Source of the DNA: a virus
Reading direction: 5' to 3' (one strand)
IMG/VR virus record: IMGVR_UViG_3300028800_000001
Span: 62,001-126,000 of that record
DNA length: 64,000 nt
In this document: one piece after another, positions 1-64,000 of the stretch
Position numbering within the stretch: position 1 is the first letter of the stretch
How the letters are laid out: every line of letters begins with the position of its first letter
Notes under the pieces: generated by a model
The model's input: the letters and a program-made list of their open reading frames with translations, nothing else
Told to the model about the DNA's origin: nothing
The model's database searches: none
Program-made: the position numbers and the translations under genes

Positions 1-99
1 ACGAAGGATCGCACGCATTTGTAAAAGATAGGGCGGTATAACGCGGCATGCAGTGATAGTTACCTCAAGGTCTGTGACCTGTTCTGCGCGACTCTTCAT
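1..99 (-). CDS. Hypothetical protein, N-terminal fragment (runs off window)
   Basis: An open frame starts at ATG 99, overlapping the stop of the next gene upstream in an ATGA arrangement, and stays open to the window edge. The 33 visible residues begin MKSRAEQVTDLEV and show no recognisable motif. Support is the coupling overlap, the same arrangement as many gene pairs here. It would be the most distal visible gene of the operon started near 7.9 kb. Confidence 0.5.
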   Translation of the reverse strand, partial: MKSRAEQVTDLEVTITACRVIPPYLLQMRAILR

Positions 100-566
100 C
101 TGTTACTCAGCGTGTAAAGTTTGTGAAAAAGCGCACCCTGTGCAAAGCCCATGAGATACTGCAACTCTTTGCGTGTGAGCCGCGCCGTTGGCTGATAAGG
201 AATATCCCATGCACCAAAAAGTTTCATTGCGGCTGCGAAAAAACACTCTGCCTGTTCTTGTTTACAATGAAACGCCAGCATATCGTAAGGAGCCAGATCG
301 CGCATTACTGTTGCTTTGCGCCGCTCTTCTGCCCCTGTTGTAATGGCGCACTCAATAAGTTCTTCTGCTTGCAACAAGGTTAGCTTGTTGTACTCAGGAA
401 AACTAAGATGCGCGTGTCCCTTGACGCTTGCGCGTGGCAAGAAGAAACTGAGCGCTGCATGTCCCTCGTTTAAACAATACTCTTGCCAACGCCAGTGAAG
501 TTGTCTATCTCCAGTGCCACGAAAGATGGCGTAGCCTCGCTGTATTGATGCCTCAAGCGGTTCCAT
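96..566 (-). CDS. Hypothetical protein, 156 aa
   Basis: Family not recognised. The protein is soluble-looking and mixed alpha/beta, with a Trp/Arg-rich N-terminal stretch (RQLHWRWQEYC) and a helical C-terminus. ATG 566 is used although its upstream sequence (AGAAAGTAG) is only a weak ribosome site. It is separated by about 180 bases from the upstream gene, a rare gap in this window. Confidence 0.7.
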   Translation of the reverse strand: MEPLEASIQRGYAIFRGTGDRQLHWRWQEYCLNEGHAALSFFLPRASVKGHAHLSFPEYNKLTLLQAEELIECAITTGAEERRKATVMRDLAPYDMLAFHCKQEQAECFFAAAMKLFGAWDIPYQPTARLTRKELQYLMGFAQGALFHKLYTLSNR

Positions 567-595
567 TTTTCTACTTTCTATGCTATACTTTAAAT

Positions 596-793
596 ATGAA
601 AAGAAAAGATGCCCTGGTAAGTCGCCTGGAGGCCAACCCTAAAATGGATTGGGCACTCCGAGCATATATATTACACAATCAAGGATATACCAACAGGGGA
701 GGCAATTGGCATCCAGGCCCAGGCGCTCCCAGTTGGACGCCAAAGCCAACTAAGCCTCATCATAAGCAGAATACATCGCACGCAGACGCGTAA
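596..793 (+). CDS. Possible small plus-strand gene, 65 aa, Pro/His-rich C-terminus
   Basis: This frame fills the gap between two minus-strand genes and overlaps the 3' end of the one ending at 750 by 44 bases. A TATACT hexamer at 584-589 lies six bases before ATG 596, so the mRNA could be leaderless; the -35 region (TTCCAT) is poor. The protein is basic at the N-terminus and ends in a PGPGAPSWTPKPTKPHH-type tail. It may be spurious. Confidence 0.3.
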   Translation: MKRKDALVSRLEANPKMDWALRAYILHNQGYTNRGGNWHPGPGAPSWTPKPTKPHHKQNTSHADA

Positions 794-1484
794 ACTGCTC
801 TGCCTTTTTCTCTTCTTGCGCTTTGGTCACGGCCTCTAACATATATTCAGCATAATACGGATGCTCCCGATCAAGGTGTCGTACATAGTATCCATAGCCA
901 CCTCTCTCCTCACATATAGCCGTCACGACACCGTAGGTGCCTTCATCATCCACATAGACAATTTGCCCCTCTTGAAACTTCGCAACAGGCTTGAGTATTT
1001 CTTTGGTACGCAGCCTTTTGATGCATTCTTTCCACTCATCGGTCAGCGCCTCCCACAAGATGTCCTCATCAAAGAGTGCCTCCGGCAGGTACAACCCTTT
1101 CTTTGTCTTGCTCTCGTTGGATTGCAGCGAAAACTCTGCATTGCCTTCATAGACGTAGGCCAGTGGATTTGTCCAGACGCCACGTACATTCAAATGCTCT
1201 AAATCCATTTGTGCTAGCCACCATACATGTTGAAATTTCTCATCAAGATAGCGAATACCTTCGGACACCCGCGCTGGAATACTCTCCAGAAATTCCATCT
1301 TGGCATACGCATACTCTAACTCTTTCATCAGCCCTACTGCCTCACCAAGCGCAGGCGACACTTTTCCAAAGGCAAAACAGGCAAGTAATACCTCACCCTT
1401 TGACGCATCATACTTTTCTGCTAGCTGCGTTATCTCGTCAAACGTCTTTTCGTCAGGGACATCAATTTCAATTCTTTTCATCAT
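750..1484 (-). CDS. Hypothetical protein with ribbon-helix-helix-like N-terminus, 244 aa
   Basis: Residues 1-40 read as a short basic beta strand (MKRIEIDVPDE) followed by two helices with an LAEKYDASKGEV turn, the pattern of CopG/Arc ribbon-helix-helix DNA-binding domains. The rest is unrecognised. A similar LAE-(x)-SK helix pair occurs twice in the protein at 2255-2719 of the same operon. The start ATGATG follows GAAGGAAA and overlaps the preceding gene by 17 bases. DNA binding is inference only. Confidence 0.75.
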   Translation of the reverse strand: MMKRIEIDVPDEKTFDEITQLAEKYDASKGEVLLACFAFGKVSPALGEAVGLMKELEYAYAKMEFLESIPARVSEGIRYLDEKFQHVWWLAQMDLEHLNVRGVWTNPLAYVYEGNAEFSLQSNESKTKKGLYLPEALFDEDILWEALTDEWKECIKRLRTKEILKPVAKFQEGQIVYVDDEGTYGVVTAICEERGGYGYYVRHLDREHPYYAEYMLEAVTKAQEEKKAEQFTRLRAMYSAYDEA

Positions 1485-2253
1485 TTTCCTTCAAAAAATT
1501 ATTCCAATGCCAGTAATCAGTAAATTGACCAATGGCTACGGGAAACGGTACGACAAGGTTGAGGGTATAACGATCATGCAGTGGTGAACTATATTCCGGT
1601 AGCGCATACCCATCAAGCGGAGTGAGTATCTTCTGCCAACGCGCCTGCTCTTCGCTGAAGTGCTCGTATTCGGTCACATCGTTGCAGTCTTCAAACTCGT
1701 ATTCAATGGTGGCGCACAGCCATTTCTTGTCCTGCCAGAGCACGCTATAACCCAGGCGAAGAATGCCGTTCTTTATTGTTCTAAAGCCGTTGGCCGCAAT
1801 GAGGCGTTCCTCTTGCTGTGTGAGTGGATACGGTCCGTACGGACCATCTTTTTGATACGAGAGTCCCAGGCGTTCAAACTGAAGCGGTGTCCAGTGTTCA
1901 GTACTCTCACACAGCCCATTGGTGAGGAACCAGAGCGGCCCCTGTTCGGTCACAACAAAGGGATCATGATCCACAAGCAGATAGCCCTGATTTTTTGCTG
2001 CGAGGAGTGCGTTCTCGACCGCCGCTTCCTCTGAAGGCGCATAGTACACGTCCACTGGATCAGCGTCCTCTACCCACGCCTCAAAGCTCTCCGCATCAAT
2101 CTCCGCTTGTAGACGAAGATAGGCTTTGATACCTTCCGCATCTAGCTCGTAGAGTGAAACGCCGTAGGCTTTGCCGTTACCATCGCAACTTCCACAATCG
2201 CATCCACTGCCGTGTCGATCATGATCAAGAAGGCATTCATCTAAGTAGTACAT
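1468..2253 (-). CDS. Hypothetical protein, 261 aa, Cys-rich N-terminus
   Basis: No family recognised. The N-terminus carries a GSGCDCGSCDGNG cluster that could bind metal. ATG 2253 is preferred over an upstream in-frame start because AAGGAAGGG lies just before it and the upstream gene stops two bases away. Confidence 0.75.
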   Translation of the reverse strand: MYYLDECLLDHDRHGSGCDCGSCDGNGKAYGVSLYELDAEGIKAYLRLQAEIDAESFEAWVEDADPVDVYYAPSEEAAVENALLAAKNQGYLLVDHDPFVVTEQGPLWFLTNGLCESTEHWTPLQFERLGLSYQKDGPYGPYPLTQQEERLIAANGFRTIKNGILRLGYSVLWQDKKWLCATIEYEFEDCNDVTEYEHFSEEQARWQKILTPLDGYALPEYSSPLHDRYTLNLVVPFPVAIGQFTDYWHWNNFLKENDEKN

Positions 2254-2254
2254 G

Positions 2255-2719
2255 CTACATCCCTTCCTTAAAATGTTTATCGAGCTCACGGCGAAACGCC
2301 GCATCACTATAGAGAAAAGCGTTTTCCTCGCGTTCTTTTTGCATTGTCTTTAACTCTTCTCGTACAATCTCTAGCGTTGCTGGCTCTGCACCACGCCTGG
2401 AGAGACGCATAAGTGCAACCAGGAAATCTGTCTTGCTACAGGAAAGATGCTCAGCAATGTTAGTAAGTTGTGCAACGCGTTCTTTATCGACCACACTATC
2501 TATGCGGTTTACGATTTCTTCAGTGTCTCGAAAGAGAGTGCGGCTTGCCCCTTCTTCCTGGCGTATTTTTTGTAGTTCTTCTTCGATTTGTTCTACTTCG
2601 GGGTCTTGTATGCCCCGCTCAAACAAACGTCTCGCCACTAAAATGATCGTGGCTTTACTCGTTTCAAAGTATTCAGCAAGCTTCTGAAGATGTTGTTGCT
2701 GTTGTTTATTTAATTCCAT
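2255..2719 (-). CDS. Hypothetical protein with internal two-fold repeat, 154 aa
   Basis: The protein is almost entirely helical and made of two copies of one unit. Copy one (about residues 9-53) contains LAEYFETSKATIILVARRLFERG and copy two (about 82-127) contains IAEHLSCSKTDFLVALMRLSRRG; both are followed by a charged EEL(Q/K) helix. The unit resembles the helix pair at the N-terminus of the protein ending at 750. Tandem helix-turn-helix-like units suggest a nucleic-acid or protein-binding regulator; function unknown. Confidence 0.75.
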   Translation of the reverse strand: MELNKQQQQHLQKLAEYFETSKATIILVARRLFERGIQDPEVEQIEEELQKIRQEEGASRTLFRDTEEIVNRIDSVVDKERVAQLTNIAEHLSCSKTDFLVALMRLSRRGAEPATLEIVREELKTMQKEREENAFLYSDAAFRRELDKHFKEGM

Positions 2720-2723
2720 AGGT

Positions 2724-3140
2724 CTAACTCCACTGCGAAACTAATTCATACTCTAATGCGCTCTTCACGTGAAACCATGCCCTTACTATCCACCCTTCCG
2801 CAGGAGCCGTTGTGCCCCACCAACGACTGCTGTAGAGAATTGCCCCATCACTGCGAGTGTGCCACTCTGGAAGAATGTGATGTGCCTTCAAATGAAGCTC
2901 CCATAAGCGATATCCGCCACACAACGTTCTTGGGGGTATCCAAAGCTCTTTTGGCTTTTCCCCAATTTCCTCCAGGTAGCCGTCCAACTGATACGGGGCA
3001 ATAGAAAAATCTTGCTCGTCAGCGCGCCGCTCAACCAGACTATAAATGTTGCAGCCAAGAGGTGTGCACGCTTTGGCAATACGTACCTGCTCCGCTAGAA
3101 ATGCTCGCTCTTCATCAATAAGCCGCATTACGGTTCTCAC
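2724..3140 (-). CDS. Hypothetical protein, 138 aa
   Basis: No family recognised. The C-terminal half is Trp-rich (SSRWWGTTAPAEGWIVRAWF). The start may be GTG 3140 or ATG 3128, four codons later; neither has a strong ribosome site. It sits ten bases downstream of the paralogous pair at 3151-4316. Confidence 0.7.
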   Translation of the reverse strand: MRTVMRLIDEERAFLAEQVRIAKACTPLGCNIYSLVERRADEQDFSIAPYQLDGYLEEIGEKPKELWIPPRTLCGGYRLWELHLKAHHILPEWHTRSDGAILYSSRWWGTTAPAEGWIVRAWFHVKSALEYELVSQWS

Positions 3141-3150
3141 TGTTCTACCG

Positions 3151-3723
3151 CTAGAACGGTATTTTGCTATAGGTCACTTTTAGGTAGAGATACTTCCCAA
3201 CGTAGCTGGTGAGCTCTTCGATCAAATCGTGTCCACCAACTTTTAATTCTTCGTCCGTCCAGAGATAGCCCGTAATCTCGCTGTAGCGAATGTCAAAATC
3301 CACTTCACCTAAGCCATCCAGGCGTCCAAGAAATGCCTCTTGAAGCTCGTCCTCGTCGGTCACTGACTGATCTGTGATATAGTAGGAAACCGAAAGGTAC
3401 TTCCCGTATTCATCTCTGCCCTCTTGAACAGTCCGAGCAAGTGGCTCGCCGTTCACAAGAAGAATGCCGTCTAGCTCATCGTCATAATGCTCTCCAAGGC
3501 TTAATTTTCCTGTATAGACTTCTGTCGGTCGCTCGAAGAGCTCTTTGAACGAGATTTTCGCTTCGTGCAAGTTTAGTTTTGTGCGATGGCGCAAGGCAAT
3601 CTTGAGCACCTCACCATTACTATGTACCTGCTCTACGCGCCATGACTTTGCAAACTTATTAAAGAGAACAGTTACGGCCTCCTCTACGATTTTCTCTACT
3701 TGGCGTTCGTTGTAATATTCCAT
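3151..3723 (-). CDS. Hypothetical protein, paralogue of its upstream neighbour, 190 aa
   Basis: It aligns end to end with the protein at 3747-4316. Shared blocks include KISFKELF/YAYYDDLF-like, LSVSYYI, RYSEITGYL(W/Y)T and the almost identical C-terminus GGHDLIEELTSYVGKYLY. The pair is a tandem duplication in one operon. No known domain was recognised. Confidence 0.8.
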   Translation of the reverse strand: MEYYNERQVEKIVEEAVTVLFNKFAKSWRVEQVHSNGEVLKIALRHRTKLNLHEAKISFKELFERPTEVYTGKLSLGEHYDDELDGILLVNGEPLARTVQEGRDEYGKYLSVSYYITDQSVTDEDELQEAFLGRLDGLGEVDFDIRYSEITGYLWTDEELKVGGHDLIEELTSYVGKYLYLKVTYSKIPF

Positions 3724-3746
3724 GATAATTCCTATTCTCGATACCG

Positions 3747-4316
3747 TTATGCCGCTATACTACTATAGTGGACTTTGAGGTAAAGATACTTTCCGACATA
3801 ACTGGTGAGCTCACGAATAAGATCATGCCCACCCACTTTCAGTTCTTCAGTGGTATAGAGATAGCCAGTGATTTCGCTATAGCACACGGCGTACTGCACA
3901 TCGCTATCGCCGTCCAGAGCACGCAAGAAGGAATTCTGCAACTTCTCTTCGCTCTCCATGCGTTCATCGCTGATATAATAAGAAACCGAGAGGTATTTCC
4001 CGTAGCGCTCACGATCCCAGCGTACCCGCTGTGCCAAAGGTTCGTCATCAAGCAGCAAGATACCTTCATGCTCTTCAGGCCAGCGCCCTCCAAGAGTGAG
4101 GCGACCATGATAGACAGTGGAAGGGAACAAATCATCGTAATACGCGTAACCATTGTGCCATTTTATCTTTTCGCGGTGCTTAATGGCGACGTTAAAAGAA
4201 TATTCGTCAAACGTGGCTTCCTGTACAAACCAGGGCTTATCCATATCACGCAAAAGATCCTGTGTTACCGCCCCTAAGATTTTGCAGACTTCTTCTTTGG
4301 TATAAAAATTCTTCAT
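3747..4316 (-). CDS. Hypothetical protein, paralogue of its downstream neighbour, 189 aa
   Basis: Second copy of the tandem pair. The conserved features are a central LSVSYYISDE strand, an SEITGYLYTTEELKVGGHDL block and a C-terminal YVGKYLYLKV strand. It starts at ATG 4316, overlapping the upstream stop (ATGA), so translation is probably coupled. Function unknown. Confidence 0.8.
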   Translation of the reverse strand: MKNFYTKEEVCKILGAVTQDLLRDMDKPWFVQEATFDEYSFNVAIKHREKIKWHNGYAYYDDLFPSTVYHGRLTLGGRWPEEHEGILLLDDEPLAQRVRWDRERYGKYLSVSYYISDERMESEEKLQNSFLRALDGDSDVQYAVCYSEITGYLYTTEELKVGGHDLIRELTSYVGKYLYLKVHYSSIAA

Positions 4317-4672
4317 GCTAATTCCTCCTTGATCGGAAAGAGCCGATTATAGTATTGCATGCCCAGCTTCCCGCTCATGCAATCAGCCTGCCATTCCTGG
4401 CGTGTGACGTAGGAAAAGTAATTCAGACTAATTCCTGCGAGACGCACCAGCTTTTCGAGTGTTGGTGCGCTCAGAAGATATTCGCTGGTAACCTCTTTGC
4501 CAAAATGCCCCTGCTTCTCATGGAAGCAATGCAGTTCAAAGCGTGGATGAATACCATGTGGCGGATCATCAAAGATATAAAGATTGCCCAAGACCAGGAC
4601 GCCCCAATCGTAATCGGTCAACATCGCCTCAATTTCTTCTATGCTGTGTTTTTGTCCAACGCGTTCAATCAC
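4313..4672 (-). CDS. Hypothetical protein, 119 aa
   Basis: Small soluble protein with no recognised domain. Both ends overlap neighbours by four bases (ATGA), which supports the chosen start and translational coupling within the operon. Confidence 0.75.
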   Translation of the reverse strand: MIERVGQKHSIEEIEAMLTDYDWGVLVLGNLYIFDDPPHGIHPRFELHCFHEKQGHFGKEVTSEYLLSAPTLEKLVRLAGISLNYFSYVTRQEWQADCMSGKLGMQYYNRLFPIKEELA

Positions 4673-5163
4673 GGCTCGTCTCCAAAGAAGTCTTCACACT
4701 TCAGTACCAAACGATTCAAAAACAGGTAATACTCTTCTGCTGCATCGACCTCTAGCTCAATACCAACGGCACGCCGCAAGAGCTCTATACGCCTTGATCG
4801 ATCATTCTTTGTTTCTTCTAGTTGCGCAGCCGACAAATACTTCTGTATTTCGTCATCAATAATATCGTGGCAAAAGTGCGCGTTTAATTGCCCCTGGCGT
4901 GCTGTCCAGGTCTCTTCAGCCTTTTTACGCTCACTTTTAAGCAACTCTGAAACCTGCCGCATCACCGCGTTTGGCTCACGCAGCCCATTGGTCTCAATAC
5001 CCTCGTCCTCATCAAATTCGGCAAGGATAGTGCCAGTTTCCTCGTTGAAGAGCATGCCCCAATCTGCTCCTTGCTCTTTGAGAAGAAAGTATTGGAACGC
5101 TGCATACTTTTTATTTTCGTGCTTGTATAATATCGTTTTTCCATCAATAACTAGTGTAAACAT
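4669..5163 (-). CDS. Hypothetical protein, 164 aa
   Basis: The N-terminus is beta-like (MFTLVIDGKTILYKHENKK) and the remainder is strongly helical and charged, probably coiled coil around residues 68-130. No family recognised. The stop overlaps the next start (ATGA). Confidence 0.75.
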   Translation of the reverse strand: MFTLVIDGKTILYKHENKKYAAFQYFLLKEQGADWGMLFNEETGTILAEFDEDEGIETNGLREPNAVMRQVSELLKSERKKAEETWTARQGQLNAHFCHDIIDDEIQKYLSAAQLEETKNDRSRRIELLRRAVGIELEVDAAEEYYLFLNRLVLKCEDFFGDEP

Positions 5164-5165
5164 TT

Positions 5166-5414
5166 TTACCTCTGTACTCTCGTTTCTTTAAAAACATGCT
5201 CGTACGCCGCCATCAGCAATCGGTGCGCGGCCTCTTCTGTAAGCGCTCCTGGCATAAACTGCATGCGTTTGCGCACGTCTTCAACAATAAAGATGGCAGG
5301 CATAAATGCTGCTGCCACCAATTCTCGTTCCAAAACAATGCCGCTATCCATCAGATTACGCACCATTATTTGCATGCGCCACTGTGGGTCATAGGCATCA
5401 TGTGTTGCTGGCAT
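5166..5414 (-). CDS. Hypothetical protein, 82 aa
   Basis: Helical protein with a hydrophobic central segment (VAAAFMPAIFIVEDV), too short and interrupted for a clear membrane helix. ATG 5414 is chosen because GGTGGT lies five bases upstream; a GTG start at 5423 overlapping the previous stop is possible. Confidence 0.65.
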   Translation of the reverse strand: MPATHDAYDPQWRMQIMVRNLMDSGIVLERELVAAAFMPAIFIVEDVRKRMQFMPGALTEEAAHRLLMAAYEHVFKETRVQR

Positions 5415-5416
5415 CT

Positions 5417-5875
5417 TTACCACCGTCCTTCCAGGATCATATGCTCACGCGCAGCAAAGCGAAACAGGCGCGTAAGATCAACAACTTCTTCCTGCGTGAT
5501 CCCATCTTCGAGCGTTTGAATACACGTATCGCCAAACCACGCTCGACTACTTTGTTCGTTGTGATCGCGTTCATGTTCAAGAAACCAGGGCAGAGCCGAC
5601 GCAGCAATTTGTACATCAGGCTCATCTCCCCACAAGGGAAGACTCTCGATAAGCGCGGTAAGCTTTCCCGCCATCAATGCAACCTGCTCCTCTGAAATGG
5701 TCTCTTGATAGAGGCTTTGCCCCGTCACATCTTCAATGAATTGATCATAGACTTTCCCACGAAGCCATCCAGGGTCAGTGGCAAGCATGCCACGCGTAAT
5801 ACTACTGGCATTGGGCCATGCAATGACCTTATCCTTTACTGGAGCACGCCTTGCAAAGTAGTTATCAAGCCCCAT
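5417..5875 (-). CDS. Hypothetical protein starting MGLDNYFAR, 152 aa
   Basis: The N-terminus MGLDNYFARRAPVKD resembles that of the MGLDMYL family protein at 21643-22128, suggesting a distant relative of this phage/plasmid family. No catalytic motif is visible. The ATG lies in GAGGAAAGAAATG, a good ribosome site located inside the end of the preceding gene. Confidence 0.75.
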   Translation of the reverse strand: MGLDNYFARRAPVKDKVIAWPNASSITRGMLATDPGWLRGKVYDQFIEDVTGQSLYQETISEEQVALMAGKLTALIESLPLWGDEPDVQIAASALPWFLEHERDHNEQSSRAWFGDTCIQTLEDGITQEEVVDLTRLFRFAAREHMILEGRW

Positions 5876-6068
5876 TTCTTTCCTCCTGTAGTTTCTTTTT
5901 GTTCCACTGGCGCTGCTTACGAATCTGCATCTGGTGCATCACCCGATTTTGAACGCTACTCGTAGCCATCAACTTCGGATAGGCACTTCGGCCATACTTT
6001 TTTGAATAGTTTCTAGGCATACGCTTATCAAATGGATACGTATGCCGCGAATGCGATCCGCCGTTCAA
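5865..6068 (-). CDS. Small basic protein with TTG start, 67 aa
   Basis: Very basic (Arg/Lys/Gln-rich, MQIRKQRQWNKKKLQ), so it may bind nucleic acid. TTG 6068 follows directly on the TAA of the RNA ligase gene, with AGGAGG at ideal spacing inside the ligase 3' end. No family recognised. Confidence 0.6.
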   Translation of the reverse strand: MNGGSHSRHTYPFDKRMPRNYSKKYGRSAYPKLMATSSVQNRVMHQMQIRKQRQWNKKKLQEERNGA

Positions 6069-7076
6069 TTACACCTCCTGGTAATCACTCTTCTCGCCAA
6101 AAAGATAAGTATCACCAACATATTTAAGGACAACACGCCCCACCTTTGGGTCTGTGCGCTCCTGCAACGGTTTGACCACCACGCCCTCACGCATATGAGC
6201 GTTCTGCTCCATCAGCATTGTCTTTCCTTCGCTGTAGGCTTTAACGGTCTCCAGACTATAAGGAATGCGTGCAAGCTCTGGTACCGTCTCAATACCGTTC
6301 AAATGGCACACCGTCAGCAGGCTGTCCCAATCCAGGTAGTGCCCATCAACATAGATGTCAAAGACACGGTATCCTAGTCCTTTGACGCCGTACTGAAGGC
6401 TCTGCACACCAGGGCCATAAATCTCACCGTAAAAGATGACTTGACGATGCAATTCTGCTGCACGCTCAAGATAGGTGCGCACCGGCTCTAGCGAAAGCGG
6501 ATACCAATAGAGATTGCGGCTGTAGTCCGTTGGCTCTTTGCGCCGCATCGCATGCGAGCCTGCCATAAATTGCCCATTGATAATTCCCACGCGACTGTTA
6601 CTGCCGTGCAGCTTTTCAGTAATTACCACTTCTTCGCCAGGATGAAAAATGGTTGGGAAATTGCGCATGTTCTCGATTTCGGTATATTTCGTAAACAATG
6701 GATCATCCACCTCGTAATCAGCGACACCAGCGCGTACCGGTGGAAAGTATTTTTCCGCACCATAGAAGTCAGCGACGTTCTCGCCCACTTCCCACTCTTG
6801 ATCTGGTGGAATGGCAAGACCGAAGGACGGCTCGCCGCGTAGTCGTGCGCAACGAATACGCTGTTTGGATAAGTATTTGGTCACGTTTAACTTCTCAGAA
6901 AGTTCAAACGGTAAAATGGTGTCTATAGGGAAGTACACCACACGATCCCCTACCTGATACTCCCCTTTTCTGACGACAAGCTGCCAACCAAGAACGGTGG
7001 CGAGCTCTAGCGCATCAGCGTTGGTGTGTGGACGCAGTGACTCAATCGTGGCGACCGGAACAAGTAAACTACTCAT
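6069..7076 (-). CDS. RNA ligase, DraRnl (Rnl5-like) type
   Basis: ATP-dependent ligase of the nucleotidyltransferase superfamily that would seal 3'-OH/5'-PO4 breaks in RNA. The 335-residue protein starts with an OB-like domain of about 125 residues, as in Deinococcus radiodurans RNA ligase. It then shows motif I EKLHGSN with the adenylated Lys, motif III FYGEIYGPG, motif IIIa YRVFDIYVDG, motif IV EGVVVKP and motif V VLKYVGDTY. All key lysines are present, so it is probably active. It is the only enzyme recognised in its operon. A T4-type Pnkp and an Rnl1-type ligase are encoded elsewhere in the window. ATG 7076 follows GAAGGAAAATCT. Confidence 0.9.
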   Translation of the reverse strand: MSSLLVPVATIESLRPHTNADALELATVLGWQLVVRKGEYQVGDRVVYFPIDTILPFELSEKLNVTKYLSKQRIRCARLRGEPSFGLAIPPDQEWEVGENVADFYGAEKYFPPVRAGVADYEVDDPLFTKYTEIENMRNFPTIFHPGEEVVITEKLHGSNSRVGIINGQFMAGSHAMRRKEPTDYSRNLYWYPLSLEPVRTYLERAAELHRQVIFYGEIYGPGVQSLQYGVKGLGYRVFDIYVDGHYLDWDSLLTVCHLNGIETVPELARIPYSLETVKAYSEGKTMLMEQNAHMREGVVVKPLQERTDPKVGRVVLKYVGDTYLFGEKSDYQEV

Positions 7077-7091
7077 AGATTTTCCTTCTTT

Positions 7092-7271
7092 CTATTTGAG
7101 GAAACAAAAAATAATGCCAAGAATAAGCAGCAAAGAAAAAAGAACAAGCGCGCAAATATGTGGGATGGCGCGTGTCTTTATCGCAAACGCGGGGTGCCGC
7201 TTCGTCCACCAGACAAGCCAATTTAGAAGCAGCACACTAAGGAAAATGAAGGTTACCCCAAGAGGCGTCAT
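7092..7271 (-). CDS. Small two-helix membrane protein, 59 aa
   Basis: ATG 7271 overlaps the upstream stop (ATGA) and follows GAGGGCGCT. The first membrane helix is about residues 4-22 (LGVTFIFLSVLLLNWLVW), then a basic loop WTKRHPAF, then a second helix near residues 40-57 (LVLFSLLLILGIIFCFL). The basic loop suggests it is cytoplasmic. No family can be assigned. Confidence 0.7.
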   Translation of the reverse strand: MTPLGVTFIFLSVLLLNWLVWWTKRHPAFAIKTRAIPHICALVLFSLLLILGIIFCFLK

Positions 7272-7597
7272 AGCGCCCTCATCAGGGTAACGTCGCCTGC
7301 GTGTGTGAAGCCACCATCAGGAGCCTCGTAGGGCTCTTCTTCCCATCCGCAATGGCTACAATAGGAAGCTCCAACAGAAAGCAGTTTACGCTCAAAACAA
7401 TAGGGGCACTGCTCTTCTTGCAGTTTTACGAGCAATGTTTCTGGCATCGTTTTGAGTTCACCGCAAGACGCGATTGCGTACCAGTTGCGCTGCTCACCGT
7501 TTGGGAGCACCTCTGGCTCCAGCACATTGATGACGTGCGCCAGAATGCGTTCGTTGTAGTTTGACTTTATAGTGACCAGATCGTTGAGATTAAGCAT
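7268..7597 (-). CDS. Zinc-ribbon protein, 109 aa
   Basis: The N-terminal half is beta-rich. The C-terminal half holds a four-cysteine zinc ribbon, CPYC at about residues 64-67 and CSHC at about 80-83. This suggests a nucleic-acid or protein adaptor role, not further defined. It is the second gene after the 7.9 kb promoter and overlaps the first by eight bases. Confidence 0.75.
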   Translation of the reverse strand: MLNLNDLVTIKSNYNERILAHVINVLEPEVLPNGEQRNWYAIASCGELKTMPETLLVKLQEEQCPYCFERKLLSVGASYCSHCGWEEEPYEAPDGGFTHAGDVTLMRAL

Positions 7598-7832
7598 TAT
7601 TTTTCTCCTCTTTCAACGCGTCATATTTTGCCTGTAAATCCTCACCAGGAAATAACACCTCTAACTGTTTGCGCACCCGCGACGCGATACAATTCTCACC
7701 ACACACCACATGCTCGCACACGTCTTCGGTAGACGCTGGACAATAAATGCATTCATTTCCCTCGTAGTCACCCAACACCTGCTCGTGATTGCATACCAAC
7801 GCTAACATTGCTTCTATTGCTATATCGTTCAT
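7590..7832 (-). CDS. Cys-rich hypothetical protein, first gene of the operon, 80 aa
   Basis: Six Cys and several His (CNHEQ, CIYC, CEHVVCGENC) suggest metal binding. The gene follows the promoter at 7865-7918 with an AAGGAG site ahead of ATG 7832. It heads an operon of at least 16 genes running to the left edge. Confidence 0.75.
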   Translation of the reverse strand: MNDIAIEAMLALVCNHEQVLGDYEGNECIYCPASTEDVCEHVVCGENCIASRVRKQLEVLFPGEDLQAKYDALKEEKNNA

Positions 7833-7864
7833 CTTCTTTTCTCCTTGAATTTTCTTACAAGGGA

Positions 7865-7918
7865 AGCATAGCGTAAAATACAGAAAACGTCAAGCGTTTT
7901 TTCTCTGTATTTTCAGAA
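7865..7918 (-). promoter_or_regulatory. Promoter with conserved upstream element (copy 1)
   Basis: On the minus strand: TTCTGAAAATAC, an A-rich block, -35 TTGACG (7893-7888), 17 bp, -10 TATGCT (7870-7865). The upstream element lies inside the end of the HNH gene, and its TTGA supplies that gene's TGA stop. It drives the operon 7832 to 1. Confidence 0.9.
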
Positions 7919-8498
7919 GATACTGGCGTACTCGGCACACGTCCTTTGGCGCAATAACCAGCAAAAGATCAGGATGACGATCCCTTTTCAAGCTATCGCA
8001 CTCGTCACAGGCCGGAACACAATTATCCCAGGTGGTGCCACCCCCTTTCGATATCGGAACGAAATGATCCATGCGTTTCCACGGTCGCCTTTGGCAATAG
8101 GCACACTGCTGTGCGAAGTAGTCCAGCGTTTCTCTCCACTCTGTGAGCGTCAAGGTTGCTGGCGTTCCAGCTTTGAGCGCACGTTGTCTTTGACGCTGAA
8201 TATACGCCTTTGACGCATGCATTGGGAGCGGCTCAAGTTCTTGCGGCTGTTCTTCTATCTCAGGCGTCAAGTTGGTAAGAAATTCGCTATAGACTTGTTG
8301 CTGGTAGAGCGAGGTTGCAGAGGAAAGCAGCGCATGCCCCTCTGCAACCAGATCACATTCTGGTCTTCGTAGTAGTTTTAGAAGGTATTCGTGTGCCTGA
8401 TATTTTTCAGAGAACGCAATGGAGGCGTCAGGATGTGCCTCCATGTAGCGTTTTCCCAGGCGCATGAGCCCTGTATAATAGGCAATCAACTCTTTCAT
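7890..8498 (-). CDS. HNH endonuclease, second of a tandem pair, 202 aa
   Basis: The HNH domain lies at about residues 134-180: CAYCQRR, then RMDHFVPISKGGG with the catalytic His, then WDNCVPACDECDSLK. The two CxxC pairs bind the structural zinc. The helical N-terminal region may bind DNA or a partner. It is paralogous to the upstream gene. The last codons and the stop are made by the promoter element at 7.9 kb. It may be a homing-type or restriction-like nuclease; the target is unknown. Confidence 0.85.
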   Translation of the reverse strand: MKELIAYYTGLMRLGKRYMEAHPDASIAFSEKYQAHEYLLKLLRRPECDLVAEGHALLSSATSLYQQQVYSEFLTNLTPEIEEQPQELEPLPMHASKAYIQRQRQRALKAGTPATLTLTEWRETLDYFAQQCAYCQRRPWKRMDHFVPISKGGGTTWDNCVPACDECDSLKRDRHPDLLLVIAPKDVCRVRQYLLKIQRKNA

Positions 8499-9070
8499 TT
8501 TTTACTTTGTAAGTACGTTTGTACTCTCGCTAGATCATCTGCCGGAAGGCCAATGCCTTCACTGAGCAGCTTCACACCTTTCTCCTGATCACAATACGAA
8601 CAAGCTGGAACACAGTTGTCCCAGGCCGTTCCCCCACCACGCGTAATAGGGATAAAGTGTTCTAGACATTCCCACAGCGCACGCTGACAATACGCACAGC
8701 GGTGATGAAAGTATTCTAACGTCTCTTTCCATTGTTCAACAGTGAGAGTGGCAGCGCGCCCTGCACGCTTCGCACGCAAATTATGCCAGAGAATATAGGC
8801 ATCTACATCCGTATAACGCCCTCGCAGCAGCAAGAGTGATGGATTTTCAGCGCGTAGCGTCTCAAGAAAGGTAGTGTAGACATTTTTCTCTAATGACGAT
8901 TTTGCCTGAGAAAGAAGTCGCTCCCCTTCCATTTCCCAGGCGTCTTCGTTCTTCTTTAGAATGGTAAGGATGCTTGCATAAGCGTCTGCTTTTTGCTTGA
9001 GTACGCGATGACGCGTACTGTTTTGCAGCGCCACACCAAACAATTGCTCATAATGCGTATGCATATTCAT
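8495..9070 (-). CDS. HNH endonuclease, first of a tandem pair, 191 aa
   Basis: Same architecture as its neighbour: a helical N-terminus of about 125 residues, then CAYCQRA, LEHFIPITRGGG and WDNCVPACSYCDQEK, i.e. both zinc CxxC pairs and the HNH histidines. The stop overlaps the next start (ATGA). The two proteins align over most of their length, so the pair arose by duplication. Confidence 0.85.
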   Translation of the reverse strand: MNMHTHYEQLFGVALQNSTRHRVLKQKADAYASILTILKKNEDAWEMEGERLLSQAKSSLEKNVYTTFLETLRAENPSLLLLRGRYTDVDAYILWHNLRAKRAGRAATLTVEQWKETLEYFHHRCAYCQRALWECLEHFIPITRGGGTAWDNCVPACSYCDQEKGVKLLSEGIGLPADDLARVQTYLQSKK

Positions 9071-9077
9071 CTCTTAT

Positions 9078-9455
9078 TTATTCCTCTAACCAGAGCATGC
9101 CATCAGAATAGTAAAGCATATCCTTCGTTCTCGGCAGCAAGTAACAGTGAACATCCGCGCCAACTTTCCCTACTTCAGTGAGTGGGTTAAAACAATAATG
9201 CGTACAAAATTCGCTATCCATCCATGCGGTCACCATATTGTTGCGTAGCAATGAAGTGGGAACATTTTTATTTTGAAGGACACGAATGTCATACTCTCCT
9301 TCGGCAACAACCAGGATCTCAAATTCTTTTCCCCAGGTGCGCAACAGGCCACCAACTGCACTGTCAGCCGTAGCCGCACATTCCCAGCAACCAGGACGAC
9401 CATCAAAGTAGGCCATATAATCATCCTGTCTTTTTTGCACTCGAATAACGGTCAT
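9078..9455 (-). CDS. Hypothetical protein, 125 aa
   Basis: No family recognised. The mixed alpha/beta protein has scattered Cys and His (PGCWEC, EFCTHYC, DVHC). Its start overlaps the stop of the 473-residue protein (ATGA). Confidence 0.7.
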   Translation of the reverse strand: MTVIRVQKRQDDYMAYFDGRPGCWECAATADSAVGGLLRTWGKEFEILVVAEGEYDIRVLQNKNVPTSLLRNNMVTAWMDSEFCTHYCFNPLTEVGKVGADVHCYLLPRTKDMLYYSDGMLWLEE

Positions 9456-10873
9456 TGTAATTCCTCCATCAGCAGCGCCATCAACGGAAAAGTAACCAGG
9501 AAACGTGAGCGCGACTGTTCTTCATCGCGCTTTACCAAAATGGCAAAGTTGGCTTTCGCCTGCCGTACCATTGGGCTGCTGTCAGAGAAACGTTCCAAGA
9601 CCTCCAACATGTCAGCATACGCGGCTTCTGTTTCCAGGCGAACGTAGAAACTTCCCTCCTTTTGAAGGTAGGGTGAGCAGGAGAAAAGCAAATCAGTAAG
9701 AAAACTCAGGTATTCTGCGTTGGTTGCCCCATAGTGGCGCGCATAGCGGTCGAAAAACGTTTGTTCATCCTCGTTGAGTAAAAGTACGGTTCCCTGCTCC
9801 ATATAGGCATAGACCTTTGGGAGTAAATGATCGCTCTTATAGATCTCAACATAGGTTGGCACATCACTGTAGTATGCTTTGCTCCATGGGATACTTTTCA
9901 TATCTACGTTGGCCCTTGCGCAGAGCGCCGCTGTACAGATCACGCTATTGCCGACGCCATACGGGTGCCCATCATCGTGATGCTCGAAGGCGATATTATA
10001 ACGCCATACAAAATGGCTGTGCCAGATATCTAGTGTGTAATAAATTGCGCTCTTGAGCAAATGAAACGAGCAGCAATGATTCATGCCATGAAACCAGAAC
10101 TTACAATTAGGAAGGCCACGCTGCCAGGGATCTGCATTTTCTATATGATGCACATAATCCGCAAAGTAGTCCTGCGGTGTGCTGTACTCCTGCGCAAGGT
10201 AGTGCTCAAGCAGTTTGACCATCGCATCATCATCAGGATGATCGTATTCCACCGGTTGATAGTGATCAGGCGTCTCATCAATTTCATTTTTGGTATGATT
10301 GTCAAAGTGCCCAATCTGATGCAGGTATTGCATGCGTGCTACACGTAGTAATCGGTGGCGTTCGCAGCATAGTAAGAAGGGGCGAAGCTCTGGAATGCAA
10401 TCAGCATAATAATGATCTTCGTTATAGGTAAGCGTAGAGTTGAGCCAATGACGATATTCATCAATGATCTCTTCTTTACTCGTTAAAAAGACGTGCCCAA
10501 CGTCACGGGCGGTAAAGTGGCGGTACTCTGCGTGTTGTGGTTCCAGACCAAGAATAAGCGCCTCGACAAAAGCCGCATCAAAAGACCAACTGATTGTGAA
10601 AAATTCGATGTCAGCAGAATAGCCAGAGACCATCGCCACCCGCCACTCTGAAGAAACGCCTTTGAATATTTTGGTGGGAAGACCACCTTGCATGTCGAGC
10701 GCTAAACGGAATTTGCGCTCATTGATCGGACGATGTGCCTCAATATGAAACATCACATCTTCATCCGAGATAGCAACCGCGTTGACCGTTTTCACATAAG
10801 GACGAATAGCCGTACAAAACTTCTTGGCGATAGTCATCACTTCGCCTTCGTATTTTCTGAGTGTGCTCATCAT
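9452..10873 (-). CDS. Hypothetical protein, 473 aa, His/Cys-rich
   Basis: One of the longest proteins in the window and not recognised. The middle section is rich in His, Cys and Trp, including CCERHRLLRV at about residues 171-180, WFHGMNHCCSFHLLK at about 264-278 and FEHHDDGHPYG at about 299-309, so a metal site is possible. The start is ATGATG after AAAGGAAA. A terminator at 10.9 kb lies just upstream, so expression needs read-through or a promoter not recognised here. Confidence 0.8.
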   Translation of the reverse strand: MMSTLRKYEGEVMTIAKKFCTAIRPYVKTVNAVAISDEDVMFHIEAHRPINERKFRLALDMQGGLPTKIFKGVSSEWRVAMVSGYSADIEFFTISWSFDAAFVEALILGLEPQHAEYRHFTARDVGHVFLTSKEEIIDEYRHWLNSTLTYNEDHYYADCIPELRPFLLCCERHRLLRVARMQYLHQIGHFDNHTKNEIDETPDHYQPVEYDHPDDDAMVKLLEHYLAQEYSTPQDYFADYVHHIENADPWQRGLPNCKFWFHGMNHCCSFHLLKSAIYYTLDIWHSHFVWRYNIAFEHHDDGHPYGVGNSVICTAALCARANVDMKSIPWSKAYYSDVPTYVEIYKSDHLLPKVYAYMEQGTVLLLNEDEQTFFDRYARHYGATNAEYLSFLTDLLFSCSPYLQKEGSFYVRLETEAAYADMLEVLERFSDSSPMVRQAKANFAILVKRDEEQSRSRFLVTFPLMALLMEELQ

Positions 10874-10895
10874 TTTCCTTTCTAAAAAATGATTG

Positions 10896-10928
10896 AAAAA
10901 AAAGGAGCGCCGTACTTGACGCCCCCTC
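10896..10928 (-). terminator. Intrinsic terminator
   Basis: On the minus strand, an eight-pair GC-rich stem (GGGGCGTC with GGCGCTCC, two wobble pairs) around a six-base loop is followed by eight T. It lies between the 43-residue gene and the 473-residue gene. Confidence 0.75.
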
Positions 10929-11060
10929 TTACCGACGCTCTTCTTGGCGTCGTTTCTCGCGCTCTTTTTCGCGTGCGCGCCGCTCTCGATCTAGCTCTGC
11001 AAACGTCTTGCCTACTTGTTCTGCTTTCTTGAGGTTCTGTATTGCCAGAAATGCATTCAT
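10929..11060 (-). CDS. Small charged coiled-coil-like protein, 43 aa
   Basis: ATG 11060 overlaps the upstream stop (ATGA). The C-terminal half is nearly all Arg, Glu and Lys (AREKEREKRRQEERR) and should be one charged helix. The terminator follows the stop directly. Confidence 0.65.
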   Translation of the reverse strand: MNAFLAIQNLKKAEQVGKTFAELDRERRAREKEREKRRQEERR

Positions 11061-11251
11061 TTTGGTGCTCTCTTTCCCAGATAACGAAAACTTTTTATCG
11101 AACTATTCACCGTCAAACCAGGATCAACGCGCACTGTCAGGTCAAGGATTTTGCCTTGTTTGTTCCGATAGATGTCCTCAATACGCCCAACGTAGTCTCG
11201 CGTCCCTCCTTCAAGAAGTTGCAAAGTATAAATCACATAATCACCAATCAT
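11057..11251 (-). CDS. Small beta-rich hypothetical protein, 64 aa
   Basis: First gene after the promoter at 11276-11329, with a strong AAAGGAGGAG site before ATG 11251. The sequence (YVIYTLQLLEGGTRDYVGRI) looks like a small beta barrel, but no family is assigned. Confidence 0.7.
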   Translation of the reverse strand: MIGDYVIYTLQLLEGGTRDYVGRIEDIYRNKQGKILDLTVRVDPGLTVNSSIKSFRYLGKRAPK

Positions 11252-11275
11252 TGTTTTGTTCTCCTCCTTTCTCTA

Positions 11276-11329
11276 AGTATAGGAAGTTTTTGGAGCCCCG
11301 TCAAGCGTTTCTTCTTTGTATTTTCAGAA
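11276..11329 (-). promoter_or_regulatory. Promoter with conserved upstream element (copy 2)
   Basis: Upstream element TTCTGAAAATAC, -35 TTGACG, 17 bp, -10 TATACT (11281-11276). It serves genes 11251 and 11060 before a terminator. Confidence 0.9.
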
Positions 11330-11397
11330 AAACTTGCAGCCTCCTGCTATACTAAGAGCGTACCTTTCTACAAAAATGAGAGGACCGACCTTATACA

Positions 11398-11889
11398 TCA
11401 AGGCGTCCTCTTCAATTCATCACGCAGCCATTCAAGATATTCAAGGCGTGCTTCTTCCTCTGAGACTTCACGCGTTGCCATGTAAAAGTCTTCAAAATCA
11501 CCACGAAAAAGATCTTGCAGAGCACTGATTTGTTCCTGTTGGGCGTTCCAGGCGTCTTCAATTTCAGAAAGATGATACCAGGACTCGCCTCCAGGGGTGT
11601 CTTGCCGATACCCAATAAGATAGTCAGTTGCCCACACTGACCAGCGTTCGTATTCCCATGCGGTTATTTTCTCCAGGTTTTGTTGGAGGATCATATAGAG
11701 CGTAGGTACTTCATCAGGCGCGGCCTGATAGTCTAGATGCGCAAAGCCAAAGTTGCCACCTTCATCTTTATAATTAAACCCATAGAGAAAGCGAGTATCT
11801 TCTACGCTTATCAATTTGTAGGTCAGTGCCAACTGATCCATCTCATCAGGTGTGGTCTTCGCCATAATGAGGCCGTACAAACTACTCAT
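11398..11889 (-). CDS. Hypothetical protein, 163 aa
   Basis: Acidic, mostly helical protein with a C-terminal charged helix (REVSEEEARLEYLEWLRDEL). ATG 11889 is chosen over a longer frame because it overlaps the upstream gene by eight bases and follows an AGGAAGGA site. No family recognised. Confidence 0.7.
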   Translation of the reverse strand: MSSLYGLIMAKTTPDEMDQLALTYKLISVEDTRFLYGFNYKDEGGNFGFAHLDYQAAPDEVPTLYMILQQNLEKITAWEYERWSVWATDYLIGYRQDTPGGESWYHLSEIEDAWNAQQEQISALQDLFRGDFEDFYMATREVSEEEARLEYLEWLRDELKRTP

Positions 11890-12085
11890 GTTCAAACATC
11901 CTTCCTGTCGCTGCGAACCGCGCAAGATATGGCAAGAGTTCCTGCATCTTTTTCTGAGTGAAAAGAATCGAGCCCAACCAAAGTTGCTCTTCAACAACCG
12001 ACGAGTTGCACACAACGTACTTTCTCTCGCGTGCGTCTACGTCCTCGATCAGCCCCAGGCCATTGTATTCTTGCTCTATTTTCAT
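11882..12085 (-). CDS. Hypothetical protein, 67 aa
   Basis: Small mixed protein with no recognised domain. Only a weak ribosome site precedes ATG 12085. The start is 16 bases from a perfect palindrome at 12101-12116, a possible operator in its control region. Confidence 0.65.
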   Translation of the reverse strand: MKIEQEYNGLGLIEDVDARERKYVVCNSSVVEEQLWLGSILFTQKKMQELLPYLARFAATGRMFEHE

Positions 12086-12100
12086 AATCTTTTACTTTCA

Positions 12101-12116
12101 GTGAATAAATATTCAC
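12101..12116. promoter_or_regulatory. Perfect palindrome GTGAATAAATATTCAC, candidate operator
   Basis: A 16-base inverted repeat (GTGAATA-AA-TATTCAC) lies between the divergent genes at 12085 (minus) and 12249 (plus). Its place just upstream of the minus-strand start suggests a repressor site; the winged-helix-like protein next door is the obvious candidate ligand. This is inference. Confidence 0.5.
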
Positions 12117-12175
12117 ATTTTTTATCACTTTGTTATCAAGTGTCGCTGCATTGTATAACATTTGTAAAAATGACC

Positions 12176-12205
12176 TTGCATATTCAGAATGCCCTCAGTT
12201 ATACT
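12176..12205 (+). promoter_or_regulatory. Plus-strand promoter
   Basis: -35 TTGCAT (12176-12181), 18 bp, -10 TATACT (12200-12205), about 43 bases before the start of the only convincing plus-strand gene. It lacks the upstream element of the minus-strand promoters. Confidence 0.6.
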
Positions 12206-12248
12206 GGTTTTGTGATGTTTTTCTACTAGTTGATTGGAGAGAAAACCT

Positions 12249-12947
12249 TTGCGCCCACCATCACTGATTCCGGCCATTCCATTTCGGCTCTTCTCAGAAC
12301 AACGCATTTGCGCGACGAAAACCAAAAGCGCTCCTACTATTTTGCATGCCTGTGCTTACGCAGATCACTGGAATGCGCAGACAAGAGAGATTTACGCCTT
12401 GCTTGACGGGATACGTACCAATGAGGATATTGCGCACCTGCTTGGACTCTCTGCGCTGGATGTTCGTCGCATTTTGAGTCTCTTTGCCATTATTGGCCTT
12501 GTTGACCTCTTTGACGAGAGCACCCAAAGCGTGCTAAGTTTTGATACCTATACCGTACGCAGAGCGGTTGACTTGCTCTACTTTGAACGCGATATTTTCC
12601 TGACACGCTTCTTTCAACTGCTCTTTCAAAACAGCGACTACACCATGCAGGAAAGCGCCGCGTTCTTTTCGTTTCTGCAATTCGTGGCGCGTGGCGGAAC
12701 CACGACCAAGCCCTTTTTTGCGGTCATTCAACAAGCAGGGCAAGAGCACCATGTCATGTCGCTTACCCAAGAGCAATGCGCGGCTATCAGCCTTGCCTTT
12801 TTTGTCGCGGCAGAACACACGCTGGGCTCCTGGTGGAACGAAACGCGTGCACACCACCTGCGCAACGCGTTCTTTCTCGTGACTGATACGCTCTTTACGC
12901 AAGAGTTAACCCAACAAGATTTTCATCACTTGCTCGCCGTATCGTAG
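12249..12947 (+). CDS. Winged-helix-like protein, 232 aa, only clear plus-strand gene
   Basis: Residues about 36-90 read REIYALLDGIRTNEDIAHLLG-LSALDVRRILSLFAIIGLVDLF, the helix-turn-helix plus wing pattern of winged-helix regulators and of PatA/DUF4388-type modules. The C-terminal 120 residues are helical and aromatic and unrecognised. TTG 12249 is preferred because GGAGAG lies seven bases upstream. Its 3' end overlaps the convergent minus-strand gene by 42 bases. Opposite orientation and divergent control mark it as a candidate regulator of the element. Confidence 0.7.
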   Translation: MRPPSLIPAIPFRLFSEQRICATKTKSAPTILHACAYADHWNAQTREIYALLDGIRTNEDIAHLLGLSALDVRRILSLFAIIGLVDLFDESTQSVLSFDTYTVRRAVDLLYFERDIFLTRFFQLLFQNSDYTMQESAAFFSFLQFVARGGTTTKPFFAVIQQAGQEHHVMSLTQEQCAAISLAFFVAAEHTLGSWWNETRAHHLRNAFFLVTDTLFTQELTQQDFHHLLAVS

Positions 12948-13253
12948 GCCACCAAGAGTCCAGTTATCTCCATCGCTGTAGCGAAGATAGGACAAGAAAC
13001 CTGCAAGGTTTGTCACCGTTTCGCAGTATTGTTTCAAGCGCATCTCTTTGCCCTGCAAGACGAAGAGATAATAGCCGCGTCCTTCAGCCGCACCGCGATA
13101 ATGCACAATAATCACCATGCCGTCTTGCGCTCTGTAAGCTACCTCTTGCGGATCATGCAAGAGTGCAAGAAGTAACCCATAGCGCTTTTCCTGTCGGACA
13201 TCAATATAATCTTTCGCATCACCAGAGTTTTGTCCTTCGGGGATACCACCCAT
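12906..13253 (-). CDS. Hypothetical protein, 115 aa
   Basis: Last gene of the operon from the 15.3 kb promoter. A beta-rich centre (MVIIVHYRG, GYYLFVLQGKEMRLKQY) is visible, but no family. The 3' end overlaps the convergent plus-strand gene. Confidence 0.65.
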   Translation of the reverse strand: MGGIPEGQNSGDAKDYIDVRQEKRYGLLLALLHDPQEVAYRAQDGMVIIVHYRGAAEGRGYYLFVLQGKEMRLKQYCETVTNLAGFLSYLRYSDGDNWTLGGLRYGEQVMKILLG

Positions 13254-13279
13254 ACTATTTTCTCGCTTTCTCTTTCTCT

Positions 13280-13597
13280 TTAACGCCTTCGATAGGGACG
13301 TAATGACTCACGAATGGGATACCAGATCGTGTCATCCAAATCGTAGCCATGACGACTCACCTCTTCGGCAAACAGTTCTGACTCTTCATCGTTGTAACAG
13401 GCTTGCCAGACTGGCCGCTGCTGTAAACTTTCAAAGAGTGCAACCTCATAGTGGACGATAGCCTGACTCACGCCACGCTCGTCTTTTTGACACCCCATAT
13501 AATGCACTCGCACAATAAGCGTTTCCGCGCCTTCGCTATAACTTTCAATATTGTCAGCCTTGAACTCGGCTGCGGAAAATACCATTCCATCACTCAT
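13280..13597 (-). CDS. Hypothetical protein, 105 aa
   Basis: Small beta-rich protein with no recognised domain; the C-terminus is basic (RESLRPYRRR). ATG 13597 overlaps the upstream stop by four bases. Confidence 0.7.
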   Translation of the reverse strand: MSDGMVFSAAEFKADNIESYSEGAETLIVRVHYMGCQKDERGVSQAIVHYEVALFESLQQRPVWQACYNDEESELFAEEVSRHGYDLDDTIWYPIRESLRPYRRR

Positions 13598-14277
13598 TCT
13601 GGCTCTCCTAGTAAATTGACGTACATTTTCGTTTTCCTGTAGAACTCTTCTTTGCTTACCCCCTCAATTGCCATGCGATACTCTTCGATGAGATAGCGCT
13701 CCTTTAGAGCCCGATAAGTATCCAAGAGCACCTCTGGAAAATTGGAGGAATAGGCAACATTCGGAAGGGCACTGCGGTCAACAGGACCATACCCTTTTTT
13801 GCGCTCGTAGTAAATGGTCTCCCCAGGATGCACACTAAAAATCCCTTCTTCGCAGCGTATTGTCCCGAAATCTTTCTCGTTATCTCTCCAGTAGAGCGCG
13901 CCATCTATCTGATACCCCCAAAGGTTGAGAAAATGATCGCGAATGTACTCAAGCCACTGACGTATATATCCGCCGCCACTTGTACCATCCCACACGAGCG
14001 CATTCAAATCTTTATGATACTCAATATCGCACCATTCACTCGGCTGTCCAACAACAACTTCGTCATACTGCGGCCCACCGCGATCAATAAATGTTCCTGT
14101 AAAGTATGCACCCTGCACACCAAGTGGTAACCCAACTGCTTCGCGCAACGGATCTTTCCCCAGGTAGTTTTCGTCATGCCGTAAGTGCGAACGAGCAGAG
14201 AAGCTGTAAAGGTAATCAGATTGTGCTTTTGTTAGTTGCCCACGCAAATACATTGCACCATCATAGCGAAAGTCCAT
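13594..14277 (-). CDS. Hypothetical protein, 227 aa
   Basis: No family recognised. It is Tyr/Trp-rich, with a central WDGTSGGGYIRQWLEYIRDHF segment. ATG 14277 follows AAAGGAGGGCGT, a strong ribosome site. It is coupled by ATGA to the downstream gene. Confidence 0.75.
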   Translation of the reverse strand: MDFRYDGAMYLRGQLTKAQSDYLYSFSARSHLRHDENYLGKDPLREAVGLPLGVQGAYFTGTFIDRGGPQYDEVVVGQPSEWCDIEYHKDLNALVWDGTSGGGYIRQWLEYIRDHFLNLWGYQIDGALYWRDNEKDFGTIRCEEGIFSVHPGETIYYERKKGYGPVDRSALPNVAYSSNFPEVLLDTYRALKERYLIEEYRMAIEGVSKEEFYRKTKMYVNLLGEPE

Positions 14278-14309
14278 ACGCCCTCCTTTCTTTTTGAATT
14301 AATTATTTT

Positions 14310-14831
14310 TTAATTATTTCGTGGCTTTACTTTTTTAAAATTAATTAATTCTTGCACTTCTATGAAACGCCAGCGCAACCAGAGCACTGAGGCAACGTCC
14401 CATCCCCATAATCCTTCCGGTTCACTGTACTCTGTCGCATAAATACCCTTCCAGGTGACCGCAATACCGTCAAGACCAGCGCGTGCTGCTGCTTCAAAAT
14501 CAATCTTCTTTACATGAGGATCATAGCACTTCTTTAGTGGATAGGTTTGGGTCAGAAAGTGCAAATGCTCCTGGCTCTCAACGGTGTAGACACGTGCCTG
14601 CGGATCTGGCGTGAGTAACCAGAAACGCGCTAGACGCAGCGTGTTCAACTCATTTTCCTGCATATATTCTACCCAGGAAGAGGTCTCACGCGCTGCGTCA
14701 TATGGGGCTGTCCAAATTCCCCCTCTTGGCTTATTCAAAAAGCCATAACGATCATTTTCAATGGGCGCAAATAATTCAGGGATCACCTGCGCCATTGTTT
14801 TACTAACAAAGAGCTGCGGCTGGTTCCACAT
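14310..14831 (-). CDS. Hypothetical protein with KPRGGIWTAPYD motif, 173 aa
   Basis: The N-terminal NKPRGGIWTAPYD...SSWVEYM and C-terminal GLWGWDVASVLWLRW blocks look like a family found on phages and plasmids whose function I cannot name; an ADP-ribosyltransferase-like fold is only a guess. ATG 14831 is chosen to limit the overlap with the upstream gene; a start at 14855 is possible. Confidence 0.65.
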   Translation of the reverse strand: MWNQPQLFVSKTMAQVIPELFAPIENDRYGFLNKPRGGIWTAPYDAARETSSWVEYMQENELNTLRLARFWLLTPDPQARVYTVESQEHLHFLTQTYPLKKCYDPHVKKIDFEAAARAGLDGIAVTWKGIYATEYSEPEGLWGWDVASVLWLRWRFIEVQELINFKKVKPRNN

Positions 14832-15150
14832 GCTCCTGGCTCTTTCGATAGGCATCCTGAAGCACTACGATAAGTGCTCCTGCCGTGATGCACAACGATA
14901 AGTCTTCTTGATCGTCAAGCGTGCCGAGCACTGCGGTGAGCTCTGGTTGGACGGTTGTGAGCACCGTCATTGGCCCAGCGCCTTCACGTGTATAAACGCA
15001 CCGATTGCTCGCCTTGTGGCCGCGAAAGTTTAGAACATCTCGGCTGTAAAGCATCAGGATATTTTGTGTAGGGTCGGAGAGATTGCGACAGGCCACCCGT
15101 TCTTTGGGCATTTTCTTTAACCAGGAGATGACATCAGTGTAGGTAATCAT
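14803..15150 (-). CDS. Hypothetical protein, 115 aa
   Basis: First gene after the 15.3 kb promoter and its structured leader. ATG 15150 follows GAGGAAAATACTGC. The protein starts MITYTDVISWLKKMP and has no recognised domain. Confidence 0.7.
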   Translation of the reverse strand: MITYTDVISWLKKMPKERVACRNLSDPTQNILMLYSRDVLNFRGHKASNRCVYTREGAGPMTVLTTVQPELTAVLGTLDDQEDLSLCITAGALIVVLQDAYRKSQEHVEPAAALC

Positions 15151-15182
15151 GCAGTATTTTCCTCTTTCTTTCTCAATAAAAT

Positions 15183-15246
15183 AAGAGCGGAAGAATATAT
15201 CTATTCGTTAATTCAAGGAGAATATAATATTTCTCCTTCCGCTCTT
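15183..15246 (-). ncRNA. Structured leader: long hairpin with inner anti-Shine-Dalgarno stem
   Basis: On the minus strand the leader folds as an outer 11-pair stem (AAGAGCGGAAG with CTTCCGCTCTT) followed by ATTTTATT, like a terminator. Inside, AAGGAGAA (15215-15222) and TTCTCCTT (15231-15238) can pair as an 8-bp hairpin that competes with the outer stem. The transcript reads TTCTCCTTGAATTAA, the exact complement of the TTAATTCAAGGAGAA ribosome sites at 28.6 and 42.7 kb. It may be a cis attenuator or a trans-acting RNA. Confidence 0.5.
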
Positions 15247-15250
15247 TCTT

Positions 15251-15304
15251 AGTATAGCGCAGGCACGCTACAACGTCAAGGCTTTTTTCTCTGTATTTTC
15301 AGAA
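15251..15304 (-). promoter_or_regulatory. Promoter with conserved upstream element (copy 3)
   Basis: TTCTGAAAATAC upstream element, -35 TTGACG, 17 bp, -10 TATACT (15256-15251). It drives genes 15150 to 12906 through the structured leader. Confidence 0.9.
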
Positions 15305-15306
15305 AA

Positions 15307-15519
15307 CTAGTGCTCTTCTTCGAGCAACAATTCTCGCTTCGCCATGTCAATCGGTTCTAAAACATAGCCTTGTCCACGCAAAGCAACGGTGTAGCCAAAC
15401 ATCGCCAGCAACGGGCGAAGATGGTGTGCATGAACATGCCCCATTTCTGGCTTTGCGGCATTGAGCGCCGCTAACTCTTCAGCAAACAAGTTTTGTACAT
15501 ACTCTAGTGGAGCGCTCAT
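15307..15519 (-). CDS. Hypothetical protein, 70 aa
   Basis: Short helical protein with a His cluster (GHVHAHHLRP) and an acidic end (LLLEEEH). The stop lies two bases before the next promoter's upstream element. The start overlaps the upstream stop (TAATG). Confidence 0.7.
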   Translation of the reverse strand: MSAPLEYVQNLFAEELAALNAAKPEMGHVHAHHLRPLLAMFGYTVALRGQGYVLEPIDMAKRELLLEEEH

Positions 15520-15932
15520 TATACGACCTCACTGCGTGTAACCACGCCTTTTTGAATTTTGACATCCTCAACACTGTCGCCGCTTTCCCAGACGAAAAGG
15601 CCGTCCAGGTCTCCCTGAAAACTTTCAAAGAGCGGAAGCAGAATGTCAGTAAACATATGGCCTGAGCCATCAGAAGACCAGGAAAGCTCTTTGGTCACCA
15701 GTTGATTGTCTTCAATCACGCCACTAAGCGACTGACCTCCAAAGCCCAATTCCCAGGTTTGCGCTGCTAAATCAACCAGGACACGATTTTTGCCTTGCAG
15801 GCACCACTTTTTGCCAACGTTATCATATTGTCGCTTATCAGGCTGCTCACGTAACCACGCCTGAAAGTCAAAGGTGAGAGGAAACACCAGAGAGAGGGAA
15901 CGGATTCTGTGATTGCTAATGTTATATGACAT
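15519..15932 (-). CDS. Hypothetical protein, 137 aa
   Basis: Beta-rich protein with no recognised family, with repeated strands such as KNRVLVDLAAQTWELGFGG. It is two bases from the upstream gene and overlaps the downstream one. Confidence 0.7.
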   Translation of the reverse strand: MSYNISNHRIRSLSLVFPLTFDFQAWLREQPDKRQYDNVGKKWCLQGKNRVLVDLAAQTWELGFGGQSLSGVIEDNQLVTKELSWSSDGSGHMFTDILLPLFESFQGDLDGLFVWESGDSVEDVKIQKGVVTRSEVV

Positions 15933-15934
15933 AA

Positions 15935-16627
15935 TTATTTTCTCCCATCAAGTACTGAGATCGCGTCATGATCATAAGTCAGAAGAAACTTCTGTATTTC
16001 GTCTGCACACGTTGGATATTTCTCTGTAAGGCCGCAAGCCAAAAGGACGGCCATTCGTTCACAATATAAAATTCTCTCCGCCAGGAAGTCGCTACGTATC
16101 TTTTCCCTATTTCTCAAAGCGATCCCTTTGTTATACCAACCTTCCGGCAGCATGGCAAGGGCAGTGATGAGCGTCTGCTCTAGCATTACAATACGTTGGA
16201 TAAGCGTTTCTGGGACGTGGTACTCACCCCTATTGAAGAACCAGACCAGCGTCGAGACAAGCATCTCTACCTGTTCTGCCACCGTACAAAGCACCGTCTC
16301 GTCAAAAGCGTCTTCTGCATTTTCTTCTTCGGTCATCTCTTCGAAACAGCGCCCAAGCATCCAAAATGATTCTTCTTTCGAATAAAAGACCATGCCGGTA
16401 CAGCTAAATTCACCCCATACAACGCCTGCAAGCGATTCCTCTTCAATACAGTTGCAGGGAAGAGAAGAATTGAAAGAAACCTCTGGATAGAGGAGCCAGC
16501 GTGGCATTGCTTTCACAATAGGCGTTGTTTGCAACTCATCAAAACTGTTTATCCAGAGGGTGAGCATTTCCCCGTTCACAGCGTGTACAATGCCAGATAC
16601 AAAGAACATTGTTTCTGGATCAATCAT
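15935..16627 (-). CDS. Hypothetical protein, 230 aa
   Basis: No recognised family. The N-terminal 90 residues are beta-like and the C-terminal half is helical and hydrophobic (LIQRIVMLEQTLITALAML). ATG 16627 overlaps the previous stop (ATGA). Confidence 0.75.
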   Translation of the reverse strand: MIDPETMFFVSGIVHAVNGEMLTLWINSFDELQTTPIVKAMPRWLLYPEVSFNSSLPCNCIEEESLAGVVWGEFSCTGMVFYSKEESFWMLGRCFEEMTEEENAEDAFDETVLCTVAEQVEMLVSTLVWFFNRGEYHVPETLIQRIVMLEQTLITALAMLPEGWYNKGIALRNREKIRSDFLAERILYCERMAVLLACGLTEKYPTCADEIQKFLLTYDHDAISVLDGRK

Positions 16628-17145
16628 GAGGCTGCTTCCTGCGAAAGTATTTCAAATTCACGATTGGCCCAATTAGGAATGCGGTACTGCCTGCCCTGTC
16701 CATCACGAAACTCCAGGGTCTTTTTACCCTTGACTAAGAAGGTGCCAAGCCGCTGTCCATTCTCAAAGAGCAGTGGCTCTTTAAAGCGTACAATACATCC
16801 GTTTGATAGTTGACGTAGTTTCTCGTTACGCGTACGACAATTAGCGCGCCAGTTTAGTGCATTCTCGCTCTCTGTCGGTGTGAGCTGATCAAGAAATCGG
16901 TCAGGGCATTCAAAGTAATATGGCCCCATCGTCTCATCCATATCCTTATACCCAAAGTTGTAATAATCTTTACTTCGGTGTGAAAGCAGGCACACCACCA
17001 CGAATACATCTTCTCTCCGCTTGCAGAGCAAATAGGCCACATGCAAACTAGATACGGAGTCAAGCACCTCAAACGAAGAATATTCCGCCTGAAAGAACTC
17101 CTTGATACTCATTCCTTTTTCTTTTCTGGTAAATGTCCACCCCAT
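16624..17145 (-). CDS. Conserved hypothetical protein of the MGWTF family, 173 aa
   Basis: It starts MGWTFTRKEKG and has the pattern of an uncharacterised family seen in phages and actinobacteria: an SSLHVAYLLCKR strand, then NFGYKDMDETMGPYYFECP, then WRANCRTR. The invariant-looking CP and WRxxC residues are present. Function unknown. ATG 17145 follows AAAGGATATAAACA. Confidence 0.8.
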   Translation of the reverse strand: MGWTFTRKEKGMSIKEFFQAEYSSFEVLDSVSSLHVAYLLCKRREDVFVVVCLLSHRSKDYYNFGYKDMDETMGPYYFECPDRFLDQLTPTESENALNWRANCRTRNEKLRQLSNGCIVRFKEPLLFENGQRLGTFLVKGKKTLEFRDGQGRQYRIPNWANREFEILSQEAAS

Positions 17146-17148
17146 TGT

Positions 17149-17514
17149 TTATATCCTTTCTAATAAAAATGTTCGTTCACGTACGATGACCTGACAAAAG
17201 CTGGTGTTTTCGTGCGTTTGCAGTGTGTTATTGCGGTACTCTAGCAAGAGCTCATATTTCTTCTGATAGGTCAGTTTGAGATACGCACCTATGCCCAGGC
17301 GAAAACAGGGAGTTGCGTAAAAAACCTTGTCATCGTCTTCTTCCTCGCGCCATTCCATCATGCGAGGATCAGCAAAAAGGTTGTCTCCACCAGAGATATA
17401 TTCAAGCGTTGTCTCTGTCGGTTCTTCATCGCTGCGCAATCGGCAAATGCGTTCAACCGGCTGTAGCTCCACGCGCCCCGTTGGGATCGTCGCATATTCT
17501 AATGTTATTTTCAC
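17149..17514 (-). CDS. Hypothetical protein, 121 aa
   Basis: Beta-rich protein with no recognised motif. It starts MKITLEYATIPTGRVELQP; ATG 17514 overlaps the upstream stop by four bases. Confidence 0.7.
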   Translation of the reverse strand: MKITLEYATIPTGRVELQPVERICRLRSDEEPTETTLEYISGGDNLFADPRMMEWREEEDDDKVFYATPCFRLGIGAYLKLTYQKKYELLLEYRNNTLQTHENTSFCQVIVRERTFLLERI

Positions 17515-17993
17515 ACAATACCCCGTTTCTTTTTTACTTTTTCAAACACGTCGCGAGAAACTAATTGATATGTTTTATACAGACCTTCCCACATTTCTTC
17601 CGTTTCTGCCTCTGTCGCAAGCCCACTGATAGCACGTACAAGCGTGCCGCGCATCAGCAAAAGTTGATACGTATGCGCTTGCCCATAGATACTTGCCAGA
17701 TCTCCTTCGGGGAGCGGTGCTTCTACTGGTTTGTCCGGCTCCAAGAGTCCTGCGCGAACACCCAGGCCATGCATTTGCGCCTTTGAACGTTCTGAGAACT
17801 CTTCAACGGGAAGTATTTCCACCCCAGGATAGTTTTGCTCAATATACTCCCTGGCCTGCTTTTTAGAAGCAAAGCCAGAAAGCAGTCGTGTCCAGTGCTC
17901 TCCCAGGAGCATCACTTGCATATAAATCATTGGGCCAGCACGTCCAATACACCCAAAGCCAGCAGTTTTTGTGGTCACAACAGTGGCCTCCAC
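17511..17993 (-). CDS. Hypothetical protein, 160 aa
   Basis: The first half has a FASKKQAREYIEQNYPGVEI segment resembling the YxxxxYPKI helix of the proteins at 50.7 and 51.2 kb. Otherwise unrecognised. It begins at GTG 17993, overlapping the upstream gene by 19 bases; the true start is uncertain. Confidence 0.7.
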   Translation of the reverse strand: MEATVVTTKTAGFGCIGRAGPMIYMQVMLLGEHWTRLLSGFASKKQAREYIEQNYPGVEILPVEEFSERSKAQMHGLGVRAGLLEPDKPVEAPLPEGDLASIYGQAHTYQLLLMRGTLVRAISGLATEAETEEMWEGLYKTYQLVSRDVFEKVKKKRGIV

Positions 17994-18310
17994 GACTCAT
18001 CTTCGAGTCCAAACACGCGCTCAAGAAAGCGCAGGCAATCGAATAAGGTATTTTTTAATTCTTCATTGGTGTTTCTGCTGAGTAGTGGCTCCACTTCGAA
18101 AAGCTTTTCTAGAAGTTGCCTACCAGTACCACTCTCTTCGTGTGGAAACACCTGGAGCGTCACCATACCACTTGGTGACTCGCCCTGCTCTGTTGCCGCT
18201 CCATTTTCTTGAAACACACGAAAGAGAAAGCCATCCTTGACGACTTCTGCCCCTGCATCAACATGCACATCTTCCGCATGCGAGAGTAAGATGGCTCCCT
18301 CTAATCTCAT
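17975..18310 (-). CDS. Hypothetical protein, 111 aa
   Basis: No family recognised. The N-terminal half is beta-like and the C-terminus a helix (NTLFDCLRFLERVFGL). It is coupled to the upstream gene by ATGA. Confidence 0.7.
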   Translation of the reverse strand: MRLEGAILLSHAEDVHVDAGAEVVKDGFLFRVFQENGAATEQGESPSGMVTLQVFPHEESGTGRQLLEKLFEVEPLLSRNTNEELKNTLFDCLRFLERVFGLEDESWRPLL

Positions 18311-18783
18311 AACTTTTCTACCAATTCCAGATGCACTGTGCCATGAAAGTTTTCCTCGCAGAGCGCAGTGAACTCCTGCTCAGCAAGTTTGCTCAAAAAT
18401 TGGTCTTTATTAACTACTATGTCGCGGCCACCAAGATGACGAAGCGCTTCAGCAAGTTGGCCGTATAAAGACAGTGTTCGATCAGCGCGCCGCCATTCTT
18501 CGTAATGCTCGTAAATCGTGATCACATTTCCGTAGCGATACAACTTTGGCGTTTCCTCACCAAGAGAGAAACTGAAAGAAAGTAAATCGTCGCTGTGCAG
18601 TTCTGCTCGACTTGCTAGCAGCGCATAAAGCGTCTTCCACTCCTGTATGCGATAGGTATTGGTTGCAAGCTCTTCGCGTGCCTCTGACTCACGTGGCGAA
18701 ATCACCAGCACCGACTTCGTGTCACTGAAGTATTTGAGAATCGTCTCAAACTCGTCAGGATCAATAAAAAGTGTGCCAATCAT
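18307..18783 (-). CDS. Hypothetical protein, 158 aa
   Basis: Soluble alpha/beta protein beginning MIGTLFIDPDEFETILKYF, with no recognised motif. It overlaps both neighbours by four bases. Confidence 0.7.
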   Translation of the reverse strand: MIGTLFIDPDEFETILKYFSDTKSVLVISPRESEAREELATNTYRIQEWKTLYALLASRAELHSDDLLSFSFSLGEETPKLYRYGNVITIYEHYEEWRRADRTLSLYGQLAEALRHLGGRDIVVNKDQFLSKLAEQEFTALCEENFHGTVHLELVEKL

Positions 18784-19547
18784 GCGTCATCCCCATTCTC
18801 AGCTTCCGTGTAGCCAGCCACAAACAACGCCTCTTCACGACTATTGCCAAAGCCCATAAAGCGTGCATAGTCAACGGTAGTAAAACCTTCATGACGCTCT
18901 CGTGCCCCCAGGACTCCCAGACGATAGCCCTCGACCTGTACCGGATGACTGTGCTCTAAGGCGTAAGCCGCAACCAGTTCACAGGTATCACACTCACACC
19001 CATCACTGTCGTCAAAGAACTCTTCTTTGGTATCTTCGTTCACCAGAAAATCATTACAGGCGCAGCAGATCAGGCGTTCAACACCATCACTGTCCAGCGT
19101 CAGCGTCGTCACCGGTTGTTTTTCTTTCAGACATCCTTTGTGAAACACGTCGCCATCTTTTGTCTCCACGCCAAGCTCTAAACAATCCACATGGGCGTAA
19201 AAGCCACGAAAGTGATCATAATGCCCAGCATTGATATCAGTTTCAGGATCAAATCCTTCGTTGCAGAAGGGACAAATTGACTCGTAAACCGCGTGGCATT
19301 CACACTCTGGTGGGCACAAACGGCTCGTACATAATGGGCAATAGCGGGTGTGTAAGTAAAAATCGTGGCACCCCTCTAGAATTAGTTCTAGAGGTTCTTT
19401 TTGTCGATCAGGCACCTCTTTGCGCTCAATCTTTTTGACAAAATCAGTGAGATCTTCGTCCTCCATGCGAAAGTATTCTTTGAAGGCACAGCGCAGGCAG
19501 ATGACATCGTTATCAGCGATGACCGCTCGTGGCGTTCCGTAAGACAT
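18780..19547 (-). CDS. Multi-zinc-finger protein, 255 aa
   Basis: At least five metal-binding pairs are visible: CLRC near residue 18, CPLC, CPPECEC and CPFC between about 69 and 97, and CCACNDF plus CECDTC near 180-205. His residues lie between them (HYDHFRGFYAHVDC). It looks like a scaffold of several treble-clef or ribbon modules; its target is unknown. It is the first gene after the 19.6 kb promoter, with AAAGGAAAAA before ATG 19547. Confidence 0.8.
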   Translation of the reverse strand: MSYGTPRAVIADNDVICLRCAFKEYFRMEDEDLTDFVKKIERKEVPDRQKEPLELILEGCHDFYLHTRYCPLCTSRLCPPECECHAVYESICPFCNEGFDPETDINAGHYDHFRGFYAHVDCLELGVETKDGDVFHKGCLKEKQPVTTLTLDSDGVERLICCACNDFLVNEDTKEEFFDDSDGCECDTCELVAAYALEHSHPVQVEGYRLGVLGARERHEGFTTVDYARFMGFGNSREEALFVAGYTEAENGDDA

Positions 19548-19576
19548 AGTAGTTTTTCCTTTCAGTACTTTACGTA

Positions 19577-19630
19577 AGTATACCGCTCTCCAGTTACGGC
19601 GTCAAGAAAATATTCATCGTATTTTCAGAA
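19577..19630 (-). promoter_or_regulatory. Promoter with conserved upstream element (copy 4)
   Basis: TTCTGAAAATAC, the variant A-block GATGAATATTTT, -35 TTGACG, 17 bp, -10 TATACT (19582-19577). It drives genes 19547 to 15307. Confidence 0.9.
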
Positions 19631-19727
19631 ATAAAAACGCGTGAGAAGAACGAGAGTTTTGAGACAGTGAATGTATCATCTCTTGCGCCTGAGAAGGTGC
19701 TACGCCCCTCTCCTCGCGTTTGCGTGG

Positions 19728-19940
19728 CTATTTTGCGGCTTTCTTCAGAAGCTCTTCGCGTGTTGCTTCGTCCAGAAAAAGGTAACAGGTGGATTGCTCA
19801 AAAGTGACATGGGCAATCCAGAAACGTGAGATGCTTTCGATCTTGCCCATCTGCACGCCCCAAAGCGTTTGAACCGGAAGCAAAAGCGGCAACGCCTTGT
19901 TGAGTTTTCGTAGTTGAAATGACTTTTTTAGCAGGTTCAA
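19728..19940 (-). CDS. Hypothetical protein with TTG start, 70 aa
   Basis: The basic N-terminus (LKKSFQLRKLNK) leads into a beta-rich core. TTG 19940 follows AGGTGAGT. No family recognised. It is the last gene of the operon from 24.9 kb, after a hairpin at about 20.0 kb. Confidence 0.6.
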   Translation of the reverse strand: MNLLKKSFQLRKLNKALPLLLPVQTLWGVQMGKIESISRFWIAHVTFEQSTCYLFLDEATREELLKKAAK

Positions 19941-20002
19941 AACTCACCTAAATTTTCTTATAAAACCCTGATTTCTGAGGAATATAGCTTATAGAGCGCT
20001 GA

Positions 20003-20047
20003 AAAAAAGAAAAGAGTATATATAATATAACTATTACTTACTCTTCT
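20003..20047 (-). terminator. Probable intrinsic terminator
   Basis: On the minus strand, AAGAGTA and TACTCTT flank an AT-rich loop, followed by TTCTTTTTTT. It lies just after the MGYTHYW-family gene. Confidence 0.55.
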
Positions 20048-20057
20048 ATCTCTCTTC

Positions 20058-20591
20058 TTACTCTTGTTCCTCATACCCCTCTTGCCAGGGTCCGTCCTCT
20101 GGAAGATCACGCGTTGGAAACACAGACTGATACCACTCACGTGCCGGTACCCAATCACTATAGTCTCCATCGCTACTTACTTCACTCTTGGGAAAGTGGT
20201 GTTTGAGTAAGATCAAGACCGCGCATACTAAGAGATCATAAGGAAGTCGCCGCGTCTTACAAAAACTAAAGTAGCCACCCCTTTCTTTTGGTTCCCAGGT
20301 TTCAGGATGGTGCCAGCGATCCAGGCGAAAGGTCTCACAGGCCATGCGGTCATCCTCCCCTTTCACCTGCTGGTGCTGGTTGCCGTTGAAACCAATGGTA
20401 TCGTCGTTTAGTTCTGGTTCCCCTGTTCCATCCCAACCACGTATCTCTATGGCGGTATCGTTGTGATAACCTCCTGCGCTCTCGCTGTGTGCAGGAAGAC
20501 GTTGTAGTAAAAGACGTGTGTCGTTGACCAAACATAAAAAATCTGCCTTTTTTAGACGTGTGGGTCGTCGCCAATAATGAGTATAGCCGAT
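20058..20591 (-). CDS. MGYTHYW-family protein, 177 aa, apparently starting at AUC
   Basis: The mature start matches a phage/plasmid family whose proteins begin MGYTHYW; here the codons read ATC GGC TAT ACT CAT TAT TGG. No ATG, GTG or TTG lies between the in-frame upstream TGA and this point, while GAGGAGGG is correctly spaced seven bases before the ATC. The first usual start codon (TTG 20531) would remove the conserved N-terminus. Other family blocks are present: GWDGTGEPELNDDTIGFNG, FCKTRRLPYDLLVCAVLIL and SSDGDYSDW. Function unknown. Either AUC initiates or one base is wrong. Confidence 0.75.
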   Translation of the reverse strand: MGYTHYWRRPTRLKKADFLCLVNDTRLLLQRLPAHSESAGGYHNDTAIEIRGWDGTGEPELNDDTIGFNGNQHQQVKGEDDRMACETFRLDRWHHPETWEPKERGGYFSFCKTRRLPYDLLVCAVLILLKHHFPKSEVSSDGDYSDWVPAREWYQSVFPTRDLPEDGPWQEGYEEQE

Positions 20592-20658
20592 GGTAGTACC
20601 CTCCTCACGCGCTCATGCGTGATAAATCTAGAAGAGAACATCTTTGTCCTCTTTCTAA

Positions 20659-21075
20659 CTAGTCCATATATCCAATAAGTATCCAGCTCGCCGGATAGCT
20701 TTGTGCCACGCCAATGTCAAAGAAGAAGGACGCCAGATGATCATCGCACTCTTTGGTATCGCCAAATTCCGGTATTGCTTCGTAGGCAAAACTCTTGGCG
20801 CTGGTGGCATACTCTTTAGCGGTAAGAACATCAACTCCGCTGTAGCCAACAGTAAGCAGACTAACCTTATGGCGCTCCTGCTCCTCTTGAAAGCGCTCTT
20901 CAAAAGAGCGGTAGTCATCTCCCTCTTCTTCTAGCTCTTCGCTTTCTTTCTCTGGCTCTTCTAGTTTTTCGTTTCTGCGCTTTTCGTCAGCCTCTTCAAT
21001 GGCTGAAAACAAGGCTTCGGTTTCATCATCACGCAAGTACCCATAGATCAAATGTGCATTACAATACACGCCCAT
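20659..21075 (-). CDS. Hypothetical protein, 138 aa, acidic helix in the middle
   Basis: Residues about 24-70 form a highly charged Glu/Lys helix. The flanks resemble a small alpha/beta domain (MGVYCNAHLIYGYL... SWILIGYMD). No family recognised. The start overlaps the upstream stop (TAATG). Confidence 0.7.
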   Translation of the reverse strand: MGVYCNAHLIYGYLRDDETEALFSAIEEADEKRRNEKLEEPEKESEELEEEGDDYRSFEERFQEEQERHKVSLLTVGYSGVDVLTAKEYATSAKSFAYEAIPEFGDTKECDDHLASFFFDIGVAQSYPASWILIGYMD

Positions 21076-21248
21076 TATTTTTGCTCTCTTTCTGGATGCA
21101 GGAATGCATCTACTTCTGCATCAAACTTCTTTCTGCGCCATCTATTTACGGCGTACGCGAGAAATGGCGTAATACAACTGAACGCCAGGACACCAAGGAT
21201 AAGCCACCCATACCAGTCGGGGTAATGCACAAGAACTACCTGTACCAT
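21075..21248 (-). CDS. Small single-pass membrane protein, 57 aa
   Basis: ATG 21248 overlaps the upstream TAA (TAATG), and the TAA of this frame overlaps the next start in the same way. A membrane helix covers about residues 14-34 (GWLILGVLAFSCITPFLAYAV), followed by NRWRRKK, so the C-terminus is probably cytoplasmic. Confidence 0.7.
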   Translation of the reverse strand: MVQVVLVHYPDWYGWLILGVLAFSCITPFLAYAVNRWRRKKFDAEVDAFLHPEREQK

Positions 21249-21586
21249 TACACTTCTCCTTGCGCTAAAGCGCGTAACCAGCGCTCAAAATGCGTCAGTT
21301 GTAATTCAGCCGCCTCACGACTTACGAAAAGTGTTTGCTGTCCTGGGAAGACGCGACTAATTGCGGTCGGTCGGTTTTGCCCCTCGTCATTCTCACGTAC
21401 ACCAACCACCTCCCAACGATATTTCTTGGAAAAGACCGCGCCATCAATCTTGACGCGATATCGTCCATATTCCTGTCGTAACGCCGCAAGCTCCTCAAGA
21501 CTAAAAGACGGCTGATGCGCCGTTAAGGGGAGATTACCCATCACAAACGCGGTTGCGCTCTCGTTTACGTGTTCGTCCATTTTCAT
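21248..21586 (-). CDS. Hypothetical protein, 112 aa
   Basis: Mixed protein with no recognised motif, beginning MKMDEHVNESATAFVMG. GGAAAGAAA precedes ATG 21586; ATG 21580 is an alternative. A strong hairpin lies just upstream. Confidence 0.7.
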   Translation of the reverse strand: MKMDEHVNESATAFVMGNLPLTAHQPSFSLEELAALRQEYGRYRVKIDGAVFSKKYRWEVVGVRENDEGQNRPTAISRVFPGQQTLFVSREAAELQLTHFERWLRALAQGEV

Positions 21587-21594
21587 TTTCTTTC

Positions 21595-21634
21595 CAGCTT
21601 GAGAAAGTTACTTTTTGTTCGCTTTCTCAAGCTG
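21595..21634. other. Perfect 13-bp hairpin between genes
   Basis: CAGCTTGAGAAAG and CTTTCTCAAGCTG form a perfect 13-pair stem with a 14-base loop, in the 56 bases between two genes. No T-run follows on the minus strand, so it is not a classical terminator. It could be an RNase processing or mRNA-stability element. Confidence 0.6.
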
Positions 21635-21642
21635 TTGATTAC

Positions 21643-22128
21643 CTACCAGCTTGAATGATAATAATAGGATGCATCGCTATCTGATAGCGCACCCTCAAGA
21701 ATCCCTTTGGTGAGTTTTAGATCGTCAAGGTAGTATGAGTCATACTCTGTGCTTCCAAAGAAGAAACCAGAGCTCGTTGGAAGAAGTTCTTGCGCTATTG
21801 CAGCAGTAACAACTGTCTCACCTTGTAGCGCTGAATTCTCAAGGATGGTATTGACTGCTTGAAGAAGCTCTTTTAGCTCTTCTTCGCTCACATAGTAGTA
21901 ACCACAATCATCATTGCCGTCTTGAACATGATCAACAAACCATTGGTGAACGGCATTCGCCTTCCTCCAGTATCCTGCTTCCTCAACAATAAAGGTGATC
22001 TTTTTTGGATCAATCGAAGAAACAGGCTTCCCACCTTTGGTAACAGTCACGAGCGTACGATCCTCTGGTTTAAGAAAATCCCAATTCTTCACGTACGTTC
22101 TCTTCTCTAGATACATATCGAGTCCCAT
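21643..22128 (-). CDS. MGLDMYL-family conserved phage/plasmid protein, 161 aa
   Basis: The N-terminus MGLDMYLEKRTYVKNWDF and the blocks ITFIVEEAGYWRKANAVHQW and VQDGNDDCGYYYVS match a family widespread on phages and plasmids with no assigned function. Length is normal for the family. ATG 22128 follows AGGGAGAGTAAATA. Confidence 0.85.
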   Translation of the reverse strand: MGLDMYLEKRTYVKNWDFLKPEDRTLVTVTKGGKPVSSIDPKKITFIVEEAGYWRKANAVHQWFVDHVQDGNDDCGYYYVSEEELKELLQAVNTILENSALQGETVVTAAIAQELLPTSSGFFFGSTEYDSYYLDDLKLTKGILEGALSDSDASYYYHSSW

Positions 22129-22147
22129 TATTTACTCTCCCTTTCTT

Positions 22148-22489
22148 TTAACATGCTACTGCTTCCTCTTGCGCAACAGCGCGCCAAAGCGCAGCTTTGC
22201 GATCATACACAACTGGCTTCATTTCACGCCTGTGGTGGATAAAACCCATGAGCACGCCTTGCTCCATATAGGGCTTGTGTACCGTCATACGATCATTCTT
22301 GCGCACATCATGCAGCGCCTCCACATTCACTGATTGCGTCACGAGCTTTCTACATTCCAGCTCTGCGACTTCATGAATATATTGATTTGTATAGCGTTTG
22401 AGTGCGCGCTGTGCGTCCTCGCGATAAAAGTAGTTTTCTTTACACATGTATCCTGTTTTTAAGTTCATAATTTTATAGACTATGATCAA
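22148..22489 (-). CDS. Hypothetical protein with TTG start, 113 aa
   Basis: TTG 22489 immediately follows the upstream TGA and has AAGGGGGTG upstream. The protein begins MIIVYKIMNLKTG and carries a basic C-terminal half. No family recognised. Confidence 0.65.
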   Translation of the reverse strand: MIIVYKIMNLKTGYMCKENYFYREDAQRALKRYTNQYIHEVAELECRKLVTQSVNVEALHDVRKNDRMTVHKPYMEQGVLMGFIHHRREMKPVVYDRKAALWRAVAQEEAVAC

Positions 22490-22888
22490 TCATCTCACCC
22501 CCTTTCTATAGGTTTGAATATAATCATCAACAAAACTTACTTTCTGGTCAACATACAAAAGAAGATCACGACACGCGGCAACGATATGCACAGTGGTTTC
22601 ACCCAGCGAATCGTTTTTCCTGGCTTCATCAAAGTACCTTGCGATAGCTTCCCTCTCTATTTCGCCATCTCCCTTTCTTGCCAACAAGAGTATTGTTCCT
22701 CTCGTGAAAAACAAAATGTCTCCTGCCAGAAACTCCATCGTCATTGCCCTTATCGGCAACACCAGGGGAAGCGAAGAGTAATACCATTGTTCCTTCAATG
22801 ATTTGGTGTAACAGGTGTATCCTGCTTTGCGTATACGTTCTGCCCAAAGTTCGCCTCCAGGCAGGAACCAACATCTATCAGTCCTCAT
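22490..22888 (-). CDS. Hypothetical protein, 132 aa
   Basis: Mixed protein with a hydrophobic centre (MEFLAGDILFFTRGTILLLA) that may be buried strands rather than a membrane segment. No family recognised. It overlaps the upstream gene by four bases. Confidence 0.7.
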   Translation of the reverse strand: MRTDRCWFLPGGELWAERIRKAGYTCYTKSLKEQWYYSSLPLVLPIRAMTMEFLAGDILFFTRGTILLLARKGDGEIEREAIARYFDEARKNDSLGETTVHIVAACRDLLLYVDQKVSFVDDYIQTYRKGVR

Positions 22889-23331
22889 ATCGTTCTCTCC
22901 TCGCGCACTTCTACCAAGCGCAGCGTTGTAATCTTCGTCTCAGGATTGAGTCGAATTGCTTTGCTATAGTTTTCTAGAATGTACTCGTCGGCTGTTGCCA
23001 CTGGCACATTGATCATATCCAACACTTGCTCGTTACGATCCAGCATGAGCAAAATGCGTCGCTTCTCAGGCTGTATTCCTGTCCAAACCAACGGGAAACT
23101 ACGCTGGACTCCATCGACTGACATCACGCCAACGGTTTGCCCGTGACGCGGAGTATGATCAAGAGGCCAGATACTTACGGTTGCAGGAACGTCAAGCAAA
23201 AGCGAAACAGTGCGGCCAAACTCTTTTGGTGTGATATAGATTGGATCGCGTGTTGTTTCGTCATCGAAGCCAATCTCAGGATATTCTTTCGCCAGCGCAA
23301 TGAGTATTTTTCGTAAAGTAGTATTAGGCAT
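22885..23331 (-). CDS. Hypothetical protein, 148 aa
   Basis: It starts MPNTTLRKILIALAKEYPEIGFDDE and is alpha/beta with no recognised motif. ATG 23331 (GGAGACAAC upstream) overlaps the previous gene by eight bases and is preferred over a longer frame. Confidence 0.7.
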   Translation of the reverse strand: MPNTTLRKILIALAKEYPEIGFDDETTRDPIYITPKEFGRTVSLLLDVPATVSIWPLDHTPRHGQTVGVMSVDGVQRSFPLVWTGIQPEKRRILLMLDRNEQVLDMINVPVATADEYILENYSKAIRLNPETKITTLRLVEVREERTI

Positions 23332-24577
23332 GTTGTCTCCTTGCAAACCCAAAATCGCGTTGCAGCAGTTGCGCAACCGCGTAAGGGGTAATATCTTTTT
23401 CTTTAGTAAGCTTTTGAAAAAACTTTCTATAATCATCTAAAAACTGGAAATCTTGTTGGCGCATTTCAAGCTTCATCGTGATTTCTCCATCGTCAAACTG
23501 ATACCAGGAAAAGTCAAAGCGTACAAACTCTTCCCCATTTTCACCAGTCACCGTGACCTCAATTCCATCAATCCAGGTGGAGTAATAATTTTGTTTGACG
23601 CTTTTAATAATATCAAAGTGCACGTCTTGCGCAGCCCAGTGAAAAGAGCGTCCAATTTGTTTAGGGAGCACCCCATCGTAGCCAAGGGGAAGTTTCCCGT
23701 AGATGCGGTTCCCATCGGTATAAATGTCCACCGCATAAGAGACACCAGAATAGAGTTGCTCGTTGTAGCGCACGATTTTCCAGGCATACGCATTGGCGGT
23801 AATCGATTGCGCTCCCTCTGCGGTAAGTATTCCAATACACGCTGGAAAATCAATAATGCCTCCTGAGCCAAGAGGAAGTAGGATTCCAGTTTTGCGAAAC
23901 ATATCTGGATGTGCTACTTCATACGCAATGTCATCGCCCCTATTTTGGTAGTACACACGCTGGCCTGCCAGCTTTGGATAGCCAAGTTTGTCAGCTCCAG
24001 CTTTGGTGAGCATTCCCTGTTTTGTCTCCGGTTCCGGTTCCTTCGGGTTCACCAGTGCAAAGCGCCCAAAGGAAAGCCCCACTTCAAGCGTCCCTAACTC
24101 TAACGATATACTATCGTCTTCTGAGCACTGCGCAATCAGCTCCATCACGCTTGAACTGTCTTTGTCCGTGTGCTCAACCCAGGCGCGCTGATCATAAGAG
24201 GAATGAAAGACTCTGAGCTGTCTGCCACCGAGCATATCACGCGAAAATGCATCAGCAACTCTGCGCACCAACTTCTCACTAAACATGCGTTGGCCGTTCA
24301 CATAATCAACACCAAAGTTGACCTCTTCGCCTTGAAAGTTTTGATGTATGCGTTCTTTCATATCAGTTGAAGCGTCAAAGAACGCGCCCCGAAATTGCGC
24401 AAGTATTTTCTCAACTTGCGCTTCTGCGGGTCCGTCTGTCCAGGTGACATCGATACTTGAGCCCCCTGCATACTTGTTCGTTTTTACGCTAAAAAAGCGC
24501 CCCGATAGTTTCGGGAACGCTTCTTTTAAGGCTGCTCGCAGCGCCTTAGCGGTGTCTGTAGTCGTTATATATCGCAT
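23324..24577 (-). CDS. LPD29-domain protein, 417 aa
   Basis: Residues about 1-75 (MRYITTTDTAKALRAALK, FSVKTNKYAGGSSIDVTWTDGP) match the Large Polyvalent-protein-associated Domain 29 pattern, which occurs in polyvalent proteins of phages and conjugative elements. The remaining 340 residues are beta-rich and unrecognised. This domain links the element to mobile DNA but does not define an activity. ATG 24577 overlaps the upstream gene by 13 bases. Confidence 0.75.
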   Translation of the reverse strand: MRYITTTDTAKALRAALKEAFPKLSGRFFSVKTNKYAGGSSIDVTWTDGPAEAQVEKILAQFRGAFFDASTDMKERIHQNFQGEEVNFGVDYVNGQRMFSEKLVRRVADAFSRDMLGGRQLRVFHSSYDQRAWVEHTDKDSSSVMELIAQCSEDDSISLELGTLEVGLSFGRFALVNPKEPEPETKQGMLTKAGADKLGYPKLAGQRVYYQNRGDDIAYEVAHPDMFRKTGILLPLGSGGIIDFPACIGILTAEGAQSITANAYAWKIVRYNEQLYSGVSYAVDIYTDGNRIYGKLPLGYDGVLPKQIGRSFHWAAQDVHFDIIKSVKQNYYSTWIDGIEVTVTGENGEEFVRFDFSWYQFDDGEITMKLEMRQQDFQFLDDYRKFFQKLTKEKDITPYAVAQLLQRDFGFARRQHA

Positions 24578-24807
24578 AATTTCTTTGCCCCATACCCACT
24601 ACGTATTTCGATCATCTGAAGAAGAGCAACGACGGTTGCCTTTCCCGCAGTCGTTGGCAGCAATTTGAAATCTTGTACCGACTCTACTGCCCAATACTGT
24701 GCCTCACGGCCTTCGCCTTCACTATACACACGACCTTCCAGATTATTCACCCACTCTGCAATTTCTTGTGCGGTCATTTCGGTCTTTGAAGCATGTGCTT
24801 TTTTCAT
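24565..24807 (-). CDS. Hypothetical protein, 80 aa
   Basis: First gene after the 24.9 kb promoter, with TTGAGGAGAAAAACG before ATG 24807. It starts MKKAHASKTEMTAQEIAEWV; a C-terminal helix follows. No family recognised. A longer frame would start upstream of the mapped -10 and is rejected. Confidence 0.7.
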   Translation of the reverse strand: MKKAHASKTEMTAQEIAEWVNNLEGRVYSEGEGREAQYWAVESVQDFKLLPTTAGKATVVALLQMIEIRSGYGAKKLCDI

Positions 24808-24850
24808 CGTTTTTCTCCTCAAATAACTTTCGTTTATTTCTTCTAGAGGA

Positions 24851-24904
24851 AGTATACCTGAGCGGAGAAAAAACGTCAAGGGTTATTTCTCTGTATTTTC
24901 AGAA
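24851..24904 (-). promoter_or_regulatory. Promoter with conserved upstream element (copy 5)
   Basis: TTCTGAAAATAC element, -35 TTGACG, 17 bp, -10 TATACT (24856-24851). The element encodes the C-terminal SENTEK of the 46-residue gene upstream. It drives genes 24807 to 19728. Confidence 0.9.
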
Positions 24905-25023
24905 GGTCTTTGTTCGGGAAGCTGATCTGATTGTTCTAATTTGTCGAGCAATCTACGCAGAGCGCGTAGTGCCTGGGGATCGCAAATGCTTTTGATATAG
25001 GCTTGCAGTTCTTCTTCGGTCAT
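24883..25023 (-). CDS. Small helical protein, 46 aa
   Basis: ATG 25023 has a strong AAAGGAG site. The sequence MTEEELQAYIKSICDPQAL is helical. The final residues SENTEK and the TAA are encoded by the upstream element of the next promoter. No family recognised. Confidence 0.65.
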   Translation of the reverse strand: MTEEELQAYIKSICDPQALRALRRLLDKLEQSDQLPEQRPSENTEK

Positions 25024-25042
25024 CTCTTTTTCTCCTTTCTTC

Positions 25043-25399
25043 TTATAAGAATTCTGGCTTGCTTGACCAGAACATAATAGCGGGACTGTAGGGACCGATC
25101 ACCAGCGGTTGCACGCGCCCATCATCGCGCTTGAGTAAAAAGGTAGCCGCTTGTCCACGAATACCGGTACGAAAGCGTCGGTAGTAGAGCGTTGTCTTTC
25201 CACCGCTTTGCCGGTCAATAGCGGCCATGAACTTTTGTATCCACGCGTTGAAGTCATCGTTATTTTGATTGAACAACAGCGAGAATGCCTCAAAGATACG
25301 ATCCTCTGAGATACCTGCAAACAGGGGCTCTTGAAATTCGGCAAGGCTTTGCGCTGCCAGGGCAAACACATCTTCATAATCGCTTAGTTCTTCTCTCAT
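25043..25399 (-). CDS. Hypothetical protein, 118 aa
   Basis: Helical N-terminal half, then a beta-rich C-terminal half (TTLYYRRFRTGIRGQAATFLLKR). No family recognised. It is coupled to the upstream gene by ATGA. Confidence 0.7.
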   Translation of the reverse strand: MREELSDYEDVFALAAQSLAEFQEPLFAGISEDRIFEAFSLLFNQNNDDFNAWIQKFMAAIDRQSGGKTTLYYRRFRTGIRGQAATFLLKRDDGRVQPLVIGPYSPAIMFWSSKPEFL

Positions 25400-25743
25400 G
25401 CCTCTTCTCCTTCAAAAAACGAATCAAGTAGTAACGTAAAAAACTTCTTGTTGTTGTCAGCGACATCCATCCGCTCTAGTATCAGCGTTTCACTACTCAA
25501 TTTTCTGCCAGCAATCACGCCAATAGGAACGCCTTTTGTCTCTGAATCTGGCGGATATAAAAGTATCCAGAACTCTTTTTCAAGCTCCACGATAAAATCG
25601 AGAGCCGCAATAACTTGCGCGAAATCAGCATTATCGCATGCTACAAAGTGTCCTTCTGCTGCGCGACTATCCAGCCGAAAGGTATAGTCGCTCGCGAACA
25701 CGTGACTTGCCGATCTTAGACCTGACGCAGTTCTCGCTTTCAT
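25396..25743 (-). CDS. Hypothetical protein, 115 aa
   Basis: ATG 25743 lies one base after the upstream TAA with GGGAGATTACTAAA before it, so it is preferred over an in-frame start further up. Beta-rich, no recognised motif. Confidence 0.7.
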   Translation of the reverse strand: MKARTASGLRSASHVFASDYTFRLDSRAAEGHFVACDNADFAQVIAALDFIVELEKEFWILLYPPDSETKGVPIGVIAGRKLSSETLILERMDVADNNKKFFTLLLDSFFEGEEA

Positions 25744-25744
25744 T

Positions 25745-26086
25745 TTAGTAATCTCCCTGAAAAAACTCAAAGAGAAGATTATAGATTCTTTCACGTAGCA
25801 TACTCTGCATACTTACGGTCTCAATCATGATTGTGTAAGGATTTCTTTTTTCAAGTAGCAGCGCGCCAAGCGCGTTCTTATACAGCTTTCCTAGCATTAC
25901 CTCTTCTCGCCAAACATGTAGCGAGAACACATCACCGACCGAAACACCAAAATCTATTACTGAGATGACTTCCCCAAAGTCCATGCGCTCACCCAAGACG
26001 ATAGCGCCCACACTTATCTCAAAGCCATACGTCTCTGGAAATTGCTCACTCGCCTTCGCCAGATTCTCACTCGTTCTCTCCAGCAA
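25745..26086 (-). CDS. Hypothetical protein with probable TTG start, 113 aa
   Basis: The frame extends upstream into the previous gene, but TTG 26086 has GGAGG six bases before it and leaves a 20-base overlap, so it is the best start. The protein has alternating strands (EISVGAIVLGERMDFGEVISVIDFGVSVGD) and no recognised family. Confidence 0.6.
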   Translation of the reverse strand: MLERTSENLAKASEQFPETYGFEISVGAIVLGERMDFGEVISVIDFGVSVGDVFSLHVWREEVMLGKLYKNALGALLLEKRNPYTIMIETVSMQSMLRERIYNLLFEFFQGDY

Positions 26087-26801
26087 CGGCTTCCTCCTCC
26101 CATATGAGCCCCATACGTACTGAGGTATCGTACTCATCGCGTGGCATCCAGGTCGTTGTTGCAGGGCTGAGCACCGCAAGCAGTTCATCCGTTTCTCTGT
26201 CGTGAATGCGTAGCACAATTTCGTTTTCAGCCACGCCCACTACGTCAAAGCGGCACCTGTTATCCTGTTTCCAGAGCCCATACTCTGCTAGCAGCGTGCA
26301 AGAAACCCCAAAGAGATAGACGCACTTACCATGCTCTTCGTCTTCGAAGTCAAAATGGACATACTGAATCTGATCGCCTTTTTTATCCACTCGCGCTAGT
26401 GAAGAACACTCGATTGTACCACCAACCAGCTTTTCATCATCTTTTGTCTGAGTGGCAGCGCGCTGCCAGAGCGAACGCACCTTGTGAATTTCCATATACT
26501 TTTCGTCCACTGGCGTTTGAACAATATTAAACACCCAACATACAAGCGTGACATTACTGGCGATGCGCTTGCTCAAAAAGTTCCCAAGCCAGCCATCTTT
26601 CCAGGCTTCCTCATAGTGCACTTTAAATGCGCATTTGGAATCTTCGCAGTAAATGATGCAGTCGAAGCTTTCCAGGTCATCGCTCAGACGCTCCGTGACA
26701 TGCGTCTCTTTGCTGTAGATATGCCCATGTTGCGGATCATTTGTCGGACAAAGCATATCTGCAATATGCGCCGCAATGCAGTGTTTTTGTTGCGAGTCCA
26801 T
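26067..26801 (-). CDS. Hypothetical protein, 244 aa
   Basis: Mixed protein with no recognised family. The N-terminus has His/Cys residues (KHCIAAHIADMLC). A terminator-like hairpin sits immediately before its ribosome site. Confidence 0.75.
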   Translation of the reverse strand: MDSQQKHCIAAHIADMLCPTNDPQHGHIYSKETHVTERLSDDLESFDCIIYCEDSKCAFKVHYEEAWKDGWLGNFLSKRIASNVTLVCWVFNIVQTPVDEKYMEIHKVRSLWQRAATQTKDDEKLVGGTIECSSLARVDKKGDQIQYVHFDFEDEEHGKCVYLFGVSCTLLAEYGLWKQDNRCRFDVVGVAENEIVLRIHDRETDELLAVLSPATTTWMPRDEYDTSVRMGLIWEEEAVAGENE

Positions 26802-26812
26802 ACCTTCTCCTT

Positions 26813-26838
26813 AAAAAAGGACAGATTAGAGCCTGTCC
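26813..26838 (-). terminator. Intrinsic terminator or attenuator ahead of gene 26801
   Basis: GGACAG and CTGTCC pair around an eight-base loop and are followed by six T on the minus strand. The T-run joins the AAGGAG ribosome site of the next gene, so termination would limit expression of 26801 and downstream genes. Confidence 0.7.
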
Positions 26839-27104
26839 CATATGATAAATGTTGAAATAAGCGCTTTAATGAGCAGCCGCTCAGCCCGTGGATCGCTCCA
26901 ACTATTCCCTTTTCTCCACAAGATATTACCCTCTTGTTGCGTAAAACTATAGCCACCAAGAAAGTTCTCCTGATCAGCTTTGCGCACATAGATAGTGAGT
27001 TCCTGATGTGCGCCGCTTTGAAGCTGGTTGATAATTTCTGCAATCGTAGCACCTGTTAAAACGCGTTGCTGGTTGTTTTTGAGATCAAATCGATAGTTTC
27101 TCAT
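26826..27104 (-). CDS. Hypothetical protein, 92 aa
   Basis: Small protein (MRNYRFDLKNNQQRVLTGA) with no recognised family. It lies between two terminators. The terminator hairpin downstream overlaps its last codons. Confidence 0.7.
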   Translation of the reverse strand: MRNYRFDLKNNQQRVLTGATIAEIINQLQSGAHQELTIYVRKADQENFLGGYSFTQQEGNILWRKGNSWSDPRAERLLIKALISTFIIWDRL

Positions 27105-27118
27105 CTTTATTCTCCTAA

Positions 27119-27149
27119 AAAATAAAGGGAAGGGCTTGCGCCGCTTCCC
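27119..27149 (-). terminator. Intrinsic terminator
   Basis: GGGAAG and CTTCCC stem with a GC-rich inner loop, followed by TTTATTTTTT on the minus strand, after the DUF6011-like gene. Confidence 0.7.
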
Positions 27150-27157
27150 CTGGTGAA

Positions 27158-27823
27158 TTAATGAACTTTCTTAATGCACTCGCTTCCGTACCCTCGATTG
27201 AGCGAGACCGGATTAGTGAGCATCCGGTTGCAGCGTCGGCAGTTTCCGCTCTCGCTTGCGTAGAGGATACCAGCGGCTTCTGCGTTCTCACCGTCCAGCA
27301 GATAATTGACGGCTGCGATCTCCTGCTGGTACAGCGCGTAGCGTTTCCACACCGCAAGTTTGTTTCCGTTTAAGAATGCGAACGTTTGATAGCTCTTCTC
27401 GTTGGTGTTATCGGTGCCCAGGAACACGGCGACCATCTGCTTCCCTTCGCCAAAACGCCCCTGCTTACCGGTGAAGATGCGGAAGGTCTTATGACGCTGC
27501 TCACCGTCGAAATCGAAGACCACCGTGTAATAGCCGTCGTGTAAAGCGGGTGCGACTGGTGCCTGCGGAGCGCTCGCTGCGGTAACGCGTGCCATTCTGG
27601 CGTCTTTTTCTTTTTGCAAGAGATTCGCGGTGAACGCTGCGGTTGCGGCGAGTGACGCTTTATAATCGTGGCATTTCTGCGACAGATTATGCGCAATTTT
27701 ATGCTCTGTCGGATAGTAGAGAACCGGATCACCAGCCGCGATCTTTTGTCCACAAAATTTACAGGTACCAGCGTACAACGCGTTAATTTGTTTGAAAGCC
27801 GGAAGCGTTTTCGAAGTGATCAT
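27158..27823 (-). CDS. DUF6011-like zinc-binding protein, 221 aa
   Basis: The N-terminus holds a treble-clef-like CKFCGQKI (about residues 21-28). The C-terminal 35 residues read CRRCNRMLTNPVSLNRGYGSEC, the DUF6011 pattern common in phage and plasmid proteins. The middle is a beta-rich domain of about 90 residues after an Ala/Pro linker. The leader and promoter are near copies of those of gene 54992, another zinc-binding protein. Function unknown; nucleic-acid binding is likely. Confidence 0.8.
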   Translation of the reverse strand: MITSKTLPAFKQINALYAGTCKFCGQKIAAGDPVLYYPTEHKIAHNLSQKCHDYKASLAATAAFTANLLQKEKDARMARVTAASAPQAPVAPALHDGYYTVVFDFDGEQRHKTFRIFTGKQGRFGEGKQMVAVFLGTDNTNEKSYQTFAFLNGNKLAVWKRYALYQQEIAAVNYLLDGENAEAAGILYASESGNCRRCNRMLTNPVSLNRGYGSECIKKVH

Positions 27824-27867
27824 TTTTTCTTTCTCCTTGAATGTTTTCGTTTATTTCTTATACACGA

Positions 27868-27921
27868 ATGATACGTCATTCAAGGAGAAACGTCAAGTGT
27901 TTTTTCTATGAATATTCAGAA
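27868..27921 (-). promoter_or_regulatory. Promoter with conserved upstream element (copy 6)
   Basis: Variant element TTCTGAATATTC, -35 TTGACG, 17 bp, -10 TATCAT (27873-27868). The element supplies the SEYS-stop of the HD gene. The leader TATAAGAAATAAACGAAAA matches that of copy 17. Confidence 0.85.
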
Positions 27922-28625
27922 ATGAAAGTATTCAATTGCTCCAGCATATCTTGCTTGCATATGTCGAGCACATCACCTGAAAGATCTGCCAGCGGCAAGC
28001 TCGGAATGCGTGCGATAAACATGCGTGCCACTGGAACATATTTTCGTGCGAGCGATGCACGCCGCTTTTCGTTTCCAATGGCGTCTAAGAAGAGTGCGTT
28101 GCCCATGAAATCAGCAAGCTTAATTCTGGCTGCGCCATCATCCTTGATCAGCTCTTGTACATGCGCCTGATACATACTGTGCGTAAGCGCCTGATACTCA
28201 TCACGGTCTGCATACGTGATACCATGCGCCTGCAAGAGTGCGTCATAATCAGGATTGCTCAGCGCTGCCACCAGATTGCGTACCCGTATGCCAAAGTAAG
28301 ATTGCAGCACTTCGAGAGCGCTTTCGCGTATATTTGGAGCACCAGGACGCGCAAGTTTTGCGGCCTGATCTTCCACGCTATCATGTAGAAGTGCGGCAAT
28401 CACTTCATCAGCAGACTCACCAATAAGTTTGAGCGCAACTTCAAGCGGATGTTGTACATATTCGCTGCCATCAAAGCGTCGAGCTTGATCGCCGTGAAGC
28501 AGAATCATCAAGTCTAGCGCCTGCGTAATACGCAATTCGTCTTGCAGGCTGTACATCTTGATTTCTCGTAAAAACCCCTGTTTTCGATGCAAAAACGCGG
28601 GGGAAGCCCCTTCTAAAGCATTCAT
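27906..28625 (-). CDS. HD-domain hydrolase, MESH1/SpoT-like, 239 aa
   Basis: It contains the metal-site series of small alarmone hydrolases: HGDQARRFDGSEYVQHPLEVA (first His and HP), AALLHDSVED (HD motif), FGIRVRNLVAALS and AARIKLADFMGNAL (Lys-x-Ala-Asp...Asn). Family members remove pyrophosphate from (p)ppGpp or related nucleotides. No synthetase, TGS or ACT domain follows, as in MESH1. It is monocistronic behind its own promoter. Substrate is inferred. The stop codon lies inside the next promoter's upstream element. Confidence 0.8.
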   Translation of the reverse strand: MNALEGASPAFLHRKQGFLREIKMYSLQDELRITQALDLMILLHGDQARRFDGSEYVQHPLEVALKLIGESADEVIAALLHDSVEDQAAKLARPGAPNIRESALEVLQSYFGIRVRNLVAALSNPDYDALLQAHGITYADRDEYQALTHSMYQAHVQELIKDDGAARIKLADFMGNALFLDAIGNEKRRASLARKYVPVARMFIARIPSLPLADLSGDVLDICKQDMLEQLNTFISEYS

Positions 28626-28689
28626 CTTTTTTCTCCTTGAATTAATTAATTATTTTGTAACAATTTCCAAAAACATTTTTCTAAAATTA

Positions 28690-28743
28690 ATTATAGCGCA
28701 GCTTTTTAGCGAAGACAAGTATTTCTTCTATAGATATTCAGAA
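28690..28743 (-). promoter_or_regulatory. Promoter with conserved upstream element (copy 7)
   Basis: Element TTCTGAATATCT, -35 TTGTCT, 17 bp, -10 TATAAT (28695-28690). Drives the HD hydrolase. The leader TAATTTTAGAAAA and TTAATTCAAGGAG parallel copy 13. Confidence 0.85.
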
Positions 28744-28777
28744 AATAAAAGGGAGCCTCTCGAAAGAAGCCCCCCCC
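28743..28777 (-). terminator. Probable intrinsic terminator
   Basis: A G-rich and a GAGGCTCCC arm around TTTC, with wobble pairs, followed by TTTTATTTT on the minus strand, after the excisionase-like gene. Confidence 0.55.
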
Positions 28778-28807
28778 CTTCACCTTTAATCGTCGTAGTG
28801 CGACACG

Positions 28808-28996
28808 TTACTTTGTTACCTCTACGTCTCCCAGTAGCGCGTCCAAGGTTTTGCGGCGTATCCGGTAGCCCTGGCGCTCGTTGACGTGTGGTAGTACCAC
28901 TGCCTCTAGCGCCCCTTGTTTAACCCAGCGGCGTACCGTTGTGTCATCCACGCGCAGAATATCGGCAACTTCCGAAATTGTCAGTAAATCACTCAT
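28808..28996 (-). CDS. Excisionase-type (MerR-like) helix-turn-helix protein, 62 aa
   Basis: The sequence ISEVADILRVDDTTVRRWVKQGALEAVVLP is the classic excisionase/HTH_17 DNA-binding fold: helix, turn, RRWVKQG recognition helix and wing. It could be a recombination directionality factor or repressor. ATG 28996 has GGAGGAAATAGGT upstream and overlaps the previous gene by eight bases. No integrase is seen in the window. Confidence 0.85.
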   Translation of the reverse strand: MSDLLTISEVADILRVDDTTVRRWVKQGALEAVVLPHVNERQGYRIRRKTLDALLGDVEVTK

Positions 28997-29279
28997 ACCT
29001 ATTTCCTCCAAAATCATCAGGAAGGTCTTCCTCTTGTTCGATAAGATAGACCTCACTTAGCAGACGAATATTATACCAATATTTCACAGCTTTTAATCGG
29101 TGTCGCCAAAGAGTACTTGCCGCGCATTCGACACATAGTGCGGTCGGCATAATTTGTTTGCAAAAATCAGAATAAGCCATACAATGATACGTTGGTGCCG
29201 CAACAAACGTGTTATGCCCCGCACACCAGTTTTCCGATTTTTCCTCTACCAGTATTTCTTCTCGTGAAAGTTCAAGCAT
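28989..29279 (-). CDS. Hypothetical protein, 96 aa, His/Cys-rich
   Basis: ATG 29279 has GAGGAG before it and lies downstream of a terminator-like leader hairpin, so longer frames are rejected. The sequence has a possible metal site (WCAGHN, YHCMAYSDFC, CVEC). It shares a transcript with the excisionase-like gene. Confidence 0.7.
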   Translation of the reverse strand: MLELSREEILVEEKSENWCAGHNTFVAAPTYHCMAYSDFCKQIMPTALCVECAASTLWRHRLKAVKYWYNIRLLSEVYLIEQEEDLPDDFGGNRYE

Positions 29280-29292
29280 AAATGGGCTCCTC

Positions 29293-29345
29293 TTCAAAAA
29301 AGAAGCCATCGCTGTCTCTCCCGTTACAGCGTAGATGATGGCTTC
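29293..29345 (-). promoter_or_regulatory. Leader attenuator: terminator hairpin between promoter and first gene
   Basis: On the minus strand, AAGAAGCCATC pairs with GATGGCTTCTT, followed by a T-run; an inner GCTGT/ACAGC stem presents the loop AACGGGAGAG. It lies between the -10 (29370-29365) and ATG 29279, so it would end transcription before the gene unless relieved. Confidence 0.7.
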
Positions 29346-29364
29346 TTTCGCATATAGTTTCCTT

Positions 29365-29418
29365 ATTCTACCCGATCCCCACCACACTTGTCAATGTTTT
29401 TTCTGTTTATCTTCTGAA
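29365..29418 (-). promoter_or_regulatory. Promoter with conserved upstream element (copy 8)
   Basis: Element TTCAGAAGATAA, -35 TTGACA, 18 bp, -10 TAGAAT (29370-29365). The longer spacer is balanced by a one-base shorter element, so the total span stays 54 bp. Its element encodes the FFRR-stop of the gene at 29407. Confidence 0.8.
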
Positions 29419-30543
29419 GAAGTCACGCAACCCGCGTTTGCCCTCGCGTGCTTCCTGTTTCGTGAGTGGTTTATTCTCCATCACTTTGCCAAGAACAATT
29501 AGTGCATTGCCAACATTGGGCTCATTGGTGATTACCGCATCAGGGGAACAGAAGTGCGCGATGTCAGCGATAGCCCCAGGACCATCAGTGCGAAAGCGTG
29601 TGCGATCCCACTCGGCAACGTCTAGCGTGGTGAAGTGCTCAACAAAAGTGCGCATATTAATCCACGCGCCTTCATAGATGCCAACGCGACCATCCTGGTG
29701 ATACCAGCCCTGGTCAGCGATTTGCCCTGCGGCCAGCATAACTTGCTCATGCAGTCTTGGAGACGGTGAAAGTGGTGCCCAGTGCCAGGACTCATACACA
29801 GTGATGCTCTCAGGAATAGGCAGATCATTGCCTATCTCGTTGTATTCTTTGCCATGCCAGAGCTTCACAGAACGGCTATTCCAGTAGTGATCGTAGGTAT
29901 CACGTACCTCAATAACGTCTTCGTCGTTGCGTGGTTCCATAAAACCATGACGATGATAGGCCATCTTGAGCACCTCTTTGCCGTTACGCTCGATGCGTTC
30001 GTAGTGTGCGCTGTGACTATCCAGGTAACTTTGTGCCTCTTCGGCTGAGAAGCTTCGATAGCCCTTACGATTGTACTCCGCAACCTCTGGGTAGAGGTAG
30101 AGCCAGCCAGCATCCGCGTCCCACTCCTGAGCAGCCAGGACAAGTTCAGGATCAAAGATGCCTTGTCGCTCATTCTTAAATTGGAACTCAACGCGACTGC
30201 CGTCCTTAATATCCAGGTACAAGATTGCGCCACATTTCTCACAGGTGTGCCCATGATAGCGCGTGCCTACGGTTGAAATGTACTCTTGGCACGAACCGCA
30301 CACAGCGCGGTTAAGATCTTGCAACGAGCAGTACCAGAGATAGCCTCCTGGTGCTTTGAGCATTGCTTCGGTGCTTGAATAATGTTTGGTATGCTCAGGA
30401 TCTTCGCGCATACTTTGCACTTTGTACTCGCTGTCGCGAAGCTCTTGCAAGAAGGGCTCCAACGACTCTGGGGCTGTTACATAGGCATGGTTTCCCAGCC
30501 AGACAACGTTGGGTGTCTTAATTTTCAATAAATCAGTGCTCAT
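29407..30543 (-). CDS. Hypothetical zinc-binding protein, 378 aa
   Basis: A zinc ribbon lies at about residues 81-103 (CGSCQEYISTVGTRYHGHTCEKC). The following 270 residues are Trp/Tyr-rich and unrecognised, ending in a basic KQEAREGKRGLRDFFRR. ATG 30543 overlaps the upstream stop (TAATG) and has AAGAGAGG before it. Its stop is part of the next promoter. Confidence 0.8.
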   Translation of the reverse strand: MSTDLLKIKTPNVVWLGNHAYVTAPESLEPFLQELRDSEYKVQSMREDPEHTKHYSSTEAMLKAPGGYLWYCSLQDLNRAVCGSCQEYISTVGTRYHGHTCEKCGAILYLDIKDGSRVEFQFKNERQGIFDPELVLAAQEWDADAGWLYLYPEVAEYNRKGYRSFSAEEAQSYLDSHSAHYERIERNGKEVLKMAYHRHGFMEPRNDEDVIEVRDTYDHYWNSRSVKLWHGKEYNEIGNDLPIPESITVYESWHWAPLSPSPRLHEQVMLAAGQIADQGWYHQDGRVGIYEGAWINMRTFVEHFTTLDVAEWDRTRFRTDGPGAIADIAHFCSPDAVITNEPNVGNALIVLGKVMENKPLTKQEAREGKRGLRDFFRR

Positions 30544-30866
30544 TAAATTACCTCTCTTATTGGCTCTTCGTCGTCTTCGTCCGACCAGAGCGCTACAGGG
30601 TGTTCTCCGTTTGCCAGATACATATCGAAGCGAGTGTGTGCCTCAGTAAGGTCAAACGTTTCGTCTTCTGGTGCAAGCAGTTTGCCGTTCACCAGAACGC
30701 TATACTGTATGACTGGCTCTCCGGTAACAACGAAATGATAGTTGCCATCTTCGCCAGAGTCAGCGCCCGAAAGAAATTCTTTCTTCAGTTGCTTTGAAAT
30801 TTCTTCAACGGCGTAGTCTAAGTCTGAGAGCCGTTTGCCCTCAATATGAATACTCAAGGTGTACAT
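30543..30866 (-). CDS. Hypothetical protein, 107 aa
   Basis: Acidic small protein starting MYTLSIHIEGKRLSDLDYAVEEI, alpha/beta-like, not recognised. It overlaps both neighbours by one base (TAATG). Confidence 0.7.
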   Translation of the reverse strand: MYTLSIHIEGKRLSDLDYAVEEISKQLKKEFLSGADSGEDGNYHFVVTGEPVIQYSVLVNGKLLAPEDETFDLTEAHTRFDMYLANGEHPVALWSDEDDEEPIREVI

Positions 30867-31276
30867 TATTTCTCCATTATTGTTAAATTTAAGCCAAGCG
30901 CGGCAACTACTTCGTAGAGGCGTGCAAGGCTTGCAGCTTGATAATGGGTTGCTTCGTAGCGCTGTATTTGCTGCTCTTTGAGCCCTAATCGTTCTGCCAA
31001 TCCCTTTTGCGTGAGCCCTGCGGCAATACGCGTTGCAATAAGAAGGTGGGCAAGATTTTCAAAAGAGGTTTCCTCAATACGATTGATGCCATGAAGCAAT
31101 TCATCGTACTCTTTAAGTTCTTTGCACAGTTCAGCCAAAGAGCGCTCAAAGTTTGCAATCTCTTGCGCAAGTGCTTCACGCGATGGTTCAGCCAGCGCTT
31201 GCATCAACCCTAAGATATGTGCAAAGCCCTGATAGCGTGTCTTTGCGGCTCGATATTGTGCGGCGTTCGTAATCAT
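30866..31276 (-). CDS. Xre-family helix-turn-helix protein, 136 aa
   Basis: The C-terminal 60 residues are an HTH_3 domain: LLIATRIAAGLTQKGLAERLGLKEQQIQRYEATHY. The N-terminal 75 residues are a long helical arm (AQYRAAKTRYQGFAHIL), as in HigA-type antitoxins and their regulators. No toxin gene is adjacent. ATG 31276 overlaps the upstream stop (ATGA) and is preferred to a longer frame. Confidence 0.8.
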   Translation of the reverse strand: MITNAAQYRAAKTRYQGFAHILGLMQALAEPSREALAQEIANFERSLAELCKELKEYDELLHGINRIEETSFENLAHLLIATRIAAGLTQKGLAERLGLKEQQIQRYEATHYQAASLARLYEVVAALGLNLTIMEK

Positions 31277-31392
31277 TTGATGGTCACCTGAATTAGCCTT
31301 CCTGTCGTTGGACAGGTTACCAATTGCATAGAACCTTTTATTGCAGGGCGGATAGCGTGTATCTCTTTGCAGATCGGACAAGTATAAGTCAT
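31273..31392 (-). CDS. Small zinc-ribbon-like protein, 39 aa
   Basis: The sequence is MTYTCPICKEIHAIRPAIKG with a further Cys at residue 27, so it may be a mini zinc ribbon. ATG 31392 and the stop both fit the operon's tight spacing (ATGA with the HTH gene). Confidence 0.65.
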   Translation of the reverse strand: MTYTCPICKEIHAIRPAIKGSMQLVTCPTTGRLIQVTIK

Positions 31393-31395
31393 GTG

Positions 31396-31749
31396 TTATT
31401 CTCCTAATTTCCAATCATTCCAACAGGGGAGCACCCCATACTCAGCAAGGGAATCTTTCCCTATGCTATCCAGGCCACCATATTCGGCAATCTCTGTAAG
31501 GATTGCTGTTGCATACTGCCTACCAAAGCGTTTAAAAAGTAACGCCGCAAGAAAGCGGTGTATTCCTACGAATTCGTGGTGATTATCATCTTCAGCGTTC
31601 TGGTCGCAAAGGTCGGCCAACTCTTCGAGCGTTGCATTGGGCACACTTTGATAGTTCTCACCCTCCACCAGATCTTGCGTGTCGTAATCCTCCAGGTAGG
31701 CCAGAAAGAAATTCCCGTCATCCTCAACTCGACATAGTGTCTTTTTCAT
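31396..31749 (-). CDS. Hypothetical protein, 117 aa
   Basis: Mixed protein beginning MKKTLCRVEDDGNFFLAYLED, with no recognised family. GGAGAAATT precedes ATG 31749. Confidence 0.7.
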   Translation of the reverse strand: MKKTLCRVEDDGNFFLAYLEDYDTQDLVEGENYQSVPNATLEELADLCDQNAEDDNHHEFVGIHRFLAALLFKRFGRQYATAILTEIAEYGGLDSIGKDSLAEYGVLPCWNDWKLGE

Positions 31750-31759
31750 AATTTCTCCT

Positions 31760-32194
31760 TTATATAAATGACAGCGTTTTGCTCTCTTCTAAATCAATGG
31801 GCGCATCTAAAACGCCATAGAGCATATACGCAATGCTTTGCGCAACCCCGCTTGCGGAGTGCATTCGTAGTCTGCGGTAGGCTTGCGTGCTCTCTTCTAT
31901 AGCAAGGGTGATGCTACACGCCGGACATTCCAGCGTAATAATGTAGCGCCCCATCGTATGCAAGATGAGCAGCACGCCTTGTGCAAGTTTGGCTTCGCAG
32001 CCACCATACTGTCCTGCTTGCGCACGAAGCGTGGGATACCAGACCTCCTGCTCAAAGCGCAGAATAAGTTTGTGAAGCTTTACACGGTCAAGACGTACGG
32101 CAATGGCAAGCGTTTCGTCTTCAATCTCATTCATGCGCTCTGCGATAGAGAGACCGGTCGTAAACCAACCGTCCTTTTGATAGCGATTAAGCAT
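31760..32194 (-). CDS. Hypothetical protein, 144 aa
   Basis: Mostly helical; one CPAC pair is visible near residue 94. ATG 32194 overlaps the upstream gene by eight bases; no good ribosome site is seen, so translation is probably coupled. No family recognised. Confidence 0.65.
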   Translation of the reverse strand: MLNRYQKDGWFTTGLSIAERMNEIEDETLAIAVRLDRVKLHKLILRFEQEVWYPTLRAQAGQYGGCEAKLAQGVLLILHTMGRYIITLECPACSITLAIEESTQAYRRLRMHSASGVAQSIAYMLYGVLDAPIDLEESKTLSFI

Positions 32195-32576
32195 GGATTG
32201 GATGGAGTTGGTAGGTAGGCGATTTGAATTCTGCCGCTGCGTCCCAGGCGGATTGTCTGCTCGGAAATGGCGGTGAACTCTCTTTGCCTTCGTTGTACGA
32301 GATCGTGTAGGCAATATCTTCACTGGCGTAATCCAGCACGTCTGCCAGCGCGTCGCGCAATTTATAAGCGCTTGGTGTATCGAGCCCTCTTTGACACAAG
32401 CGCTCTTGCATCGTCTGAAATTGGCGCTCCATCAGCTCTATATAATCAAGAGCTGTATGCGTGGAGAGTAGTCTCAGTACAGAGAAAGAGACCACCTGCG
32501 CACCAGGATGACTCATATCACACGTGTAATTAAAAATGTCGGATAAATCTTTCAAAGGTTCCTCGCTTTCTTCCAT
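32187..32576 (-). CDS. Hypothetical protein, 129 aa
   Basis: Helical, soluble-looking protein (LDYIELMERQFQTMQERL). No family recognised. It overlaps the upstream gene by 25 bases at ATG 32576; a later start is possible. Confidence 0.65.
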   Translation of the reverse strand: MEESEEPLKDLSDIFNYTCDMSHPGAQVVSFSVLRLLSTHTALDYIELMERQFQTMQERLCQRGLDTPSAYKLRDALADVLDYASEDIAYTISYNEGKESSPPFPSRQSAWDAAAEFKSPTYQLHPIHA

Positions 32577-32836
32577 GCGTTATAGATGGCGTCCTCCAGA
32601 TCTTCGCCAATGTCGAGATACCACCAATCGCATAAGGGACGTAATAACCGTATCCAGCCGCGCACCTGCCGTTCAGTCGCTAAACTATTCTCAAGGACAA
32701 GCTTTCCTGTTGCCAGATGCGTCACGACGTACTCCTGGCCTTGTTGGTGATAACTAAGACCACAGGGATGTGCAAGCGCTGTGCGCGTATAGTAGCCGTC
32801 TTTGCAGCGGATACGAATAACTTGCGGTTGATACAT
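32552..32836 (-). CDS. Hypothetical protein, 94 aa
   Basis: Beta-rich N-terminus and Trp-rich C-terminus (GWIRLLRPLCDWWYLDIGED). No family recognised. The start overlaps the upstream stop (TAATG). Confidence 0.7.
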   Translation of the reverse strand: MYQPQVIRIRCKDGYYTRTALAHPCGLSYHQQGQEYVVTHLATGKLVLENSLATERQVRGWIRLLRPLCDWWYLDIGEDLEDAIYNAWKKARNL

Positions 32837-33048
32837 TACGAAACAATTTTCTTCTTCAAACTTCCCTTCGGTTTGGGAAGCGGTTGTTTTTTCAGTAACG
32901 GTTCTGTAGGAAGGCTGTGCATATCCTCATTGGCGAAGAGCTCATTCCAGATAAAATCTTTATACTGGCGAAACTGCCAGCGCATATCAAGATAGGCAAG
33001 CGTCATGATAATCAAGAGTCCAGCGAGAACCGCAATAAGCAAAATCAT
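32836..33048 (-). CDS. Small membrane-anchored protein, 70 aa
   Basis: An N-terminal membrane helix (ILLIAVLAGLLIIMTLAYL) is followed by a basic and proline-rich cytoplasmic-type tail ending KPKGSLKKK. ATG 33048 is better spaced from GGAGGG than the GTG one codon earlier. Confidence 0.7.
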   Translation of the reverse strand: MILLIAVLAGLLIIMTLAYLDMRWQFRQYKDFIWNELFANEDMHSLPTEPLLKKQPLPKPKGSLKKKIVS

Positions 33049-33068
33049 CACGGCCCTCCAATCCTTTT

Positions 33069-33713
33069 CTAGTCTTTGAGCTCATCGTAAAAGAAGAGCT
33101 CATGCGCACATATCCAGAGCTCAGCGGCCTCTGTCCAGACGAACCAGCCGCCAGCAGGAGCGCTGGTATGTACACGATCATTTTGATCAAGCAAACGAAA
33201 CTGTCGATCAAAACGTAGCGCGTGTACAGGCTCCCTCTTGATGTAGAGTTCAAATCCTTCTGCGTCACGGCTGTTTTCGACACGGTCATACGTGCGCTCA
33301 ACAAAATCTTTTTTCACAACCCACAGCTCACCTTGAGCACCACAGGCAAGATAGTCGCCTGGGACGGTAAAGGGATAATGTTTGGACTCCAGGCTGTGAA
33401 TGACGCCGCCAAAGGCGTGAAAGTCTTCATCGGTAAGCACCCGCAGTTTCGTTGGGATATTTTTACGATAGCGTTTTGCTGGACGATCACGTACATCTTC
33501 ATAGGTAAAAATGTGATCGTCCACAAGCGCGTGAAACGCCTGTGGCACCATGCCAAAGTCTTGCAGATGTACCGCCTCATCTAACGCCTCTTGTCCAAAC
33601 TTGCGCTCCTGAAGATAATTGAAGAGTGTGGTCACCAGATCAAGGTAACGAAAGTGGAGTTGTTCATCGATGTGTATTTTGCTTGCATCGCATTCTTTTC
33701 CATAGAAAGCCAT
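33069..33713 (-). CDS. Hypothetical protein, 214 aa
   Basis: The middle holds an FTVPGDYLACGAQGELWVVKKDFVERTY block, resembling the PGDY...F..TY pattern of small uncharacterised phage proteins. The rest is unrecognised. Second gene of the 34.1 kb operon. Confidence 0.7.
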   Translation of the reverse strand: MAFYGKECDASKIHIDEQLHFRYLDLVTTLFNYLQERKFGQEALDEAVHLQDFGMVPQAFHALVDDHIFTYEDVRDRPAKRYRKNIPTKLRVLTDEDFHAFGGVIHSLESKHYPFTVPGDYLACGAQGELWVVKKDFVERTYDRVENSRDAEGFELYIKREPVHALRFDRQFRLLDQNDRVHTSAPAGGWFVWTEAAELWICAHELFFYDELKD

Positions 33714-33742
33714 ATATTCTCCTTTATTTTTAAGTAGTTTTT

Positions 33743-34069
33743 CTACACCAATTTTACGTAGTGGCGTAATCGTTCAAGGTCGGCAAGAAACGCAGGCGAA
33801 AGCGTTTCTTTGTGTGCTTCAAACCAAGCAAGCTCGTCTGCAAGAGAAGAAAGGTAGTGCTCAATCGCAACATCTACTTCTTCGCCATCTTCATAAATGT
33901 CGATAATATCGCTCGTCGCCAAAAAGAGTTCTCCATCTATCTGCACACGCAGAATAAACGCGGTAAGAACGCTCAGACATTTCTCTCCAATATAGAATAA
34001 AAGCCCCTCACGAAGGGGATAAAATCGATTTGTTGCCGCCGAGAAACGTTCTGGCATCATAAAATGCAT
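33743..34069 (-). CDS. Hypothetical protein, 108 aa
   Basis: First gene after the 34.1 kb promoter, with AAGGAAAGGTCG upstream. It starts MHFMMPERFSAATNRFYPL and ends with a helical segment. No family recognised. Confidence 0.7.
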   Translation of the reverse strand: MHFMMPERFSAATNRFYPLREGLLFYIGEKCLSVLTAFILRVQIDGELFLATSDIIDIYEDGEEVDVAIEHYLSSLADELAWFEAHKETLSPAFLADLERLRHYVKLV

Positions 34070-34107
34070 TCTTTTTTCGACCTTTCCTTATTTTTCTGTC
34101 TACGGAA

Positions 34108-34161
34108 AGTATAGGCCATTTCTCACAGAACGTCAAGAATATTTTCATAGTATTTTCAGAA
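34108..34161 (-). promoter_or_regulatory. Promoter with conserved upstream element (copy 9)
   Basis: TTCTGAAAATAC, variant block TATGAAAATATT, -35 TTGACG, 17 bp, -10 TATACT (34113-34108). It drives the 11-gene operon 34069 to 29407. Confidence 0.9.
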
Positions 34162-34198
34162 AAAGCAAAAGAGAGTAGGTTTTTTCCTACTCTCTTTT
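34161..34198 (-). terminator. Strong intrinsic terminator
   Basis: Perfect 13-bp stem AAAAGAGAGTAGG/CCTACTCTCTTTT with a six-base A loop, then GCTTTTT on the minus strand. It separates gene 34599 from the promoter below and abuts that promoter's upstream element. Confidence 0.85.
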
Positions 34199-34260
34199 GA
34201 GAAAACTGTTTGTACGAAAAGCAAGGCTCCCGCTTTTTCTACGTTCAGACCACCAGTATA

Positions 34261-34599
34261 CTACAAAATGGCACGAGCAGAAACTCGTGTGGTTTCCCCT
34301 GGCAGTTGCTCTTGCGGTGGTGGCCCGTCGAAAATGATGATCGTGCTGTTTTCGTTCGTTGCTTGTATAAACCAACGAAGTATTCTCCAGGCGCGGCGCA
34401 TCAATTCCCCACGAGTAAGCACCGTTAAACGCTCAGCAACCCCATCAATCTCTGGCACTGTACTCAGTGGAAACACACTATCAATATGCTTCACCTTTGG
34501 CACAATAGTGCTGTCTTTACGTGATTTCTTGGGAGCGGCTTCGCCCTCAAGTCTTTGTACTGGCATTCTTGACTTCATGCGTGGCATTACGTCTGTCAT
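34261..34599 (-). CDS. Hypothetical basic protein, 112 aa
   Basis: The N-terminal 40 residues are basic (PRMKSRMPVQRL, PKKSRKDS); the rest is mixed. ATG 34599 has AGAAAGGATAATT upstream and its own promoter with a palindromic spacer. No family recognised. It may be an autoregulated factor, which is inference from the promoter. Confidence 0.65.
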   Translation of the reverse strand: MTDVMPRMKSRMPVQRLEGEAAPKKSRKDSTIVPKVKHIDSVFPLSTVPEIDGVAERLTVLTRGELMRRAWRILRWFIQATNENSTIIIFDGPPPQEQLPGETTRVSARAIL

Positions 34600-34635
34600 A
34601 ATTATCCTTTCTCCAATTTCTCCTACACACTTCTG

Positions 34636-34665
34636 AATATACCAGGAACAGTGGTTCCTTGTCAA
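34636..34665 (-). promoter_or_regulatory. Promoter without upstream element, palindrome in spacer
   Basis: -35 TTGACA (34665-34660), 18 bp, -10 TATATT (34641-34636). The spacer contains AGGAACAGTGGTTCCT (34644-34659), a 6-4-6 inverted repeat placed where a repressor would block RNA polymerase. Confidence 0.75.
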
Positions 34666-34686
34666 CCAAAAATCGTGTGACGTGCC

Positions 34687-35079
34687 TCACACATTTTCAG
34701 CGATGCCCACAAATTGCAGCACAAACTCCACAAACAAGGCAAAGAGTGTCATAAAGAACTGACCGCCCTGTTTTGCAAGTGTTTGCATACCTTGCGCACA
34801 GCGCGTGGTATCTTTCTTTTGTACGACCGTCAGCAGCAGATAGACTCCACCGATAAAGAGAAGAAAGGTGAGAAAGAGAAAAAGAATGGCGGCTGAAACC
34901 AGCGCGCCAAGGAGGAGAAGAAGACTCATACACAGTCCAGTAAGGGCATATTGCAAAATACGCCGCTGCGTTGCAAACGGCGTGAGTGTTTTTGTGGGAC
35001 GTTTCCTCAAGAAAAATTGCAGCAGTCCATAGCAGAGGAATAGCGTTGCAAGACCGGCAAAGATAAAAAGATATGGCAT
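34687..35079 (-). CDS. Integral membrane protein, 130 aa
   Basis: About four membrane helices: residues 3-23 (YLFIFAGLATLFLCYGLLQFF), two closely packed ones in 44-86, and 107-125 (FFMTLFALFVEFVLQFVGI). Basic residues lie in the loops after the first and third. No family recognised. AGAAGGAAACT precedes ATG 35079. Confidence 0.75.
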   Translation of the reverse strand: MPYLFIFAGLATLFLCYGLLQFFLRKRPTKTLTPFATQRRILQYALTGLCMSLLLLLGALVSAAILFLFLTFLLFIGGVYLLLTVVQKKDTTRCAQGMQTLAKQGGQFFMTLFALFVEFVLQFVGIAENV

Positions 35080-35114
35080 AGTTTCCTTCTAAAAATTTCT
35101 CTTTCTTTTCAGAA

Positions 35115-35143
35115 ACTATGCCATAAGATCACGCTTTTGTCAA
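35115..35143 (-). promoter_or_regulatory. Promoter without upstream element, flanked by inverted repeat
   Basis: -35 TTGACA (35143-35138), 17 bp, -10 CATAGT (35120-35115). The -10 lies in one arm (ATGGCATAGTTTC) of an inverted repeat whose other arm (GAAACTATGCCAT) covers the start codon of gene 35079. Confidence 0.7.
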
Positions 35144-35210
35144 GAGATTTCGCTCATGCTTATTTTGCGAAGCGTAAGCGACGAATGGTATCAGATTTGC
35201 CTAAAGTAAG

Positions 35211-35714
35211 TTAATCGGTTTCTCCTGGTCTCTCAAGAAACTCAAGGTCAACAAAGTACGTATCAATGCTCTTTATTTTTACTTTATGCCAGCCATGCGG
35301 TATCATTGAGAACGGACTATCGGGCACACCGTATTCCAGAACGGTTCCTTGCTGATAGGCATCCATCAAATCTACGATAGAGAGACTTTCAAACACCTCC
35401 ATAGATTGCCCACAATGTATATCGATACCCATTTGCGAATCAACAAAAGAGAAATCACAGAGCGTGCAGAAAGAGACACTGTATTTCTCATGCATACGAG
35501 CATAGCCAAATCTGCGCAAAGCCCCACAGCGCAAAAGCGTTTCTATCACTCTGGAAAAATTTTCTAGCTGCTCTATCTTGTTGATCTCATAGAGGTAGCA
35601 AGCCGTCTCTTCGTCGCTAAAAACCTCACGCGTCCAGCCAAATCCTGACAAACGCAAAAGCTCTAGCGATTCGTTGAGTGTTCGCTTTGAGAGCACTACT
35701 TCGAACTTGCTCAC
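35211..35714 (-). CDS. Hypothetical protein, 167 aa
   Basis: Soluble alpha/beta protein with a CTLC pair near residue 84. No family recognised. It is the last gene of the 39.3 kb operon, coupled to the upstream gene by ATGA. Confidence 0.7.
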   Translation of the reverse strand: MSKFEVVLSKRTLNESLELLRLSGFGWTREVFSDEETACYLYEINKIEQLENFSRVIETLLRCGALRRFGYARMHEKYSVSFCTLCDFSFVDSQMGIDIHCGQSMEVFESLSIVDLMDAYQQGTVLEYGVPDSPFSMIPHGWHKVKIKSIDTYFVDLEFLERPGETD

Positions 35715-35968
35715 TCCTGTTCTTGCTCCATAGGATATCCCTGCTGGTAAGGCTGATATTTCTTGGGAGCCTCCACTTGTTTCTTCGCTATTTTATGATC
35801 AAGTTCAGCCTGTCTGGTGCGCTCTTTCTCTATCTGCAAACGATGTTCTAAAAAGGGCTCTGCAAGCTTGTGGACAAAGGTCACAAATCCCTTATGAAAT
35901 ATCCACGCAATAATCACCAGATCCCAAAGATGGTCGCTGAAAAATTGTGCCCAGGTCATTGCATTCAT
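35711..35968 (-). CDS. Single-pass membrane protein with charged tail, 85 aa
   Basis: A membrane helix at about residues 15-33 (LWDLVIIAWIFHKGFVTFV) is followed by a charged helix (LQIEKERTRQAELDHKIAKK) and a Gln/Pro/Tyr-rich end. It resembles small phage envelope or spanin-like proteins only in layout. AAAGGGGTACTTTC precedes ATG 35968. Confidence 0.65.
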   Translation of the reverse strand: MNAMTWAQFFSDHLWDLVIIAWIFHKGFVTFVHKLAEPFLEHRLQIEKERTRQAELDHKIAKKQVEAPKKYQPYQQGYPMEQEQE

Positions 35969-35992
35969 GAAAGTACCCCTTTATGTGAGAAA

Positions 35993-36015
35993 GGCCAGAG
36001 AGAAGTTCCCTGGCC
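35993..36015 (-). terminator. Weak terminator-like hairpin
   Basis: GGCCAG/CTGGCC with an 11-base loop, followed by TTTCTC on the minus strand, between the lipoprotein gene and gene 35968. The short T-run makes termination doubtful. Confidence 0.4.
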
Positions 36016-36024
36016 CCTGGTTGG

Positions 36025-36204
36025 CTATCGATAATGGTGAATGATAATCGTGCGCTTAATCACCTTTGTATGTACGATAACATGCGAGGGTGAAGAGTAC
36101 GAAGGACTGGAGTAATAGGTGCTGCCACAGGCAGAAACCAGAAACATACAGGCCAACACTACTGTCAGCACTAGCGTACTCATAAAAATTCTTGTGCGAT
36201 TCAC
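36025..36204 (-). CDS. Small lipoprotein, 59 aa
   Basis: GTG 36204 overlaps the upstream TGA (GTGA) and has AAAAGGAAATATAAA before it. MNRTRIF is followed by a hydrophobic stretch and the lipobox LVSAC at residues 22-26, then GSTYYSSPSYSSPS. This is a clear lipoprotein signal peptide; the mature part is only about 34 residues and ends in IIIHHYR. It should sit on the outer face of the membrane. A phage lipoprotein could act in exclusion or lysis, which is inference. Confidence 0.75.
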   Translation of the reverse strand: MNRTRIFMSTLVLTVVLACMFLVSACGSTYYSSPSYSSPSHVIVHTKVIKRTIIIHHYR

Positions 36205-36653
36205 TTTATATTTCCTTTTGGTTTTCGATAATAGCGAACAATGTCGCCATAGAACGTTGGCACCGCAAAGAGCGGATGCCGGTACACATGCGCATAGCCA
36301 AACTTTGATTCGATGAGCCCAGGACCGCGTACAACACCAAAGTGCTTTGGGCTTTTCTCAATGTCTTGATAATAGATCACCAGATCACCAGAAAGCGGCT
36401 CTTCGACCATCTCCCAATGCTCTTTCGCGTGCAGGTATGTCTCCCACATGTTTTGTATGTCAAGAGCAAAGATATCGTTGAAGACGTAACAGGAACAATC
36501 ACCAGCTACGTCTTGCATACTTTTTACAACGCAAATCCCTGGTAAATCTCCAACGGCATCAGGCTTTCGTTCTTGAAGCAGTCGGTCAATCTCGTTACGA
36601 ATAGTGTTCAAGGATTTGTTCCAAAGTCGCTTTTTGGTCTTCAATACATCCAT
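36201..36653 (-). CDS. NlpC/P60-like small protein, 150 aa
   Basis: The order GDCSCYVFNDIF, then GDLVIYYQDIEKSPKHFGVVRGPGLIESKFG, then FYGDIVRYYRK resembles compact NlpC/P60 Cys-His folds: Cys, then His about 60 residues later, then a Gly-rich strand. If active it could cut or modify peptidoglycan peptides or related amides. ATG 36653 gives a 59-base overlap; TTG near 36610 is an alternative. Confidence 0.6.
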   Translation of the reverse strand: MDVLKTKKRLWNKSLNTIRNEIDRLLQERKPDAVGDLPGICVVKSMQDVAGDCSCYVFNDIFALDIQNMWETYLHAKEHWEMVEEPLSGDLVIYYQDIEKSPKHFGVVRGPGLIESKFGYAHVYRHPLFAVPTFYGDIVRYYRKPKGNIK

Positions 36654-36969
36654 CAGCCTGCGTATAAGAAACGAAAAAATCAAACGCAAACTGCTCGAAG
36701 TCTTTATAATTACGTTCACCGATTTGAAACGTTAAATCAAGATGCCAGAGAAAATGCTCATAGTAACTCTCGCTGACCTGCGCGGCGTAAAAGAGTCCTT
36801 TGATGCCATGAAGTACCTGAAGAGTGTAGCTTTCTTGTTTGCGATACGCGGTAAGAAAGCGATTATTGCAAGTAAGCGCATATGCGCGCAATTCTTCCTC
36901 TTCATAGCGTACATCGTCAAGCGCTGCCACTTGCCTACCCATCCTTACCAATTGTGCATAGTTATTCAT
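36595..36969 (-). CDS. Hypothetical protein, 124 aa
   Basis: Helical and aromatic-rich soluble protein (SESYYEHFLWHLDLTFQIGERNY). No family recognised. It overlaps the upstream gene by eight bases. Confidence 0.7.
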   Translation of the reverse strand: MNNYAQLVRMGRQVAALDDVRYEEEELRAYALTCNNRFLTAYRKQESYTLQVLHGIKGLFYAAQVSESYYEHFLWHLDLTFQIGERNYKDFEQFAFDFFVSYTQADGCIEDQKATLEQILEHYS

Positions 36970-37195
36970 GATCGTCTCCCAAAAGTTCTACTAAAATGGC
37001 TGCTTTTTCCTCGTCATCGGCCTGCGCAAAATGCTCTTTTGTGAAGCGCTCACTTGTCATACGCTCTTTGTGTTTGCGCATACGCGTGCGCATAGCTTTG
37101 CTGAATCTGCGCATGTCTTTCTGGTGCACGAAACTAAGAATTGTAAAACCCGTTCCGGCAAAGAGGAGTACCAATAGTAATAAGATGTCGTGCAT
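36962..37195 (-). CDS. Single-pass membrane protein, 77 aa
   Basis: MHDILLLLVLLFAGTGFTILSFV forms one N-terminal membrane helix; the rest is a basic then acidic helix. ATG 37195 overlaps the TAA of the kinase gene (TAATG). A longer frame is rejected. Confidence 0.7.
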   Translation of the reverse strand: MHDILLLLVLLFAGTGFTILSFVHQKDMRRFSKAMRTRMRKHKERMTSERFTKEHFAQADDEEKAAILVELLGDDHE

Positions 37196-38046
37196 TAAAA
37201 ATCTCCCTCTGCGACTTGCAGACAGGTAAGTCCAAGCGACCGCCAAAGCCGCACTACTTGTGCGCGGTCATCAAGTGCGTACTTCACGTTGTATTTCCCT
37301 TCGATTTGCTCGTGATACATTTCTTCTTTGACGATGAAGTCTTTTCTGAAGTCACCATCTTTACGCATGAAGAGATCGTGTGCTTCGAAACAAAAACCAG
37401 CGGCTCGAAGCCATGTATAGGTCGCTTCACGAAATTTATCGTTACGTCCAGAGGTGAAGAGGATCGTGGTACCTTGACTGATTTCGCTAAAAACAAGTCC
37501 GGCCACGACACTATTGACGATGTCCTCAGAAAAATCACGATCATAGGGATTGGCATCTCCAAAGAGCGCAAGCGTCCCATCCAGATCTACAATAATTGCT
37601 TGCGGTGCGCCCTCAACAGGTGCAGGTGGAACTATCGGTTTTGCCAGATACCTGTTGTACATATCACGGATAACTTTTTCCCCGACATAGTTCTGGCGTT
37701 TTTTATCACGAGCAATACACTCATCCACCGTGACGTGTGTGAAGTCTTTTATTTCTAACTTCGCGTTATTCTTCTTGGCACACTCTTGCCACATTGTTTG
37801 CGCAGAAGGTGAAAGATTACAATCATCCACCACAATATTCCACCCCCTCGCAAAGAAATAGTCAGCATGCAACAATTCTAACGCTCGTATATCTTTTTCT
37901 TTTGACGAAGAGCTCTGCCCTGCATCCGTCATCTCACGGAGTAAATCCCTGTTTATTCTTTTATAGTGCTCGTCGTGCACCAACTGCTTTGCATAGGTAC
38001 TTTTCCCAGAGGCCGGTAAGCCCAAAGTTATGATGAGTGTCTTCAA
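37195..38046 (-). CDS. pseT: Polynucleotide kinase/3'-phosphatase, T4 Pnkp type
   Basis: End-healing enzyme: it phosphorylates 5'-OH and removes 3' or 2',3'-cyclic phosphates on RNA or DNA, preparing ends for a ligase. The N-terminal kinase has P-loop GLPASGKS (residues 9-16) and the expected helical lid. The C-terminal phosphatase begins near residue 150 with IIVDLDGTLAL, the DxDGT nucleophile motif, followed by FTSGRND. At 283 residues it is slightly shorter than the T4 enzyme (301) but has both domains in the T4 order. An Rnl1-type ligase is in the next operon upstream. Confidence 0.93.
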   Translation of the reverse strand: MKTLIITLGLPASGKSTYAKQLVHDEHYKRINRDLLREMTDAGQSSSSKEKDIRALELLHADYFFARGWNIVVDDCNLSPSAQTMWQECAKKNNAKLEIKDFTHVTVDECIARDKKRQNYVGEKVIRDMYNRYLAKPIVPPAPVEGAPQAIIVDLDGTLALFGDANPYDRDFSEDIVNSVVAGLVFSEISQGTTILFTSGRNDKFREATYTWLRAAGFCFEAHDLFMRKDGDFRKDFIVKEEMYHEQIEGKYNVKYALDDRAQVVRLWRSLGLTCLQVAEGDF

Positions 38047-38058
38047 TTTTGTTTCTCC

Positions 38059-38433
38059 TTATCTATGAATGTTTACTTGATATTCTGGTATCATCGCCTG
38101 CGTAATCGGTGTTTCTTGATAGCACGTAAACGCTTTAATGCTCGCATCGAGGAAAGCAATCTTTTTCTCTACAACACCAACTTTTGCTTCAAACTTGTAA
38201 AAGAGATGTGCCGTTGCCTTCGCACGAAAATTCTTTGGAATACGTTGCAGGTTTTCTAACTCCGTGAGCGAGATCGCCTCCTGGCAATGCAGCAAAAAGA
38301 CATTTTCGTCCATCTTGATCACGGCCTGTTCGTACTGCTGTACCTCTGTAAGAATACGTTCTAACCTGCGCTCCAAGGTTGCTTTTTCTGTCTCTAAGCC
38401 CTGTAGGACTACTCTTATCGCTGTGCTGTACAT
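38059..38433 (-). CDS. Coiled-coil hypothetical protein, 124 aa
   Basis: The first 50 residues are a long charged helix (LETEKATLERRLERILTEVQQYEQ). The layout parallels the next protein upstream (an LERI(S/L) block, then YYE/FYKFE), so the two may be diverged paralogues. No family recognised. Confidence 0.7.
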   Translation of the reverse strand: MYSTAIRVVLQGLETEKATLERRLERILTEVQQYEQAVIKMDENVFLLHCQEAISLTELENLQRIPKNFRAKATAHLFYKFEAKVGVVEKKIAFLDASIKAFTCYQETPITQAMIPEYQVNIHR

Positions 38434-38798
38434 TACTTCTCCTCTTTTCCGTAGAGCGGCTCGTCCAGACCGCGAGTCGCGTAGTTGCGCAATGCGGAGA
38501 GCGTGGCTTGGAGAAATTCCCGCTTTTCTCGATAAAGCTCTGTGCGCTCTTCTGCCAGCGTGCAGACTACACGCAAGCGCTCATAATACTGTTTTTTCGG
38601 GTGTAGTGCACTGATACGTTCCAAAATGTCTTGTGGGATCATGCTCTCGCTTACTTGCACGAATTGTTCCTGGCTGAGTGCGTCCATCTCGTTCTCAAAC
38701 GCCTCTATCTCGTTACTCACTTCGCGCTCTCGTGCGTCCAGCGCTTCTAACTCCGTTGCAATCTGGCCCATAGCCTGTAAAATGTATGATTTCTCCAT
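38433..38798 (-). CDS. Coiled-coil hypothetical protein, 121 aa
   Basis: Almost fully helical, with heptad-like repeats in residues 12-45 and 70-105. The stop overlaps the next start (TAATG). It may form a complex with its neighbour; function unknown. Confidence 0.7.
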   Translation of the reverse strand: MEKSYILQAMGQIATELEALDAREREVSNEIEAFENEMDALSQEQFVQVSESMIPQDILERISALHPKKQYYERLRVVCTLAEERTELYREKREFLQATLSALRNYATRGLDEPLYGKEEK

Positions 38799-38806
38799 GC
38801 GTCCTC

Positions 38807-39235
38807 CTAAAAATCTGGAAAGCTCTCAACGCTTGCCTCTTGTGGTTGAATACGTACTCTGATCACCTTGAGTGCTTCGCTATATTCGATACACCAGAGT
38901 GAGCCGTCACGACCGTCATCTGGACTGATCGGATCAAAAAAGAGATAGTGATTGCTTGGACAAATCCAGCAGGATGCCCCTGGCGTATAAATGTTTTTCT
39001 CGCAATCATCGTCACTCGCAATCCAGAAATTGACTGGCGAACGATAATTGCCGAAGCTGTGTGGCGCGGTGTAATAGCCTTGCGAAAGCTTGCCATCAAG
39101 CTCAATATATGTGTATTCTTGCCACTCTCGGTGCTCAAATGCATCGCAGAGGTAGCGTATACGGTTCGCCACAAAGGGTGGTAATCCCAGGCGTTCCGTC
39201 AAAGGACGCACCACGCCCGTTGGTAATCTGGTCAT
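38807..39235 (-). CDS. Hypothetical protein, 142 aa
   Basis: First gene of the 39.3 kb operon; ATG 39235 follows CAGGGAGAAAAAC. A CWICPSNHYLFFDP block suggests a possible metal site. No family recognised. Confidence 0.7.
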   Translation of the reverse strand: MTRLPTGVVRPLTERLGLPPFVANRIRYLCDAFEHREWQEYTYIELDGKLSQGYYTAPHSFGNYRSPVNFWIASDDDCEKNIYTPGASCWICPSNHYLFFDPISPDDGRDGSLWCIEYSEALKVIRVRIQPQEASVESFPDF

Positions 39236-39268
39236 GTTTTTCTCCCTGCATTCTTTTTCAATACAGGA

Positions 39269-39322
39269 AGTATAGGTCGAAATAAAAAAGAAGTCAAGCA
39301 TTTTTTCTCTGTATTTTCAGAA
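39269..39322 (-). promoter_or_regulatory. Promoter with conserved upstream element (copy 10)
   Basis: TTCTGAAAATAC, -35 TTGACT, 17 bp, -10 TATACT (39274-39269). It drives the ten-gene operon 39235 to 35211, including Pnkp. Confidence 0.9.
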
Positions 39323-39341
39323 ACGCTTAACTTCTTTTACG

Positions 39342-39806
39342 TTACTCTTCGAGCAATCGCTCCAGTTTCTCTAGAGTGGTGCGTAACTCAGAGAGGACTG
39401 CGCGAATGCGCTGTGTACGTCCTGCATCCTTTGCTCCGTTCTCATAGAAACCGTTGAATATTTTACGATTCCGATCTTGGCGCTTTCTCCATTCCATCTC
39501 ATTCATTGCATCAATAATTGGTTGCTGCTCGATAAGACTTCGCATAGGAAGCTTTGGTGTCACTTCCTCGCGCCTTGGCGGCAAGATCAATCGGTATTTC
39601 ATTGCTTGGTAAAAATTACCAAAGATAACGGAACCAAAGGTATTGTACAGTTCTTCGATCACAGTCTCTTTAAGTTTTACCGACGCGTTAAAAGATTGGG
39701 CGGTAACCACCAGCATCTTGCGCAGATCCTCACTAGATGCCTCTGAAAGTTGTTGATACCACTCCTCGCGCACCGTTTTGTCTTCAAAGTGTTCTAGCAG
39801 TTCCAT
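39342..39806 (-). CDS. Hypothetical protein, paralogue of 57844-58416, 154 aa
   Basis: It aligns over about 110 residues with the protein at 57844-58416: WYQQLS/WYVALS, LRKMLV/LKSMLV, ELYNTFGSVIFGNFYQAMKYRL versus ELYRTFGQIIIANLYEACKYQI, then MRSL/MQSL and a basic helix. The family is unknown. It ends in a charged helix. Confidence 0.75.
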   Translation of the reverse strand: MELLEHFEDKTVREEWYQQLSEASSEDLRKMLVVTAQSFNASVKLKETVIEELYNTFGSVIFGNFYQAMKYRLILPPRREEVTPKLPMRSLIEQQPIIDAMNEMEWRKRQDRNRKIFNGFYENGAKDAGRTQRIRAVLSELRTTLEKLERLLEE

Positions 39807-39809
39807 ATT

Positions 39810-40856
39810 TTATCCTTCCTCGTCTACTGCAAAAGGTTTGGTGGCCGCTGGATAGAGCAATTTCCAGATAGCCTCTTGATAATTTTTGTGATCAAGCATT
39901 GAAAACACAATACCAGAGTACCGAGTTTTGACCACCACAAGCGCCTGCTCTTTGCGCGAAGGCAGATCTTGTACCTGCACCACGATTTGCGCGCATTCCT
40001 GCTCGATAGCCGCAAACTGCGCCAACAATTCAGCGTTAGTTTTCTTCACCCAGTTGTAAAATTCATCCGGTACCCGATCAAGGAATTGTTCTAACGACTG
40101 TCCGCTTTTGAGTATTTCCCAGATGGTACGAGCGTTACACTGAGTAAGCAGCCTATGAAGTCTCTTATACTCCTCCATCTTGATTTTCACGCGAAGCCCA
40201 GAGGAGAAGCGTACTACAAAGCCCTCTTTGTTGGCTTCCTGTATTCTTGAGAGCGCCGCCACATCAGCCACACCATCATAGTGCTTCACGACTGGAAACG
40301 GAATCTCTTTTAAAAATTCAGGATTGCGTATAAGGGAAAGATCGCGACCGGTCTCAGTTTTAATAATCGTTAGCAGCACCAGATCATCCATATCACCGTA
40401 ATCGACCACGATTCTGTTATTTTTGTAGATCACTTCAAAAAGATAAGTGTACCCTTCTTTGAAACAAAAATCGCCGTACTTTCTCGCTAAGACCTCAGTA
40501 CCATGGAGCGCCTGCTCAGACGCAAAGCTCCCACGGGTTGCGGTGATCACTTCACCTTTATAGAGACACGCGATGAACAAGGAGCCATCCATTTTCTCAG
40601 TCACCACAAATGGCTCAATTGGCAGTGGCTCGTTGATCTGCTCTGCGTTGAAGAATTTTTTGAAGGGCCGTCCGATCACTTCGCCTGCGGTATCAGTGAT
40701 GAGTCCACGAGCGGAGAGAGTGACCTCATCCCACATGTTGTCATATTGCGCTTTTGCGGTATAATTCCAGATCAGCAAATTATGCACTGGATGCTCTCGG
40801 CAAGTAATATAGCCATCAGCCTCGTGCTGACGGTATGCAGTCAAATCTATGTTCAT
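39810..40856 (-). CDS. rnlA: RNA ligase, T4 Rnl1 type
   Basis: It seals RNA 3'-OH/5'-PO4 ends; in T4 it repairs anticodon-nicked tRNA together with Pnkp. Motif I is EKMDGS (nucleophile Lys), motif IIIa FEVIYKNNRIVVDY, motif IV EGFVVRF and motif V VKIKMEEYKRLH, followed by a helical C-terminal domain as in Rnl1. The length of 348 residues compares with 374 in T4. An AAAAAGGAG site precedes ATG 40856. It is in a different operon from Pnkp but behind the same promoter type. Confidence 0.92.
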   Translation of the reverse strand: MNIDLTAYRQHEADGYITCREHPVHNLLIWNYTAKAQYDNMWDEVTLSARGLITDTAGEVIGRPFKKFFNAEQINEPLPIEPFVVTEKMDGSLFIACLYKGEVITATRGSFASEQALHGTEVLARKYGDFCFKEGYTYLFEVIYKNNRIVVDYGDMDDLVLLTIIKTETGRDLSLIRNPEFLKEIPFPVVKHYDGVADVAALSRIQEANKEGFVVRFSSGLRVKIKMEEYKRLHRLLTQCNARTIWEILKSGQSLEQFLDRVPDEFYNWVKKTNAELLAQFAAIEQECAQIVVQVQDLPSRKEQALVVVKTRYSGIVFSMLDHKNYQEAIWKLLYPAATKPFAVDEEG

Positions 40857-40870
40857 CGTTTTTCTCCTTT

Positions 40871-41170
40871 TTAGGTTAGCTCCATATGTTTAAATGCGCT
40901 CGGATCGTCCCAAACAAGCTCTCCGAGCGCCTGGACAATATCGGTTATTGGGAAGGGGTGCGGTGTTGTGATATAAAAGTCGTGCCCCTTCCCTTCTGTC
41001 AGGGTACGCGTCGCAGTCTCACAACTTGGTAAAATACCGTCAAGCGATACCAGATGATTATAGGCCACCATATAAAAACTGGCGTGTAACAACCGCGTGC
41101 GTTCCCAGATAATAGAATAGATCACGCTTCCCTTCGGCAGTTTTTCCTGCCACGCCTGCTTATAGAGCAT
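40871..41170 (-). CDS. Hypothetical protein, 99 aa
   Basis: ATG 41170 has GGAGG six bases upstream inside the previous gene and an 11-base overlap with it. Mixed protein with no recognised motif. Confidence 0.7.
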   Translation of the reverse strand: MLYKQAWQEKLPKGSVIYSIIWERTRLLHASFYMVAYNHLVSLDGILPSCETATRTLTEGKGHDFYITTPHPFPITDIVQALGELVWDDPSAFKHMELT

Positions 41171-41816
41171 CAAGTGCCTCCTGCATCGCCAATAATTCCG
41201 CTTTGCGATCAACCGCATGAAGTACTATGCGCTTTTGGTAGCGCGCTAAAACGACTGTCTCTATCTGCTCAGCCGAAAGACCAAGCGGTGTGGTCATTTC
41301 TTGCAAGCGGTCTTGATAAAACTCGTCCAAGAACGCAGATAAAAAGAGAATTTCTCCGGCGCTGTCCAGCAAGCGCAATGTTTCCATATGCACTGGGTGC
41401 AAGCTGGCGAGCAGTTCAAAGCGGTTCATGGCAAAGAGAAGATATTTTCCTGCCTGACTCGGTGTGTATGGTACTTCTCCGTGGATCGTAAAAAGCTCGT
41501 CTTTATGCTGCTGAAACCAGAGTTGAAGTGTGGTCATTTGTTCCTCTTTTGTCGTGATATAACGTGACAAATCAATACCGGTCGAGACCATTGCATCATG
41601 GAGCATCCTGTCCTGCCTCTGATCTCCCAGGTAATCTAATTGTCCTCTATACTGGCGTCCGAACGCCTCTACCACCTGCTCCACACTGCTATCGCAACGT
41701 AGCAACAGCCCCAGGATAAATTCCTCTGTGAGCGTCTTTTGAATGGCGTCACGATCTGGCACGCCGTTTGGTGCAAAACGCTTGAGCACCTGCTCGTACT
41801 GATTACTCGTATCCAT
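41160..41816 (-). CDS. Helical hypothetical protein, 218 aa
   Basis: Almost all helix (RYQKRIVLHAVDRKAELLAM at the C-terminus), with no recognised family. ATG 41816 follows GGGAGGAAT and overlaps the upstream gene by 14 bases; a longer frame with a hydrophobic start is rejected. Confidence 0.75.
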   Translation of the reverse strand: MDTSNQYEQVLKRFAPNGVPDRDAIQKTLTEEFILGLLLRCDSSVEQVVEAFGRQYRGQLDYLGDQRQDRMLHDAMVSTGIDLSRYITTKEEQMTTLQLWFQQHKDELFTIHGEVPYTPSQAGKYLLFAMNRFELLASLHPVHMETLRLLDSAGEILFLSAFLDEFYQDRLQEMTTPLGLSAEQIETVVLARYQKRIVLHAVDRKAELLAMQEALDAL

Positions 41817-42066
41817 ATTCCTCCCATTGTGTGCGCCAAGCATGATCAACAATATCACTACGATCAAAACGCGCATTGAGATCATCGCAAATATCCTGCA
41901 CCCCAATGCATCCTGGTTCGGTGTAGATGAGTTGACGCCCACGATCCATTTCGAGCACGTCGCTGCGCAGGTAATCCCAGATAGAATACAAGCAGGGGAA
42001 ACCTGCCCAATCCTTTTCTACGTCTACGCGAAAGCGCTTGTAAGTGCGCCCATACTGATCAATCAT
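41803..42066 (-). CDS. Hypothetical protein, 87 aa
   Basis: Small acidic/aromatic protein starting MIDQYGRTYKRFRVDVEKDW. GAGGAAGAG precedes ATG 42066. No family recognised. Confidence 0.7.
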   Translation of the reverse strand: MIDQYGRTYKRFRVDVEKDWAGFPCLYSIWDYLRSDVLEMDRGRQLIYTEPGCIGVQDICDDLNARFDRSDIVDHAWRTQWEEYGYE

Positions 42067-42454
42067 CTCTTCCTCCTCGCATGCAGATGGCCGGAAGATG
42101 CGCCTCCGTGGCCGCTCCAATAGTGGTGGTCGTATTGACCTTTTGCGTAACCACTACTGGTTGGCGCGCAACCAGCGGCTTACGCGGCGTTAAGAGAAAT
42201 GTACGCTGCGCAACCGTTAAGCTGCGGATATAGCTGACAACGCACCCGATATGCGCACACATACTGCGGTGCTCGTAGCTTTTGCAGTCGCACGCGAAAC
42301 CGGAAGGCGTACAGACCACCGCGTGCTTGAGGAGATCGCGTGTCTGGCTATCCACCAGAAAAACACGCCGTCCTGCTTTATTGAAGCTCTTTGCGGTGTA
42401 AATACGCAATCCCAGGCGCTTAGCGCGAGCCATTGCCATCTCTAGTGTATACAT
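42059..42454 (-). CDS. SWIM-type zinc-finger protein, 131 aa
   Basis: Residues about 53-70 read ACDCKSYEHRSMCAHIGC, matching the CxC...CxH SWIM zinc finger used for DNA or protein binding. The N-terminus is a small alpha/beta segment with basic residues, and the C-terminus is Thr/Val-rich. It overlaps the downstream gene by eight bases. Partner unknown. Confidence 0.8.
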   Translation of the reverse strand: MYTLEMAMARAKRLGLRIYTAKSFNKAGRRVFLVDSQTRDLLKHAVVCTPSGFACDCKSYEHRSMCAHIGCVVSYIRSLTVAQRTFLLTPRKPLVARQPVVVTQKVNTTTTIGAATEAHLPAICMRGGRDD

Positions 42455-42468
42455 TTCTTTTTCCTTTC

Positions 42469-42669
42469 TTAGCGCTGTCCACGCGGGGCTTTTTTCGCAG
42501 AAAACAAGACCTGATCAAAGGCGACCCAATCGACATCCTCGCCCTGCTCTGGCGTACATCCACACCAGAACACGCCACCGGCTTTCGCTTGCTTCGTCAG
42601 ATCAATCAGCTCAAAAGGCTTCTGGCATTCACAACAGATCACCGTATTCTCTAACGTTACTTCGTTCAT
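42469..42669 (-). CDS. Small zinc-ribbon protein, 66 aa
   Basis: First gene after the 42.7 kb promoter, with AAGGAG before ATG 42669. CCECQKPFELI and FWCGCTPE give two metal-binding pairs about 22 residues apart. No further assignment. Confidence 0.7.
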   Translation of the reverse strand: MNEVTLENTVICCECQKPFELIDLTKQAKAGGVFWCGCTPEQGEDVDWVAFDQVLFSAKKAPRGQR

Positions 42670-42730
42670 CGTGCTTCTCCTTGAATTAATTATTTTTTCT
42701 TTTCTTGACGAAATTCATTTTCTAAAATTA

Positions 42731-42784
42731 ATTATACGGCAGGAAACACGAAAAGACAAGCGTTTTTTCTATGAATATTCAGAA
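42731..42784 (-). promoter_or_regulatory. Promoter with conserved upstream element (copy 11)
   Basis: Element TTCTGAATATTC, -35 TTGTCT, 17 bp, -10 TATAAT (42736-42731). It drives the Rnl1 operon 42669 to 39342. Promoter and leader closely match the copy before the HD hydrolase (28690). Confidence 0.88.
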
Positions 42785-42822
42785 AAATAAAAAGAGGAGA
42801 GAAGATGTTGCACTTCTCTCCT
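42785..42822 (-). terminator. Strong intrinsic terminator
   Basis: AGGAGAGAAG/CTTCTCTCCT, a ten-pair stem with an eight-base loop, followed by CTTTTTATTTTT on the minus strand, just after the ClpS gene and touching the next promoter. Confidence 0.85.
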
Positions 42823-42840
42823 GAGATAAAGGGGGATGAG

Positions 42841-43137
42841 TTACTCAGGTGCAATCGTAGCGGTCAACCCTGTACTTTGAATACGCTCTTGATAGAGTTC
42901 TGCAACCTCTTTCATACAGACCACCACGACGGCTTTGCCCTCTTTATGGGCGGTCGCCACAATAGTAGTTACATTTTGCAGTCCTGGGACTGCTTTCTTG
43001 ATCGCCTGAATAACATATTCAAATGTGTGATAATCATCATTATGAAGAAGCACCGCAAAGCGGCCAAAGAACATTTCTTTGTACTTCTCCATTACATCTG
43101 GTTTAATCAATACTTCGTTCAACGTCTCACCTTTCAA
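42841..43137 (-). CDS. clpS: ClpS-like protease adaptor, 98 aa
   Basis: ClpS binds N-degron substrates and delivers them to ClpAP/ClpCP, changing protease specificity. The core reads AVLLHNDDYHTFEYVIQAIKKAVPG, with the conserved NDDYHTFEYV of the substrate pocket, then VATAHKEGKAVVVVCMKEVAELYQERIQSTGL and a C-terminal TIAPE. Length is normal. It is the last gene of its operon, ahead of a strong terminator. ATG 43137 is coupled to the upstream stop. Whether it redirects or blocks the host protease is unknown. Confidence 0.85.
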   Translation of the reverse strand: MKGETLNEVLIKPDVMEKYKEMFFGRFAVLLHNDDYHTFEYVIQAIKKAVPGLQNVTTIVATAHKEGKAVVVVCMKEVAELYQERIQSTGLTATIAPE

Positions 43138-43778
43138 AGGAGTTCATCGTATTCCTGCGCTTGCAACGCAGTTTCCTCTTCATCTGTCGCGGCGAGCGGT
43201 CTCGCACCCGAACAGACGAGATCAATATACCCATCTTCTAAGAGTTTAGCAACTGGCGAATAGCGCCACATCAACGGATAACTGTAAACAAGAAACGGCT
43301 CTTCCTCGCTCAGATCATCAGTGATCAGAAGCGCGTCCGTCATTCCAGCGTAGCCATCCACGCCGTTACGCATTTCACGCCAGCCGTTGCTCAGTTGATG
43401 CTCAATCACTTCCAAAAAACCAGCATCACTGCCCTGTGCGCGTGCAAAGATTTCTTCGACTTCGCGTCGGCTCCGTAGTGCCAACCGGTATCCATCTTCA
43501 GGACGCTTAATAAATTCCACCAAAGGATTATGGCCTTGCCAGATGTAGTAGCAAAAAAGCGAGAGCTTGACTAGCTCTGTATCCATCTGGAGTGCGCGTG
43601 ACAAACTGACACGGCGTCTCGGTAGTTCTTTGAGAGGAAAAGCGAGAGAACAGACCGTCCCGTCAACGCGGTAGAAACTGTCTATCGTATCAGCATTTCC
43701 CTCTCCGTCTCGCTCGTCATCGTAGAAGAGCGTTGAGAGGAGCTGTCCCTTATATTCATAAAATTGTGCGCTTCTCAT
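43134..43778 (-). CDS. Hypothetical protein, 214 aa
   Basis: Soluble mixed protein beginning MRSAQFYEYKGQLLSTLFYDDERDG, with no recognised family. It overlaps both neighbours by ATGA, so it is translationally linked to ClpS. Confidence 0.75.
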   Translation of the reverse strand: MRSAQFYEYKGQLLSTLFYDDERDGEGNADTIDSFYRVDGTVCSLAFPLKELPRRRVSLSRALQMDTELVKLSLFCYYIWQGHNPLVEFIKRPEDGYRLALRSRREVEEIFARAQGSDAGFLEVIEHQLSNGWREMRNGVDGYAGMTDALLITDDLSEEEPFLVYSYPLMWRYSPVAKLLEDGYIDLVCSGARPLAATDEEETALQAQEYDELL

Positions 43779-44236
43779 GCGTTCTTCTCCTGCATTCTTT
43801 TGCGTTCCCGATTCCCCTGTACGATGTACCCACGCTGATACATGATAAAAGCCAGCGCGCTATAGAAGAGGATCAAAAATGCGCTTGGCTGAAGATTGCT
43901 GTGAAAAACAAAGCCAAAGACCAGACCAAGGCTGATCGGCAATGCATCATAAATGAAACGCATCGTGTTTGTTGCCGTGCCTCCACTTGGGAACAACACC
44001 ATCTGGCGCTTGCGAATCTTCGCCAATAAGTACGATACATCCACAAACAGGAAAATAGAAATAGCACTAAAAAGCGTGCTATACCATACCCCACTTGCAG
44101 TACGCGGAGCTATCCATACTGCAATAACGCTGGCAACAAAGCTTAACCACAAAAAATCAAAGAAGAGTTCTACACAAAATGTTTTTGTAAAAATTCCCCG
44201 ATTGTACCCCGTAATATCTTTGAGTGTCTCTTTCAT
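43775..44236 (-). CDS. Integral membrane protein, 153 aa, four helices
   Basis: Membrane segments at about residues 20-44, 49-73, 91-112 and 115-135, with a basic C-terminus (RERKRMQEKNA) that is probably cytoplasmic. No family recognised. Confidence 0.75.
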   Translation of the reverse strand: MKETLKDITGYNRGIFTKTFCVELFFDFLWLSFVASVIAVWIAPRTASGVWYSTLFSAISIFLFVDVSYLLAKIRKRQMVLFPSGGTATNTMRFIYDALPISLGLVFGFVFHSNLQPSAFLILFYSALAFIMYQRGYIVQGNRERKRMQEKNA

Positions 44237-44249
44237 TTTTTCTTGCTTT

Positions 44250-44600
44250 CTATAAAGGGAGCCAGAGATTGTCTTCTATCAACTGTTCCCATTCCTGCGG
44301 TATCCAGGTTGCGTACCCGCCCCAGAGAAAATCAGGAGCCCAGTGAGCGGGGAAGATTTCGTGAATATCAATCGTCTCTAGCCTCTCCTGATACGTCTCT
44401 TTGACCAGGGCAAACGCCTCCAGGGTACCTATCGAAAGGTAGTATCCATTGGTTTGCGAGGCACCATAAAGCTCGCTGCGAAATGCTTTATCGTATGGCT
44501 TTGCGGTCTCAAAATAGGCTTCCCCAAAATGAGACCCCTCTGTATGCTTCTCATGCTCAGGCGTATAAAAGCACATCTTGTCAATGCGCAAGTTAATCAT
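44250..44600 (-). CDS. Hypothetical protein, 116 aa
   Basis: ATG 44600 overlaps the upstream gene by eight bases. The protein has a beta-like N-terminus (MINLRIDKMCFYTPEHEKH) and a Trp-rich end. No family recognised. Confidence 0.7.
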   Translation of the reverse strand: MINLRIDKMCFYTPEHEKHTEGSHFGEAYFETAKPYDKAFRSELYGASQTNGYYLSIGTLEAFALVKETYQERLETIDIHEIFPAHWAPDFLWGGYATWIPQEWEQLIEDNLWLPL

Positions 44601-44886
44601 TTCCCCAGCGCTCATCGGCAGACCCCCAAACGCATACTTCAAAATGCTCTAAAATGACTTTTCGTTTCTCTTTTCCTACTTGCCATTCTATATAGGCATT
44701 GTTTCTTGTCTTCTGAAACAATGCCTCGATGATAAAATCAAATGCTTTTGTCGCGTCCTGGGCATTGCGAATGCTCTCATTAGCTTCAATAGCTGCGACG
44801 GTCGTGTCCACAAGTTCTTGTATTTCGTCACGTTTCTTTAAGTATTCACCCAGCTTGTCATACACAAAATTTACTCTGTCTTCCAT
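44593..44886 (-). CDS. Hypothetical helical protein, 97 aa
   Basis: Helical and charged (LGEYLKKRDEIQELVDTTVAAIEAN), possibly coiled coil. It overlaps the upstream gene by 16 bases, with GGAAGGCG as ribosome site. No family recognised. Confidence 0.7.
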   Translation of the reverse strand: MEDRVNFVYDKLGEYLKKRDEIQELVDTTVAAIEANESIRNAQDATKAFDFIIEALFQKTRNNAYIEWQVGKEKRKVILEHFEVCVWGSADERWGND

Positions 44887-45287
44887 TCGCCTTCCTCTCC
44901 AATCTGATATGCATCTAAAATGTGTCCGTATTCCGCACGCGCTGATTCTGAAACATACGTGCGTAGAAACTGCTCACTTTGTGCTGCGCTAAACCCGTCT
45001 AAGAGACGGCGACCGCTGTAGGCCAAACAGAAATGAATAATGTGTAAGGCCAGCGGCTCTGTTGCTTGCTGCGAGCCATGAAGCTCCAACGTACCTTCGT
45101 AACGATAGTCGTCCTCGAAGATCACCGTAAAATCCACGTCGTCGGAACCACGCCCAACCGTGTCTTTCCAGGTGCGCAGTTTCGCTTCCGCCTGCTCCCA
45201 GATTTTTTCGCCTGTGAGGGTGACCTCACCCAATGTGGAAGTGAGGCCGGTCACCTTTTTGAGAATAATCTCTTTTGCTTTAAGCAT
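44871..45287 (-). CDS. Hypothetical protein, 138 aa
   Basis: ATG 45287 (MLKAKEIILKKVTGL) overlaps the upstream stop by eight bases; a longer frame is antisense-like and rejected. Mixed protein with no recognised family. Confidence 0.7.
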   Translation of the reverse strand: MLKAKEIILKKVTGLTSTLGEVTLTGEKIWEQAEAKLRTWKDTVGRGSDDVDFTVIFEDDYRYEGTLELHGSQQATEPLALHIIHFCLAYSGRRLLDGFSAAQSEQFLRTYVSESARAEYGHILDAYQIGEEGEWKTE

Positions 45288-45615
45288 TTTGTACCCCTTC
45301 TTTTTCTTTCGGTGTTGCAAACGGATCGTAGCGCTCTTGCTTGTATCCTTTAAGCGCCCCTGCTTCGTATGCGGCCATCCGCGCCTCTGGGCACTCTGTG
45401 CAATAGCGATAGCAGCGCGCTGCACGCTCGAAAGCTGGACGAAATTGCTCATCCATGACCTCACCGTAGCGCCTTTTGTACCAGCGCCCAAATACCTCAC
45501 CATCCTGCACCGCAACCCCTTGAAAAAGAAGTTCCACCCAACGTGTCTGCTCTTCGCTAAAAGAGCAATCTTCTCCTGCTGTCACAAAGGTGTATCGTAC
45601 TTTCCAGCTTGCCAT
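45280..45615 (-). CDS. Hypothetical protein, 111 aa, Cys pairs
   Basis: First gene of the 45.7 kb operon, with TCAAGGAGAAAAGAA before ATG 45615. RCYRYCTECPEARMAAYEAG may be a metal or iron-sulfur-type loop, but only three Cys are present. No family recognised. Confidence 0.7.
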   Translation of the reverse strand: MASWKVRYTFVTAGEDCSFSEEQTRWVELLFQGVAVQDGEVFGRWYKRRYGEVMDEQFRPAFERAARCYRYCTECPEARMAAYEAGALKGYKQERYDPFATPKEKEGVQNA

Positions 45616-45656
45616 TTCTTTTCTCCTTGAAATAAAACTTTCTTCTTTACATCCTA

Positions 45657-45710
45657 AGCATAGCCGGTTGCAAGAAGAAAGTCAATATATTTTTCTATGT
45701 ATTTTCAGAA
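45657..45710 (-). promoter_or_regulatory. Promoter with conserved upstream element (copy 12)
   Basis: TTCTGAAAATAC, -35 TTGACT, 17 bp, -10 TATGCT (45662-45657). It drives the seven-gene operon ending with ClpS. Confidence 0.9.
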
Positions 45711-45714
45711 ATGA

Positions 45715-45972
45715 TTAATTCTCTTGCTTCTTTTTAAAAGAGCGTGCGAATTCATACATCAATTGCAAATTGCCAGAAAGGTTGAAGAGCTGCATAATAA
45801 TCACCACCATCACAGCAATGAGCACAGCAAGCGGAAAGGGCTCGCCCATGAGAAGCCCAAAGGAAGTGGAAGTTGGAACAACTAGCAGCGAGACGATGAA
45901 AAACTTGAGAGTGAAGAAGGAACGCGCAAAATCTTGCCAGCCATTCTTCCAATAGTTCAGAAAACGGTTCAT
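45715..45972 (-). CDS. Small membrane protein, 85 aa
   Basis: Two hydrophobic helices, about residues 20-42 (LKFFIVSLLVVPTSTSFGLLM) and 46-65 (PLAVLIAVMVVIIMQLFNL), with basic tails. ATG 45972 follows GAAGGAGAATATT; a longer frame is rejected because a terminator lies there. Confidence 0.75.
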   Translation of the reverse strand: MNRFLNYWKNGWQDFARSFFTLKFFIVSLLVVPTSTSFGLLMGEPFPLAVLIAVMVVIIMQLFNLSGNLQLMYEFARSFKKKQEN

Positions 45973-45990
45973 AATATTCTCCTTCTCTAT

Positions 45991-46028
45991 AAAAAAGCGA
46001 GAGCACACCGATACAAGCATGCTCTCGC
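45991..46028 (-). terminator. Strong intrinsic terminator
   Basis: GCGAGAGCA/TGCTCTCGC, a perfect nine-pair stem, followed by six T on the minus strand. It separates the LemA-like gene from gene 45972, whose expression then depends on read-through. Confidence 0.85.
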
Positions 46029-46035
46029 GTGATCA

Positions 46036-46752
46036 CTAAGGTAGCACTGGCGTTGTGTACCCTTTGTCATAGCTGGTCGTCACTGCCTGATTGGTAATCA
46101 CTTCGCTCATGAGTGCAAATGCGGCTTTACCGTAGACTGGCTGCTCTGTCCCAACCTGGGCTGTGAGCGTGTCATCAGGAAAACCTCCGTACAGGAAGCC
46201 CCAAAATCCCTTTCGATCCTTGTTGAAGCGTCCGATCATAATGCTCATGTCTTGGCCGGTGGCAGAATAATTATCGTAGTAGCCGATCATAATCGCTTCT
46301 GCCTGTTTGTAGAAGTACGAAACGTTGCCGACATTAGGATAGGCGTTTGCCAGTTGGACATACACCTGATTGTTAATACTATTGAGGCCAGGAACGTTGC
46401 CAGTGCCTCCAACCATTGCAGGCTGTCGTGTGGCAACCGCGTTGATAATCGTGATCAGATCTTTGCTGTTCTCCTTGGCAATGCCGAGTGCGGCCTCAGA
46501 GTCCTGATAGTACTTACCCAAAGCACGCTGACAGGCAGCAAACTGTGTATTCATGTCAATCTCGTCACTGCTGATCGAGGCCATGATAGCTTGATGAGCA
46601 ACGAGCAGAAGAATGGCTACTGCCAGGACGCCGCAAATGGCTTTCCAATTGTTTGCAAAAATCCTATTCAAACTAAAGCCCTGTTGATTGCTGGGACGCA
46701 TCTTTCCCTCTGGGAAATCGTTGTTGGTTGGACGGTAATATTCTTGATTCAT
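46036..46752 (-). CDS. LemA-like membrane-anchored protein, 238 aa
   Basis: A basic N-terminal segment (MRPSNQQGFSLNRIF) leads into one membrane helix at about residues 39-60, then an extracellular helical domain. The pattern LANAYPNVGNVSYFYKQAEAIMIGYYDNY and RFNKDRKGFWGFLYGGFP resembles the LemA family of signal-anchored four-helix proteins. It is downstream of a large membrane protein and probably part of the same surface complex. Function of LemA proteins is not established. Confidence 0.6.
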   Translation of the reverse strand: MNQEYYRPTNNDFPEGKMRPSNQQGFSLNRIFANNWKAICGVLAVAILLLVAHQAIMASISSDEIDMNTQFAACQRALGKYYQDSEAALGIAKENSKDLITIINAVATRQPAMVGGTGNVPGLNSINNQVYVQLANAYPNVGNVSYFYKQAEAIMIGYYDNYSATGQDMSIMIGRFNKDRKGFWGFLYGGFPDDTLTAQVGTEQPVYGKAAFALMSEVITNQAVTTSYDKGYTTPVLP

Positions 46753-46766
46753 GATTTGTTCTCCTT

Positions 46767-48197
46767 TTAATAACTATAACTGCTGCGGCCATCTCTCTTT
46801 ATAGGAGCGGCCAGCGCCGTTAGAATAAGCGTTACTACGCCTGATACAAGCAGGGCAACGACAAAGACGATAAGACAATACCAGAACGGAGGCCCACTTT
46901 TCATCCAGTCATAGCCAAGCGTTCCCGCATGATTACTGGTGATATGGGAGCGAGAAAATCCGTAGGTTGGATCAAAGATCAACTGCTCTAAGACCCCATG
47001 AGACGGGACGACACGGATCAACTGGTTATTGGCAACTTGCGCGTGCGGTGTACCAAGTAGGAGATCAGGGTTAACTCCAACGCCATTTGCGGCGCTCTCA
47101 TCTGGAACATGCACCCGCAATAATTGCCAGAGTTGATTGTTATCCGTATCAATTAGCGTGAAACCGAAAGCCCAGGTGATGCGTTGACCGTTGGTGCCCA
47201 TCACAAACACAGCCATGTTCTTTGGCAGTGTCCAGTGCCCAAAGGTAGATTGATCCTGCCAGTAGGCATTGAGTGCGTTGGTGTAACTGATTGACTGACT
47301 TTCCGGCACCTTTGTGTCATTCACCACGACCAGCTCGATATCAAAGCGCTTTGTCACCGGTTTTAAACTGCCTGACTCTTCGTTGAGGAGCCCTGCATCA
47401 CGCTGGTAGCGCTGGTACACACTTGCTGGTGGCGTAAAGCCTGCGAAGATGACTTTATTTGATTGATCGTAATCGAAGACGGTCTTGTTGATATTTGGTA
47501 GCACTCCCAGGCTCTTGTAATGCCCAACCTGATCAGAGGTAGCCGTCTTGTTGCCTGACCCGTTGATCGGGTTGTCGTACGACCCGATAGCGCTTGCCGC
47601 TCGTGGATATCCAGCATTGATAGCCTGCTGTGCTTGCACAGCCTCTCGTGGCTCTCCAATTCCTGCCTGTTGGGCTGCGTAGCGCAGATCACTCACAGAG
47701 ACTTCGTTATACTGCGTGTAGGCTATTCCTGGTTGCCAGTTAACCGGTACGACGTGGTCACCGACCGTTTGATCGCCAACGGTCGTATGAATAATCCAAC
47801 TGTCCTCTTCGTAAAAGAGGTCATCGTAGTAGTAACGGGTACAGGTATCATTTTCCGTGGTATAGGTCGTGTTCCCCTTTGAGTCGGTATGGCTCACCGT
47901 CTTTGGACAAGAGTATTGCTCGCTTCTCGTATACGTATGTTCACATCCACCCGTTTGAGCGCAGATGTAGCGCACCTGCTCGACCCCTGTCTCAGTTCCC
48001 GAATAGAACTGGTTATACGTATACTGGCCCATCCCCTGAAGCCAGAACATGAGCGTGCCAATGCCCAGGATAAGGCCAAGATTGACCAGCGATATCCAAA
48101 ACAGAGAGGTTTTACTTGACTCTGCTCCCATATTGAAGACAACCGCAATCACGGTAACGATGACGAAAGCGAGCCCAATAGTGACAATTTGTTCCAT
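46767..48197 (-). CDS. Large membrane protein with Cys-rich extracellular domain, 476 aa
   Basis: Two N-terminal membrane helices (about residues 5-22 and 30-52) and one near the C-terminus (about 435-460) enclose an extracellular domain of about 380 residues. That domain has four Cys in a short span (ICAQTGGCEHTYTRSEQYSC, then DTC), likely disulfide-bonded. No family recognised. It has the layout of a phage- or plasmid-encoded envelope protein; exclusion, adsorption or mating roles are speculative. Confidence 0.75.
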   Translation of the reverse strand: MEQIVTIGLAFVIVTVIAVVFNMGAESSKTSLFWISLVNLGLILGIGTLMFWLQGMGQYTYNQFYSGTETGVEQVRYICAQTGGCEHTYTRSEQYSCPKTVSHTDSKGNTTYTTENDTCTRYYYDDLFYEEDSWIIHTTVGDQTVGDHVVPVNWQPGIAYTQYNEVSVSDLRYAAQQAGIGEPREAVQAQQAINAGYPRAASAIGSYDNPINGSGNKTATSDQVGHYKSLGVLPNINKTVFDYDQSNKVIFAGFTPPASVYQRYQRDAGLLNEESGSLKPVTKRFDIELVVVNDTKVPESQSISYTNALNAYWQDQSTFGHWTLPKNMAVFVMGTNGQRITWAFGFTLIDTDNNQLWQLLRVHVPDESAANGVGVNPDLLLGTPHAQVANNQLIRVVPSHGVLEQLIFDPTYGFSRSHITSNHAGTLGYDWMKSGPPFWYCLIVFVVALLVSGVVTLILTALAAPIKRDGRSSYSY

Positions 48198-48215
48198 GAA
48201 TATTTTCCTTTTTAC

Positions 48216-48539
48216 TTAGTTTTGAAAAAGTGGATGGCGGCTGAGACCGCACTGTTTTAATAGGTCTTCCCACTTCCCGTCGTTGCAGCCGCAAAATGAA
48301 CGGTCGCTAAAACTGTCGCTACGCGTCTTGGAAGCTTGCGTCATATACCAGAATTCGCTGTTGACGCTGCGTACATAATAATCGCCAAAGGCGGTATGTA
48401 GGACCGGAAGAACTTGATATGCAACCTGATTAAAACGAGTCATTTCGTCAGCAAGCGCTGCTCGTACTGCAAACATACGTGCTTTTTGTGCCTCTCGTGC
48501 TACGCGATTTGCGCGCTTTTCTGCCAGTGTGAGTGCCAT
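48216..48539 (-). CDS. Hypothetical protein, 107 aa
   Basis: First gene of the membrane operon, with TTTCAAGGAG before ATG 48539. The N-terminus is a basic helix (LAEKRANRVAREAQKARMF) and the C-terminus has three Cys (FCGCNDG, QCG). No family recognised. Confidence 0.7.
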   Translation of the reverse strand: MALTLAEKRANRVAREAQKARMFAVRAALADEMTRFNQVAYQVLPVLHTAFGDYYVRSVNSEFWYMTQASKTRSDSFSDRSFCGCNDGKWEDLLKQCGLSRHPLFQN

Positions 48540-48592
48540 CTTTTTTCTCCTTGAAACGAAAGTTATTAAATTGTTTTTTCTTTACAAAAAGA

Positions 48593-48646
48593 AGTATAGG
48601 TCAGAGAAGAAAAGAAGTCAATAGTTTTTTCACTGTATTTTCAGAA
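48593..48646 (-). promoter_or_regulatory. Promoter with conserved upstream element (copy 13)
   Basis: TTCTGAAAATAC, -35 TTGACT, 17 bp, -10 TATACT (48598-48593). It drives the membrane/LemA operon 48539 to 45715. Confidence 0.9.
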
Positions 48647-48698
48647 ATGCTTTGACCTTTAAGAATACAGACGTAAAAGATGGGGAAATATCAAATGA

Positions 48699-48716
48699 GG
48701 GTGCTATTTAGCACCC
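48699..48716 (-). terminator. Terminator-like hairpin overlapping the stop codon of gene 48704
   Basis: GGGTGCT/AGCACCC with a four-base loop that includes the end of the gene, followed by TCATTT. The T-tract is weak. Confidence 0.5.
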
Positions 48717-49051
48717 TTTTGTAAAATGGTCAGAAACAGGGGGATCAGCGCGTGATCGTAGCCACGTGAGTTGGCAAGATACTCTTGGAGATGGCGCAGG
48801 AGCGCAGGGGCAACCTCTTCTTCGGTCACATCATCCTCTAAGATATACTCTTCTTCTGGAGAGACTTTCAGATCACCTTTTTTATGTTCACTATAAAGGA
48901 GCACGATTGTATGCTGTGTTGCGCTCTTGCTCCTTACTTTGACGTAAACACTCGCCTGCTCACGCCAACGATTGCCAGGACGACGATAGAGCAGTTTAAA
49001 ACTATCACTCTCTATCGTCACGCTATCAAGGACACCTGCTTTATAATTCAT
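48704..49051 (-). CDS. Hypothetical protein, 115 aa, 5' end beside the IscB element
   Basis: Beta-rich N-terminal half (VYVKVRSKSATQHTIVLLYSEHK), helical C-terminal half; not recognised. ATG 49051 is only nine bases from the right-end hairpin of the IscB element and has no ribosome site, so the insertion probably removed the native translation signal or original N-terminus. Confidence 0.6.
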   Translation of the reverse strand: MNYKAGVLDSVTIESDSFKLLYRRPGNRWREQASVYVKVRSKSATQHTIVLLYSEHKKGDLKVSPEEEYILEDDVTEEEVAPALLRHLQEYLANSRGYDHALIPLFLTILQKGAK

Positions 49052-49111
49052 ACAATTGCGGCAAGGAAACCCTGTGCTTTTAAGCCAGGGAGGAATTGCC
49101 GTCTCTCCTCT

Positions 49112-50395
49112 CTAATAACTATAGCCATCGATTTTGTACAACGACTGACAATATCTATAGCTAATTCCTTCAGTAACTCCGTTTTTCGTTGCAATATTAA
49201 AGCTTCCGGTAGAGCGTATTGCAACCTTTCCAATGTATGTACCCGTCTTTTTCCCTTTTGTGATAATGGCTTTTACGATGTCACCGGTTTGAAAACCATG
49301 CACAACCTTTGCTTGCTTTGGCCCTGTTCTTGGGAAGCCAAAGCAATTCATTCTGCACATTTGTCTCGATCCATGCCCAATAGCTTTTATATGCAAAGGT
49401 TGAATATCTCTAAGCGATAGTATTTCAGGGGTACTTTTGCCTACACATACCGCATCAATCCAATGTTCTTTTGAAAGTTGCCTCAAAGAACGATTGTATT
49501 TTGTTAGTCCACCAGAGCCAACTTCAACAGGCAATCCAGCTTTCTTTAATTCCTCATATAATCGCCACCTTGTACTATTCACCGCAGCCGCATCTTTGAG
49601 CGGCTTCTTTAGTTGCGCAAGAATCTTATCCAGTCGCTTCTTGTCATGTTGCAAGAAATCCTGAATATCTTTCGTGTCTTTCTTTTTATTGCATGGTTCG
49701 CAAGCCAAACAAAGATTAGAGATTCGATCCGAACCGCCCTTTGATCTTGCTACTACATGCTCAATCTCCAGAGGCACATTCTCAGCGTCACAGTAACCGC
49801 ATTTTCGCTCCCATTTTTCTAATAGGTACTCTCTAATCTCATAGCCTTGCAGTGTACCTTGTTGATATTCAAATCCTGATATTTCTGGATTTTCCATTTT
49901 TTGCAGATCAAAGCGAACCAATTCTTGCGAGATAGCAACAAGGTTGCAAAGCAATCTCAGCTTTCTCATCCACGTAAGGATATTTTGTATTCTGCTCTCA
50001 AGCGATGGCGCTATCCAACCTTTCTTCTTGTTCCTACGATTAAGAAAACGTGGCTGACGATATCTTGTTTTTCTTTGTCTACGCGACCTTCGAATCATTT
50101 TCCTATCGGCAAGCGCTTTTCCAATAGTGTTCCCACGATGTTCAAGTTCTACGCCAAAGACAACTTCACCCGACTGATCATTTACAATGGCGATACCGGT
50201 TGTCTTTGAACCAGGATCAAGCTTTATTCGCAATGGCTCAACAATTGGATTATTTACTTCTCGTTTTAAGACGATTGTAAACGGATATCTTTTAAAAACG
50301 GCTGCTTTTCCTGAAGAGAGCAATCTCCTTGCTTCCCCTGGATGTACCGGATTTAGAATCTGTTTCTTCGTATCTAATACAAACACTTTTAACAT
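49112..50395 (-). CDS. iscB: IscB RNA-guided nuclease, 427 aa
   Basis: IscB is the ancestor-type relative of Cas9 that uses an omega-RNA to nick and cut DNA. Domains in order: PLMP N-terminal domain (LDTKKQILNPVHPGEARRLL), RuvC-I LDPGSKTTGIAIV with the catalytic Asp, an Arg-rich bridge helix (RRSRRQRKTRYRQPRF), RuvC-II VAISQELVRFD, HNH with CGYCDAENVPLEIEHVVARS and CEPCNKK, RuvC-III HWIDAV, and a C-terminal target-motif-interaction domain. All catalytic residues are visible, so it looks intact. ATG 50395 matches the usual MLKVFVLD start; the upstream in-frame extension overlaps the guide RNA. Confidence 0.93.
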   Translation of the reverse strand: MLKVFVLDTKKQILNPVHPGEARRLLSSGKAAVFKRYPFTIVLKREVNNPIVEPLRIKLDPGSKTTGIAIVNDQSGEVVFGVELEHRGNTIGKALADRKMIRRSRRQRKTRYRQPRFLNRRNKKKGWIAPSLESRIQNILTWMRKLRLLCNLVAISQELVRFDLQKMENPEISGFEYQQGTLQGYEIREYLLEKWERKCGYCDAENVPLEIEHVVARSKGGSDRISNLCLACEPCNKKKDTKDIQDFLQHDKKRLDKILAQLKKPLKDAAAVNSTRWRLYEELKKAGLPVEVGSGGLTKYNRSLRQLSKEHWIDAVCVGKSTPEILSLRDIQPLHIKAIGHGSRQMCRMNCFGFPRTGPKQAKVVHGFQTGDIVKAIITKGKKTGTYIGKVAIRSTGSFNIATKNGVTEGISYRYCQSLYKIDGYSY

Positions 50396-50399
50396 TTTT

Positions 50400-50640
50400 T
50401 GCTCTTTCAAGCCTCCGCTTTCGCGGGTAATGGTCAACTCGACAATGTTACAAAACGGTTTTGTATGATTACTACACTGGCTTTACCCTTCCGCCTGTTT
50501 AATAGTAATCCGCAGAGGATAAGACTGTTGAAGCATCCTATCGTGCCTATATATTCGCTTTTAACGTAGATTTTCTTTCAAATCTGAGTCTGGTCAAATT
50601 GGTGGGCTCTCACAAGCCCCTGTGTTTTAATCAGGGGTAT
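50400..50640 (-). ncRNA. Probable omega-RNA of IscB
   Basis: About 240 bases between the left-end hairpin and the iscB start carry no gene. The minus strand begins with the CCCCTG/CAGGGG hairpin, continues with paired segments (for example GCTTGTGAGAGC) and ends CCCGCGAAAGCGGAGGCTTGAAAGAGC just before ATG. This is the normal place and orientation for an omega-RNA, whose guide would extend 5' into the flanking DNA. Exact ends not determined. Confidence 0.65.
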
Positions 50641-50672
50641 TTGACACTTCTTCTGACTGCGCGCCCCTGCCA

Positions 50673-51149
50673 CTATCGTTGCGATGTCCATCCATCACCC
50701 TTCTCCATAGCAGCACGAGCAATGTCTTCCAAAAAATCTGGAAAAGTTGTTTCACCGCTTTCGTGCGAGTACCACCAATTCCGTAACACAGTGGATGCCC
50801 GTTGTTCGGATAAGCCACCCAAAGTTCGTTGATTTGCCTTACTGATATGAATCCAGTCTTTTTTGTCATAATATTTATATCTCCTCTCTCCCTCTTGAGA
50901 AAACCCTTCCTGCTCCAAAAGGGGCACGTAGACACTCTCCAGAATAGAATCTGTGTAATTAAGATAATTTGCAATCTTGGGATGATGCTTTTCTACATAC
51001 GCCTGCGCTTCACCTGCATAATGCACAAGTGTTTCGCGCCCTGGTATAAGGCAAACATTCCAGCTCAGATCGCGCCCTGGAAAAAAGGCATAAATATCAA
51101 TGCCTTGACCGCCCTGCGAATACATTGCTTCTGTAATTGTGTACTTCAT
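50673..51149 (-). CDS. Hypothetical protein, 158 aa, related to its neighbour
   Basis: It shares the order IDIYAFFPGRDLSWNVCLIPGRE then AYVEKHHPKIANYLN with the upstream protein (IFFFARTEIYTIEMSWATTF..GH, AYLQDKYPKILAFLD), so the two are probably paralogues. ATG 51149 follows GAGGAGTAGC. The stop lies about 30 bases before the IscB left end. Confidence 0.7.
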   Translation of the reverse strand: MKYTITEAMYSQGGQGIDIYAFFPGRDLSWNVCLIPGRETLVHYAGEAQAYVEKHHPKIANYLNYTDSILESVYVPLLEQEGFSQEGERRYKYYDKKDWIHISKANQRTLGGLSEQRASTVLRNWWYSHESGETTFPDFLEDIARAAMEKGDGWTSQR

Positions 51150-51150
51150 G

Positions 51151-51615
51151 CTACTCCTCATCTTTCTTGAAAAAGCACGCTTCAACGAGCAGCGCTTCGT
51201 AGGCATCTGCATCGTTACTCCGTTTGTCTAAGAATGCCAGGATCTTTGGGTATTTGTCTTGCAAATACGCAATCGTTGCATCGTTGCCAAAGACCGCAAT
51301 AGTATGCCCAGGCAGAAAAGTCGTCGCCCAGGACATTTCTATCGTGTAAATTTCTGTCCTCGCAAAGAAGAAGATGCCGTGTTCGTCTTTTCGAAGCGTA
51401 TACCACTTCTTAATGAGCGAGAGCGGCATAAGTTCTCCTTCGCTCTCCGCAAGCTCCAAGCCGTCTAGAGTAAAGCGTACTGGCACATCCACGGTGTGTT
51501 CTTGCCCAAAGAAGTGCTCAAAATGATACACATCGCCGTAGCCAAAGTAGGCATGCACACCGGCTCTGCGAAGCGCCTCTCTTGCTTTGGGGTGAATGCT
51601 TGAAATGTTGGTCAT
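51151..51615 (-). CDS. Hypothetical protein, 154 aa, related to its neighbour
   Basis: Alpha/beta protein sharing blocks with the downstream gene. ATG 51615 overlaps the upstream TGA (ATGA) and is preferred over an upstream in-frame ATG. No known family. Confidence 0.7.
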   Translation of the reverse strand: MTNISSIHPKAREALRRAGVHAYFGYGDVYHFEHFFGQEHTVDVPVRFTLDGLELAESEGELMPLSLIKKWYTLRKDEHGIFFFARTEIYTIEMSWATTFLPGHTIAVFGNDATIAYLQDKYPKILAFLDKRSNDADAYEALLVEACFFKKDEE

Positions 51616-51905
51616 GTTTGAATCCAATAATATTTGAATGGATGCTTGCCGTCATACCCATCAGGAACGCCGTTCACAAACATCTTGCCAGTAGAAAGTA
51701 TTGGGTAGTGCTCATCATTGAGAATGAAACGACTGTCGCCAGAATTTCCCTCAACAATCGAGAGCAACGTCTTGAGCGCAAATTGCTCCGAACAGCCAAA
51801 GCGGTTCGCCACCTCTTTTGTGGTCTCGCCATCAATCTCACCCTGCCAAACCGCATCGCAAATCGCTGTTTTGATGCGCGTTGCTTCTTCTCTGGAGAGT
51901 CTCAC
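51612..51905 (-). CDS. HTH-like hypothetical protein with GTG start, 97 aa
   Basis: Residues about 24-50 (EIDGETTKEVANRFGCSEQFALKTLLSIVE) read like a helix-turn-helix of the TrmB/MarR type. The rest is short strands. GTG 51905 has a strong AGGAGGTGAT site. DNA binding is plausible but not proved. Confidence 0.7.
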   Translation of the reverse strand: MRLSREEATRIKTAICDAVWQGEIDGETTKEVANRFGCSEQFALKTLLSIVEGNSGDSRFILNDEHYPILSTGKMFVNGVPDGYDGKHPFKYYWIQT

Positions 51906-51913
51906 ATCACCTC

Positions 51914-52705
51914 CTATAAGAAGATATTACCGTTGTCGTCTTTGTAGGCCACAAAGCCATCATCCAGCATCTTGCGCCACTCTTCTTTGGTGGCTTTGAA
52001 GCTCCCAAAGGTCGTGCTATGAACTGCGCACCATGCGCAAAGCTCATCTAACGTGGCGAAAACAGGTGAACAAGGAGAACCTTCCGTGGTATCTTCCCAG
52101 AGCTGATACCCCTCACCTGTTGGCGGCTCTTCGGCTTCCCAGTTCTCGTAGCGTTCTTTATGTTCGGGCGTTGGAAACTGCGATCCATCGCCGCCACACT
52201 CAGGGCACAAATCGCTCTTGCCTTCACGTGCAAGTTTGGCTTTGATCACCGTGTGGCAATTAATGCTATCGTGTCCAATACCAATCTTTGCCCAATCATT
52301 GACCTCTTGAGGTGTTGGAATATATCCGTTCGTCTCTTTGAGCCAATAAGAGCTTTCCCCGCTCTTTTCCTGCTCTCGCAGCATTTCCCATTGTTCGTCT
52401 GTACGTGGGCGTCTGGTAAAATCGAAAAGCCTTCCATCATCAACAAGCGCTTGAATGTCGTCTTCGTCCAGGTGGTAGCACCACGCTTCGTCATTGTAGC
52501 GATACCCTTTTTCAATATACACCCAACGCGTGCGATCAAAGCCATGCCAACGATCACGCAGCGCTTTGCATTCAAGGCTCCACCCTTCGCCATCGCAGGC
52601 AGGACAATTGTACTCAGAGCTCCAATACTGATTAAGATACCCTTCCCAGGTCGTGTTTTGCGGCCAATCGAAATCCATCGGTACGCGTTTTAATAATCTT
52701 CCCAA
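51914..52705 (-). CDS. VPMDFDWP-family conserved phage/plasmid protein, 263 aa, TTG start
   Basis: The N-terminus RLLKRVPMDFDWPQNTTWEGYLNQYW matches a recurrent uncharacterised family. It has two CxxCxGxG zinc-knuckle-like motifs, CPACDGEGWS near residue 35 and CPECGGDG near 190, as in DnaJ-type zinc centres. TTG 52705 has GAGG seven bases upstream; starting at the internal ATG would cut into the family motif. Function unknown. Confidence 0.8.
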   Translation of the reverse strand: MGRLLKRVPMDFDWPQNTTWEGYLNQYWSSEYNCPACDGEGWSLECKALRDRWHGFDRTRWVYIEKGYRYNDEAWCYHLDEDDIQALVDDGRLFDFTRRPRTDEQWEMLREQEKSGESSYWLKETNGYIPTPQEVNDWAKIGIGHDSINCHTVIKAKLAREGKSDLCPECGGDGSQFPTPEHKERYENWEAEEPPTGEGYQLWEDTTEGSPCSPVFATLDELCAWCAVHSTTFGSFKATKEEWRKMLDDGFVAYKDDNGNIFL

Positions 52706-52707
52706 AT

Positions 52708-52917
52708 TTATTCCTCAATTCGCAGTTTTGCAAGCGGAAATTTGACCGCTTCAAATTCGGTGGCAGTACAGATAAGTTCTGTCCCAATCTTTGCAAGTTC
52801 AACTTGTATGGCGTTTAAGCGTGGTGAATTTGTGCGCTCACCAGTAAGCCAGAGGTTGAGCGCTTCGTCAATGAGCGCATTGCGCTTACGCCAGTGGATA
52901 AAGGGAAAAAGCAACAT
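52708..52917 (-). CDS. Hypothetical protein, 69 aa
   Basis: ATG 52917 follows AGAGAGGTACA; a start at 52950 is possible. Helical N-terminal half, no recognised family. It overlaps the upstream gene by 32 bases. Confidence 0.6.
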   Translation of the reverse strand: MLLFPFIHWRKRNALIDEALNLWLTGERTNSPRLNAIQVELAKIGTELICTATEFEAVKFPLAKLRIEE

Positions 52918-53107
52918 TGTACCTCTCTTGAAAGCTATAAGTGGTCGCATACGCTACACCATCGTTTTCCCAGGTGCCTGAAAGTTGTGCAACACCTGTG
53001 AGCGCTTGCTCTTTGGCATCTTCATCTTGTGAAAGCCAGAACAAGCGCGGAAACTTCTCGTAAAAATCGTGTACGAGCAAACTGAGTCCATGAAGTTCGC
53101 TATCCAT
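52886..53107 (-). CDS. Hypothetical protein, 73 aa
   Basis: Small soluble protein (MDSELHGLSLLVHDFYEKFPRL). ATG 53107 follows GAAGGAGGATTATATA and overlaps the upstream gene by eight bases. No family recognised. Confidence 0.65.
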   Translation of the reverse strand: MDSELHGLSLLVHDFYEKFPRLFWLSQDEDAKEQALTGVAQLSGTWENDGVAYATTYSFQERYNVAFSLYPLA

Positions 53108-53744
53108 TATATAATCCTCCTTCTTTACGTACTTGATTGCAGATGCAATCCCAAAACGGTGCGCCGTAATCCTCCGGCTCGTAGGCAACCCCACTACGCC
53201 AGGAACACTGACTACACCCGACATACTCCATGTCGTTCTCTACCTCCTCTACCAACGTCTTCGTTAGACACCAGGGGCAAAGGCTATAGAGGAGGCACGC
53301 TGTGCATTCGTTTTCATCCCATTCATCGCCGTAGCTGCTTTTCTCATATAAAATGCCTGTGCCACGACAGGTACGGCAATAATTGGGATGCGCGGCCTCA
53401 AAAGCCACTACTTCCTCCTTGCCATCCTGACATCCCTGGAGATGCTTCGCACATTCAATATCCATGCGAAAAGGAAACTCAAAGTGAACAGGAAGGTTAT
53501 AGCGCAGTGCAACCGCAACACAGTCATCCAGGTCACGCTCATCTCTGTTCACATCGCGCAGAAATTGTCGAATAAGTGCTGCGCGAGCACGTGTAAGCGT
53601 CTGATACGGAATTGCGACCCCCTCTTTTCGGTAGATGTACCAGACCTCCTGGCACGAGAAAAAGAGGTAATAGCACTGCGTAGGCGGATGATAAAAGGCA
53701 CGCCAGACCTCCGCCCACTCTCGAAACGCGACACCAATACTCAC
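53100..53744 (-). CDS. Multi-zinc-knuckle protein, 214 aa, GTG start
   Basis: The C-terminal half contains CRTCRGTG, CTACLLYSLCPWC, CSQC and CIC motifs spaced like several zinc knuckles or ribbons. The N-terminal half is helical with Trp/Tyr. GTG 53744 overlaps the upstream TGA (GTGA). Probably a nucleic-acid or protein-binding adaptor. Confidence 0.75.
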   Translation of the reverse strand: MSIGVAFREWAEVWRAFYHPPTQCYYLFFSCQEVWYIYRKEGVAIPYQTLTRARAALIRQFLRDVNRDERDLDDCVAVALRYNLPVHFEFPFRMDIECAKHLQGCQDGKEEVVAFEAAHPNYCRTCRGTGILYEKSSYGDEWDENECTACLLYSLCPWCLTKTLVEEVENDMEYVGCSQCSWRSGVAYEPEDYGAPFWDCICNQVRKEGGLYNG

Positions 53745-54133
53745 AGTTTTTCAATCCTGACGGCGTTCTCTGGAATACGCAGTTCACCATGCTTTTCCGA
53801 GAAGACAATAAGATAGCCGCGCTCCAGCAGCACGCCAGAAAGTGTCATCTGCTTGTCTGCGCGAATGAACAACGCCTTTCCTTCTGGCTTATGAAAGCTG
53901 ATGTCACGCAAGAAAGTCACCGTATGTGCGCCATCGGTATAATCAGGATCAACACACAGATGCCGGTCGTCTGGATGAATAAAGGAAAGGGACATCTCCC
54001 AATTCTCTTTGATATGCTCCACACCAGGATTGGTTGGAAGTAATCGCAGCGAAGCGCGCCTGCCACGTGTGAAAAGAAGTTCACAACGACGATAACGACC
54101 AGAGATTTTTGCGCGTACAATAGTGCTTTCCAT
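53741..54133 (-). CDS. Hypothetical beta-rich protein, 130 aa
   Basis: First gene of the 54.2 kb operon, with AAGGAG before ATG 54133. Alternating strands (GYLIVFSEKHGELRIPENAV) suggest an all-beta fold; no family recognised. Confidence 0.7.
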   Translation of the reverse strand: MESTIVRAKISGRYRRCELLFTRGRRASLRLLPTNPGVEHIKENWEMSLSFIHPDDRHLCVDPDYTDGAHTVTFLRDISFHKPEGKALFIRADKQMTLSGVLLERGYLIVFSEKHGELRIPENAVRIEKL

Positions 54134-54170
54134 TTTTTCTTTCTCCTTGAAAAATATATTTCTTTTCTAT

Positions 54171-54224
54171 AGTATAGGGCATTTACACTAACGCGTCAAG
54201 AATATTTTCACTGTATTTTCAGAA
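54171..54224 (-). promoter_or_regulatory. Promoter with conserved upstream element (copy 14)
   Basis: TTCTGAAAATAC, -35 TTGACG, 17 bp, -10 TATACT (54176-54171). It drives genes 54133 down to the IscB insertion and perhaps 48704. Confidence 0.9.
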
Positions 54225-54257
54225 AATAAAAAGAGAGAAGCGTTATGCCCCTCTCTT
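54225..54257 (-). terminator. Intrinsic terminator
   Basis: AAGAGAG/CTCTCTT stem around a GC-containing loop followed by TTTTTATTTT on the minus strand, after gene 54276. A second short hairpin (AACCC/GGGTT) at 54263-54277 precedes it. Confidence 0.7.
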
Positions 54258-54275
54258 AATAAAACCCTTTCGGGG

Positions 54276-54992
54276 TTATTTAACTTCTTTGGCTTTCATA
54301 TCAAAATATGCGCCTGCTCGATAATATTTGCGCTCATCTTGTGCCTTTAAGAATTTCTCGTAGACCTCTTTGGCCTTTTGATACGACGTTGCCTCGATCA
54401 TCTGCTCTTCAAATTCCGGCTGCTTTTCGATAAAACAACGGAAGGTTTTGACCGGCTTTGGCGCTTTTTTGACGCGTGGGGTGGAAACCGTCTTTGGGGC
54501 TGGAATGGTGCGTCCTTCGCCAGCAGCGCGTGCCCATTCTACAACGCGCTGTTCCATCTCGACCAGATCCGCTTTTGCGAACCGGATGTTTCGCTCGTAT
54601 TCGTTAATCTTACCGCTGTGCGCGTATTCGTAGGTTCTTGGCATTCCAGAGGAGACGCGGTATCCGTAGCTCTTCGTGTCCAGGTCGGCTGGACGGTCGC
54701 ACACAATCTCTTTCCCTGACTGATAAGCGGATTTGTTAATCCACACGGAAAGCTGTGCAGGAGGATTGGCGACGAACTCTGCGAGTGCCTGTTCTTGAGC
54801 CGCGATGAAGTTTTTTACCACTTCGACAATCTCTTTTAAACGATCACAGGAGACCTGATACGGGACGTAACGCGCACCAGCGCAAGAAGCGGTCTGCCAT
54901 CCATACCCAGGACGGCTGTATCCGTGATGTGCAATCAGTCCACTCGCGGCGCGTACCGCTCTTCCGCATACCTGACAGGTTAACTTTTCCAT
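54276..54992 (-). CDS. Zinc-binding hypothetical protein, 238 aa
   Basis: The N-terminus CQVCGRAVRAASGLIAHHGYSRPG is a C2H2-like zinc module, followed by CAGARYVPYQVSC. The middle is helical. After a basic Pro/Lys linker (PKTVSTPRVKKAPKPVK) the C-terminus forms a small separate domain. It is monocistronic. Its promoter and leader are near duplicates of those of the DUF6011-like gene at 27823, suggesting a shared role. Function unknown. Confidence 0.75.
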   Translation of the reverse strand: MEKLTCQVCGRAVRAASGLIAHHGYSRPGYGWQTASCAGARYVPYQVSCDRLKEIVEVVKNFIAAQEQALAEFVANPPAQLSVWINKSAYQSGKEIVCDRPADLDTKSYGYRVSSGMPRTYEYAHSGKINEYERNIRFAKADLVEMEQRVVEWARAAGEGRTIPAPKTVSTPRVKKAPKPVKTFRCFIEKQPEFEEQMIEATSYQKAKEVYEKFLKAQDERKYYRAGAYFDMKAKEVK

Positions 54993-55038
54993 TTTCTTTC
55001 TCCTTGAATGTTTTTTTTCGTTTATTTCTTATACAGGA

Positions 55039-55092
55039 ATGATAGCGCATTCAGGGAGTGGCGTCAAGTGTTTTCTCTATGAGTTTTCAGAA
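55039..55092 (-). promoter_or_regulatory. Promoter with conserved upstream element (copy 15)
   Basis: Variant element TTCTGAAAACTC, -35 TTGACG, 17 bp, -10 TATCAT (55044-55039). It lies inside the 3' end of gene 55077 and supplies its SENS-stop. The leader matches copy 6. Confidence 0.87.
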
Positions 55093-55307
55093 AGTGTCTC
55101 AACAACAGATTCAGCCCATGCCTCCTGGCAGGCAACGCAGTTCCAGCCACGCGGAGTATTGTTCCAACCGAGCACTTTAAGGATTTTACTTCCCTCTTCT
55201 ACGGTGAGTCTTCCTCCACGCTGAAAGACGGTCTGCGGTTTATCACACTCAAAACAAAAGGCAGTGAGCGAATGGGTAAAGGTTCCTGTATGAAATTTAT
55301 CTTTCAT
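55077..55307 (-). CDS. Zinc-ribbon protein, 76 aa
   Basis: CFECDKP near residue 18 and CVAC near residue 57 form a four-Cys ribbon with an intervening beta segment. The final residues are encoded by the next promoter. It overlaps the upstream gene by 11 bases. Confidence 0.75.
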   Translation of the reverse strand: MKDKFHTGTFTHSLTAFCFECDKPQTVFQRGGRLTVEEGSKILKVLGWNNTPRGWNCVACQEAWAESVVETLSENS

Positions 55308-55668
55308 GTTTTTTCTCTTCTTTCACTAATTCATCAATGTCTGCGCCAAACATGCTGATCTCTTCGTACAAATACTCCAGCGTGTTGTCATATTCTTCTC
55401 TCAGGATAGCCGCAATAAGCGTCTCACGATTTGCTTTCACGAGAGACGGTTGTTCCTCCGTTTGATAACACACGCCAAGTTGCTTCGTTCGCTGTACCAG
55501 TGCTGCCCTACGCCATTTACGCAGCTCACTCAAACGTGAAACGCGTGCCACACATCTTGCGCTATATTCGAGCGTGAGGGTGACCAGACGAACGTAGCGC
55601 GTGCGTAGCACCTCTGGACTCTCGATGAGATCAAGATCACACTCACGATACGCCTCATAGTCAAACAT
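55297..55668 (-). CDS. Helical hypothetical protein, 123 aa
   Basis: Almost all helix, Arg/Glu-rich (VSRLSELRKWRRAALVQRTKQLG). No family recognised. It is three bases downstream of its neighbour. Confidence 0.7.
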   Translation of the reverse strand: MFDYEAYRECDLDLIESPEVLRTRYVRLVTLTLEYSARCVARVSRLSELRKWRRAALVQRTKQLGVCYQTEEQPSLVKANRETLIAAILREEYDNTLEYLYEEISMFGADIDELVKEEKKHER

Positions 55669-55671
55669 CTC

Positions 55672-55971
55672 TTAATACCTCCAGGTATCGCTATTGTAGC
55701 ACGCCGCATGCAGAGGAAGGTGGTTGAGAAGTTCGCAGTGCCCGTTGTCCAGGTCGTGCGCTGAAGGGCAATTGGAAAAATCGCCATCACGGTGTTTTTG
55801 TTCGTCGGTGACTTTGGAAAGATCGGCAAAAATGTGATCTGGATGTAGATCTGCTGGACACGTCCAGACCGGCCCATCACCATCTTGCTCGCTCTCGTAG
55901 ACCAGTTGACCACAAGCAGGACAAATCCCAAGCGGCTCTTCTATGAGAATACCCTCTTCGTTTCGTTGCAT
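55672..55971 (-). CDS. Zinc-ribbon-like protein, 99 aa
   Basis: CPACGQLVYESEQDGDG and VWTCPADLHPDH suggest a zinc ribbon with Cys and possibly His ligands; more Cys/His follow (NCPSAHD, HCELLNHLPLHAAC). No further assignment. Confidence 0.7.
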   Translation of the reverse strand: MQRNEEGILIEEPLGICPACGQLVYESEQDGDGPVWTCPADLHPDHIFADLSKVTDEQKHRDGDFSNCPSAHDLDNGHCELLNHLPLHAACYNSDTWRY

Positions 55972-55987
55972 AGTTCGTTCCTTTCAT

Positions 55988-56017
55988 AAAAATGCGGTAG
56001 GTTTTTGCCCCTACCGC
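55988..56017 (-). terminator. Intrinsic terminator
   Basis: GCGGTAGG/CCTACCGC stem with an A-rich loop, followed by ATTTTT on the minus strand, between genes 56212 and 55971. Confidence 0.75.
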
Positions 56018-56035
56018 TTGTTTGTTTTTTGGTTT

Positions 56036-56212
56036 CTAGCGCACACACTTCTTCACGATAAAACGAAAGCTATAAAAAAGAAGAGGTGCGACGACCAAAA
56101 TAATTGGGATAATCACAGTGCTGTCCAGATGTGTTCGCGTTGCCAGAAGAATAATAACAGGCGTCATGGCGAGAAAGGTGCTTCCGCCAGCGACATTGTT
56201 CAGATCAATCAT
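56036..56212 (-). CDS. Two-helix membrane protein, 58 aa
   Basis: Helices at about residues 11-25 (TFLAMTPVIILLATR) and 31-50 (STVIIPIILVVAPLLFYSF) with a basic end FIVKKCVR. ATG 56212 has AAGGAGCAAGAAA; a longer frame crosses the mapped promoter and is rejected. Confidence 0.75.
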   Translation of the reverse strand: MIDLNNVAGGSTFLAMTPVIILLATRTHLDSTVIIPIILVVAPLLFYSFRFIVKKCVR

Positions 56213-56249
56213 TTTCTTGCTCCTTGAATATTTTTCTTTCAATACAGCA

Positions 56250-56303
56250 AGTATAGAGCACATCTGCGTAAAAGACAAGTGTTTTTTCTATGTATTTTCA
56301 GAA
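56250..56303 (-). promoter_or_regulatory. Promoter with conserved upstream element (copy 16)
   Basis: TTCTGAAAATAC, -35 TTGTCT, 17 bp, -10 TATACT (56255-56250). It supplies the SENT-stop of gene 56288 and drives 56212 to 55077. Confidence 0.9.
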
Positions 56304-56494
56304 CGCCTGAGTAAAGCCGTAATAGCGCGGCGTGAATAGCCTTGCTTGAGTAGAAACCGCTTGAGTGCCCGTGGACGTTGCATCAGTTGCTCTATTGCAC
56401 AGAAGAGACAAATGCCATGCGACGTGGCTGGATCAAAAAAGGGGGTTGTTGAAACAATGGGCGTCACTTCGTCGTGCCATGCACACGTAGTCAT
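56288..56494 (-). CDS. Small Cys/His protein with SHGIC motif, 68 aa
   Basis: TTCAWHDEVTPIV and ATSHGICLFCAIEQL form a CxxH...HxxCxxC set seen in small bacterial zinc or redox proteins. The C-terminus is a basic helix (RALKRFLLKQGYSRRAI). The stop lies in the next promoter. Confidence 0.7.
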   Translation of the reverse strand: MTTCAWHDEVTPIVSTTPFFDPATSHGICLFCAIEQLMQRPRALKRFLLKQGYSRRAITALLRRSENT

Positions 56495-56504
56495 AAAGAA
56501 ACCT

Positions 56505-56540
56505 CCAAAAAGAAAACAACCCCAAAGTCGAGGTTGTTTT
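56505..56540 (-). terminator. Intrinsic terminator or attenuator before gene 56494
   Basis: AAAACAACC/GGTTGTTTT stem, followed by CTTTTT and then the GGAGG ribosome site of gene 56494. Confidence 0.75.
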
Positions 56541-56564
56541 CACGCGCAGGCACAGTTCTATGCG

Positions 56565-56765
56565 TCAGGGGCGTCTCTTTGCTCGTTCTCGTTCAAGACT
56601 AACAAGGTTATTCTCCGTTTTCGCAAGCTCGATGCGCTTACGCGCTGAGCGAACCATACCTGCAAAGTAACTCATTCCTAGTTCTTCATAATACTTTTCG
56701 AGCGCAAGTGCCTGCGCAATCTTTTGGTCTCTTTGTGCATTTGTTATTCTTTGTGCATTTGGCAT
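56565..56765 (-). CDS. Small helical basic protein, 66 aa
   Basis: Charged helix-rich protein (RSARKRIELAKTENNLVSLERERAKRRP). ATG 56765 follows GAGAAACTGTAAC, two bases after the deaminase stop. No family recognised. Confidence 0.7.
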   Translation of the reverse strand: MPNAQRITNAQRDQKIAQALALEKYYEELGMSYFAGMVRSARKRIELAKTENNLVSLERERAKRRP

Positions 56766-56767
56766 TG

Positions 56768-57208
56768 TTACAGTTTCTCCTCATTGTCTACTCGCACACA
56801 ATTGACACCAGCCGCTTCAAGATATGCCTGCTGCGTTGGAAAGCCAAGTAAAGATATGCGAATATCATTATACGCTTTTTCGTAGTATACCATACTTATT
56901 CCAAAATTAATAAGGTGCTGGCAACAATGGACGCAAGGTGCGTGCGTACAATACAAAAAAGCGTCTCCCGTGTGCGGCCCCGCGAAAAGCAATGCGTTTG
57001 TTTCCGCATGCACACAGCGAATACAATGCCCATCATGCACCAGACAATTGTCCTGGGTGCAATGCGCCAGATGACGTGGCGCACCATTAAAACCGGTTGA
57101 AAGAATACGATCCTGTGCCACCAGGAGTGCGCCCACCTGCGCACGCTGACAGGTGGAACGCTGCGCAACACTGCGCGCCAAAGAAAGGTAATACGCGTGC
57201 CTATTCAT
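56768..57208 (-). CDS. dCMP deaminase (ComEB-like), 146 aa
   Basis: It converts dCMP to dUMP, feeding dTMP synthesis during phage replication. The zinc site is HAETNALLF (His and catalytic Glu) followed by THAPCVHCCQHLINFGI (PCxxC). An additional Cys/His-rich loop (CTQDNCLVHDGHCIRCVHAE) matches the second structural zinc of T4-type dCMP deaminases. ATG 57208 overlaps the sigma gene stop (ATGA), so the two are co-translated. No thymidylate synthase is visible here. Confidence 0.88.
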   Translation of the reverse strand: MNRHAYYLSLARSVAQRSTCQRAQVGALLVAQDRILSTGFNGAPRHLAHCTQDNCLVHDGHCIRCVHAETNALLFAGPHTGDAFLYCTHAPCVHCCQHLINFGISMVYYEKAYNDIRISLLGFPTQQAYLEAAGVNCVRVDNEEKL

Positions 57209-57783
57209 GCCGCTACCTCTTCGCATTCTTGATAAAGCAGATATTTACTTTGTGTGCGCTTGAGCATATTGAACACGGTCACCTGGGAGTACTTCTTCTC
57301 AAAACGTTTCGAAAGCGCTTTGGCGCACTCCGCTTGCGTACAATCAGGATGCTTCATACGGTAGACAATGAGGAAGTACTCATCGCGTTTCACCGTCGTC
57401 AAAAAGTGTTTGAACGTCTCCATAAATTCGATAGTTTCAAACGCGTCTTCTTCGTCTTGAAGCCACTCCTGGGCTCCTCCAAATTCTTCGCCTTCGACAA
57501 AGTCTACGCCACTTTCTTGCCCCTCTTGCAAAAGCGTTAAGCTCTCAATGCGTGACTGCTGATACTCTTCACCAATATAGGTGTTCATACGATTTTGAAT
57601 AGCGCGTATCGCATACGCAGCGAAGCCATTGCCCCGCTCTGGTTTATAGGTTCTCTCTGCCTCTACCAACGTAAGCGCGGCAACGGCCTCCAGATCTTGA
57701 TAATCATAGAGGCCGTTATATTTTTCTACATAGCGCTGGGCATGTTTACGAGCAAGAGGAAGATATTGTTCCGATAGTCTCAT
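57205..57783 (-). CDS. Sigma-70-family RNA polymerase sigma factor, 192 aa
   Basis: It would direct RNA polymerase to chosen promoters. Residues about 10-65 match region 2: RKHAQRYVEKYNGLYDYQDLEAVAALTLVEAERTYKPERGNGFAAYAIRAIQNRM, including the core-binding and -10-recognition helices. An acidic linker (about 90-125) follows. The last 60 residues (DCTQAECAKALSKRFEKKYSQVTVFNMLKR) form a region-4-like helix-turn-helix. It is a candidate for reading the repeated promoters of this element. ATG 57783 follows CTGGAGAATAG. Confidence 0.82.
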   Translation of the reverse strand: MRLSEQYLPLARKHAQRYVEKYNGLYDYQDLEAVAALTLVEAERTYKPERGNGFAAYAIRAIQNRMNTYIGEEYQQSRIESLTLLQEGQESGVDFVEGEEFGGAQEWLQDEEDAFETIEFMETFKHFLTTVKRDEYFLIVYRMKHPDCTQAECAKALSKRFEKKYSQVTVFNMLKRTQSKYLLYQECEEVAA

Positions 57784-57794
57784 TCTATTCTCCA

Positions 57795-57830
57795 GAAAAA
57801 AAGTAATGGGCGTTTTTTCAAGGAACACCC
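57795..57830 (-). terminator. Intrinsic terminator ahead of the sigma gene
   Basis: GGGTGTT/AACGCCC stem (one wobble pair) with an A-rich loop, then ATTACTTTTTTT on the minus strand, just before the sigma factor's ribosome site. Confidence 0.65.
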
Positions 57831-57843
57831 GAAACCTGATGAG

Positions 57844-58416
57844 TTATTTTTTCTTATAAAGAGCATTTACCGTGTCGCGCATGCGGTCTGCACGAGAACG
57901 ATTACGTGACTCAATCTCAAGCGCGGCCTCCACCACATTCAACTGTACCAAGCTTTGCATTTGTAATTTTGGTGCATTTGGTTCATCGATACTGGCCCCA
58001 CTTGGCGTCATAATCTGATACTTGCACGCTTCGTAGAGATTGGCAATAATAATTTGCCCAAAGGTTCGATAGAGCTCGTCAACAAGAGCATCCTTGAGTT
58101 GCGGCATTGCCGTGAGTAGTGTTGAAGTTCCTACCAACATACTTTTGAGCATGTCTCCCTTTGCCTGGGAAAGCGCAACATACCATTGCCAACGCGCCTC
58201 GCTGGAGCTTAGGAACACCACGCGCATCATTTGCGTCACTTCGTGGTTATAGTGGATGCCCTGCATATGCATCACGCTAATCTCCTGGGCACGAGTGCTA
58301 AAGTTATTCATCACAGTACAATAAACATCATCATCTTCGTCAACGTGGCGATAGCAGGTGATGCCGCCAAGCACCACCGGCTCCACCATCAACTTATGTG
58401 GACAGGGAAATTGCAT
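57844..58416 (-). CDS. Hypothetical protein, paralogue of 39342-39806, 190 aa
   Basis: The N-terminal 65 residues (MQFPCPHKLMVEPVVLGGITCYRH) are unique and may bind metal. Residues about 72-185 align with the protein at 39342-39806, including WYVALS, DELYRTFGQIIIANLYEACKYQI and a C-terminal basic helix. Family unknown. It lies between the VWA protein and the sigma factor. Confidence 0.75.
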   Translation of the reverse strand: MQFPCPHKLMVEPVVLGGITCYRHVDEDDDVYCTVMNNFSTRAQEISVMHMQGIHYNHEVTQMMRVVFLSSSEARWQWYVALSQAKGDMLKSMLVGTSTLLTAMPQLKDALVDELYRTFGQIIIANLYEACKYQIMTPSGASIDEPNAPKLQMQSLVQLNVVEAALEIESRNRSRADRMRDTVNALYKKK

Positions 58417-58430
58417 CGTTGTTCTCCTTA

Positions 58431-59969
58431 TTAATAGCGCTCACGCAATCGCACTACTGTCTGATAGAGCACCTCTGTGATCTCCTCAATCTTGCAGTAA
58501 TACGCCCTACGACCAAGAATTTCCCGATTCCCTGAGAGATCATGTTCATAACCCGTCAAGTAAATGACCAGGACTTCATCAATATTTTGCTCCTCAATGA
58601 GTCGGTCGGCAAGCACTTTCGCCTTGTTACGATCCGCAAAGCCACCATCAGTGAGGATACACAATATCTTTTGCGCATGTCCAAAGTCAGCGGTTTCCAG
58701 TATTTCCATTGCTTTTGCGATTTGTGTGCCACCGTCCGTATACGGATAGAGCAAACTTTCCATCAACAGTTCATCTGGTAGTTTTACCACCTTTGCGCTG
58801 TCAGCAAAGTCAATTTGAGCGCTGCGCACCAGAGGAATATCCGTGAGCGCTGCATGAAGCATCACGCACGCCTCTGCGTATTCGTTCATATCATCACACG
58901 TGGAGTCAGAAACGTCGCGCACAATCCACATGGTGAGCGCTGGAACAATGCGTCGTGGCTCTGTGAAACTGGGCTCCTCATCATCACTAAAGGAACCAGC
59001 ATACGCTTCGACAAGATCGGCAATCTCACCGCAATCATCACGCGTGCGCGCCTCATCCCATCCTTCGCGTGTCTGGCGGAAAATGGTATGTAGTTCTTGA
59101 ATTTCTTGAGCGCGCTTCGTAATTGTTTGGCGACAAAAGGCGTTGGTCTTGTCTTCTAGCGTCAGATCATGATCGCTTTGTCCAATTTCCTTTGCTTTTT
59201 CTTTGCTTTCCGCTGTGTCGTTAACTTGCTCAACGAGCTCACGAATACCACTGTCAGCAACGCTCTGACCTTCGAGCACCTGCTCAATTTCTTCGTCTCC
59301 AATGCCGACCTTGACGACTTTTCCACTCCTCAAGCTCTTTTGGAGCTCTGCATCGCTATCGCATGCTTCCAAAATCCACAGATAAATCGGGGTGCAAGAT
59401 TCTAACAGGTTTTGTCGTTCATTCACAATTGCACTAAGCGTATAAGGAAGGAAGAACGAAACAAAATTCATGTCGTCTACTTTTTCGTCAATGACACCAA
59501 AGCGTGTCACACGAAAAAGCGTTTGTAAGAGCGCAATGACCTTGCTCTTCGTTTTTTCATCGCTTGATTTAATGCCTTCAAGCGTTGGTTTAATAGAGGC
59601 TAGTGTCCAGCGTAGCGGCCCCGCGTGCGCAGGATAATCATACCAGAGGCTATTTTCGATCCTGCTGTCGTCAATAACATTGTCAATGTAGTGAAAGAGC
59701 CCATCGTCAAAGCTCTTTACACCAGAGAAACTTTCCGAGCGGATGTGGCAGACTTCATGGGTGAGAAACCCCAGGCTGTAGTACTCCAGAGAAACAAAAT
59801 CATGTACCCACGACTCTTCATAGTGCTTTTTAATTTGCGCATCATTGAGTGTAATAAGATAGTCCTGCCCTTTGGGCTGTACCCAGGCAATATCTTTATT
59901 GTCAGGTCGCCAGATGTGCTTTATTTCGACGCTATGCTCCGGTATCAATTGTAATGGCTGAAAAGGCAT
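58431..59969 (-). CDS. VWA-domain protein with HExxH-like N-terminus (CobT-like), 512 aa
   Basis: Partner-type protein for a MoxR/CobS ATPase. The C-terminal VWA domain starts near residue 345 with WIVRDVSDST (MIDAS DxSxS), continues with TDGGTQ and LTDGGFADRN, and ends at the C-terminus. The N-terminal part has GFLTHEVCHIR, an HExxH-like motif as in CobT and related putative metallopeptidases. An acidic middle region links them. The pair with the AAA+ gene just upstream suggests a chaperone or chelatase-like remodelling machine; the substrate is unknown. Confidence 0.82.
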   Translation of the reverse strand: MPFQPLQLIPEHSVEIKHIWRPDNKDIAWVQPKGQDYLITLNDAQIKKHYEESWVHDFVSLEYYSLGFLTHEVCHIRSESFSGVKSFDDGLFHYIDNVIDDSRIENSLWYDYPAHAGPLRWTLASIKPTLEGIKSSDEKTKSKVIALLQTLFRVTRFGVIDEKVDDMNFVSFFLPYTLSAIVNERQNLLESCTPIYLWILEACDSDAELQKSLRSGKVVKVGIGDEEIEQVLEGQSVADSGIRELVEQVNDTAESKEKAKEIGQSDHDLTLEDKTNAFCRQTITKRAQEIQELHTIFRQTREGWDEARTRDDCGEIADLVEAYAGSFSDDEEPSFTEPRRIVPALTMWIVRDVSDSTCDDMNEYAEACVMLHAALTDIPLVRSAQIDFADSAKVVKLPDELLMESLLYPYTDGGTQIAKAMEILETADFGHAQKILCILTDGGFADRNKAKVLADRLIEEQNIDEVLVIYLTGYEHDLSGNREILGRRAYYCKIEEITEVLYQTVVRLRERY

Positions 59970-60065
59970 AAGAATACACCTCCTTTTTGAGATGATTTTA
60001 AATGTAAGAGAGACAAACGCGTAAGGAGTGCAACGATGAGTATTTGGTACGCGTTTGTCTCCTTC

Positions 60066-60117
60066 AGTATACCTGCTTTCGCAAGAAATGTCAATAAATT
60101 TCTAAGTATTTTCAGAA
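60066..60117 (-). promoter_or_regulatory. Promoter with conserved upstream element (copy 17)
   Basis: TTCTGAAAATAC, a shortened A-block, -35 TTGACA, 17 bp, -10 TATACT (60071-60066). The span is 52 bp. It drives VWA, the 57844 protein, sigma and dCMP deaminase. Confidence 0.87.
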
Positions 60118-60118
60118 C

Positions 60119-61237
60119 TTACCAGAGTTTGCCTGCCAATTCATCTTTTACCGTTCGTCCGTGGACGCCTTGTCCGTCAATCGGCATGCCATGCCCTACA
60201 CTTGCCAAAATTTCGTTACGCACCTTTTGGCCGCCAATATAGCTGACGTATTTCTTCATCTCAATAACGCGTGGATCAGCCAGTTCATTACGAGACACGG
60301 CAGGGTTGTCACCATACATATAATCGTAGAGCCGTTTTGTAAGCGGAGCGACAGCCACCCCTGGCCCTTCGAATACATCATCCATCTTAATTGTTTTGGG
60401 ATCAAACGGAGTACGCTTATTCTTAAAGACGTAAGCGACCTGGGCACGTACAAGTGCCTGACTCATGTTACGAATGGAAAGCGGGTAACTCTCGGTACGT
60501 GCGGCGCGTACATAGCCGGTGACCAGACGTGCAAAACTTTCAGGAACGCTGAAGGGTTTGGGATTCCATACCTTCGGTGGATCGAGTGCCGCCCATTCTT
60601 CGCTCTTGAAGATTTGGCCGCGCTCGTACTTGTCAGAGGCCATCTGGATTGCAACAGCAAGCTCTGTCTCATAAAGCGGATAATCAAAGTTGTACGGATA
60701 GAAACGCTGGCCTGTGCTTTGTGGGATTTTGATATTGCCGACATGCTTGTCGTCATTACTACAAAACATGATGCGGAAGTACTTATTCGCTTCAACGAAC
60801 ATGTCACCGGTCGCTGTCACACTGTCCTCATCCAATACGGTGTTGTACATCGTAATGCCGGAAGCATCTCGTGCATGCGTAAGCTCGTCAATGATGACAG
60901 CCGCGCCTTCGCTCATCGCCGTCGCGACGATACCGAGCACATCTTGCGTGCTGCCAGCAATCAGACGGGTACCAGCAATCGCTTTCGTTTTGGTAACCTC
61001 TGGACTATTTTGAAAGTAGTAAAGATTGCAGCCTACGCGCTCACAATATTTCGCCATAACGAGCTTGGCGAAGTGTGTTTTGCCGGAGCCAGAGGGGCCA
61101 ATAAGATAGGGCACAAAGCCCATATAAATGAGCTCCAATATTTCTTCAGCCCGTTCTAAAAGGTCAACGCCGGTAATGCCCCGCTCCTTAATTTTTACTA
61201 AATCAAGCGGGGTGAACTTCTCTGCGGTAATAACCAT
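60119..61237 (-). CDS. AAA+ ATPase, MoxR/CobS type, 372 aa
   Basis: Hexameric-type ATPase expected to act with the VWA protein. Walker A is GPSGSGKTHFAK (about residues 42-53), Walker B AAVIIDELTHA (about 112-122), and FCSNDD is a sensor-1-like Asn block. It lacks the N-terminal domain of larger AAA+ proteases, as usual for MoxR/CobS. CobS-like proteins also occur in T4-like phages, where their role is unresolved. It has its own promoter. The stop lies one base before the next promoter element. Confidence 0.87.
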   Translation of the reverse strand: MVITAEKFTPLDLVKIKERGITGVDLLERAEEILELIYMGFVPYLIGPSGSGKTHFAKLVMAKYCERVGCNLYYFQNSPEVTKTKAIAGTRLIAGSTQDVLGIVATAMSEGAAVIIDELTHARDASGITMYNTVLDEDSVTATGDMFVEANKYFRIMFCSNDDKHVGNIKIPQSTGQRFYPYNFDYPLYETELAVAIQMASDKYERGQIFKSEEWAALDPPKVWNPKPFSVPESFARLVTGYVRAARTESYPLSIRNMSQALVRAQVAYVFKNKRTPFDPKTIKMDDVFEGPGVAVAPLTKRLYDYMYGDNPAVSRNELADPRVIEMKKYVSYIGGQKVRNEILASVGHGMPIDGQGVHGRTVKDELAGKLW

Positions 61238-61287
61238 GTAATTTTCTCTTTTCTTATTAAAATTTTTCAGGAACGCTGAACTTTATA

Positions 61288-61342
61288 ATAATAGCGCACA
61301 TCTTTGAAAGAAGTCAAGCATTTTTTCACTGTATTTTCAGAA
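61288..61342 (-). promoter_or_regulatory. Promoter with conserved upstream element (copy 18)
   Basis: TTCTGAAAATAC, -35 TTGACT, 18 bp, -10 TATTAT (61293-61288), span 55 bp. It drives the AAA+ gene. Confidence 0.85.
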
Positions 61343-61346
61343 GCTA

Positions 61347-61373
61347 TTGGGGAAAAGAAACTCCCTTCCCCAA
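61347..61373. other. Hairpin TTGGGGAA/TTCCCCAA
   Basis: Perfect eight-pair stem with an 11-base loop between gene 61386 and the promoter. No T-run follows, so it may be an mRNA 3'-end stabiliser rather than a complete terminator. Confidence 0.5.
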
Positions 61374-61385
61374 CGCGACTAGGTG

Positions 61386-61868
61386 TTATGCAAAATCATC
61401 GTCATCATCGTCTTCAGGTTGATGATCCGTTGAGATGGCAAGTGGATACGTCTTGACCAACGCAAAAGCTTCCTGATCCTCTTGTGGATCAACACTGGCC
61501 TCCAGGCGCTTTGCCAAAATTTCTTTGTGCTTCTTCGAAGGACGCCCTGGCTTCGTACGCAACTCATTGGTCTCCTCATCAATCTCCAGTGTCTTGATTT
61601 CAGAGGGTACGCGACCACTTGGAAACGAATCGTGCTCTTCAAGGCTGCGAATGAGCTCCTGCTCAAGTTCAGAGCTCATGGACGCTGGTGTATCGGTATT
61701 ATGACTGAGTGCATACTCCAATTGATCCGCACTCAGAATACCAAGCGCTGCCTCAAGAATCTCTTCTTGCGAAGAGGTGATGAGATTGGGATAGAGCTGT
61801 GCCACGCGTGCGCGTTCAGCGCGGTTCTTTCCAGTTTTTAATTTTAAAACTTCTTTTACTGTCGTCAT
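61386..61868 (-). CDS. Hypothetical protein with AT-hook-like motif and acidic tail, 160 aa
   Basis: RTKPGRPSKKHKE (about residues 104-116) has the GRP core of an AT-hook minor-groove binder. The C-terminus ends in a run of Asp then FA, like the acidic tip of single-strand-binding proteins that recruits partners. The first half is helical. A role in DNA transactions is inferred from these motifs and from the next two genes. Confidence 0.7.
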   Translation of the reverse strand: MTTVKEVLKLKTGKNRAERARVAQLYPNLITSSQEEILEAALGILSADQLEYALSHNTDTPASMSSELEQELIRSLEEHDSFPSGRVPSEIKTLEIDEETNELRTKPGRPSKKHKEILAKRLEASVDPQEDQEAFALVKTYPLAISTDHQPEDDDDDDFA

Positions 61869-61884
61869 TTTCTTTCATTCCTTT

Positions 61885-62187
61885 TTATATTTCCGGTTCG
61901 AGGAGCCCCTCATCCTCAAAGAAGCGAATGAGCTCATCAATCACCTTCCTGACGGCACGCAGTCGTGTTTTGTCTTCAAGTTCTATTGCGCCCTTGAGAA
62001 AGATGTGGATGGGCTTCCCACCCGTTTCCGCCTCCACTTGCTGCGCAATAGCAACTTTTCCGTCATTACGCAGCGATCCTACGAGATAGGTTCCCTTTTT
62101 AATTTCTTCTCTGGCTATTTGTTGAAATTGAACCATACGGCCAGAACGTGCGGTAGAAGAGGAAGAGGTGGCATCATATTGTGTCAT
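61885..62187 (-). CDS. Possible PC4/PurA-like ssDNA-binding protein, 100 aa
   Basis: After a Ser-rich N-terminus, residues about 33-95 read KGTYLVGSLRNDGKVAIAQQVE, KPIHIFLKGAIELED, then a long helix LRAVRKVIDELIRFF. A four-strand sheet plus one helix is the PC4/Whirly/PurA ssDNA-binding layout. The assignment is tentative. Confidence 0.65.
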   Translation of the reverse strand: MTQYDATSSSSTARSGRMVQFQQIAREEIKKGTYLVGSLRNDGKVAIAQQVEAETGGKPIHIFLKGAIELEDKTRLRAVRKVIDELIRFFEDEGLLEPEI

Positions 62188-62193
62188 TTTGGT

Positions 62194-62550
62194 TTACACT
62201 TTCTTGAGTAATGAGAGTAGGAGATTGCGCTCCAATAATTGCTGAATTCTATCAACTGGCAATTTTAATTTGGTGATTGAAGATTTGAAGGTGAGCACTG
62301 TCACCTTGTCCTTTTTAACCGTCATGCGGTCATATTCCGCAAGTCCGATATTCTCCTGATAACGCACGCCGTCGTCATCTTCGTATCCAACACCTACGGC
62401 AAAGTCACCCTCAATAAAGAGAATAGCTTTCACCGCGTTCCCTAGCTCAAGTTCCGGCGTCTCGAAACGAAAGGTCGTTTCCCCTGTTTTTCCGTTCACG
62501 TCCAATCGAATGAACGTGACTTCCATCTCTAACTTTTCATAATTACTCAT
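62194..62550 (-). CDS. Hypothetical protein, 118 aa
   Basis: Beta-rich (VTFIRLDVNGKTGETTFRFETPEL) with a C-terminal helix (LPVDRIQQLLERNLLLSLLKKV). No family recognised. It overlaps the nuclease-like gene by eight bases. Confidence 0.7.
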   Translation of the reverse strand: MSNYEKLEMEVTFIRLDVNGKTGETTFRFETPELELGNAVKAILFIEGDFAVGVGYEDDDGVRYQENIGLAEYDRMTVKKDKVTVLTFKSSITKLKLPVDRIQQLLERNLLLSLLKKV

Positions 62551-62869
62551 TTAATTCTTCCTCGTTGGCATACATTTCTGCAAGCGCTGGCAGATGCTCA
62601 GGCCGTACACACACAAGCTGTACTCCACATATATCGATTAGAAAGGCTGGATGCTTGTGTAAAATTTTAGCGTTATGGCAAAGCATTAATATGTCGTCTA
62701 ACTTCATACTGATACTTTTGTTTTGGGTGGACTTGAGCTGATAGAGAAAACGCTCGTCCTCTCCATCCTCCGGTTCCACCCACGTATTGCCTGAACCGCG
62801 TGTCGGTTTGACGCCTAACGCGTTCAGGACTTGCTTTTCGTATTTAAACTCATTTCTCTTCGATGCCAT
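62543..62869 (-). CDS. PD-(D/E)XK nuclease-like protein, 108 aa
   Basis: The order EFKYEKQVLNALGVKPTRGSGNTW, then EDGEDERFLYQLKST, then a helix with HNAKI resembles small restriction-like nucleases and Holliday-junction resolvases: a helix with Glu, a Gly-Ser loop, an acidic strand and a QLKST (E/Q-x-K) strand. The usual Asp/Glu in that last motif is Gln here. Endonuclease function is plausible, not proved. Confidence 0.65.
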   Translation of the reverse strand: MASKRNEFKYEKQVLNALGVKPTRGSGNTWVEPEDGEDERFLYQLKSTQNKSISMKLDDILMLCHNAKILHKHPAFLIDICGVQLVCVRPEHLPALAEMYANEEELNE

Positions 62870-62977
62870 CTTTTTCCTCTTCTAAAAAGCGATCTCACTT
62901 ACTATATTGCCCAAACGAAGAGGGAATATAATATTTTTCAAACGAATTTTCTAAAAAAGAAAAAAGAAATTAATTAA
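62870..62977 (-). other. AT-rich intergenic region
   Basis: About 108 bases with poly-T runs and TTAATTAATT after the membrane protein gene. No hairpin terminator and no copy of the repeated promoter element is visible. Confidence 0.4.
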
Positions 62978-63652
62978 TTACGCCGCAAGCATCTCGCCAG
63001 GAGAAAAGGTGGTTTTTCGTACCGTTCCTAGAAACGTCCAACTCTGCGCCTGTACCCCATAGAGTGCCAAGTAAGGAATGCCGAGCGCGTCCTGGTAAAA
63101 CACTAAAAGACGTGCCTCACCGGACGTTTGCGCAAGAATAGTGAGCCCATCGACACGATCAGGGACACAGGCAGGCAGACGCGCAGGAATGATTGTTACC
63201 TTCTCTTTGTCACCAGCAGCAACGACAGAAGTACCATGAGACGCAAGACAATGTTCACCATCCGTTATTACTACAGAGACGTTGAGTGCCACGCCAACGC
63301 CAGTATTACGCAAAGTAAGCGGTTGATGCGTCCATTCAGTGAGTTTGAGATGACCGTAAGGGGTTACGAGCGGAGTCGCAGTAAGCATACCAACAGATTC
63401 GATGTGACTGACGCCAGAGGAAAAGAGATCAGTCATTTGATCGAGCGTTTCGTTGATGAACTTTTTGCCATACACGTGTGTATATACCATAAGCCCTACA
63501 GAGAAGAGAAATAAGCAGCAGACGAAATACACCAGGAAACTAATGCTCCCAGCCATGTTAAGAACTGAAAGCGTGACGAGTAGAGACAGGAAAAAGGCAG
63601 CGAAGAAGCAAACGAACGTAATAAGTAACCGATCATTATTTGGTGCTTCCAT
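62978..63652 (-). CDS. Membrane protein with extracellular beta domain, 224 aa
   Basis: Two membrane helices at about residues 8-30 and 34-58 are followed by about 165 residues of beta-rich sequence containing LRNTGVGVALNVSVVITDGEH, which resembles CARDB-like or immunoglobulin-like extracellular modules. GGAGAATATCA precedes ATG 63652. No family assigned. It lies directly downstream of a glycosyltransferase gene, suggesting a surface role. Confidence 0.7.
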   Translation of the reverse strand: MEAPNNDRLLITFVCFFAAFFLSLLVTLSVLNMAGSISFLVYFVCCLFLFSVGLMVYTHVYGKKFINETLDQMTDLFSSGVSHIESVGMLTATPLVTPYGHLKLTEWTHQPLTLRNTGVGVALNVSVVITDGEHCLASHGTSVVAAGDKEKVTIIPARLPACVPDRVDGLTILAQTSGEARLLVFYQDALGIPYLALYGVQAQSWTFLGTVRKTTFSPGEMLAA

Positions 63653-63732
63653 TGATATTCTCCAGATGAAATTTACATACGATCACCTTTTACTTTCTTT
63701 TTAAAGACATGTACATTTAAGTGGAAAAGAAA

Positions 63733-64000
63733 CTACTTGGCTTGCTCTCGCGCCTGCCAGAGCCCAGCAAAGTATGCCAGTTCTCGAAATGCCTTGAAGA
63801 TCACCGCAGGGTTTGCCCCTGTTGATTTGCCTGCCTTACGCGGTAAATGCTTCACGCCCACCTCTGTGTAAGAATATCCAGCGCGGATAAACTTATAGAC
63901 CACTTCGGTAGACAGGAGCGCGCCCCGCGCCTCTATTTTCACTGATTGAAAATATTCGGTACGAAATAGTTTAAAGGCACAGTCAACATCTTTGATGGAG
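63733..64000 (-). CDS. Family-2 glycosyltransferase, C-terminal part (runs off window)
   Basis: The frame is open from the right edge. It reads SIKDVDCAFKLFRTEYF, then ARGALLSTEVVYKFIRAGYSYTEVGVKHLPRKAGKSTGANPAVIFKAFREL. This is the end of dolichol-phosphate-mannose-synthase-like GT2 enzymes: the D-x-D-C-x-FKLF block, a GA..S.E helix and the HxPR.AG..TGA motif. The enzyme would move a sugar from a nucleotide sugar to a lipid or surface acceptor. The N-terminal half, with the nucleotide-sugar site, is outside the window. Confidence 0.85.
   Translation of the reverse strand, partial: SIKDVDCAFKLFRTEYFQSVKIEARGALLSTEVVYKFIRAGYSYTEVGVKHLPRKAGKSTGANPAVIFKAFRELAYFAGLWQAREQAK

Follow-up and report, generated by a model that had tools for sequence, protein, structure and literature searches.

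The late promoters of phages P2 and P4, which are under the control of Ogr/Delta, carry an activator site near -55 from which the activator acts via the alpha subunit of the polymerase. These promoters have no good -35 and are activator-dependent. The T7 A1 promoter involves the hexamers TTGACT and GATACT, and A-tracts are located upstream of them. Early promoters of phage T4 are of the UP/-35/TGn/-10 type and compete for the host polymerase, and T7 A1 and lambda PL are listed beside them among the very strong phage promoters of host type (PMC2988021). In T4 middle promoters, the MotA box is centred at -30 and replaces the -35 (PMC2988021). For the C-terminal domain of the alpha subunit (alpha-CTD), a proximal subsite at -45 to -37 and a distal subsite at -58 to -45 have been published (PMC2613000).

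The DNA analysed here (the window) is a stretch of 64,000 nucleotides, which corresponds to positions 62,001-126,000 of a 327,295-base virus record. The record represents a tailed jumbo phage encoding an HK97-type major head protein, a head protease, a tape measure protein, a DnaE-like DNA polymerase, a helicase and an endolysin. When the first 25 kb were compared by megablast with 50,697 phage records, no relative was detected. A sequence-only reading of the window had described 18 copies of a promoter module on the minus strand, and an independent scan recovered all of them at their places, 17 as strong copies and one (29.4 kb) as a weak one. The latter copy is present, but it carries three mismatches in the element, has TAGAAT as -10 and falls below the cut-off of the weight matrix described below. 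The window modules, together with a leader RNA and a sigma factor gene that are considered later on, are as follows (window coordinates):

7865-7918, minus strand: promoter module, element start at 7918, TTGACG N17 TATGCT, leader of 32 nt to the gene at 7590-7832
11276-11329, minus strand: promoter module, TTGACG N17 TATACT, leader of 24 nt
15251-15304, minus strand: promoter module, TTGACG N17 TATACT
19577-19630, minus strand: promoter module, TTGACG N17 TATACT
24851-24904, minus strand: promoter module, TTGACG N17 TATACT
27868-27921, minus strand: promoter module, element form TTCTGAATATTC, TTGACG N17 TATCAT
28690-28743, minus strand: promoter module, TTGTCT sub-form with TATAAT, adjoins the terminator-like hairpin and T-run of the upstream unit
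29365-29418, minus strand: weak copy, TTCAGAAGATAA, 12-nt linker, TTGACA N18 TAGAAT, element extends into the 3' end of the preceding gene
34108-34161, minus strand: promoter module, TTGACG N17 TATACT, adjoins a terminator-like hairpin
39269-39322, minus strand: promoter module, TTGACT N17 TATACT
42731-42784, minus strand: promoter module, TTCTGAATATTC, TTGTCT N17 TATAAT sub-form, terminator-like hairpin upstream
45657-45710, minus strand: promoter module, TTGACT N17 TATGCT
48593-48646, minus strand: promoter module, TTGACT N17 TATACT
54171-54224, minus strand: promoter module, TTGACG N17 TATACT, terminator-like hairpin upstream
55039-55092, minus strand: promoter module, TTCTGAAAACTC, TTGACG N17 TATCAT
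56250-56303, minus strand: promoter module, TTGTCT N17 TATACT
57205-57783, minus strand: phage sigma factor gene (Sigma70_r2, Pfam E 1e-8; PHROG sigma factor)
59990-60066, minus strand: leader RNA that follows the 60117 promoter, with a strong hairpin at its 5' end (-23.2 kcal/mol, z -5.7)
60066-60117, minus strand: short-linker (11 nt) module, precedes a run of genes, among them those for the sigma factor and dCMP deaminase
61288-61342, minus strand: promoter module with 18-bp spacer, TTGACT N18 TATTAT

A weight matrix was built from 16 of the window copies and was applied to the window plus eight further stretches of the record (222 kb in total) with a cut-off of 26 bits for calling a module. 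Of the remaining record, about 87 kb were covered by pattern search only and 18 kb (228-246 kb) by reading, outside the matrix scoring. In the 222 kb, we found 40 copies above 26 bits, and the same DNA read backwards gave nothing above 5 bits. Thus, the module is not confined to the window, and its extent had been understated by the earlier description. A strict pattern (TTCTGAAnATnC-N3-GAA-N7-TTGnC-N18-TAT) matched 30 times in the whole record versus 0 matches for the reversed pattern, which served as control. Since four of the strict-pattern sites lie outside the matrix-scored stretches, the record carries at least 44 copies. Quantification of the motif density in unrelated DNA yielded 2 matches of the strict pattern in bacterial and archaeal genomes with a total of 257 Gb, about the number expected by chance, compared with the 30 in the record. 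The module is phage-specific. In the viral collection, the strict pattern was found in six stretches; three of them are contigs that are nearly identical to the phage or carry the same module sequences, and the other three share one common site in which the linker sequence differs. Further pattern matches in viral contigs were either near-identical contigs of the present phage (one of them carries the copies found at 254-264 kb) or isolated sites that we attributed to chance, and a match in the Vequintavirinae phage LTH01 was rejected as a module because a -10 is missing at the required distance. With the AAA ATPase, the helicase and the sigma factor as queries, no relatives of the regulon were detected among viral contigs. 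The major capsid protein retrieved short contigs of 80-84% identity with no convincing module. These contigs span the structural block, which is poor in modules in the present phage, too.

Fifteen of the 18 window copies combine a 13-nt linker (box to -35) with a 17-bp spacer and span 54 bp. The exceptions are the copies at 61342 (18-bp spacer, 55 bp), 60117 (11-nt linker, 52 bp) and 29418, where a 12-nt linker and an 18-bp spacer again add up to 54 bp. The count of 16 copies with a 54-bp span was correct, but the rigid distance that had been assigned to the -10 runs to the -35. Among the 40 copies, the spacer comprises 17 bp in 38 and 18 bp in two (123342 and 216170 in the record), and the box is separated from the -35 by exactly 13 nt in 37, including both copies with the longer spacer, which reach 55 bp. 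An 11-nt linker is present in three copies (122117, 221743 and 287909 in the record), in which the register of box and GAAA block is intact and it is the stretch from the GAAA block to the -35 that is shorter. Since the register is kept and the distance to the -35 is fixed, the box and the second A-tract form one unit that is registered to the -35 and not to the -10.

Column statistics were calculated for the 35 copies with standard spacing. The upstream consensus consists of TTCTGAAAATAC at -60 to -49, A-K-W-G-AAAAAA at -48 to -39 and C at -36. It is followed by the core with TTGAC(G/T) at -35 to -30, T at -29, TG at -17/-16, S-S at -14/-13, TATACT at -12 to -7 and T at -6. In the core, TTG and the C of TTGAC are present in 35/35 copies, and TAT..T is nearly invariant. 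The bases -59T, -58C, -56G and -45G (35/35 each) equal the TTG of the -35 in invariance, and -49C was found in 33/35. This pattern departs from the A/T-only preference of UP elements and bears out the proposal that the fixed TTCTG and C go beyond simple A-tracts. Of 48 substitutions in the A-tracts, 34 leave the position A or T, as minor-groove reading would permit. When the information was summed up by column, we obtained about 18 bits for the 12-bp box, 13 bits for the -48 to -36 block and 9 bits each for the -35 and the -10. Thus, about 31 bits lie upstream of the -35. Simple arithmetic indicates that about 14 bits suffice to locate about 44 sites in 654 kb, the two strands of the 327-kb record taken together, and the module therefore carries far more information than one reader needs.

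When compared with the T4 early promoters, the modules are similar in that many host-type promoters, strong in T4 and presumably so here, stand over short operons, that A-tracts are located at the alpha-CTD subsites and that conserved bases extend beyond the core (PMC2988021). They differ in that 12 bp in the upstream part of the module hardly vary and include fixed C and G, that there is no extended -10 TGn at -15/-14 (the module has S at -14/-13 and TG at -17/-16) and that the -35 reads TTGAC(G/T) versus GTTTAC(A/T) in T4, with TATACT as -10. From the T4 record, we extracted 35 early-type promoters by the same method, a rough set that includes some false positives, and observed a slight A preference at -51 to -49 and at -40, a mostly fixed G at -36 only and no fixed box. 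The TTCTG box, in which C and G are fixed, therefore goes further than the T4 class. The TTGTC sub-form of the module -35 resembles the -35 of rrn P1. UP elements of the E. coli rrnB P1 type share with the module two A/T-rich subsites at about -58 to -37 (PMC2613000), but these subsites involve no fixed C/G box, whereas in the module the distal tract lies between TTCTG and C. Both T7 A1 and lambda PL are single promoters, whereas the module is genome-wide and has an invariant distal box.

The middle promoters of T4 (MotA/AsiA) resemble the module in combining a phage-specific box in many promoters with a sigma70 -10, and a MotA-like middle-promoter system had been suggested for the window. However, this suggestion is not supported: a MotA box would replace the -35, whereas the TTGAC of the module is preserved, with an intact -35 in every strong copy, and the box is placed 25 bp further upstream at about -60 (-60 to -49). 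The C-terminal domain of MotA (MotCF) had no match in the record in a search whose control barely gave a signal. In the P2/P4 late promoters, the activator site is found at about the position of the module box, but they lack a good -35 and depend on their activator, whereas the module -35 is near consensus.

Nearly all copies are intergenic, are oriented as the next gene and mostly lie 17-64 nt before its start codon; leaders of this length are compatible with a transcription start 5-8 nt after the -10. Directly before 8 of the 40 copies, there is a terminator-like hairpin with its T-run, as compared with 3.4% of random positions. Four stretches with structural and replication genes (126-166, 180-200 and 278-298 kb) contain 5 copies in 80 kb, of which three belong to plus-strand units, versus 35 copies in 142 kb elsewhere, a density that would predict about 20 copies per 80 kb of structural and replication DNA. 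The genes that follow the window modules mostly encode small proteins without known family, but also a ClpS-like protein, a polynucleotide kinase, RNA ligases, a dCMP deaminase and IscB, and judged by their predicted products these are kinds that would be expected in an early region. A search independent of the box for intergenic pairs of -35 and -10 that together allowed no more than one mismatch yielded 47 promoters; 37 of them carry the box (up to 4 mismatches) and the other 10 differ from it at 6 or more positions. The class takes in almost every good predicted host-type promoter of the phage. It looks as though the non-structural genes start from at least 44 near-identical promoters, apparently made for the RNA polymerase of the host. 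For an uncultured jumbo phage, the module provides a readable transcription map, which marks operon starts and separates the non-structural from the structural blocks.

These data suggest that the modules probably form a single, phage-specific promoter class, strong and of the early type, which serves the sigma70-type RNA polymerase of the host and has UP-like alpha-CTD contacts; promoter activity, early timing, alpha-CTD binding and strength are what we infer for them. The hexamers are near TTGACA and near TATAAT and are 17 or 18 bp apart, within the 16-18 bp of sigma70-type promoters; the sigma consensus and the alpha-CTD preferences used here are assumed ones for the host. The host sigma would read TTGAC(G/T) and TATACT over 17 bp, and two alpha C-terminal domains would occupy the A-tracts, which are 11 bp (one helical turn) apart. 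As the sequence-only reading had noted, these tracts (-55 to -50 and -44 to -39 with the 17-bp spacer) are at the position of an UP element, inside the published distal and proximal subsites. An additional specific contact may come from the fixed TTCTG and C on either side of the distal tract. Such an array would capture the host polymerase at once, and dozens of short non-structural operons would be transcribed. As a whole, the modules look as a set for the immediate takeover of the host polymerase would, and the T4 early promoters have been described in similar terms (PMC2988021). In a search with a good control, no Rpb2 domain, which would indicate a gene for a multisubunit RNA polymerase beta subunit, was found in the phage.

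An ordinary UP element leaves the invariant TTCTG and C unexplained. TTCTG and -49C, which are about as invariant as the -35, are not predicted by alpha-CTD minor-groove reading of A/T-rich DNA. The box is read either by the alpha-CTD of the host or through local DNA shape, or else by a second protein, and a second sequence-specific reader of the TTCTG box is plausible. The fixed distal box either tests how far sequence reading by the alpha-CTD extends or indicates an undescribed regulator.

We consider it a tentative, less probable alternative that a dedicated DNA-binding protein (an early or virion protein of the phage or a host regulator) recognises TTCTGAAAATAC, contacts the alpha-CTD on the proximal A-tract and boosts or later shuts off the regulon. 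This reading overlaps with that of a host polymerase class because the host sigma reads the core in both. The invariant C and G of the box, the surplus of upstream information and the lack of such a box in the T4 early-type promoters argue for a dedicated reader, and so does the 11-bp register that box and GAAAA block hold like one bound unit even where the -35 is 1-2 bp nearer. A short inverted repeat (TCTG-N6-CAGA), which is found in about half of the copies, points in the same direction, but its 4-bp arms are short enough for chance. Among the phage proteins there is at least one small HTH protein (28808-28996), but no candidate protein has been connected to the box. Moreover, the -35 and the -10 of the module are both near consensus, unlike in the activator-dependent T4 middle and P2 late promoters. 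It is somewhat more doubtful still that an undescribed phage or host protein, bound to the box at -60 to -49 with the alpha-CTD on the adjacent A-tract, governs at least 44 near-consensus promoters in an architecture of activation or timed shut-off that is unlike MotA, Ogr and a plain UP element.

It is improbable that the sigma factor of the phage (57205-57783) reads the module on the host core polymerase, which would make the module a middle or late one. The gene exists and its region 2 is clear, but it is the only region that is clear, and a -35-reading domain was not recognised. A single-sequence structure model (pLDDT 53) gave C-terminal helices of moderate confidence and is too weak to judge such a domain. 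In addition, the hexamers are of the housekeeping sigma type, the module is mostly absent before structural genes, and transcription of the sigma gene itself seems to come from the short-linker module at 60117, with a long hairpin at the start of the predicted RNA. It is more likely, we infer, that the phage sigma is a switch to a later programme rather than the reader of the module. Expectation-maximisation on 49 upstream regions of the structural and replication stretches yielded weak T-rich patterns only and no second (late) motif, and the T4-type TATAAATA was not enriched (10 versus 16 in the reversed control).

That the copies are a dispersed repeat family, which stems from recent duplications or a small mobile element, and not promoters under selection, is highly improbable: some copies do share sub-forms (TTCTGAATATTC with TTGTCTTTT) and the leader AAGAAATAAACGAAA, but identity among the 35 copies is at background in the mid-spacer (0.26) and in the -80 to -61 flank (0.29) as compared with 0.89 in the box, the position relative to genes is fixed, and a duplication-derived family was rejected; it would need homology that extends past the functional positions. 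It is therefore position-specific selection and not recent duplication that preserves the element. The sub-forms in which TTCTGAATATTC occurs with TTGTCTTTT and TATAAT suggest that some copies have a common origin. As a separate observation, one copy directly follows the gene for tRNA-Val, within a stretch that is rich in tRNA genes.

When we inspected the linker between the 12-bp upstream box and the -35 of the promoter module, which normally comprises 13 nt, we found copies in which it was shortened to 11 nt. These copies and a divergent promoter pair are located as follows (G000 is the whole phage record):

Window 60066-60117, G000:287909 and G000:221743: short-linker (11 nt) modules
L024:9986-9995 (G000:309986-309995): divergent pair of a plus-strand promoter and a minus-strand module

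Judged by their sequence, the 11-nt-linker copies are a sub-class of the module. Two of them precede gene runs, one encoding sigma/dCMP deaminase and the other a helicase, and the leaders of both carry a hairpin at their extreme start. In the divergent pair, the plus-strand partner reads TTGACA-N17-TATACT, and its -35 begins 9 bp beyond the outer edge of the element that belongs to the minus-strand module. Because of this small gap the element lies just upstream of both promoters, and a single box may serve both directions.

Sequences of the AATTAATTTT type were also found in the structural block (L020 ~5081-5150 and L021 ~10854-10940), upstream of the tape measure gene and of one other gene. 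The whole record contains 25 copies of AATTAATTTT vs. 2 in the reversed control, in part because of a non-coding array outside the window:

L042:7265-9080 (G000:235265-237080): non-coding array of 1.8 kb, 32% GC

This array contains TAATTA 71 times and GGTATC 22 times. Its repeats occur on both strands at multiples of 10.5 bp, and its A/T pattern shows a sharp 10.48-bp period with a power about 30 times the mean. A blastn search of phage records with the array retrieved no relative. Its sequence resembles that of a nucleoprotein scaffold phased with the DNA helix, perhaps an origin, a partition site or a packaging site.

Several other loci of the window were also annotated:

49112-50395: IscB-like RNA-guided nuclease gene (RRXRR and HNH domains)
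50427-50645: HEARO/omega RNA (136 bits), directly upstream of the IscB-like gene
42841-43074: small ClpS-like protein (protease adaptor)
37195-38046: polynucleotide kinase gene

The nuclease and its RNA reside on a jumbo phage, and a near-kin contig (L036:3833-5075) carries a DNA stretch 69% similar to this locus. The ClpS-like protein is a possible host-takeover protein; its PF02617 match (E 1.2e-15) came from one member of protein set A2 and was assigned to this gene by eye. In T4, a polynucleotide kinase and RNA ligase set repairs tRNAs cleaved by host defence. Similarly, our phage combines its kinase with two RNA ligases, both encoded in the window, and at least 10 tRNA genes are present in L022.

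Contigs L026-L035 encode relatives of the major head protein. Where the capsid protein shares 80-84% identity with that of this phage, the GC content of the contigs ranges from 34% to 58%, which is an unusual spread for capsid proteins this alike; the contig of a 50% capsid relative has a GC content of 62%.

What the first reader, a model, noticed from the sequence alone, without database searches (positions are those of the whole stretch)
49052..50645. Transposase-less IscB element inserted between two operon genes
An intact IscB with left and right end hairpins and a 240-base omega-RNA region sits in an otherwise tight gene string. The next gene downstream (48704) starts nine bases after the element's right end and has no ribosome site, so insertion probably altered its expression. 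The guide should derive from DNA just upstream of the left end (above 50640), so the nuclease may target the empty site and promote retention of the element.
Basis: partly seen in the sequence, partly recalled or inferred. Interest (0 to 1): 0.6.

Follow-up and report, generated by a model that had tools for sequence, protein, structure and literature searches.

The report
Phage IscB element at a start codon
A large bacterial virus carries a small RNA-guided DNA-cutting element lodged exactly between the ribosome-binding sequence and the start codon of one of its genes, and related elements tend to land in the same kind of spot and may bring a replacement ribosome-binding sequence with them.

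Summary
Window 49052-50645 (minus strand) is an intact IscB/HEARO (OMEGA) element in a 327-kb phage record: IscB 427 aa with RRXRR and HNH domains, a HEARO omega-RNA at 50427-50645 (136 bits), both end hairpins, and no Y1 transposase match in the record. This is a known kind of element, and most IscBs lack a transposase. Comparison with 58 other copies corrects one detail: the nine bases before the downstream ATG belong to the element, so the gene starts flush against its right end. Across 59 readable copies the next four bases are ATGA in 52 (probable target-adjacent motif). Thirty of 57 lie directly 5' of the start codon of an ORF of at least 100 codons, against 7.6% of background ATGA sites. 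Two natural empty sites in Vreelandella confirm the ends. Many right ends, this one included, carry GGAG just before a hairpin that ends a few bases before the AUG, like the split ribosome-binding sites of T4 genes 38 and 25. Insertion may therefore swap the ribosome site rather than abolish it; that step is inferred. No empty relative of the phage locus was found, so retention by targeting is plausible but untested.

The parts
49052..50645 (-). Whole IscB/HEARO element, 1594 bp, from GTCAA to the base before ATGA
   Evidence: Ends by alignment with other copies; two natural empty sites in related elements
50427..50645 (-). HEARO omega-RNA scaffold
   Evidence: RF02033 136.4 bits, E 3.2e-28, full length
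50617..50637 (-). Left-end hairpin (CCCCTG...CAGGGG), first stem-loop of the omega-RNA
   Evidence: Sequence and HEARO alignment
50646..50665 (-). Left flank that would be transcribed as the guide (about 16-20 nt; ends ...CAGTCAGAAGAAGT)
   Evidence: Position next to the HEARO 5' end; the only exact match of its last 14 nt in the record. Guide length recalled from the literature
49112..50395 (-). IscB, 427 aa; RuvC-I D60, E158, HNH H213/N227, RuvC-III D314, RRXRR bridge region at 102
   Evidence: Pfam, PHROG 2214 3.5e-140, solved IscB structures, residue positions; roles assigned by motif
49105..49110 (-). GAGGAG, candidate Shine-Dalgarno carried by the element just 5' of its right-end hairpin
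   Evidence: Bridged-SD scan: GGAG, 3 nt, 6-bp stem, 7 nt, ATG; P(unpaired) 0.52
49059..49101 (-). Right-end hairpin, outer stem CGGCAA/TTGCCG
   Evidence: Folding, stem probability 0.92
49048..49051 (-). ATGA: probable target-adjacent motif and start codon of the next gene
   Evidence: ATGA follows the right end in 52 of 59 readable copies
48704..49051 (-). Downstream gene, 115 aa, no family match
   Evidence: ORF; no Pfam or PHROG match; no viral relatives
50673..51152 (-). Upstream gene, 159 aa, ends 27 bp before the element; weak DUF1398 match
   Evidence: ORF; Pfam E 0.0052, below cut-off

Best explanation
This is a HEARO/IscB (OMEGA) mobile element in a jumbo phage, inserted precisely between the ribosome-binding region and the ATG of the 115-aa gene. 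Shown by sequence: element boundaries by homology, intact IscB, omega-RNA, ATGA abutting the right end. Inferred: the omega-RNA carries the left-flank sequence as guide, so IscB would recognise the empty site (left flank followed by ATGA) in uninserted copies or co-infecting relatives. Cutting there would favour repair from the inserted copy, giving retention and homing-like spread without an own transposase. Also inferred: the right end offers GAGGAG, then a hairpin, then 7 nt, then AUG, a split ribosome-binding site that could keep the downstream gene translated, so insertion at start codons is tolerated.
For: IscB and HEARO intact. Left end constant at GTCA in copies with unrelated flanks, and right end constant up to ATGA. 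The next four bases are ATGA 52, GTGA 3, ATGG 3, ATCA 1 of 59. Two empty sites: the nth locus of G002 at 92% identity across the junction, and the cytochrome c locus of G001 (87%) and G037 (83%), with ATGA intact and no target duplication. In 30 of 57 copies that ATG/GTG starts an ORF of at least 100 codons, versus 105 of 1390 background ATGA. SD core in the left flank in 24 of 57, versus 7.7% of background. Bridged SD in 25 of 59, versus 3.2 expected from shuffles and 38 of 905 flank ATGA. Window SD P(unpaired) 0.52, stem 0.92. Split SD-hairpin-AUG sites work in T4 genes 38 and 25 (PMC3014915, passages). The relative IsrB uses an NTGA motif (PMC9581776, passages).
Against: No empty site or any relative of this phage locus was found, so here the ends rest on homology alone. 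Viral rows are mixed: only 2 of 5 in the set sit at an ORF of at least 100 codons, and 3 of 5 lack an element SD by my rule. In the Nodularia phage the guide did not come from the present flank, and it has no match with up to 2 mismatches in three related phages, so guide-flank agreement is not universal. A stem with GGAG in this position also arises in 16% of shuffles of this window element. Ardenticatenales 'direct' SDs are buried in the stem arm. No expression or cleavage data exist here.
Confidence: 0.6

Rival explanations
1. Ordinary IscB element whose position at a start codon is only a by-product of an ATGA target motif plus selection against insertions inside genes; GGAG before the hairpin belongs to DNA-end recognition or is chance, and the downstream gene is translated poorly or by coupling.
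For: ATGA follows nearly all copies, also those not at start codons (27 of 57 fail the start-codon test). The right-end hairpin is expected for DNA transposition anyway. Five of 10 cyanobacterial and 3 of 5 viral right ends lack any element SD. The IscB stop codon lies about 60 nt upstream of the ATG, so reinitiation is possible.
Against: Element SDs (direct or bridged) in 45 of 59 versus 112 of 905 background ATGA. The outer stem is kept with different bases in Vreelandella variants L121 and L158 while GGAG stays.
Confidence: 0.35
2. Domesticated element: a fixed phage gene used against competing phages or host sequences, with a guide that no longer matters for homing.
For: Single copy, no transposase in the record. 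The Nodularia phage IscB carries a guide unrelated to its present site.
Against: Here the guide joins an ATGA in the reconstructed site, as expected for a recent or still coupled insertion. No other match of the 14-nt guide with up to 2 mismatches in the record is followed by NTGA.
Confidence: 0.12
3. Dead remnant: IscB or the omega-RNA no longer functions.
For: No functional data; transposase absent.
Against: Full-length ORF, intact motifs, full HEARO match, both end hairpins.
Confidence: 0.08

Closest known systems
IscB / HEARO (OMEGA) elements, Rfam RF02033
   Same: RRXRR, split RuvC and HNH domains, HEARO omega-RNA directly 5', hairpin ends, ATGA after the right end; mostly without a transposase (PMC9755519 section 9)
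   Different: Lies in a jumbo phage; 66% identity at most to the nearest row (a viral contig)
IsrB (Desulfovirgula thermocuniculi and others)
   Same: Same omega-RNA logic; target motif NTGA/TTGA, ATGA also cut (PMC9581776, passages)
   Different: IsrB lacks HNH and nicks; this protein has HNH
OgeuIscB / OrufIscB / TbaIscB (solved IscB structures)
   Same: Sequence match across the N-terminal, RuvC and HNH regions
   Different: OrufIscB motif NTAAA and OgeuIscB-variant motif NWRGNA (PMC13180657, passages); here ATGA is predicted
Split ribosome-binding sites of T4 genes 38 and 25
   Same: SD and AUG separated by a hairpin that brings them close (PMC3014915, passages)
   Different: Here the hairpin is a transposon end and the arrangement is only predicted
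Phage homing endonucleases and IStrons
   Same: Selfish insertion tolerated by the host gene; target is the empty allele (recalled)
   Different: RNA-guided; no splicing; would act by replacing the ribosome site

Membership tests
IscB protein family | RRXRR/bridge region with split RuvC and an HNH insertion | tested here: met
   Pfam RRXRR 233.6 bits and HNH 41.1 bits over cut-off; IscB chains in PDB
IscB protein family | Catalytic residues present | tested here: met
   D60, E158, H213, N227, D314 found at the expected motifs; roles assigned by motif and alignment, not by assay
HEARO omega-RNA (RF02033) | Structured RNA just 5' of the ORF, over gathering score | tested here: met
   136.4 versus 83 bits, full model
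ISC mobile element | Discrete ends with hairpins; flanks differ between copies | tested here: met
   Relatives' ends and two empty sites; no empty site for this copy
ISC mobile element | Y1 transposase in the element | tested here: not met
   No PF01797 match in the whole record; absence is common in the family
OMEGA guide system | Guide equals the left flank and the target is followed by the motif | tested here: inconclusive
   Position and ATGA fit; the Nodularia phage copy does not fit its present site
OMEGA guide system | RNA-guided cleavage | not testable with these tools
   Needs a biochemical assay
Split ribosome-binding site (T4 gene 38/25 type) | SD, stable hairpin, AUG at short effective spacing | tested here: met
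   GGAG + 3 nt + 6-bp stem + 7 nt + ATG; stem 0.92, SD unpaired 0.52
Split ribosome-binding site (T4 gene 38/25 type) | Translation depends on the hairpin | not testable with these tools
   Needs a reporter assay

The most novel reading that the evidence does not exclude
IscB/HEARO elements are specialised to invade translation start sites. Their guide contains the host gene's ribosome-binding region, their target motif ATGA is the start codon itself, and their right end carries a portable ribosome-binding site, split by the transposon hairpin in many lineages, that takes over translation of the invaded gene. This makes insertion upstream of essential genes tolerable, in bacteria and in phages.
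Probability: 0.35. Interest if true: 0.66.

Novelty: new member of a known kind. Interest (0 to 1): 0.42.

Why it matters
IscB is the ancestor-like relative of Cas9, and how these elements persist without a transposase and without killing host genes is open. A target motif that doubles as the start codon, together with a right end that may supply a new ribosome site, would explain how they sit in front of core genes such as endonuclease III and glycogen synthase homologues (named from N-terminal sequence), and would give a directly testable rule for their spread in phages.

Tried and rejected
Search for the phage's own empty site: protein scans with the downstream, upstream and 46767-48197 genes found no usable relative (L012 matches only 30 residues). 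BLASTN of the upstream flank in the phage collection gave no match, and an exact junction pattern in viral contigs gave none. The tools state that near records may be left out.

Nodularia phage kac68v162 against kac65v151 and kac68v161 gave an IscB presence/absence pair, but that insert carries what looks like 27 nt and 14 nt of older flank, so it does not show the primary insertion site.

Other guide targets in the phage: four places with 2 mismatches in 14, none followed by NTGA. A promoter/terminator scan gave nothing clearly above shuffles. No tRNAs in the window.

A stricter start-codon test that also forbade any upstream ATG/GTG/TTG gave 7 of 26 versus 42 of 831 background; I replaced it because GTG/TTG triplets upstream are common. 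The looser test gave 15 of 24 and 30 of 57.

The automatic right-end finder misplaced some ends, so right ends were set by hand-read strings. Ends of Vreelandella (19) and Thiotrichales (11) copies follow from copy alignment, and these two groups alone give 16 of 30. Ends of single-copy lineages were read partly by looking for ATGA after the hairpin, which biases the ATGA count there. Of 84 entries, 59 were used; 25 were left out as broken or unread right ends, contig ends, another IscB type or duplicates.

Papers: Weinberg 2009, Kapitonov 2015, Altae-Tran 2021 and one further paper looked up by DOI are not held. I recall, but could not check, that HEARO insertion before ATGA/GTGA was reported earlier; the ATGA motif is therefore not claimed as new. 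Searches listed no paper that I could see linking IscB insertion to start codons or ribosome sites; only PMC9755519 (passages and section 9), PMC9581776 (passages), PMC13180657 (passages) and PMC3014915 (passages) were opened, and the rest were seen as listings.

Full report
What is there. The window is bases 62001-126000 of a 327,295-bp virus record with typical large-phage genes: RNA ligases, polynucleotide kinase, dCMP deaminase, sigma factor. On the minus strand, 50395-49112 encodes a 427-aa IscB with strong RRXRR and HNH matches, PHROG 2214 and relatives among solved IscB structures. Directly 5' lies a full-length HEARO/omega-RNA at 50645-50427, 136.4 bits against a cut-off of 83. The whole record holds one HEARO and no Y1 transposase match.

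Ends. I compared the element with relatives from viral contigs (6 loci), the phage collection, genome contigs (49 loci) and 60 further stretches taken from genomes rich in HEARO. In multi-copy genomes the left end is constant from GTCA onward while the DNA before it is unrelated, and the right end is constant through a short tail after the hairpin, followed by ATGA and then unrelated DNA.

Empty sites. Two insertions in Vreelandella could be compared with uninserted relatives: in front of an endonuclease III-like gene, and in front of a cytochrome c-like gene (both named from their N-terminal sequence). The joined flanks align straight through the junction, with ATGA intact and no target duplication; one comparison differs by one base at the junction. 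For the phage locus itself no empty relative was found.

Where these elements sit. For 59 of 84 entries the right end could be read. The next four bases are ATGA in 52, GTGA in 3, ATGG in 3 and ATCA in 1. Of the 57 with enough right flank, 30 have that ATG or GTG starting an ORF of at least 100 codons with an in-frame stop within 150 bases upstream in the joined site, against 105 of 1390 ATGA sites in the same flanks (binomial p about 4e-19; copies treated as independent). An SD core lies in the left flank in 24 of 57, against 7.7% of background sites. By group, start-codon sites are Ardenticatenales 5 of 9, Thiotrichales 5 of 11, Vreelandella 11 of 19, cyanobacteria 3 of 9, other 4 of 4, viral 2 of 5 including the window. 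A first smaller set gave 15 of 24, and a stricter rule gave 7 of 26 against 42 of 831. Insertion between SD and AUG is thus a property of the family, whether by targeting or by survival.

Does the element bring a ribosome site? In the window the IscB stop codon is followed by AGAGGAGAGA, the right-end hairpin (outer stem CGGCAA/TTGCCG), CAATTGT and the ATG. A scan for GGAG-type cores directly before a stem of at least 6 bp whose far arm ends a few bases before the ATG finds 25 of 59 right ends, against 3.2 expected from dinucleotide shuffles and 38 of 905 background ATGA. For the window alone the shuffle rate is 16%, so the single case is weak by itself. Counting also SD cores directly before the ATG, 45 of 59 right ends qualify against 112 of 905. 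Folding predicts the window stem at 0.92 and its SD unpaired at 0.52. Against this, the direct SDs in Ardenticatenales lie inside the stem arm and are predicted buried (0.00-0.07), those in Thiotrichales range from 0.00 to 0.50, and 3 of 5 viral and 5 of 10 cyanobacterial right ends have none by my rule. T4 genes 38 and 25 show that an SD and AUG parted by a hairpin can work (PMC3014915, passages).

Guide and target. By position the guide is the left flank, ending CAGTCAGAAGAAGT at 50646. In the reconstructed site this is followed at once by ATGA, as the NTGA motif of IsrB requires (PMC9581776, passages). The last 14 nt have no other exact match in the record, and the four 2-mismatch places lack the motif. 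Cutting of empty copies followed by repair from the inserted copy is the likely way it persists; this step is inferred from recalled work on related elements and was not tested.

A caution from phages. In Nodularia phage kac68v162 an IscB with a borderline HEARO (82.7 bits) sits inside an IS607 tnpB that is intact in kac65v151 and kac68v161. That insert seems to have brought 27 and 14 bases of older flank, an SD-ATGA site of its own, and its guide has no match with up to 2 mismatches in three related phages. So a phage IscB can move with its flanks, and guide and site can come apart. On a tree of 28 proteins the viral IscBs need 7 label changes, at least 3 on starred branches; the window pairs with viral contig L005 (97/98).

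Verdict. An ordinary but well-preserved member of the IscB/HEARO kind in a jumbo phage. The family-wide placement at start codons and the possible portable ribosome site are the part worth following.

Noticed in passing
L013 3780-5302 (Nodularia phage kac68v162) against L021 and L022: IscB inserted inside an IS607 tnpB that is intact in related phages; the insert seems to carry its own old flanks with an SD-ATGA site, and its guide has no match in three related phages.
   Followed up: partly
L143-L154, L119, L122, L124, L131, L135, L141, L142, L162: Short elements of about 350-460 bp with HEARO RNA and right end but no IscB match in between: apparent non-autonomous omega-RNA elements, also often in front of ATGA.
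   Followed up: partly
window 7890-9070: Two adjacent similar HNH-type ORFs (202 and 191 aa).
   Followed up: no
G000 160494-160670, 187611-187832, 189048-189299 (L004, L002, L003): Three further HNH-like matches to the IscB HNH region in the same record; no HEARO next to them.
   Followed up: no
phage collection hits H8-H16 (Staphylococcus phages): Proteins about 27% identical to IscB over residues 5-346 in several 141-146-kb Staphylococcus phages; one paper on Silviavirus phages mentions HEARO (listing only).
   Followed up: no
window 58431-61237: AAA ATPase-like ORF (372 aa, weak clamp-loader and porphyrin-biosynthesis PHROG matches) beside a 512-aa ORF without PHROG match; they look like a MoxR/VWA-type pair (impression, not tested).
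   Followed up: no
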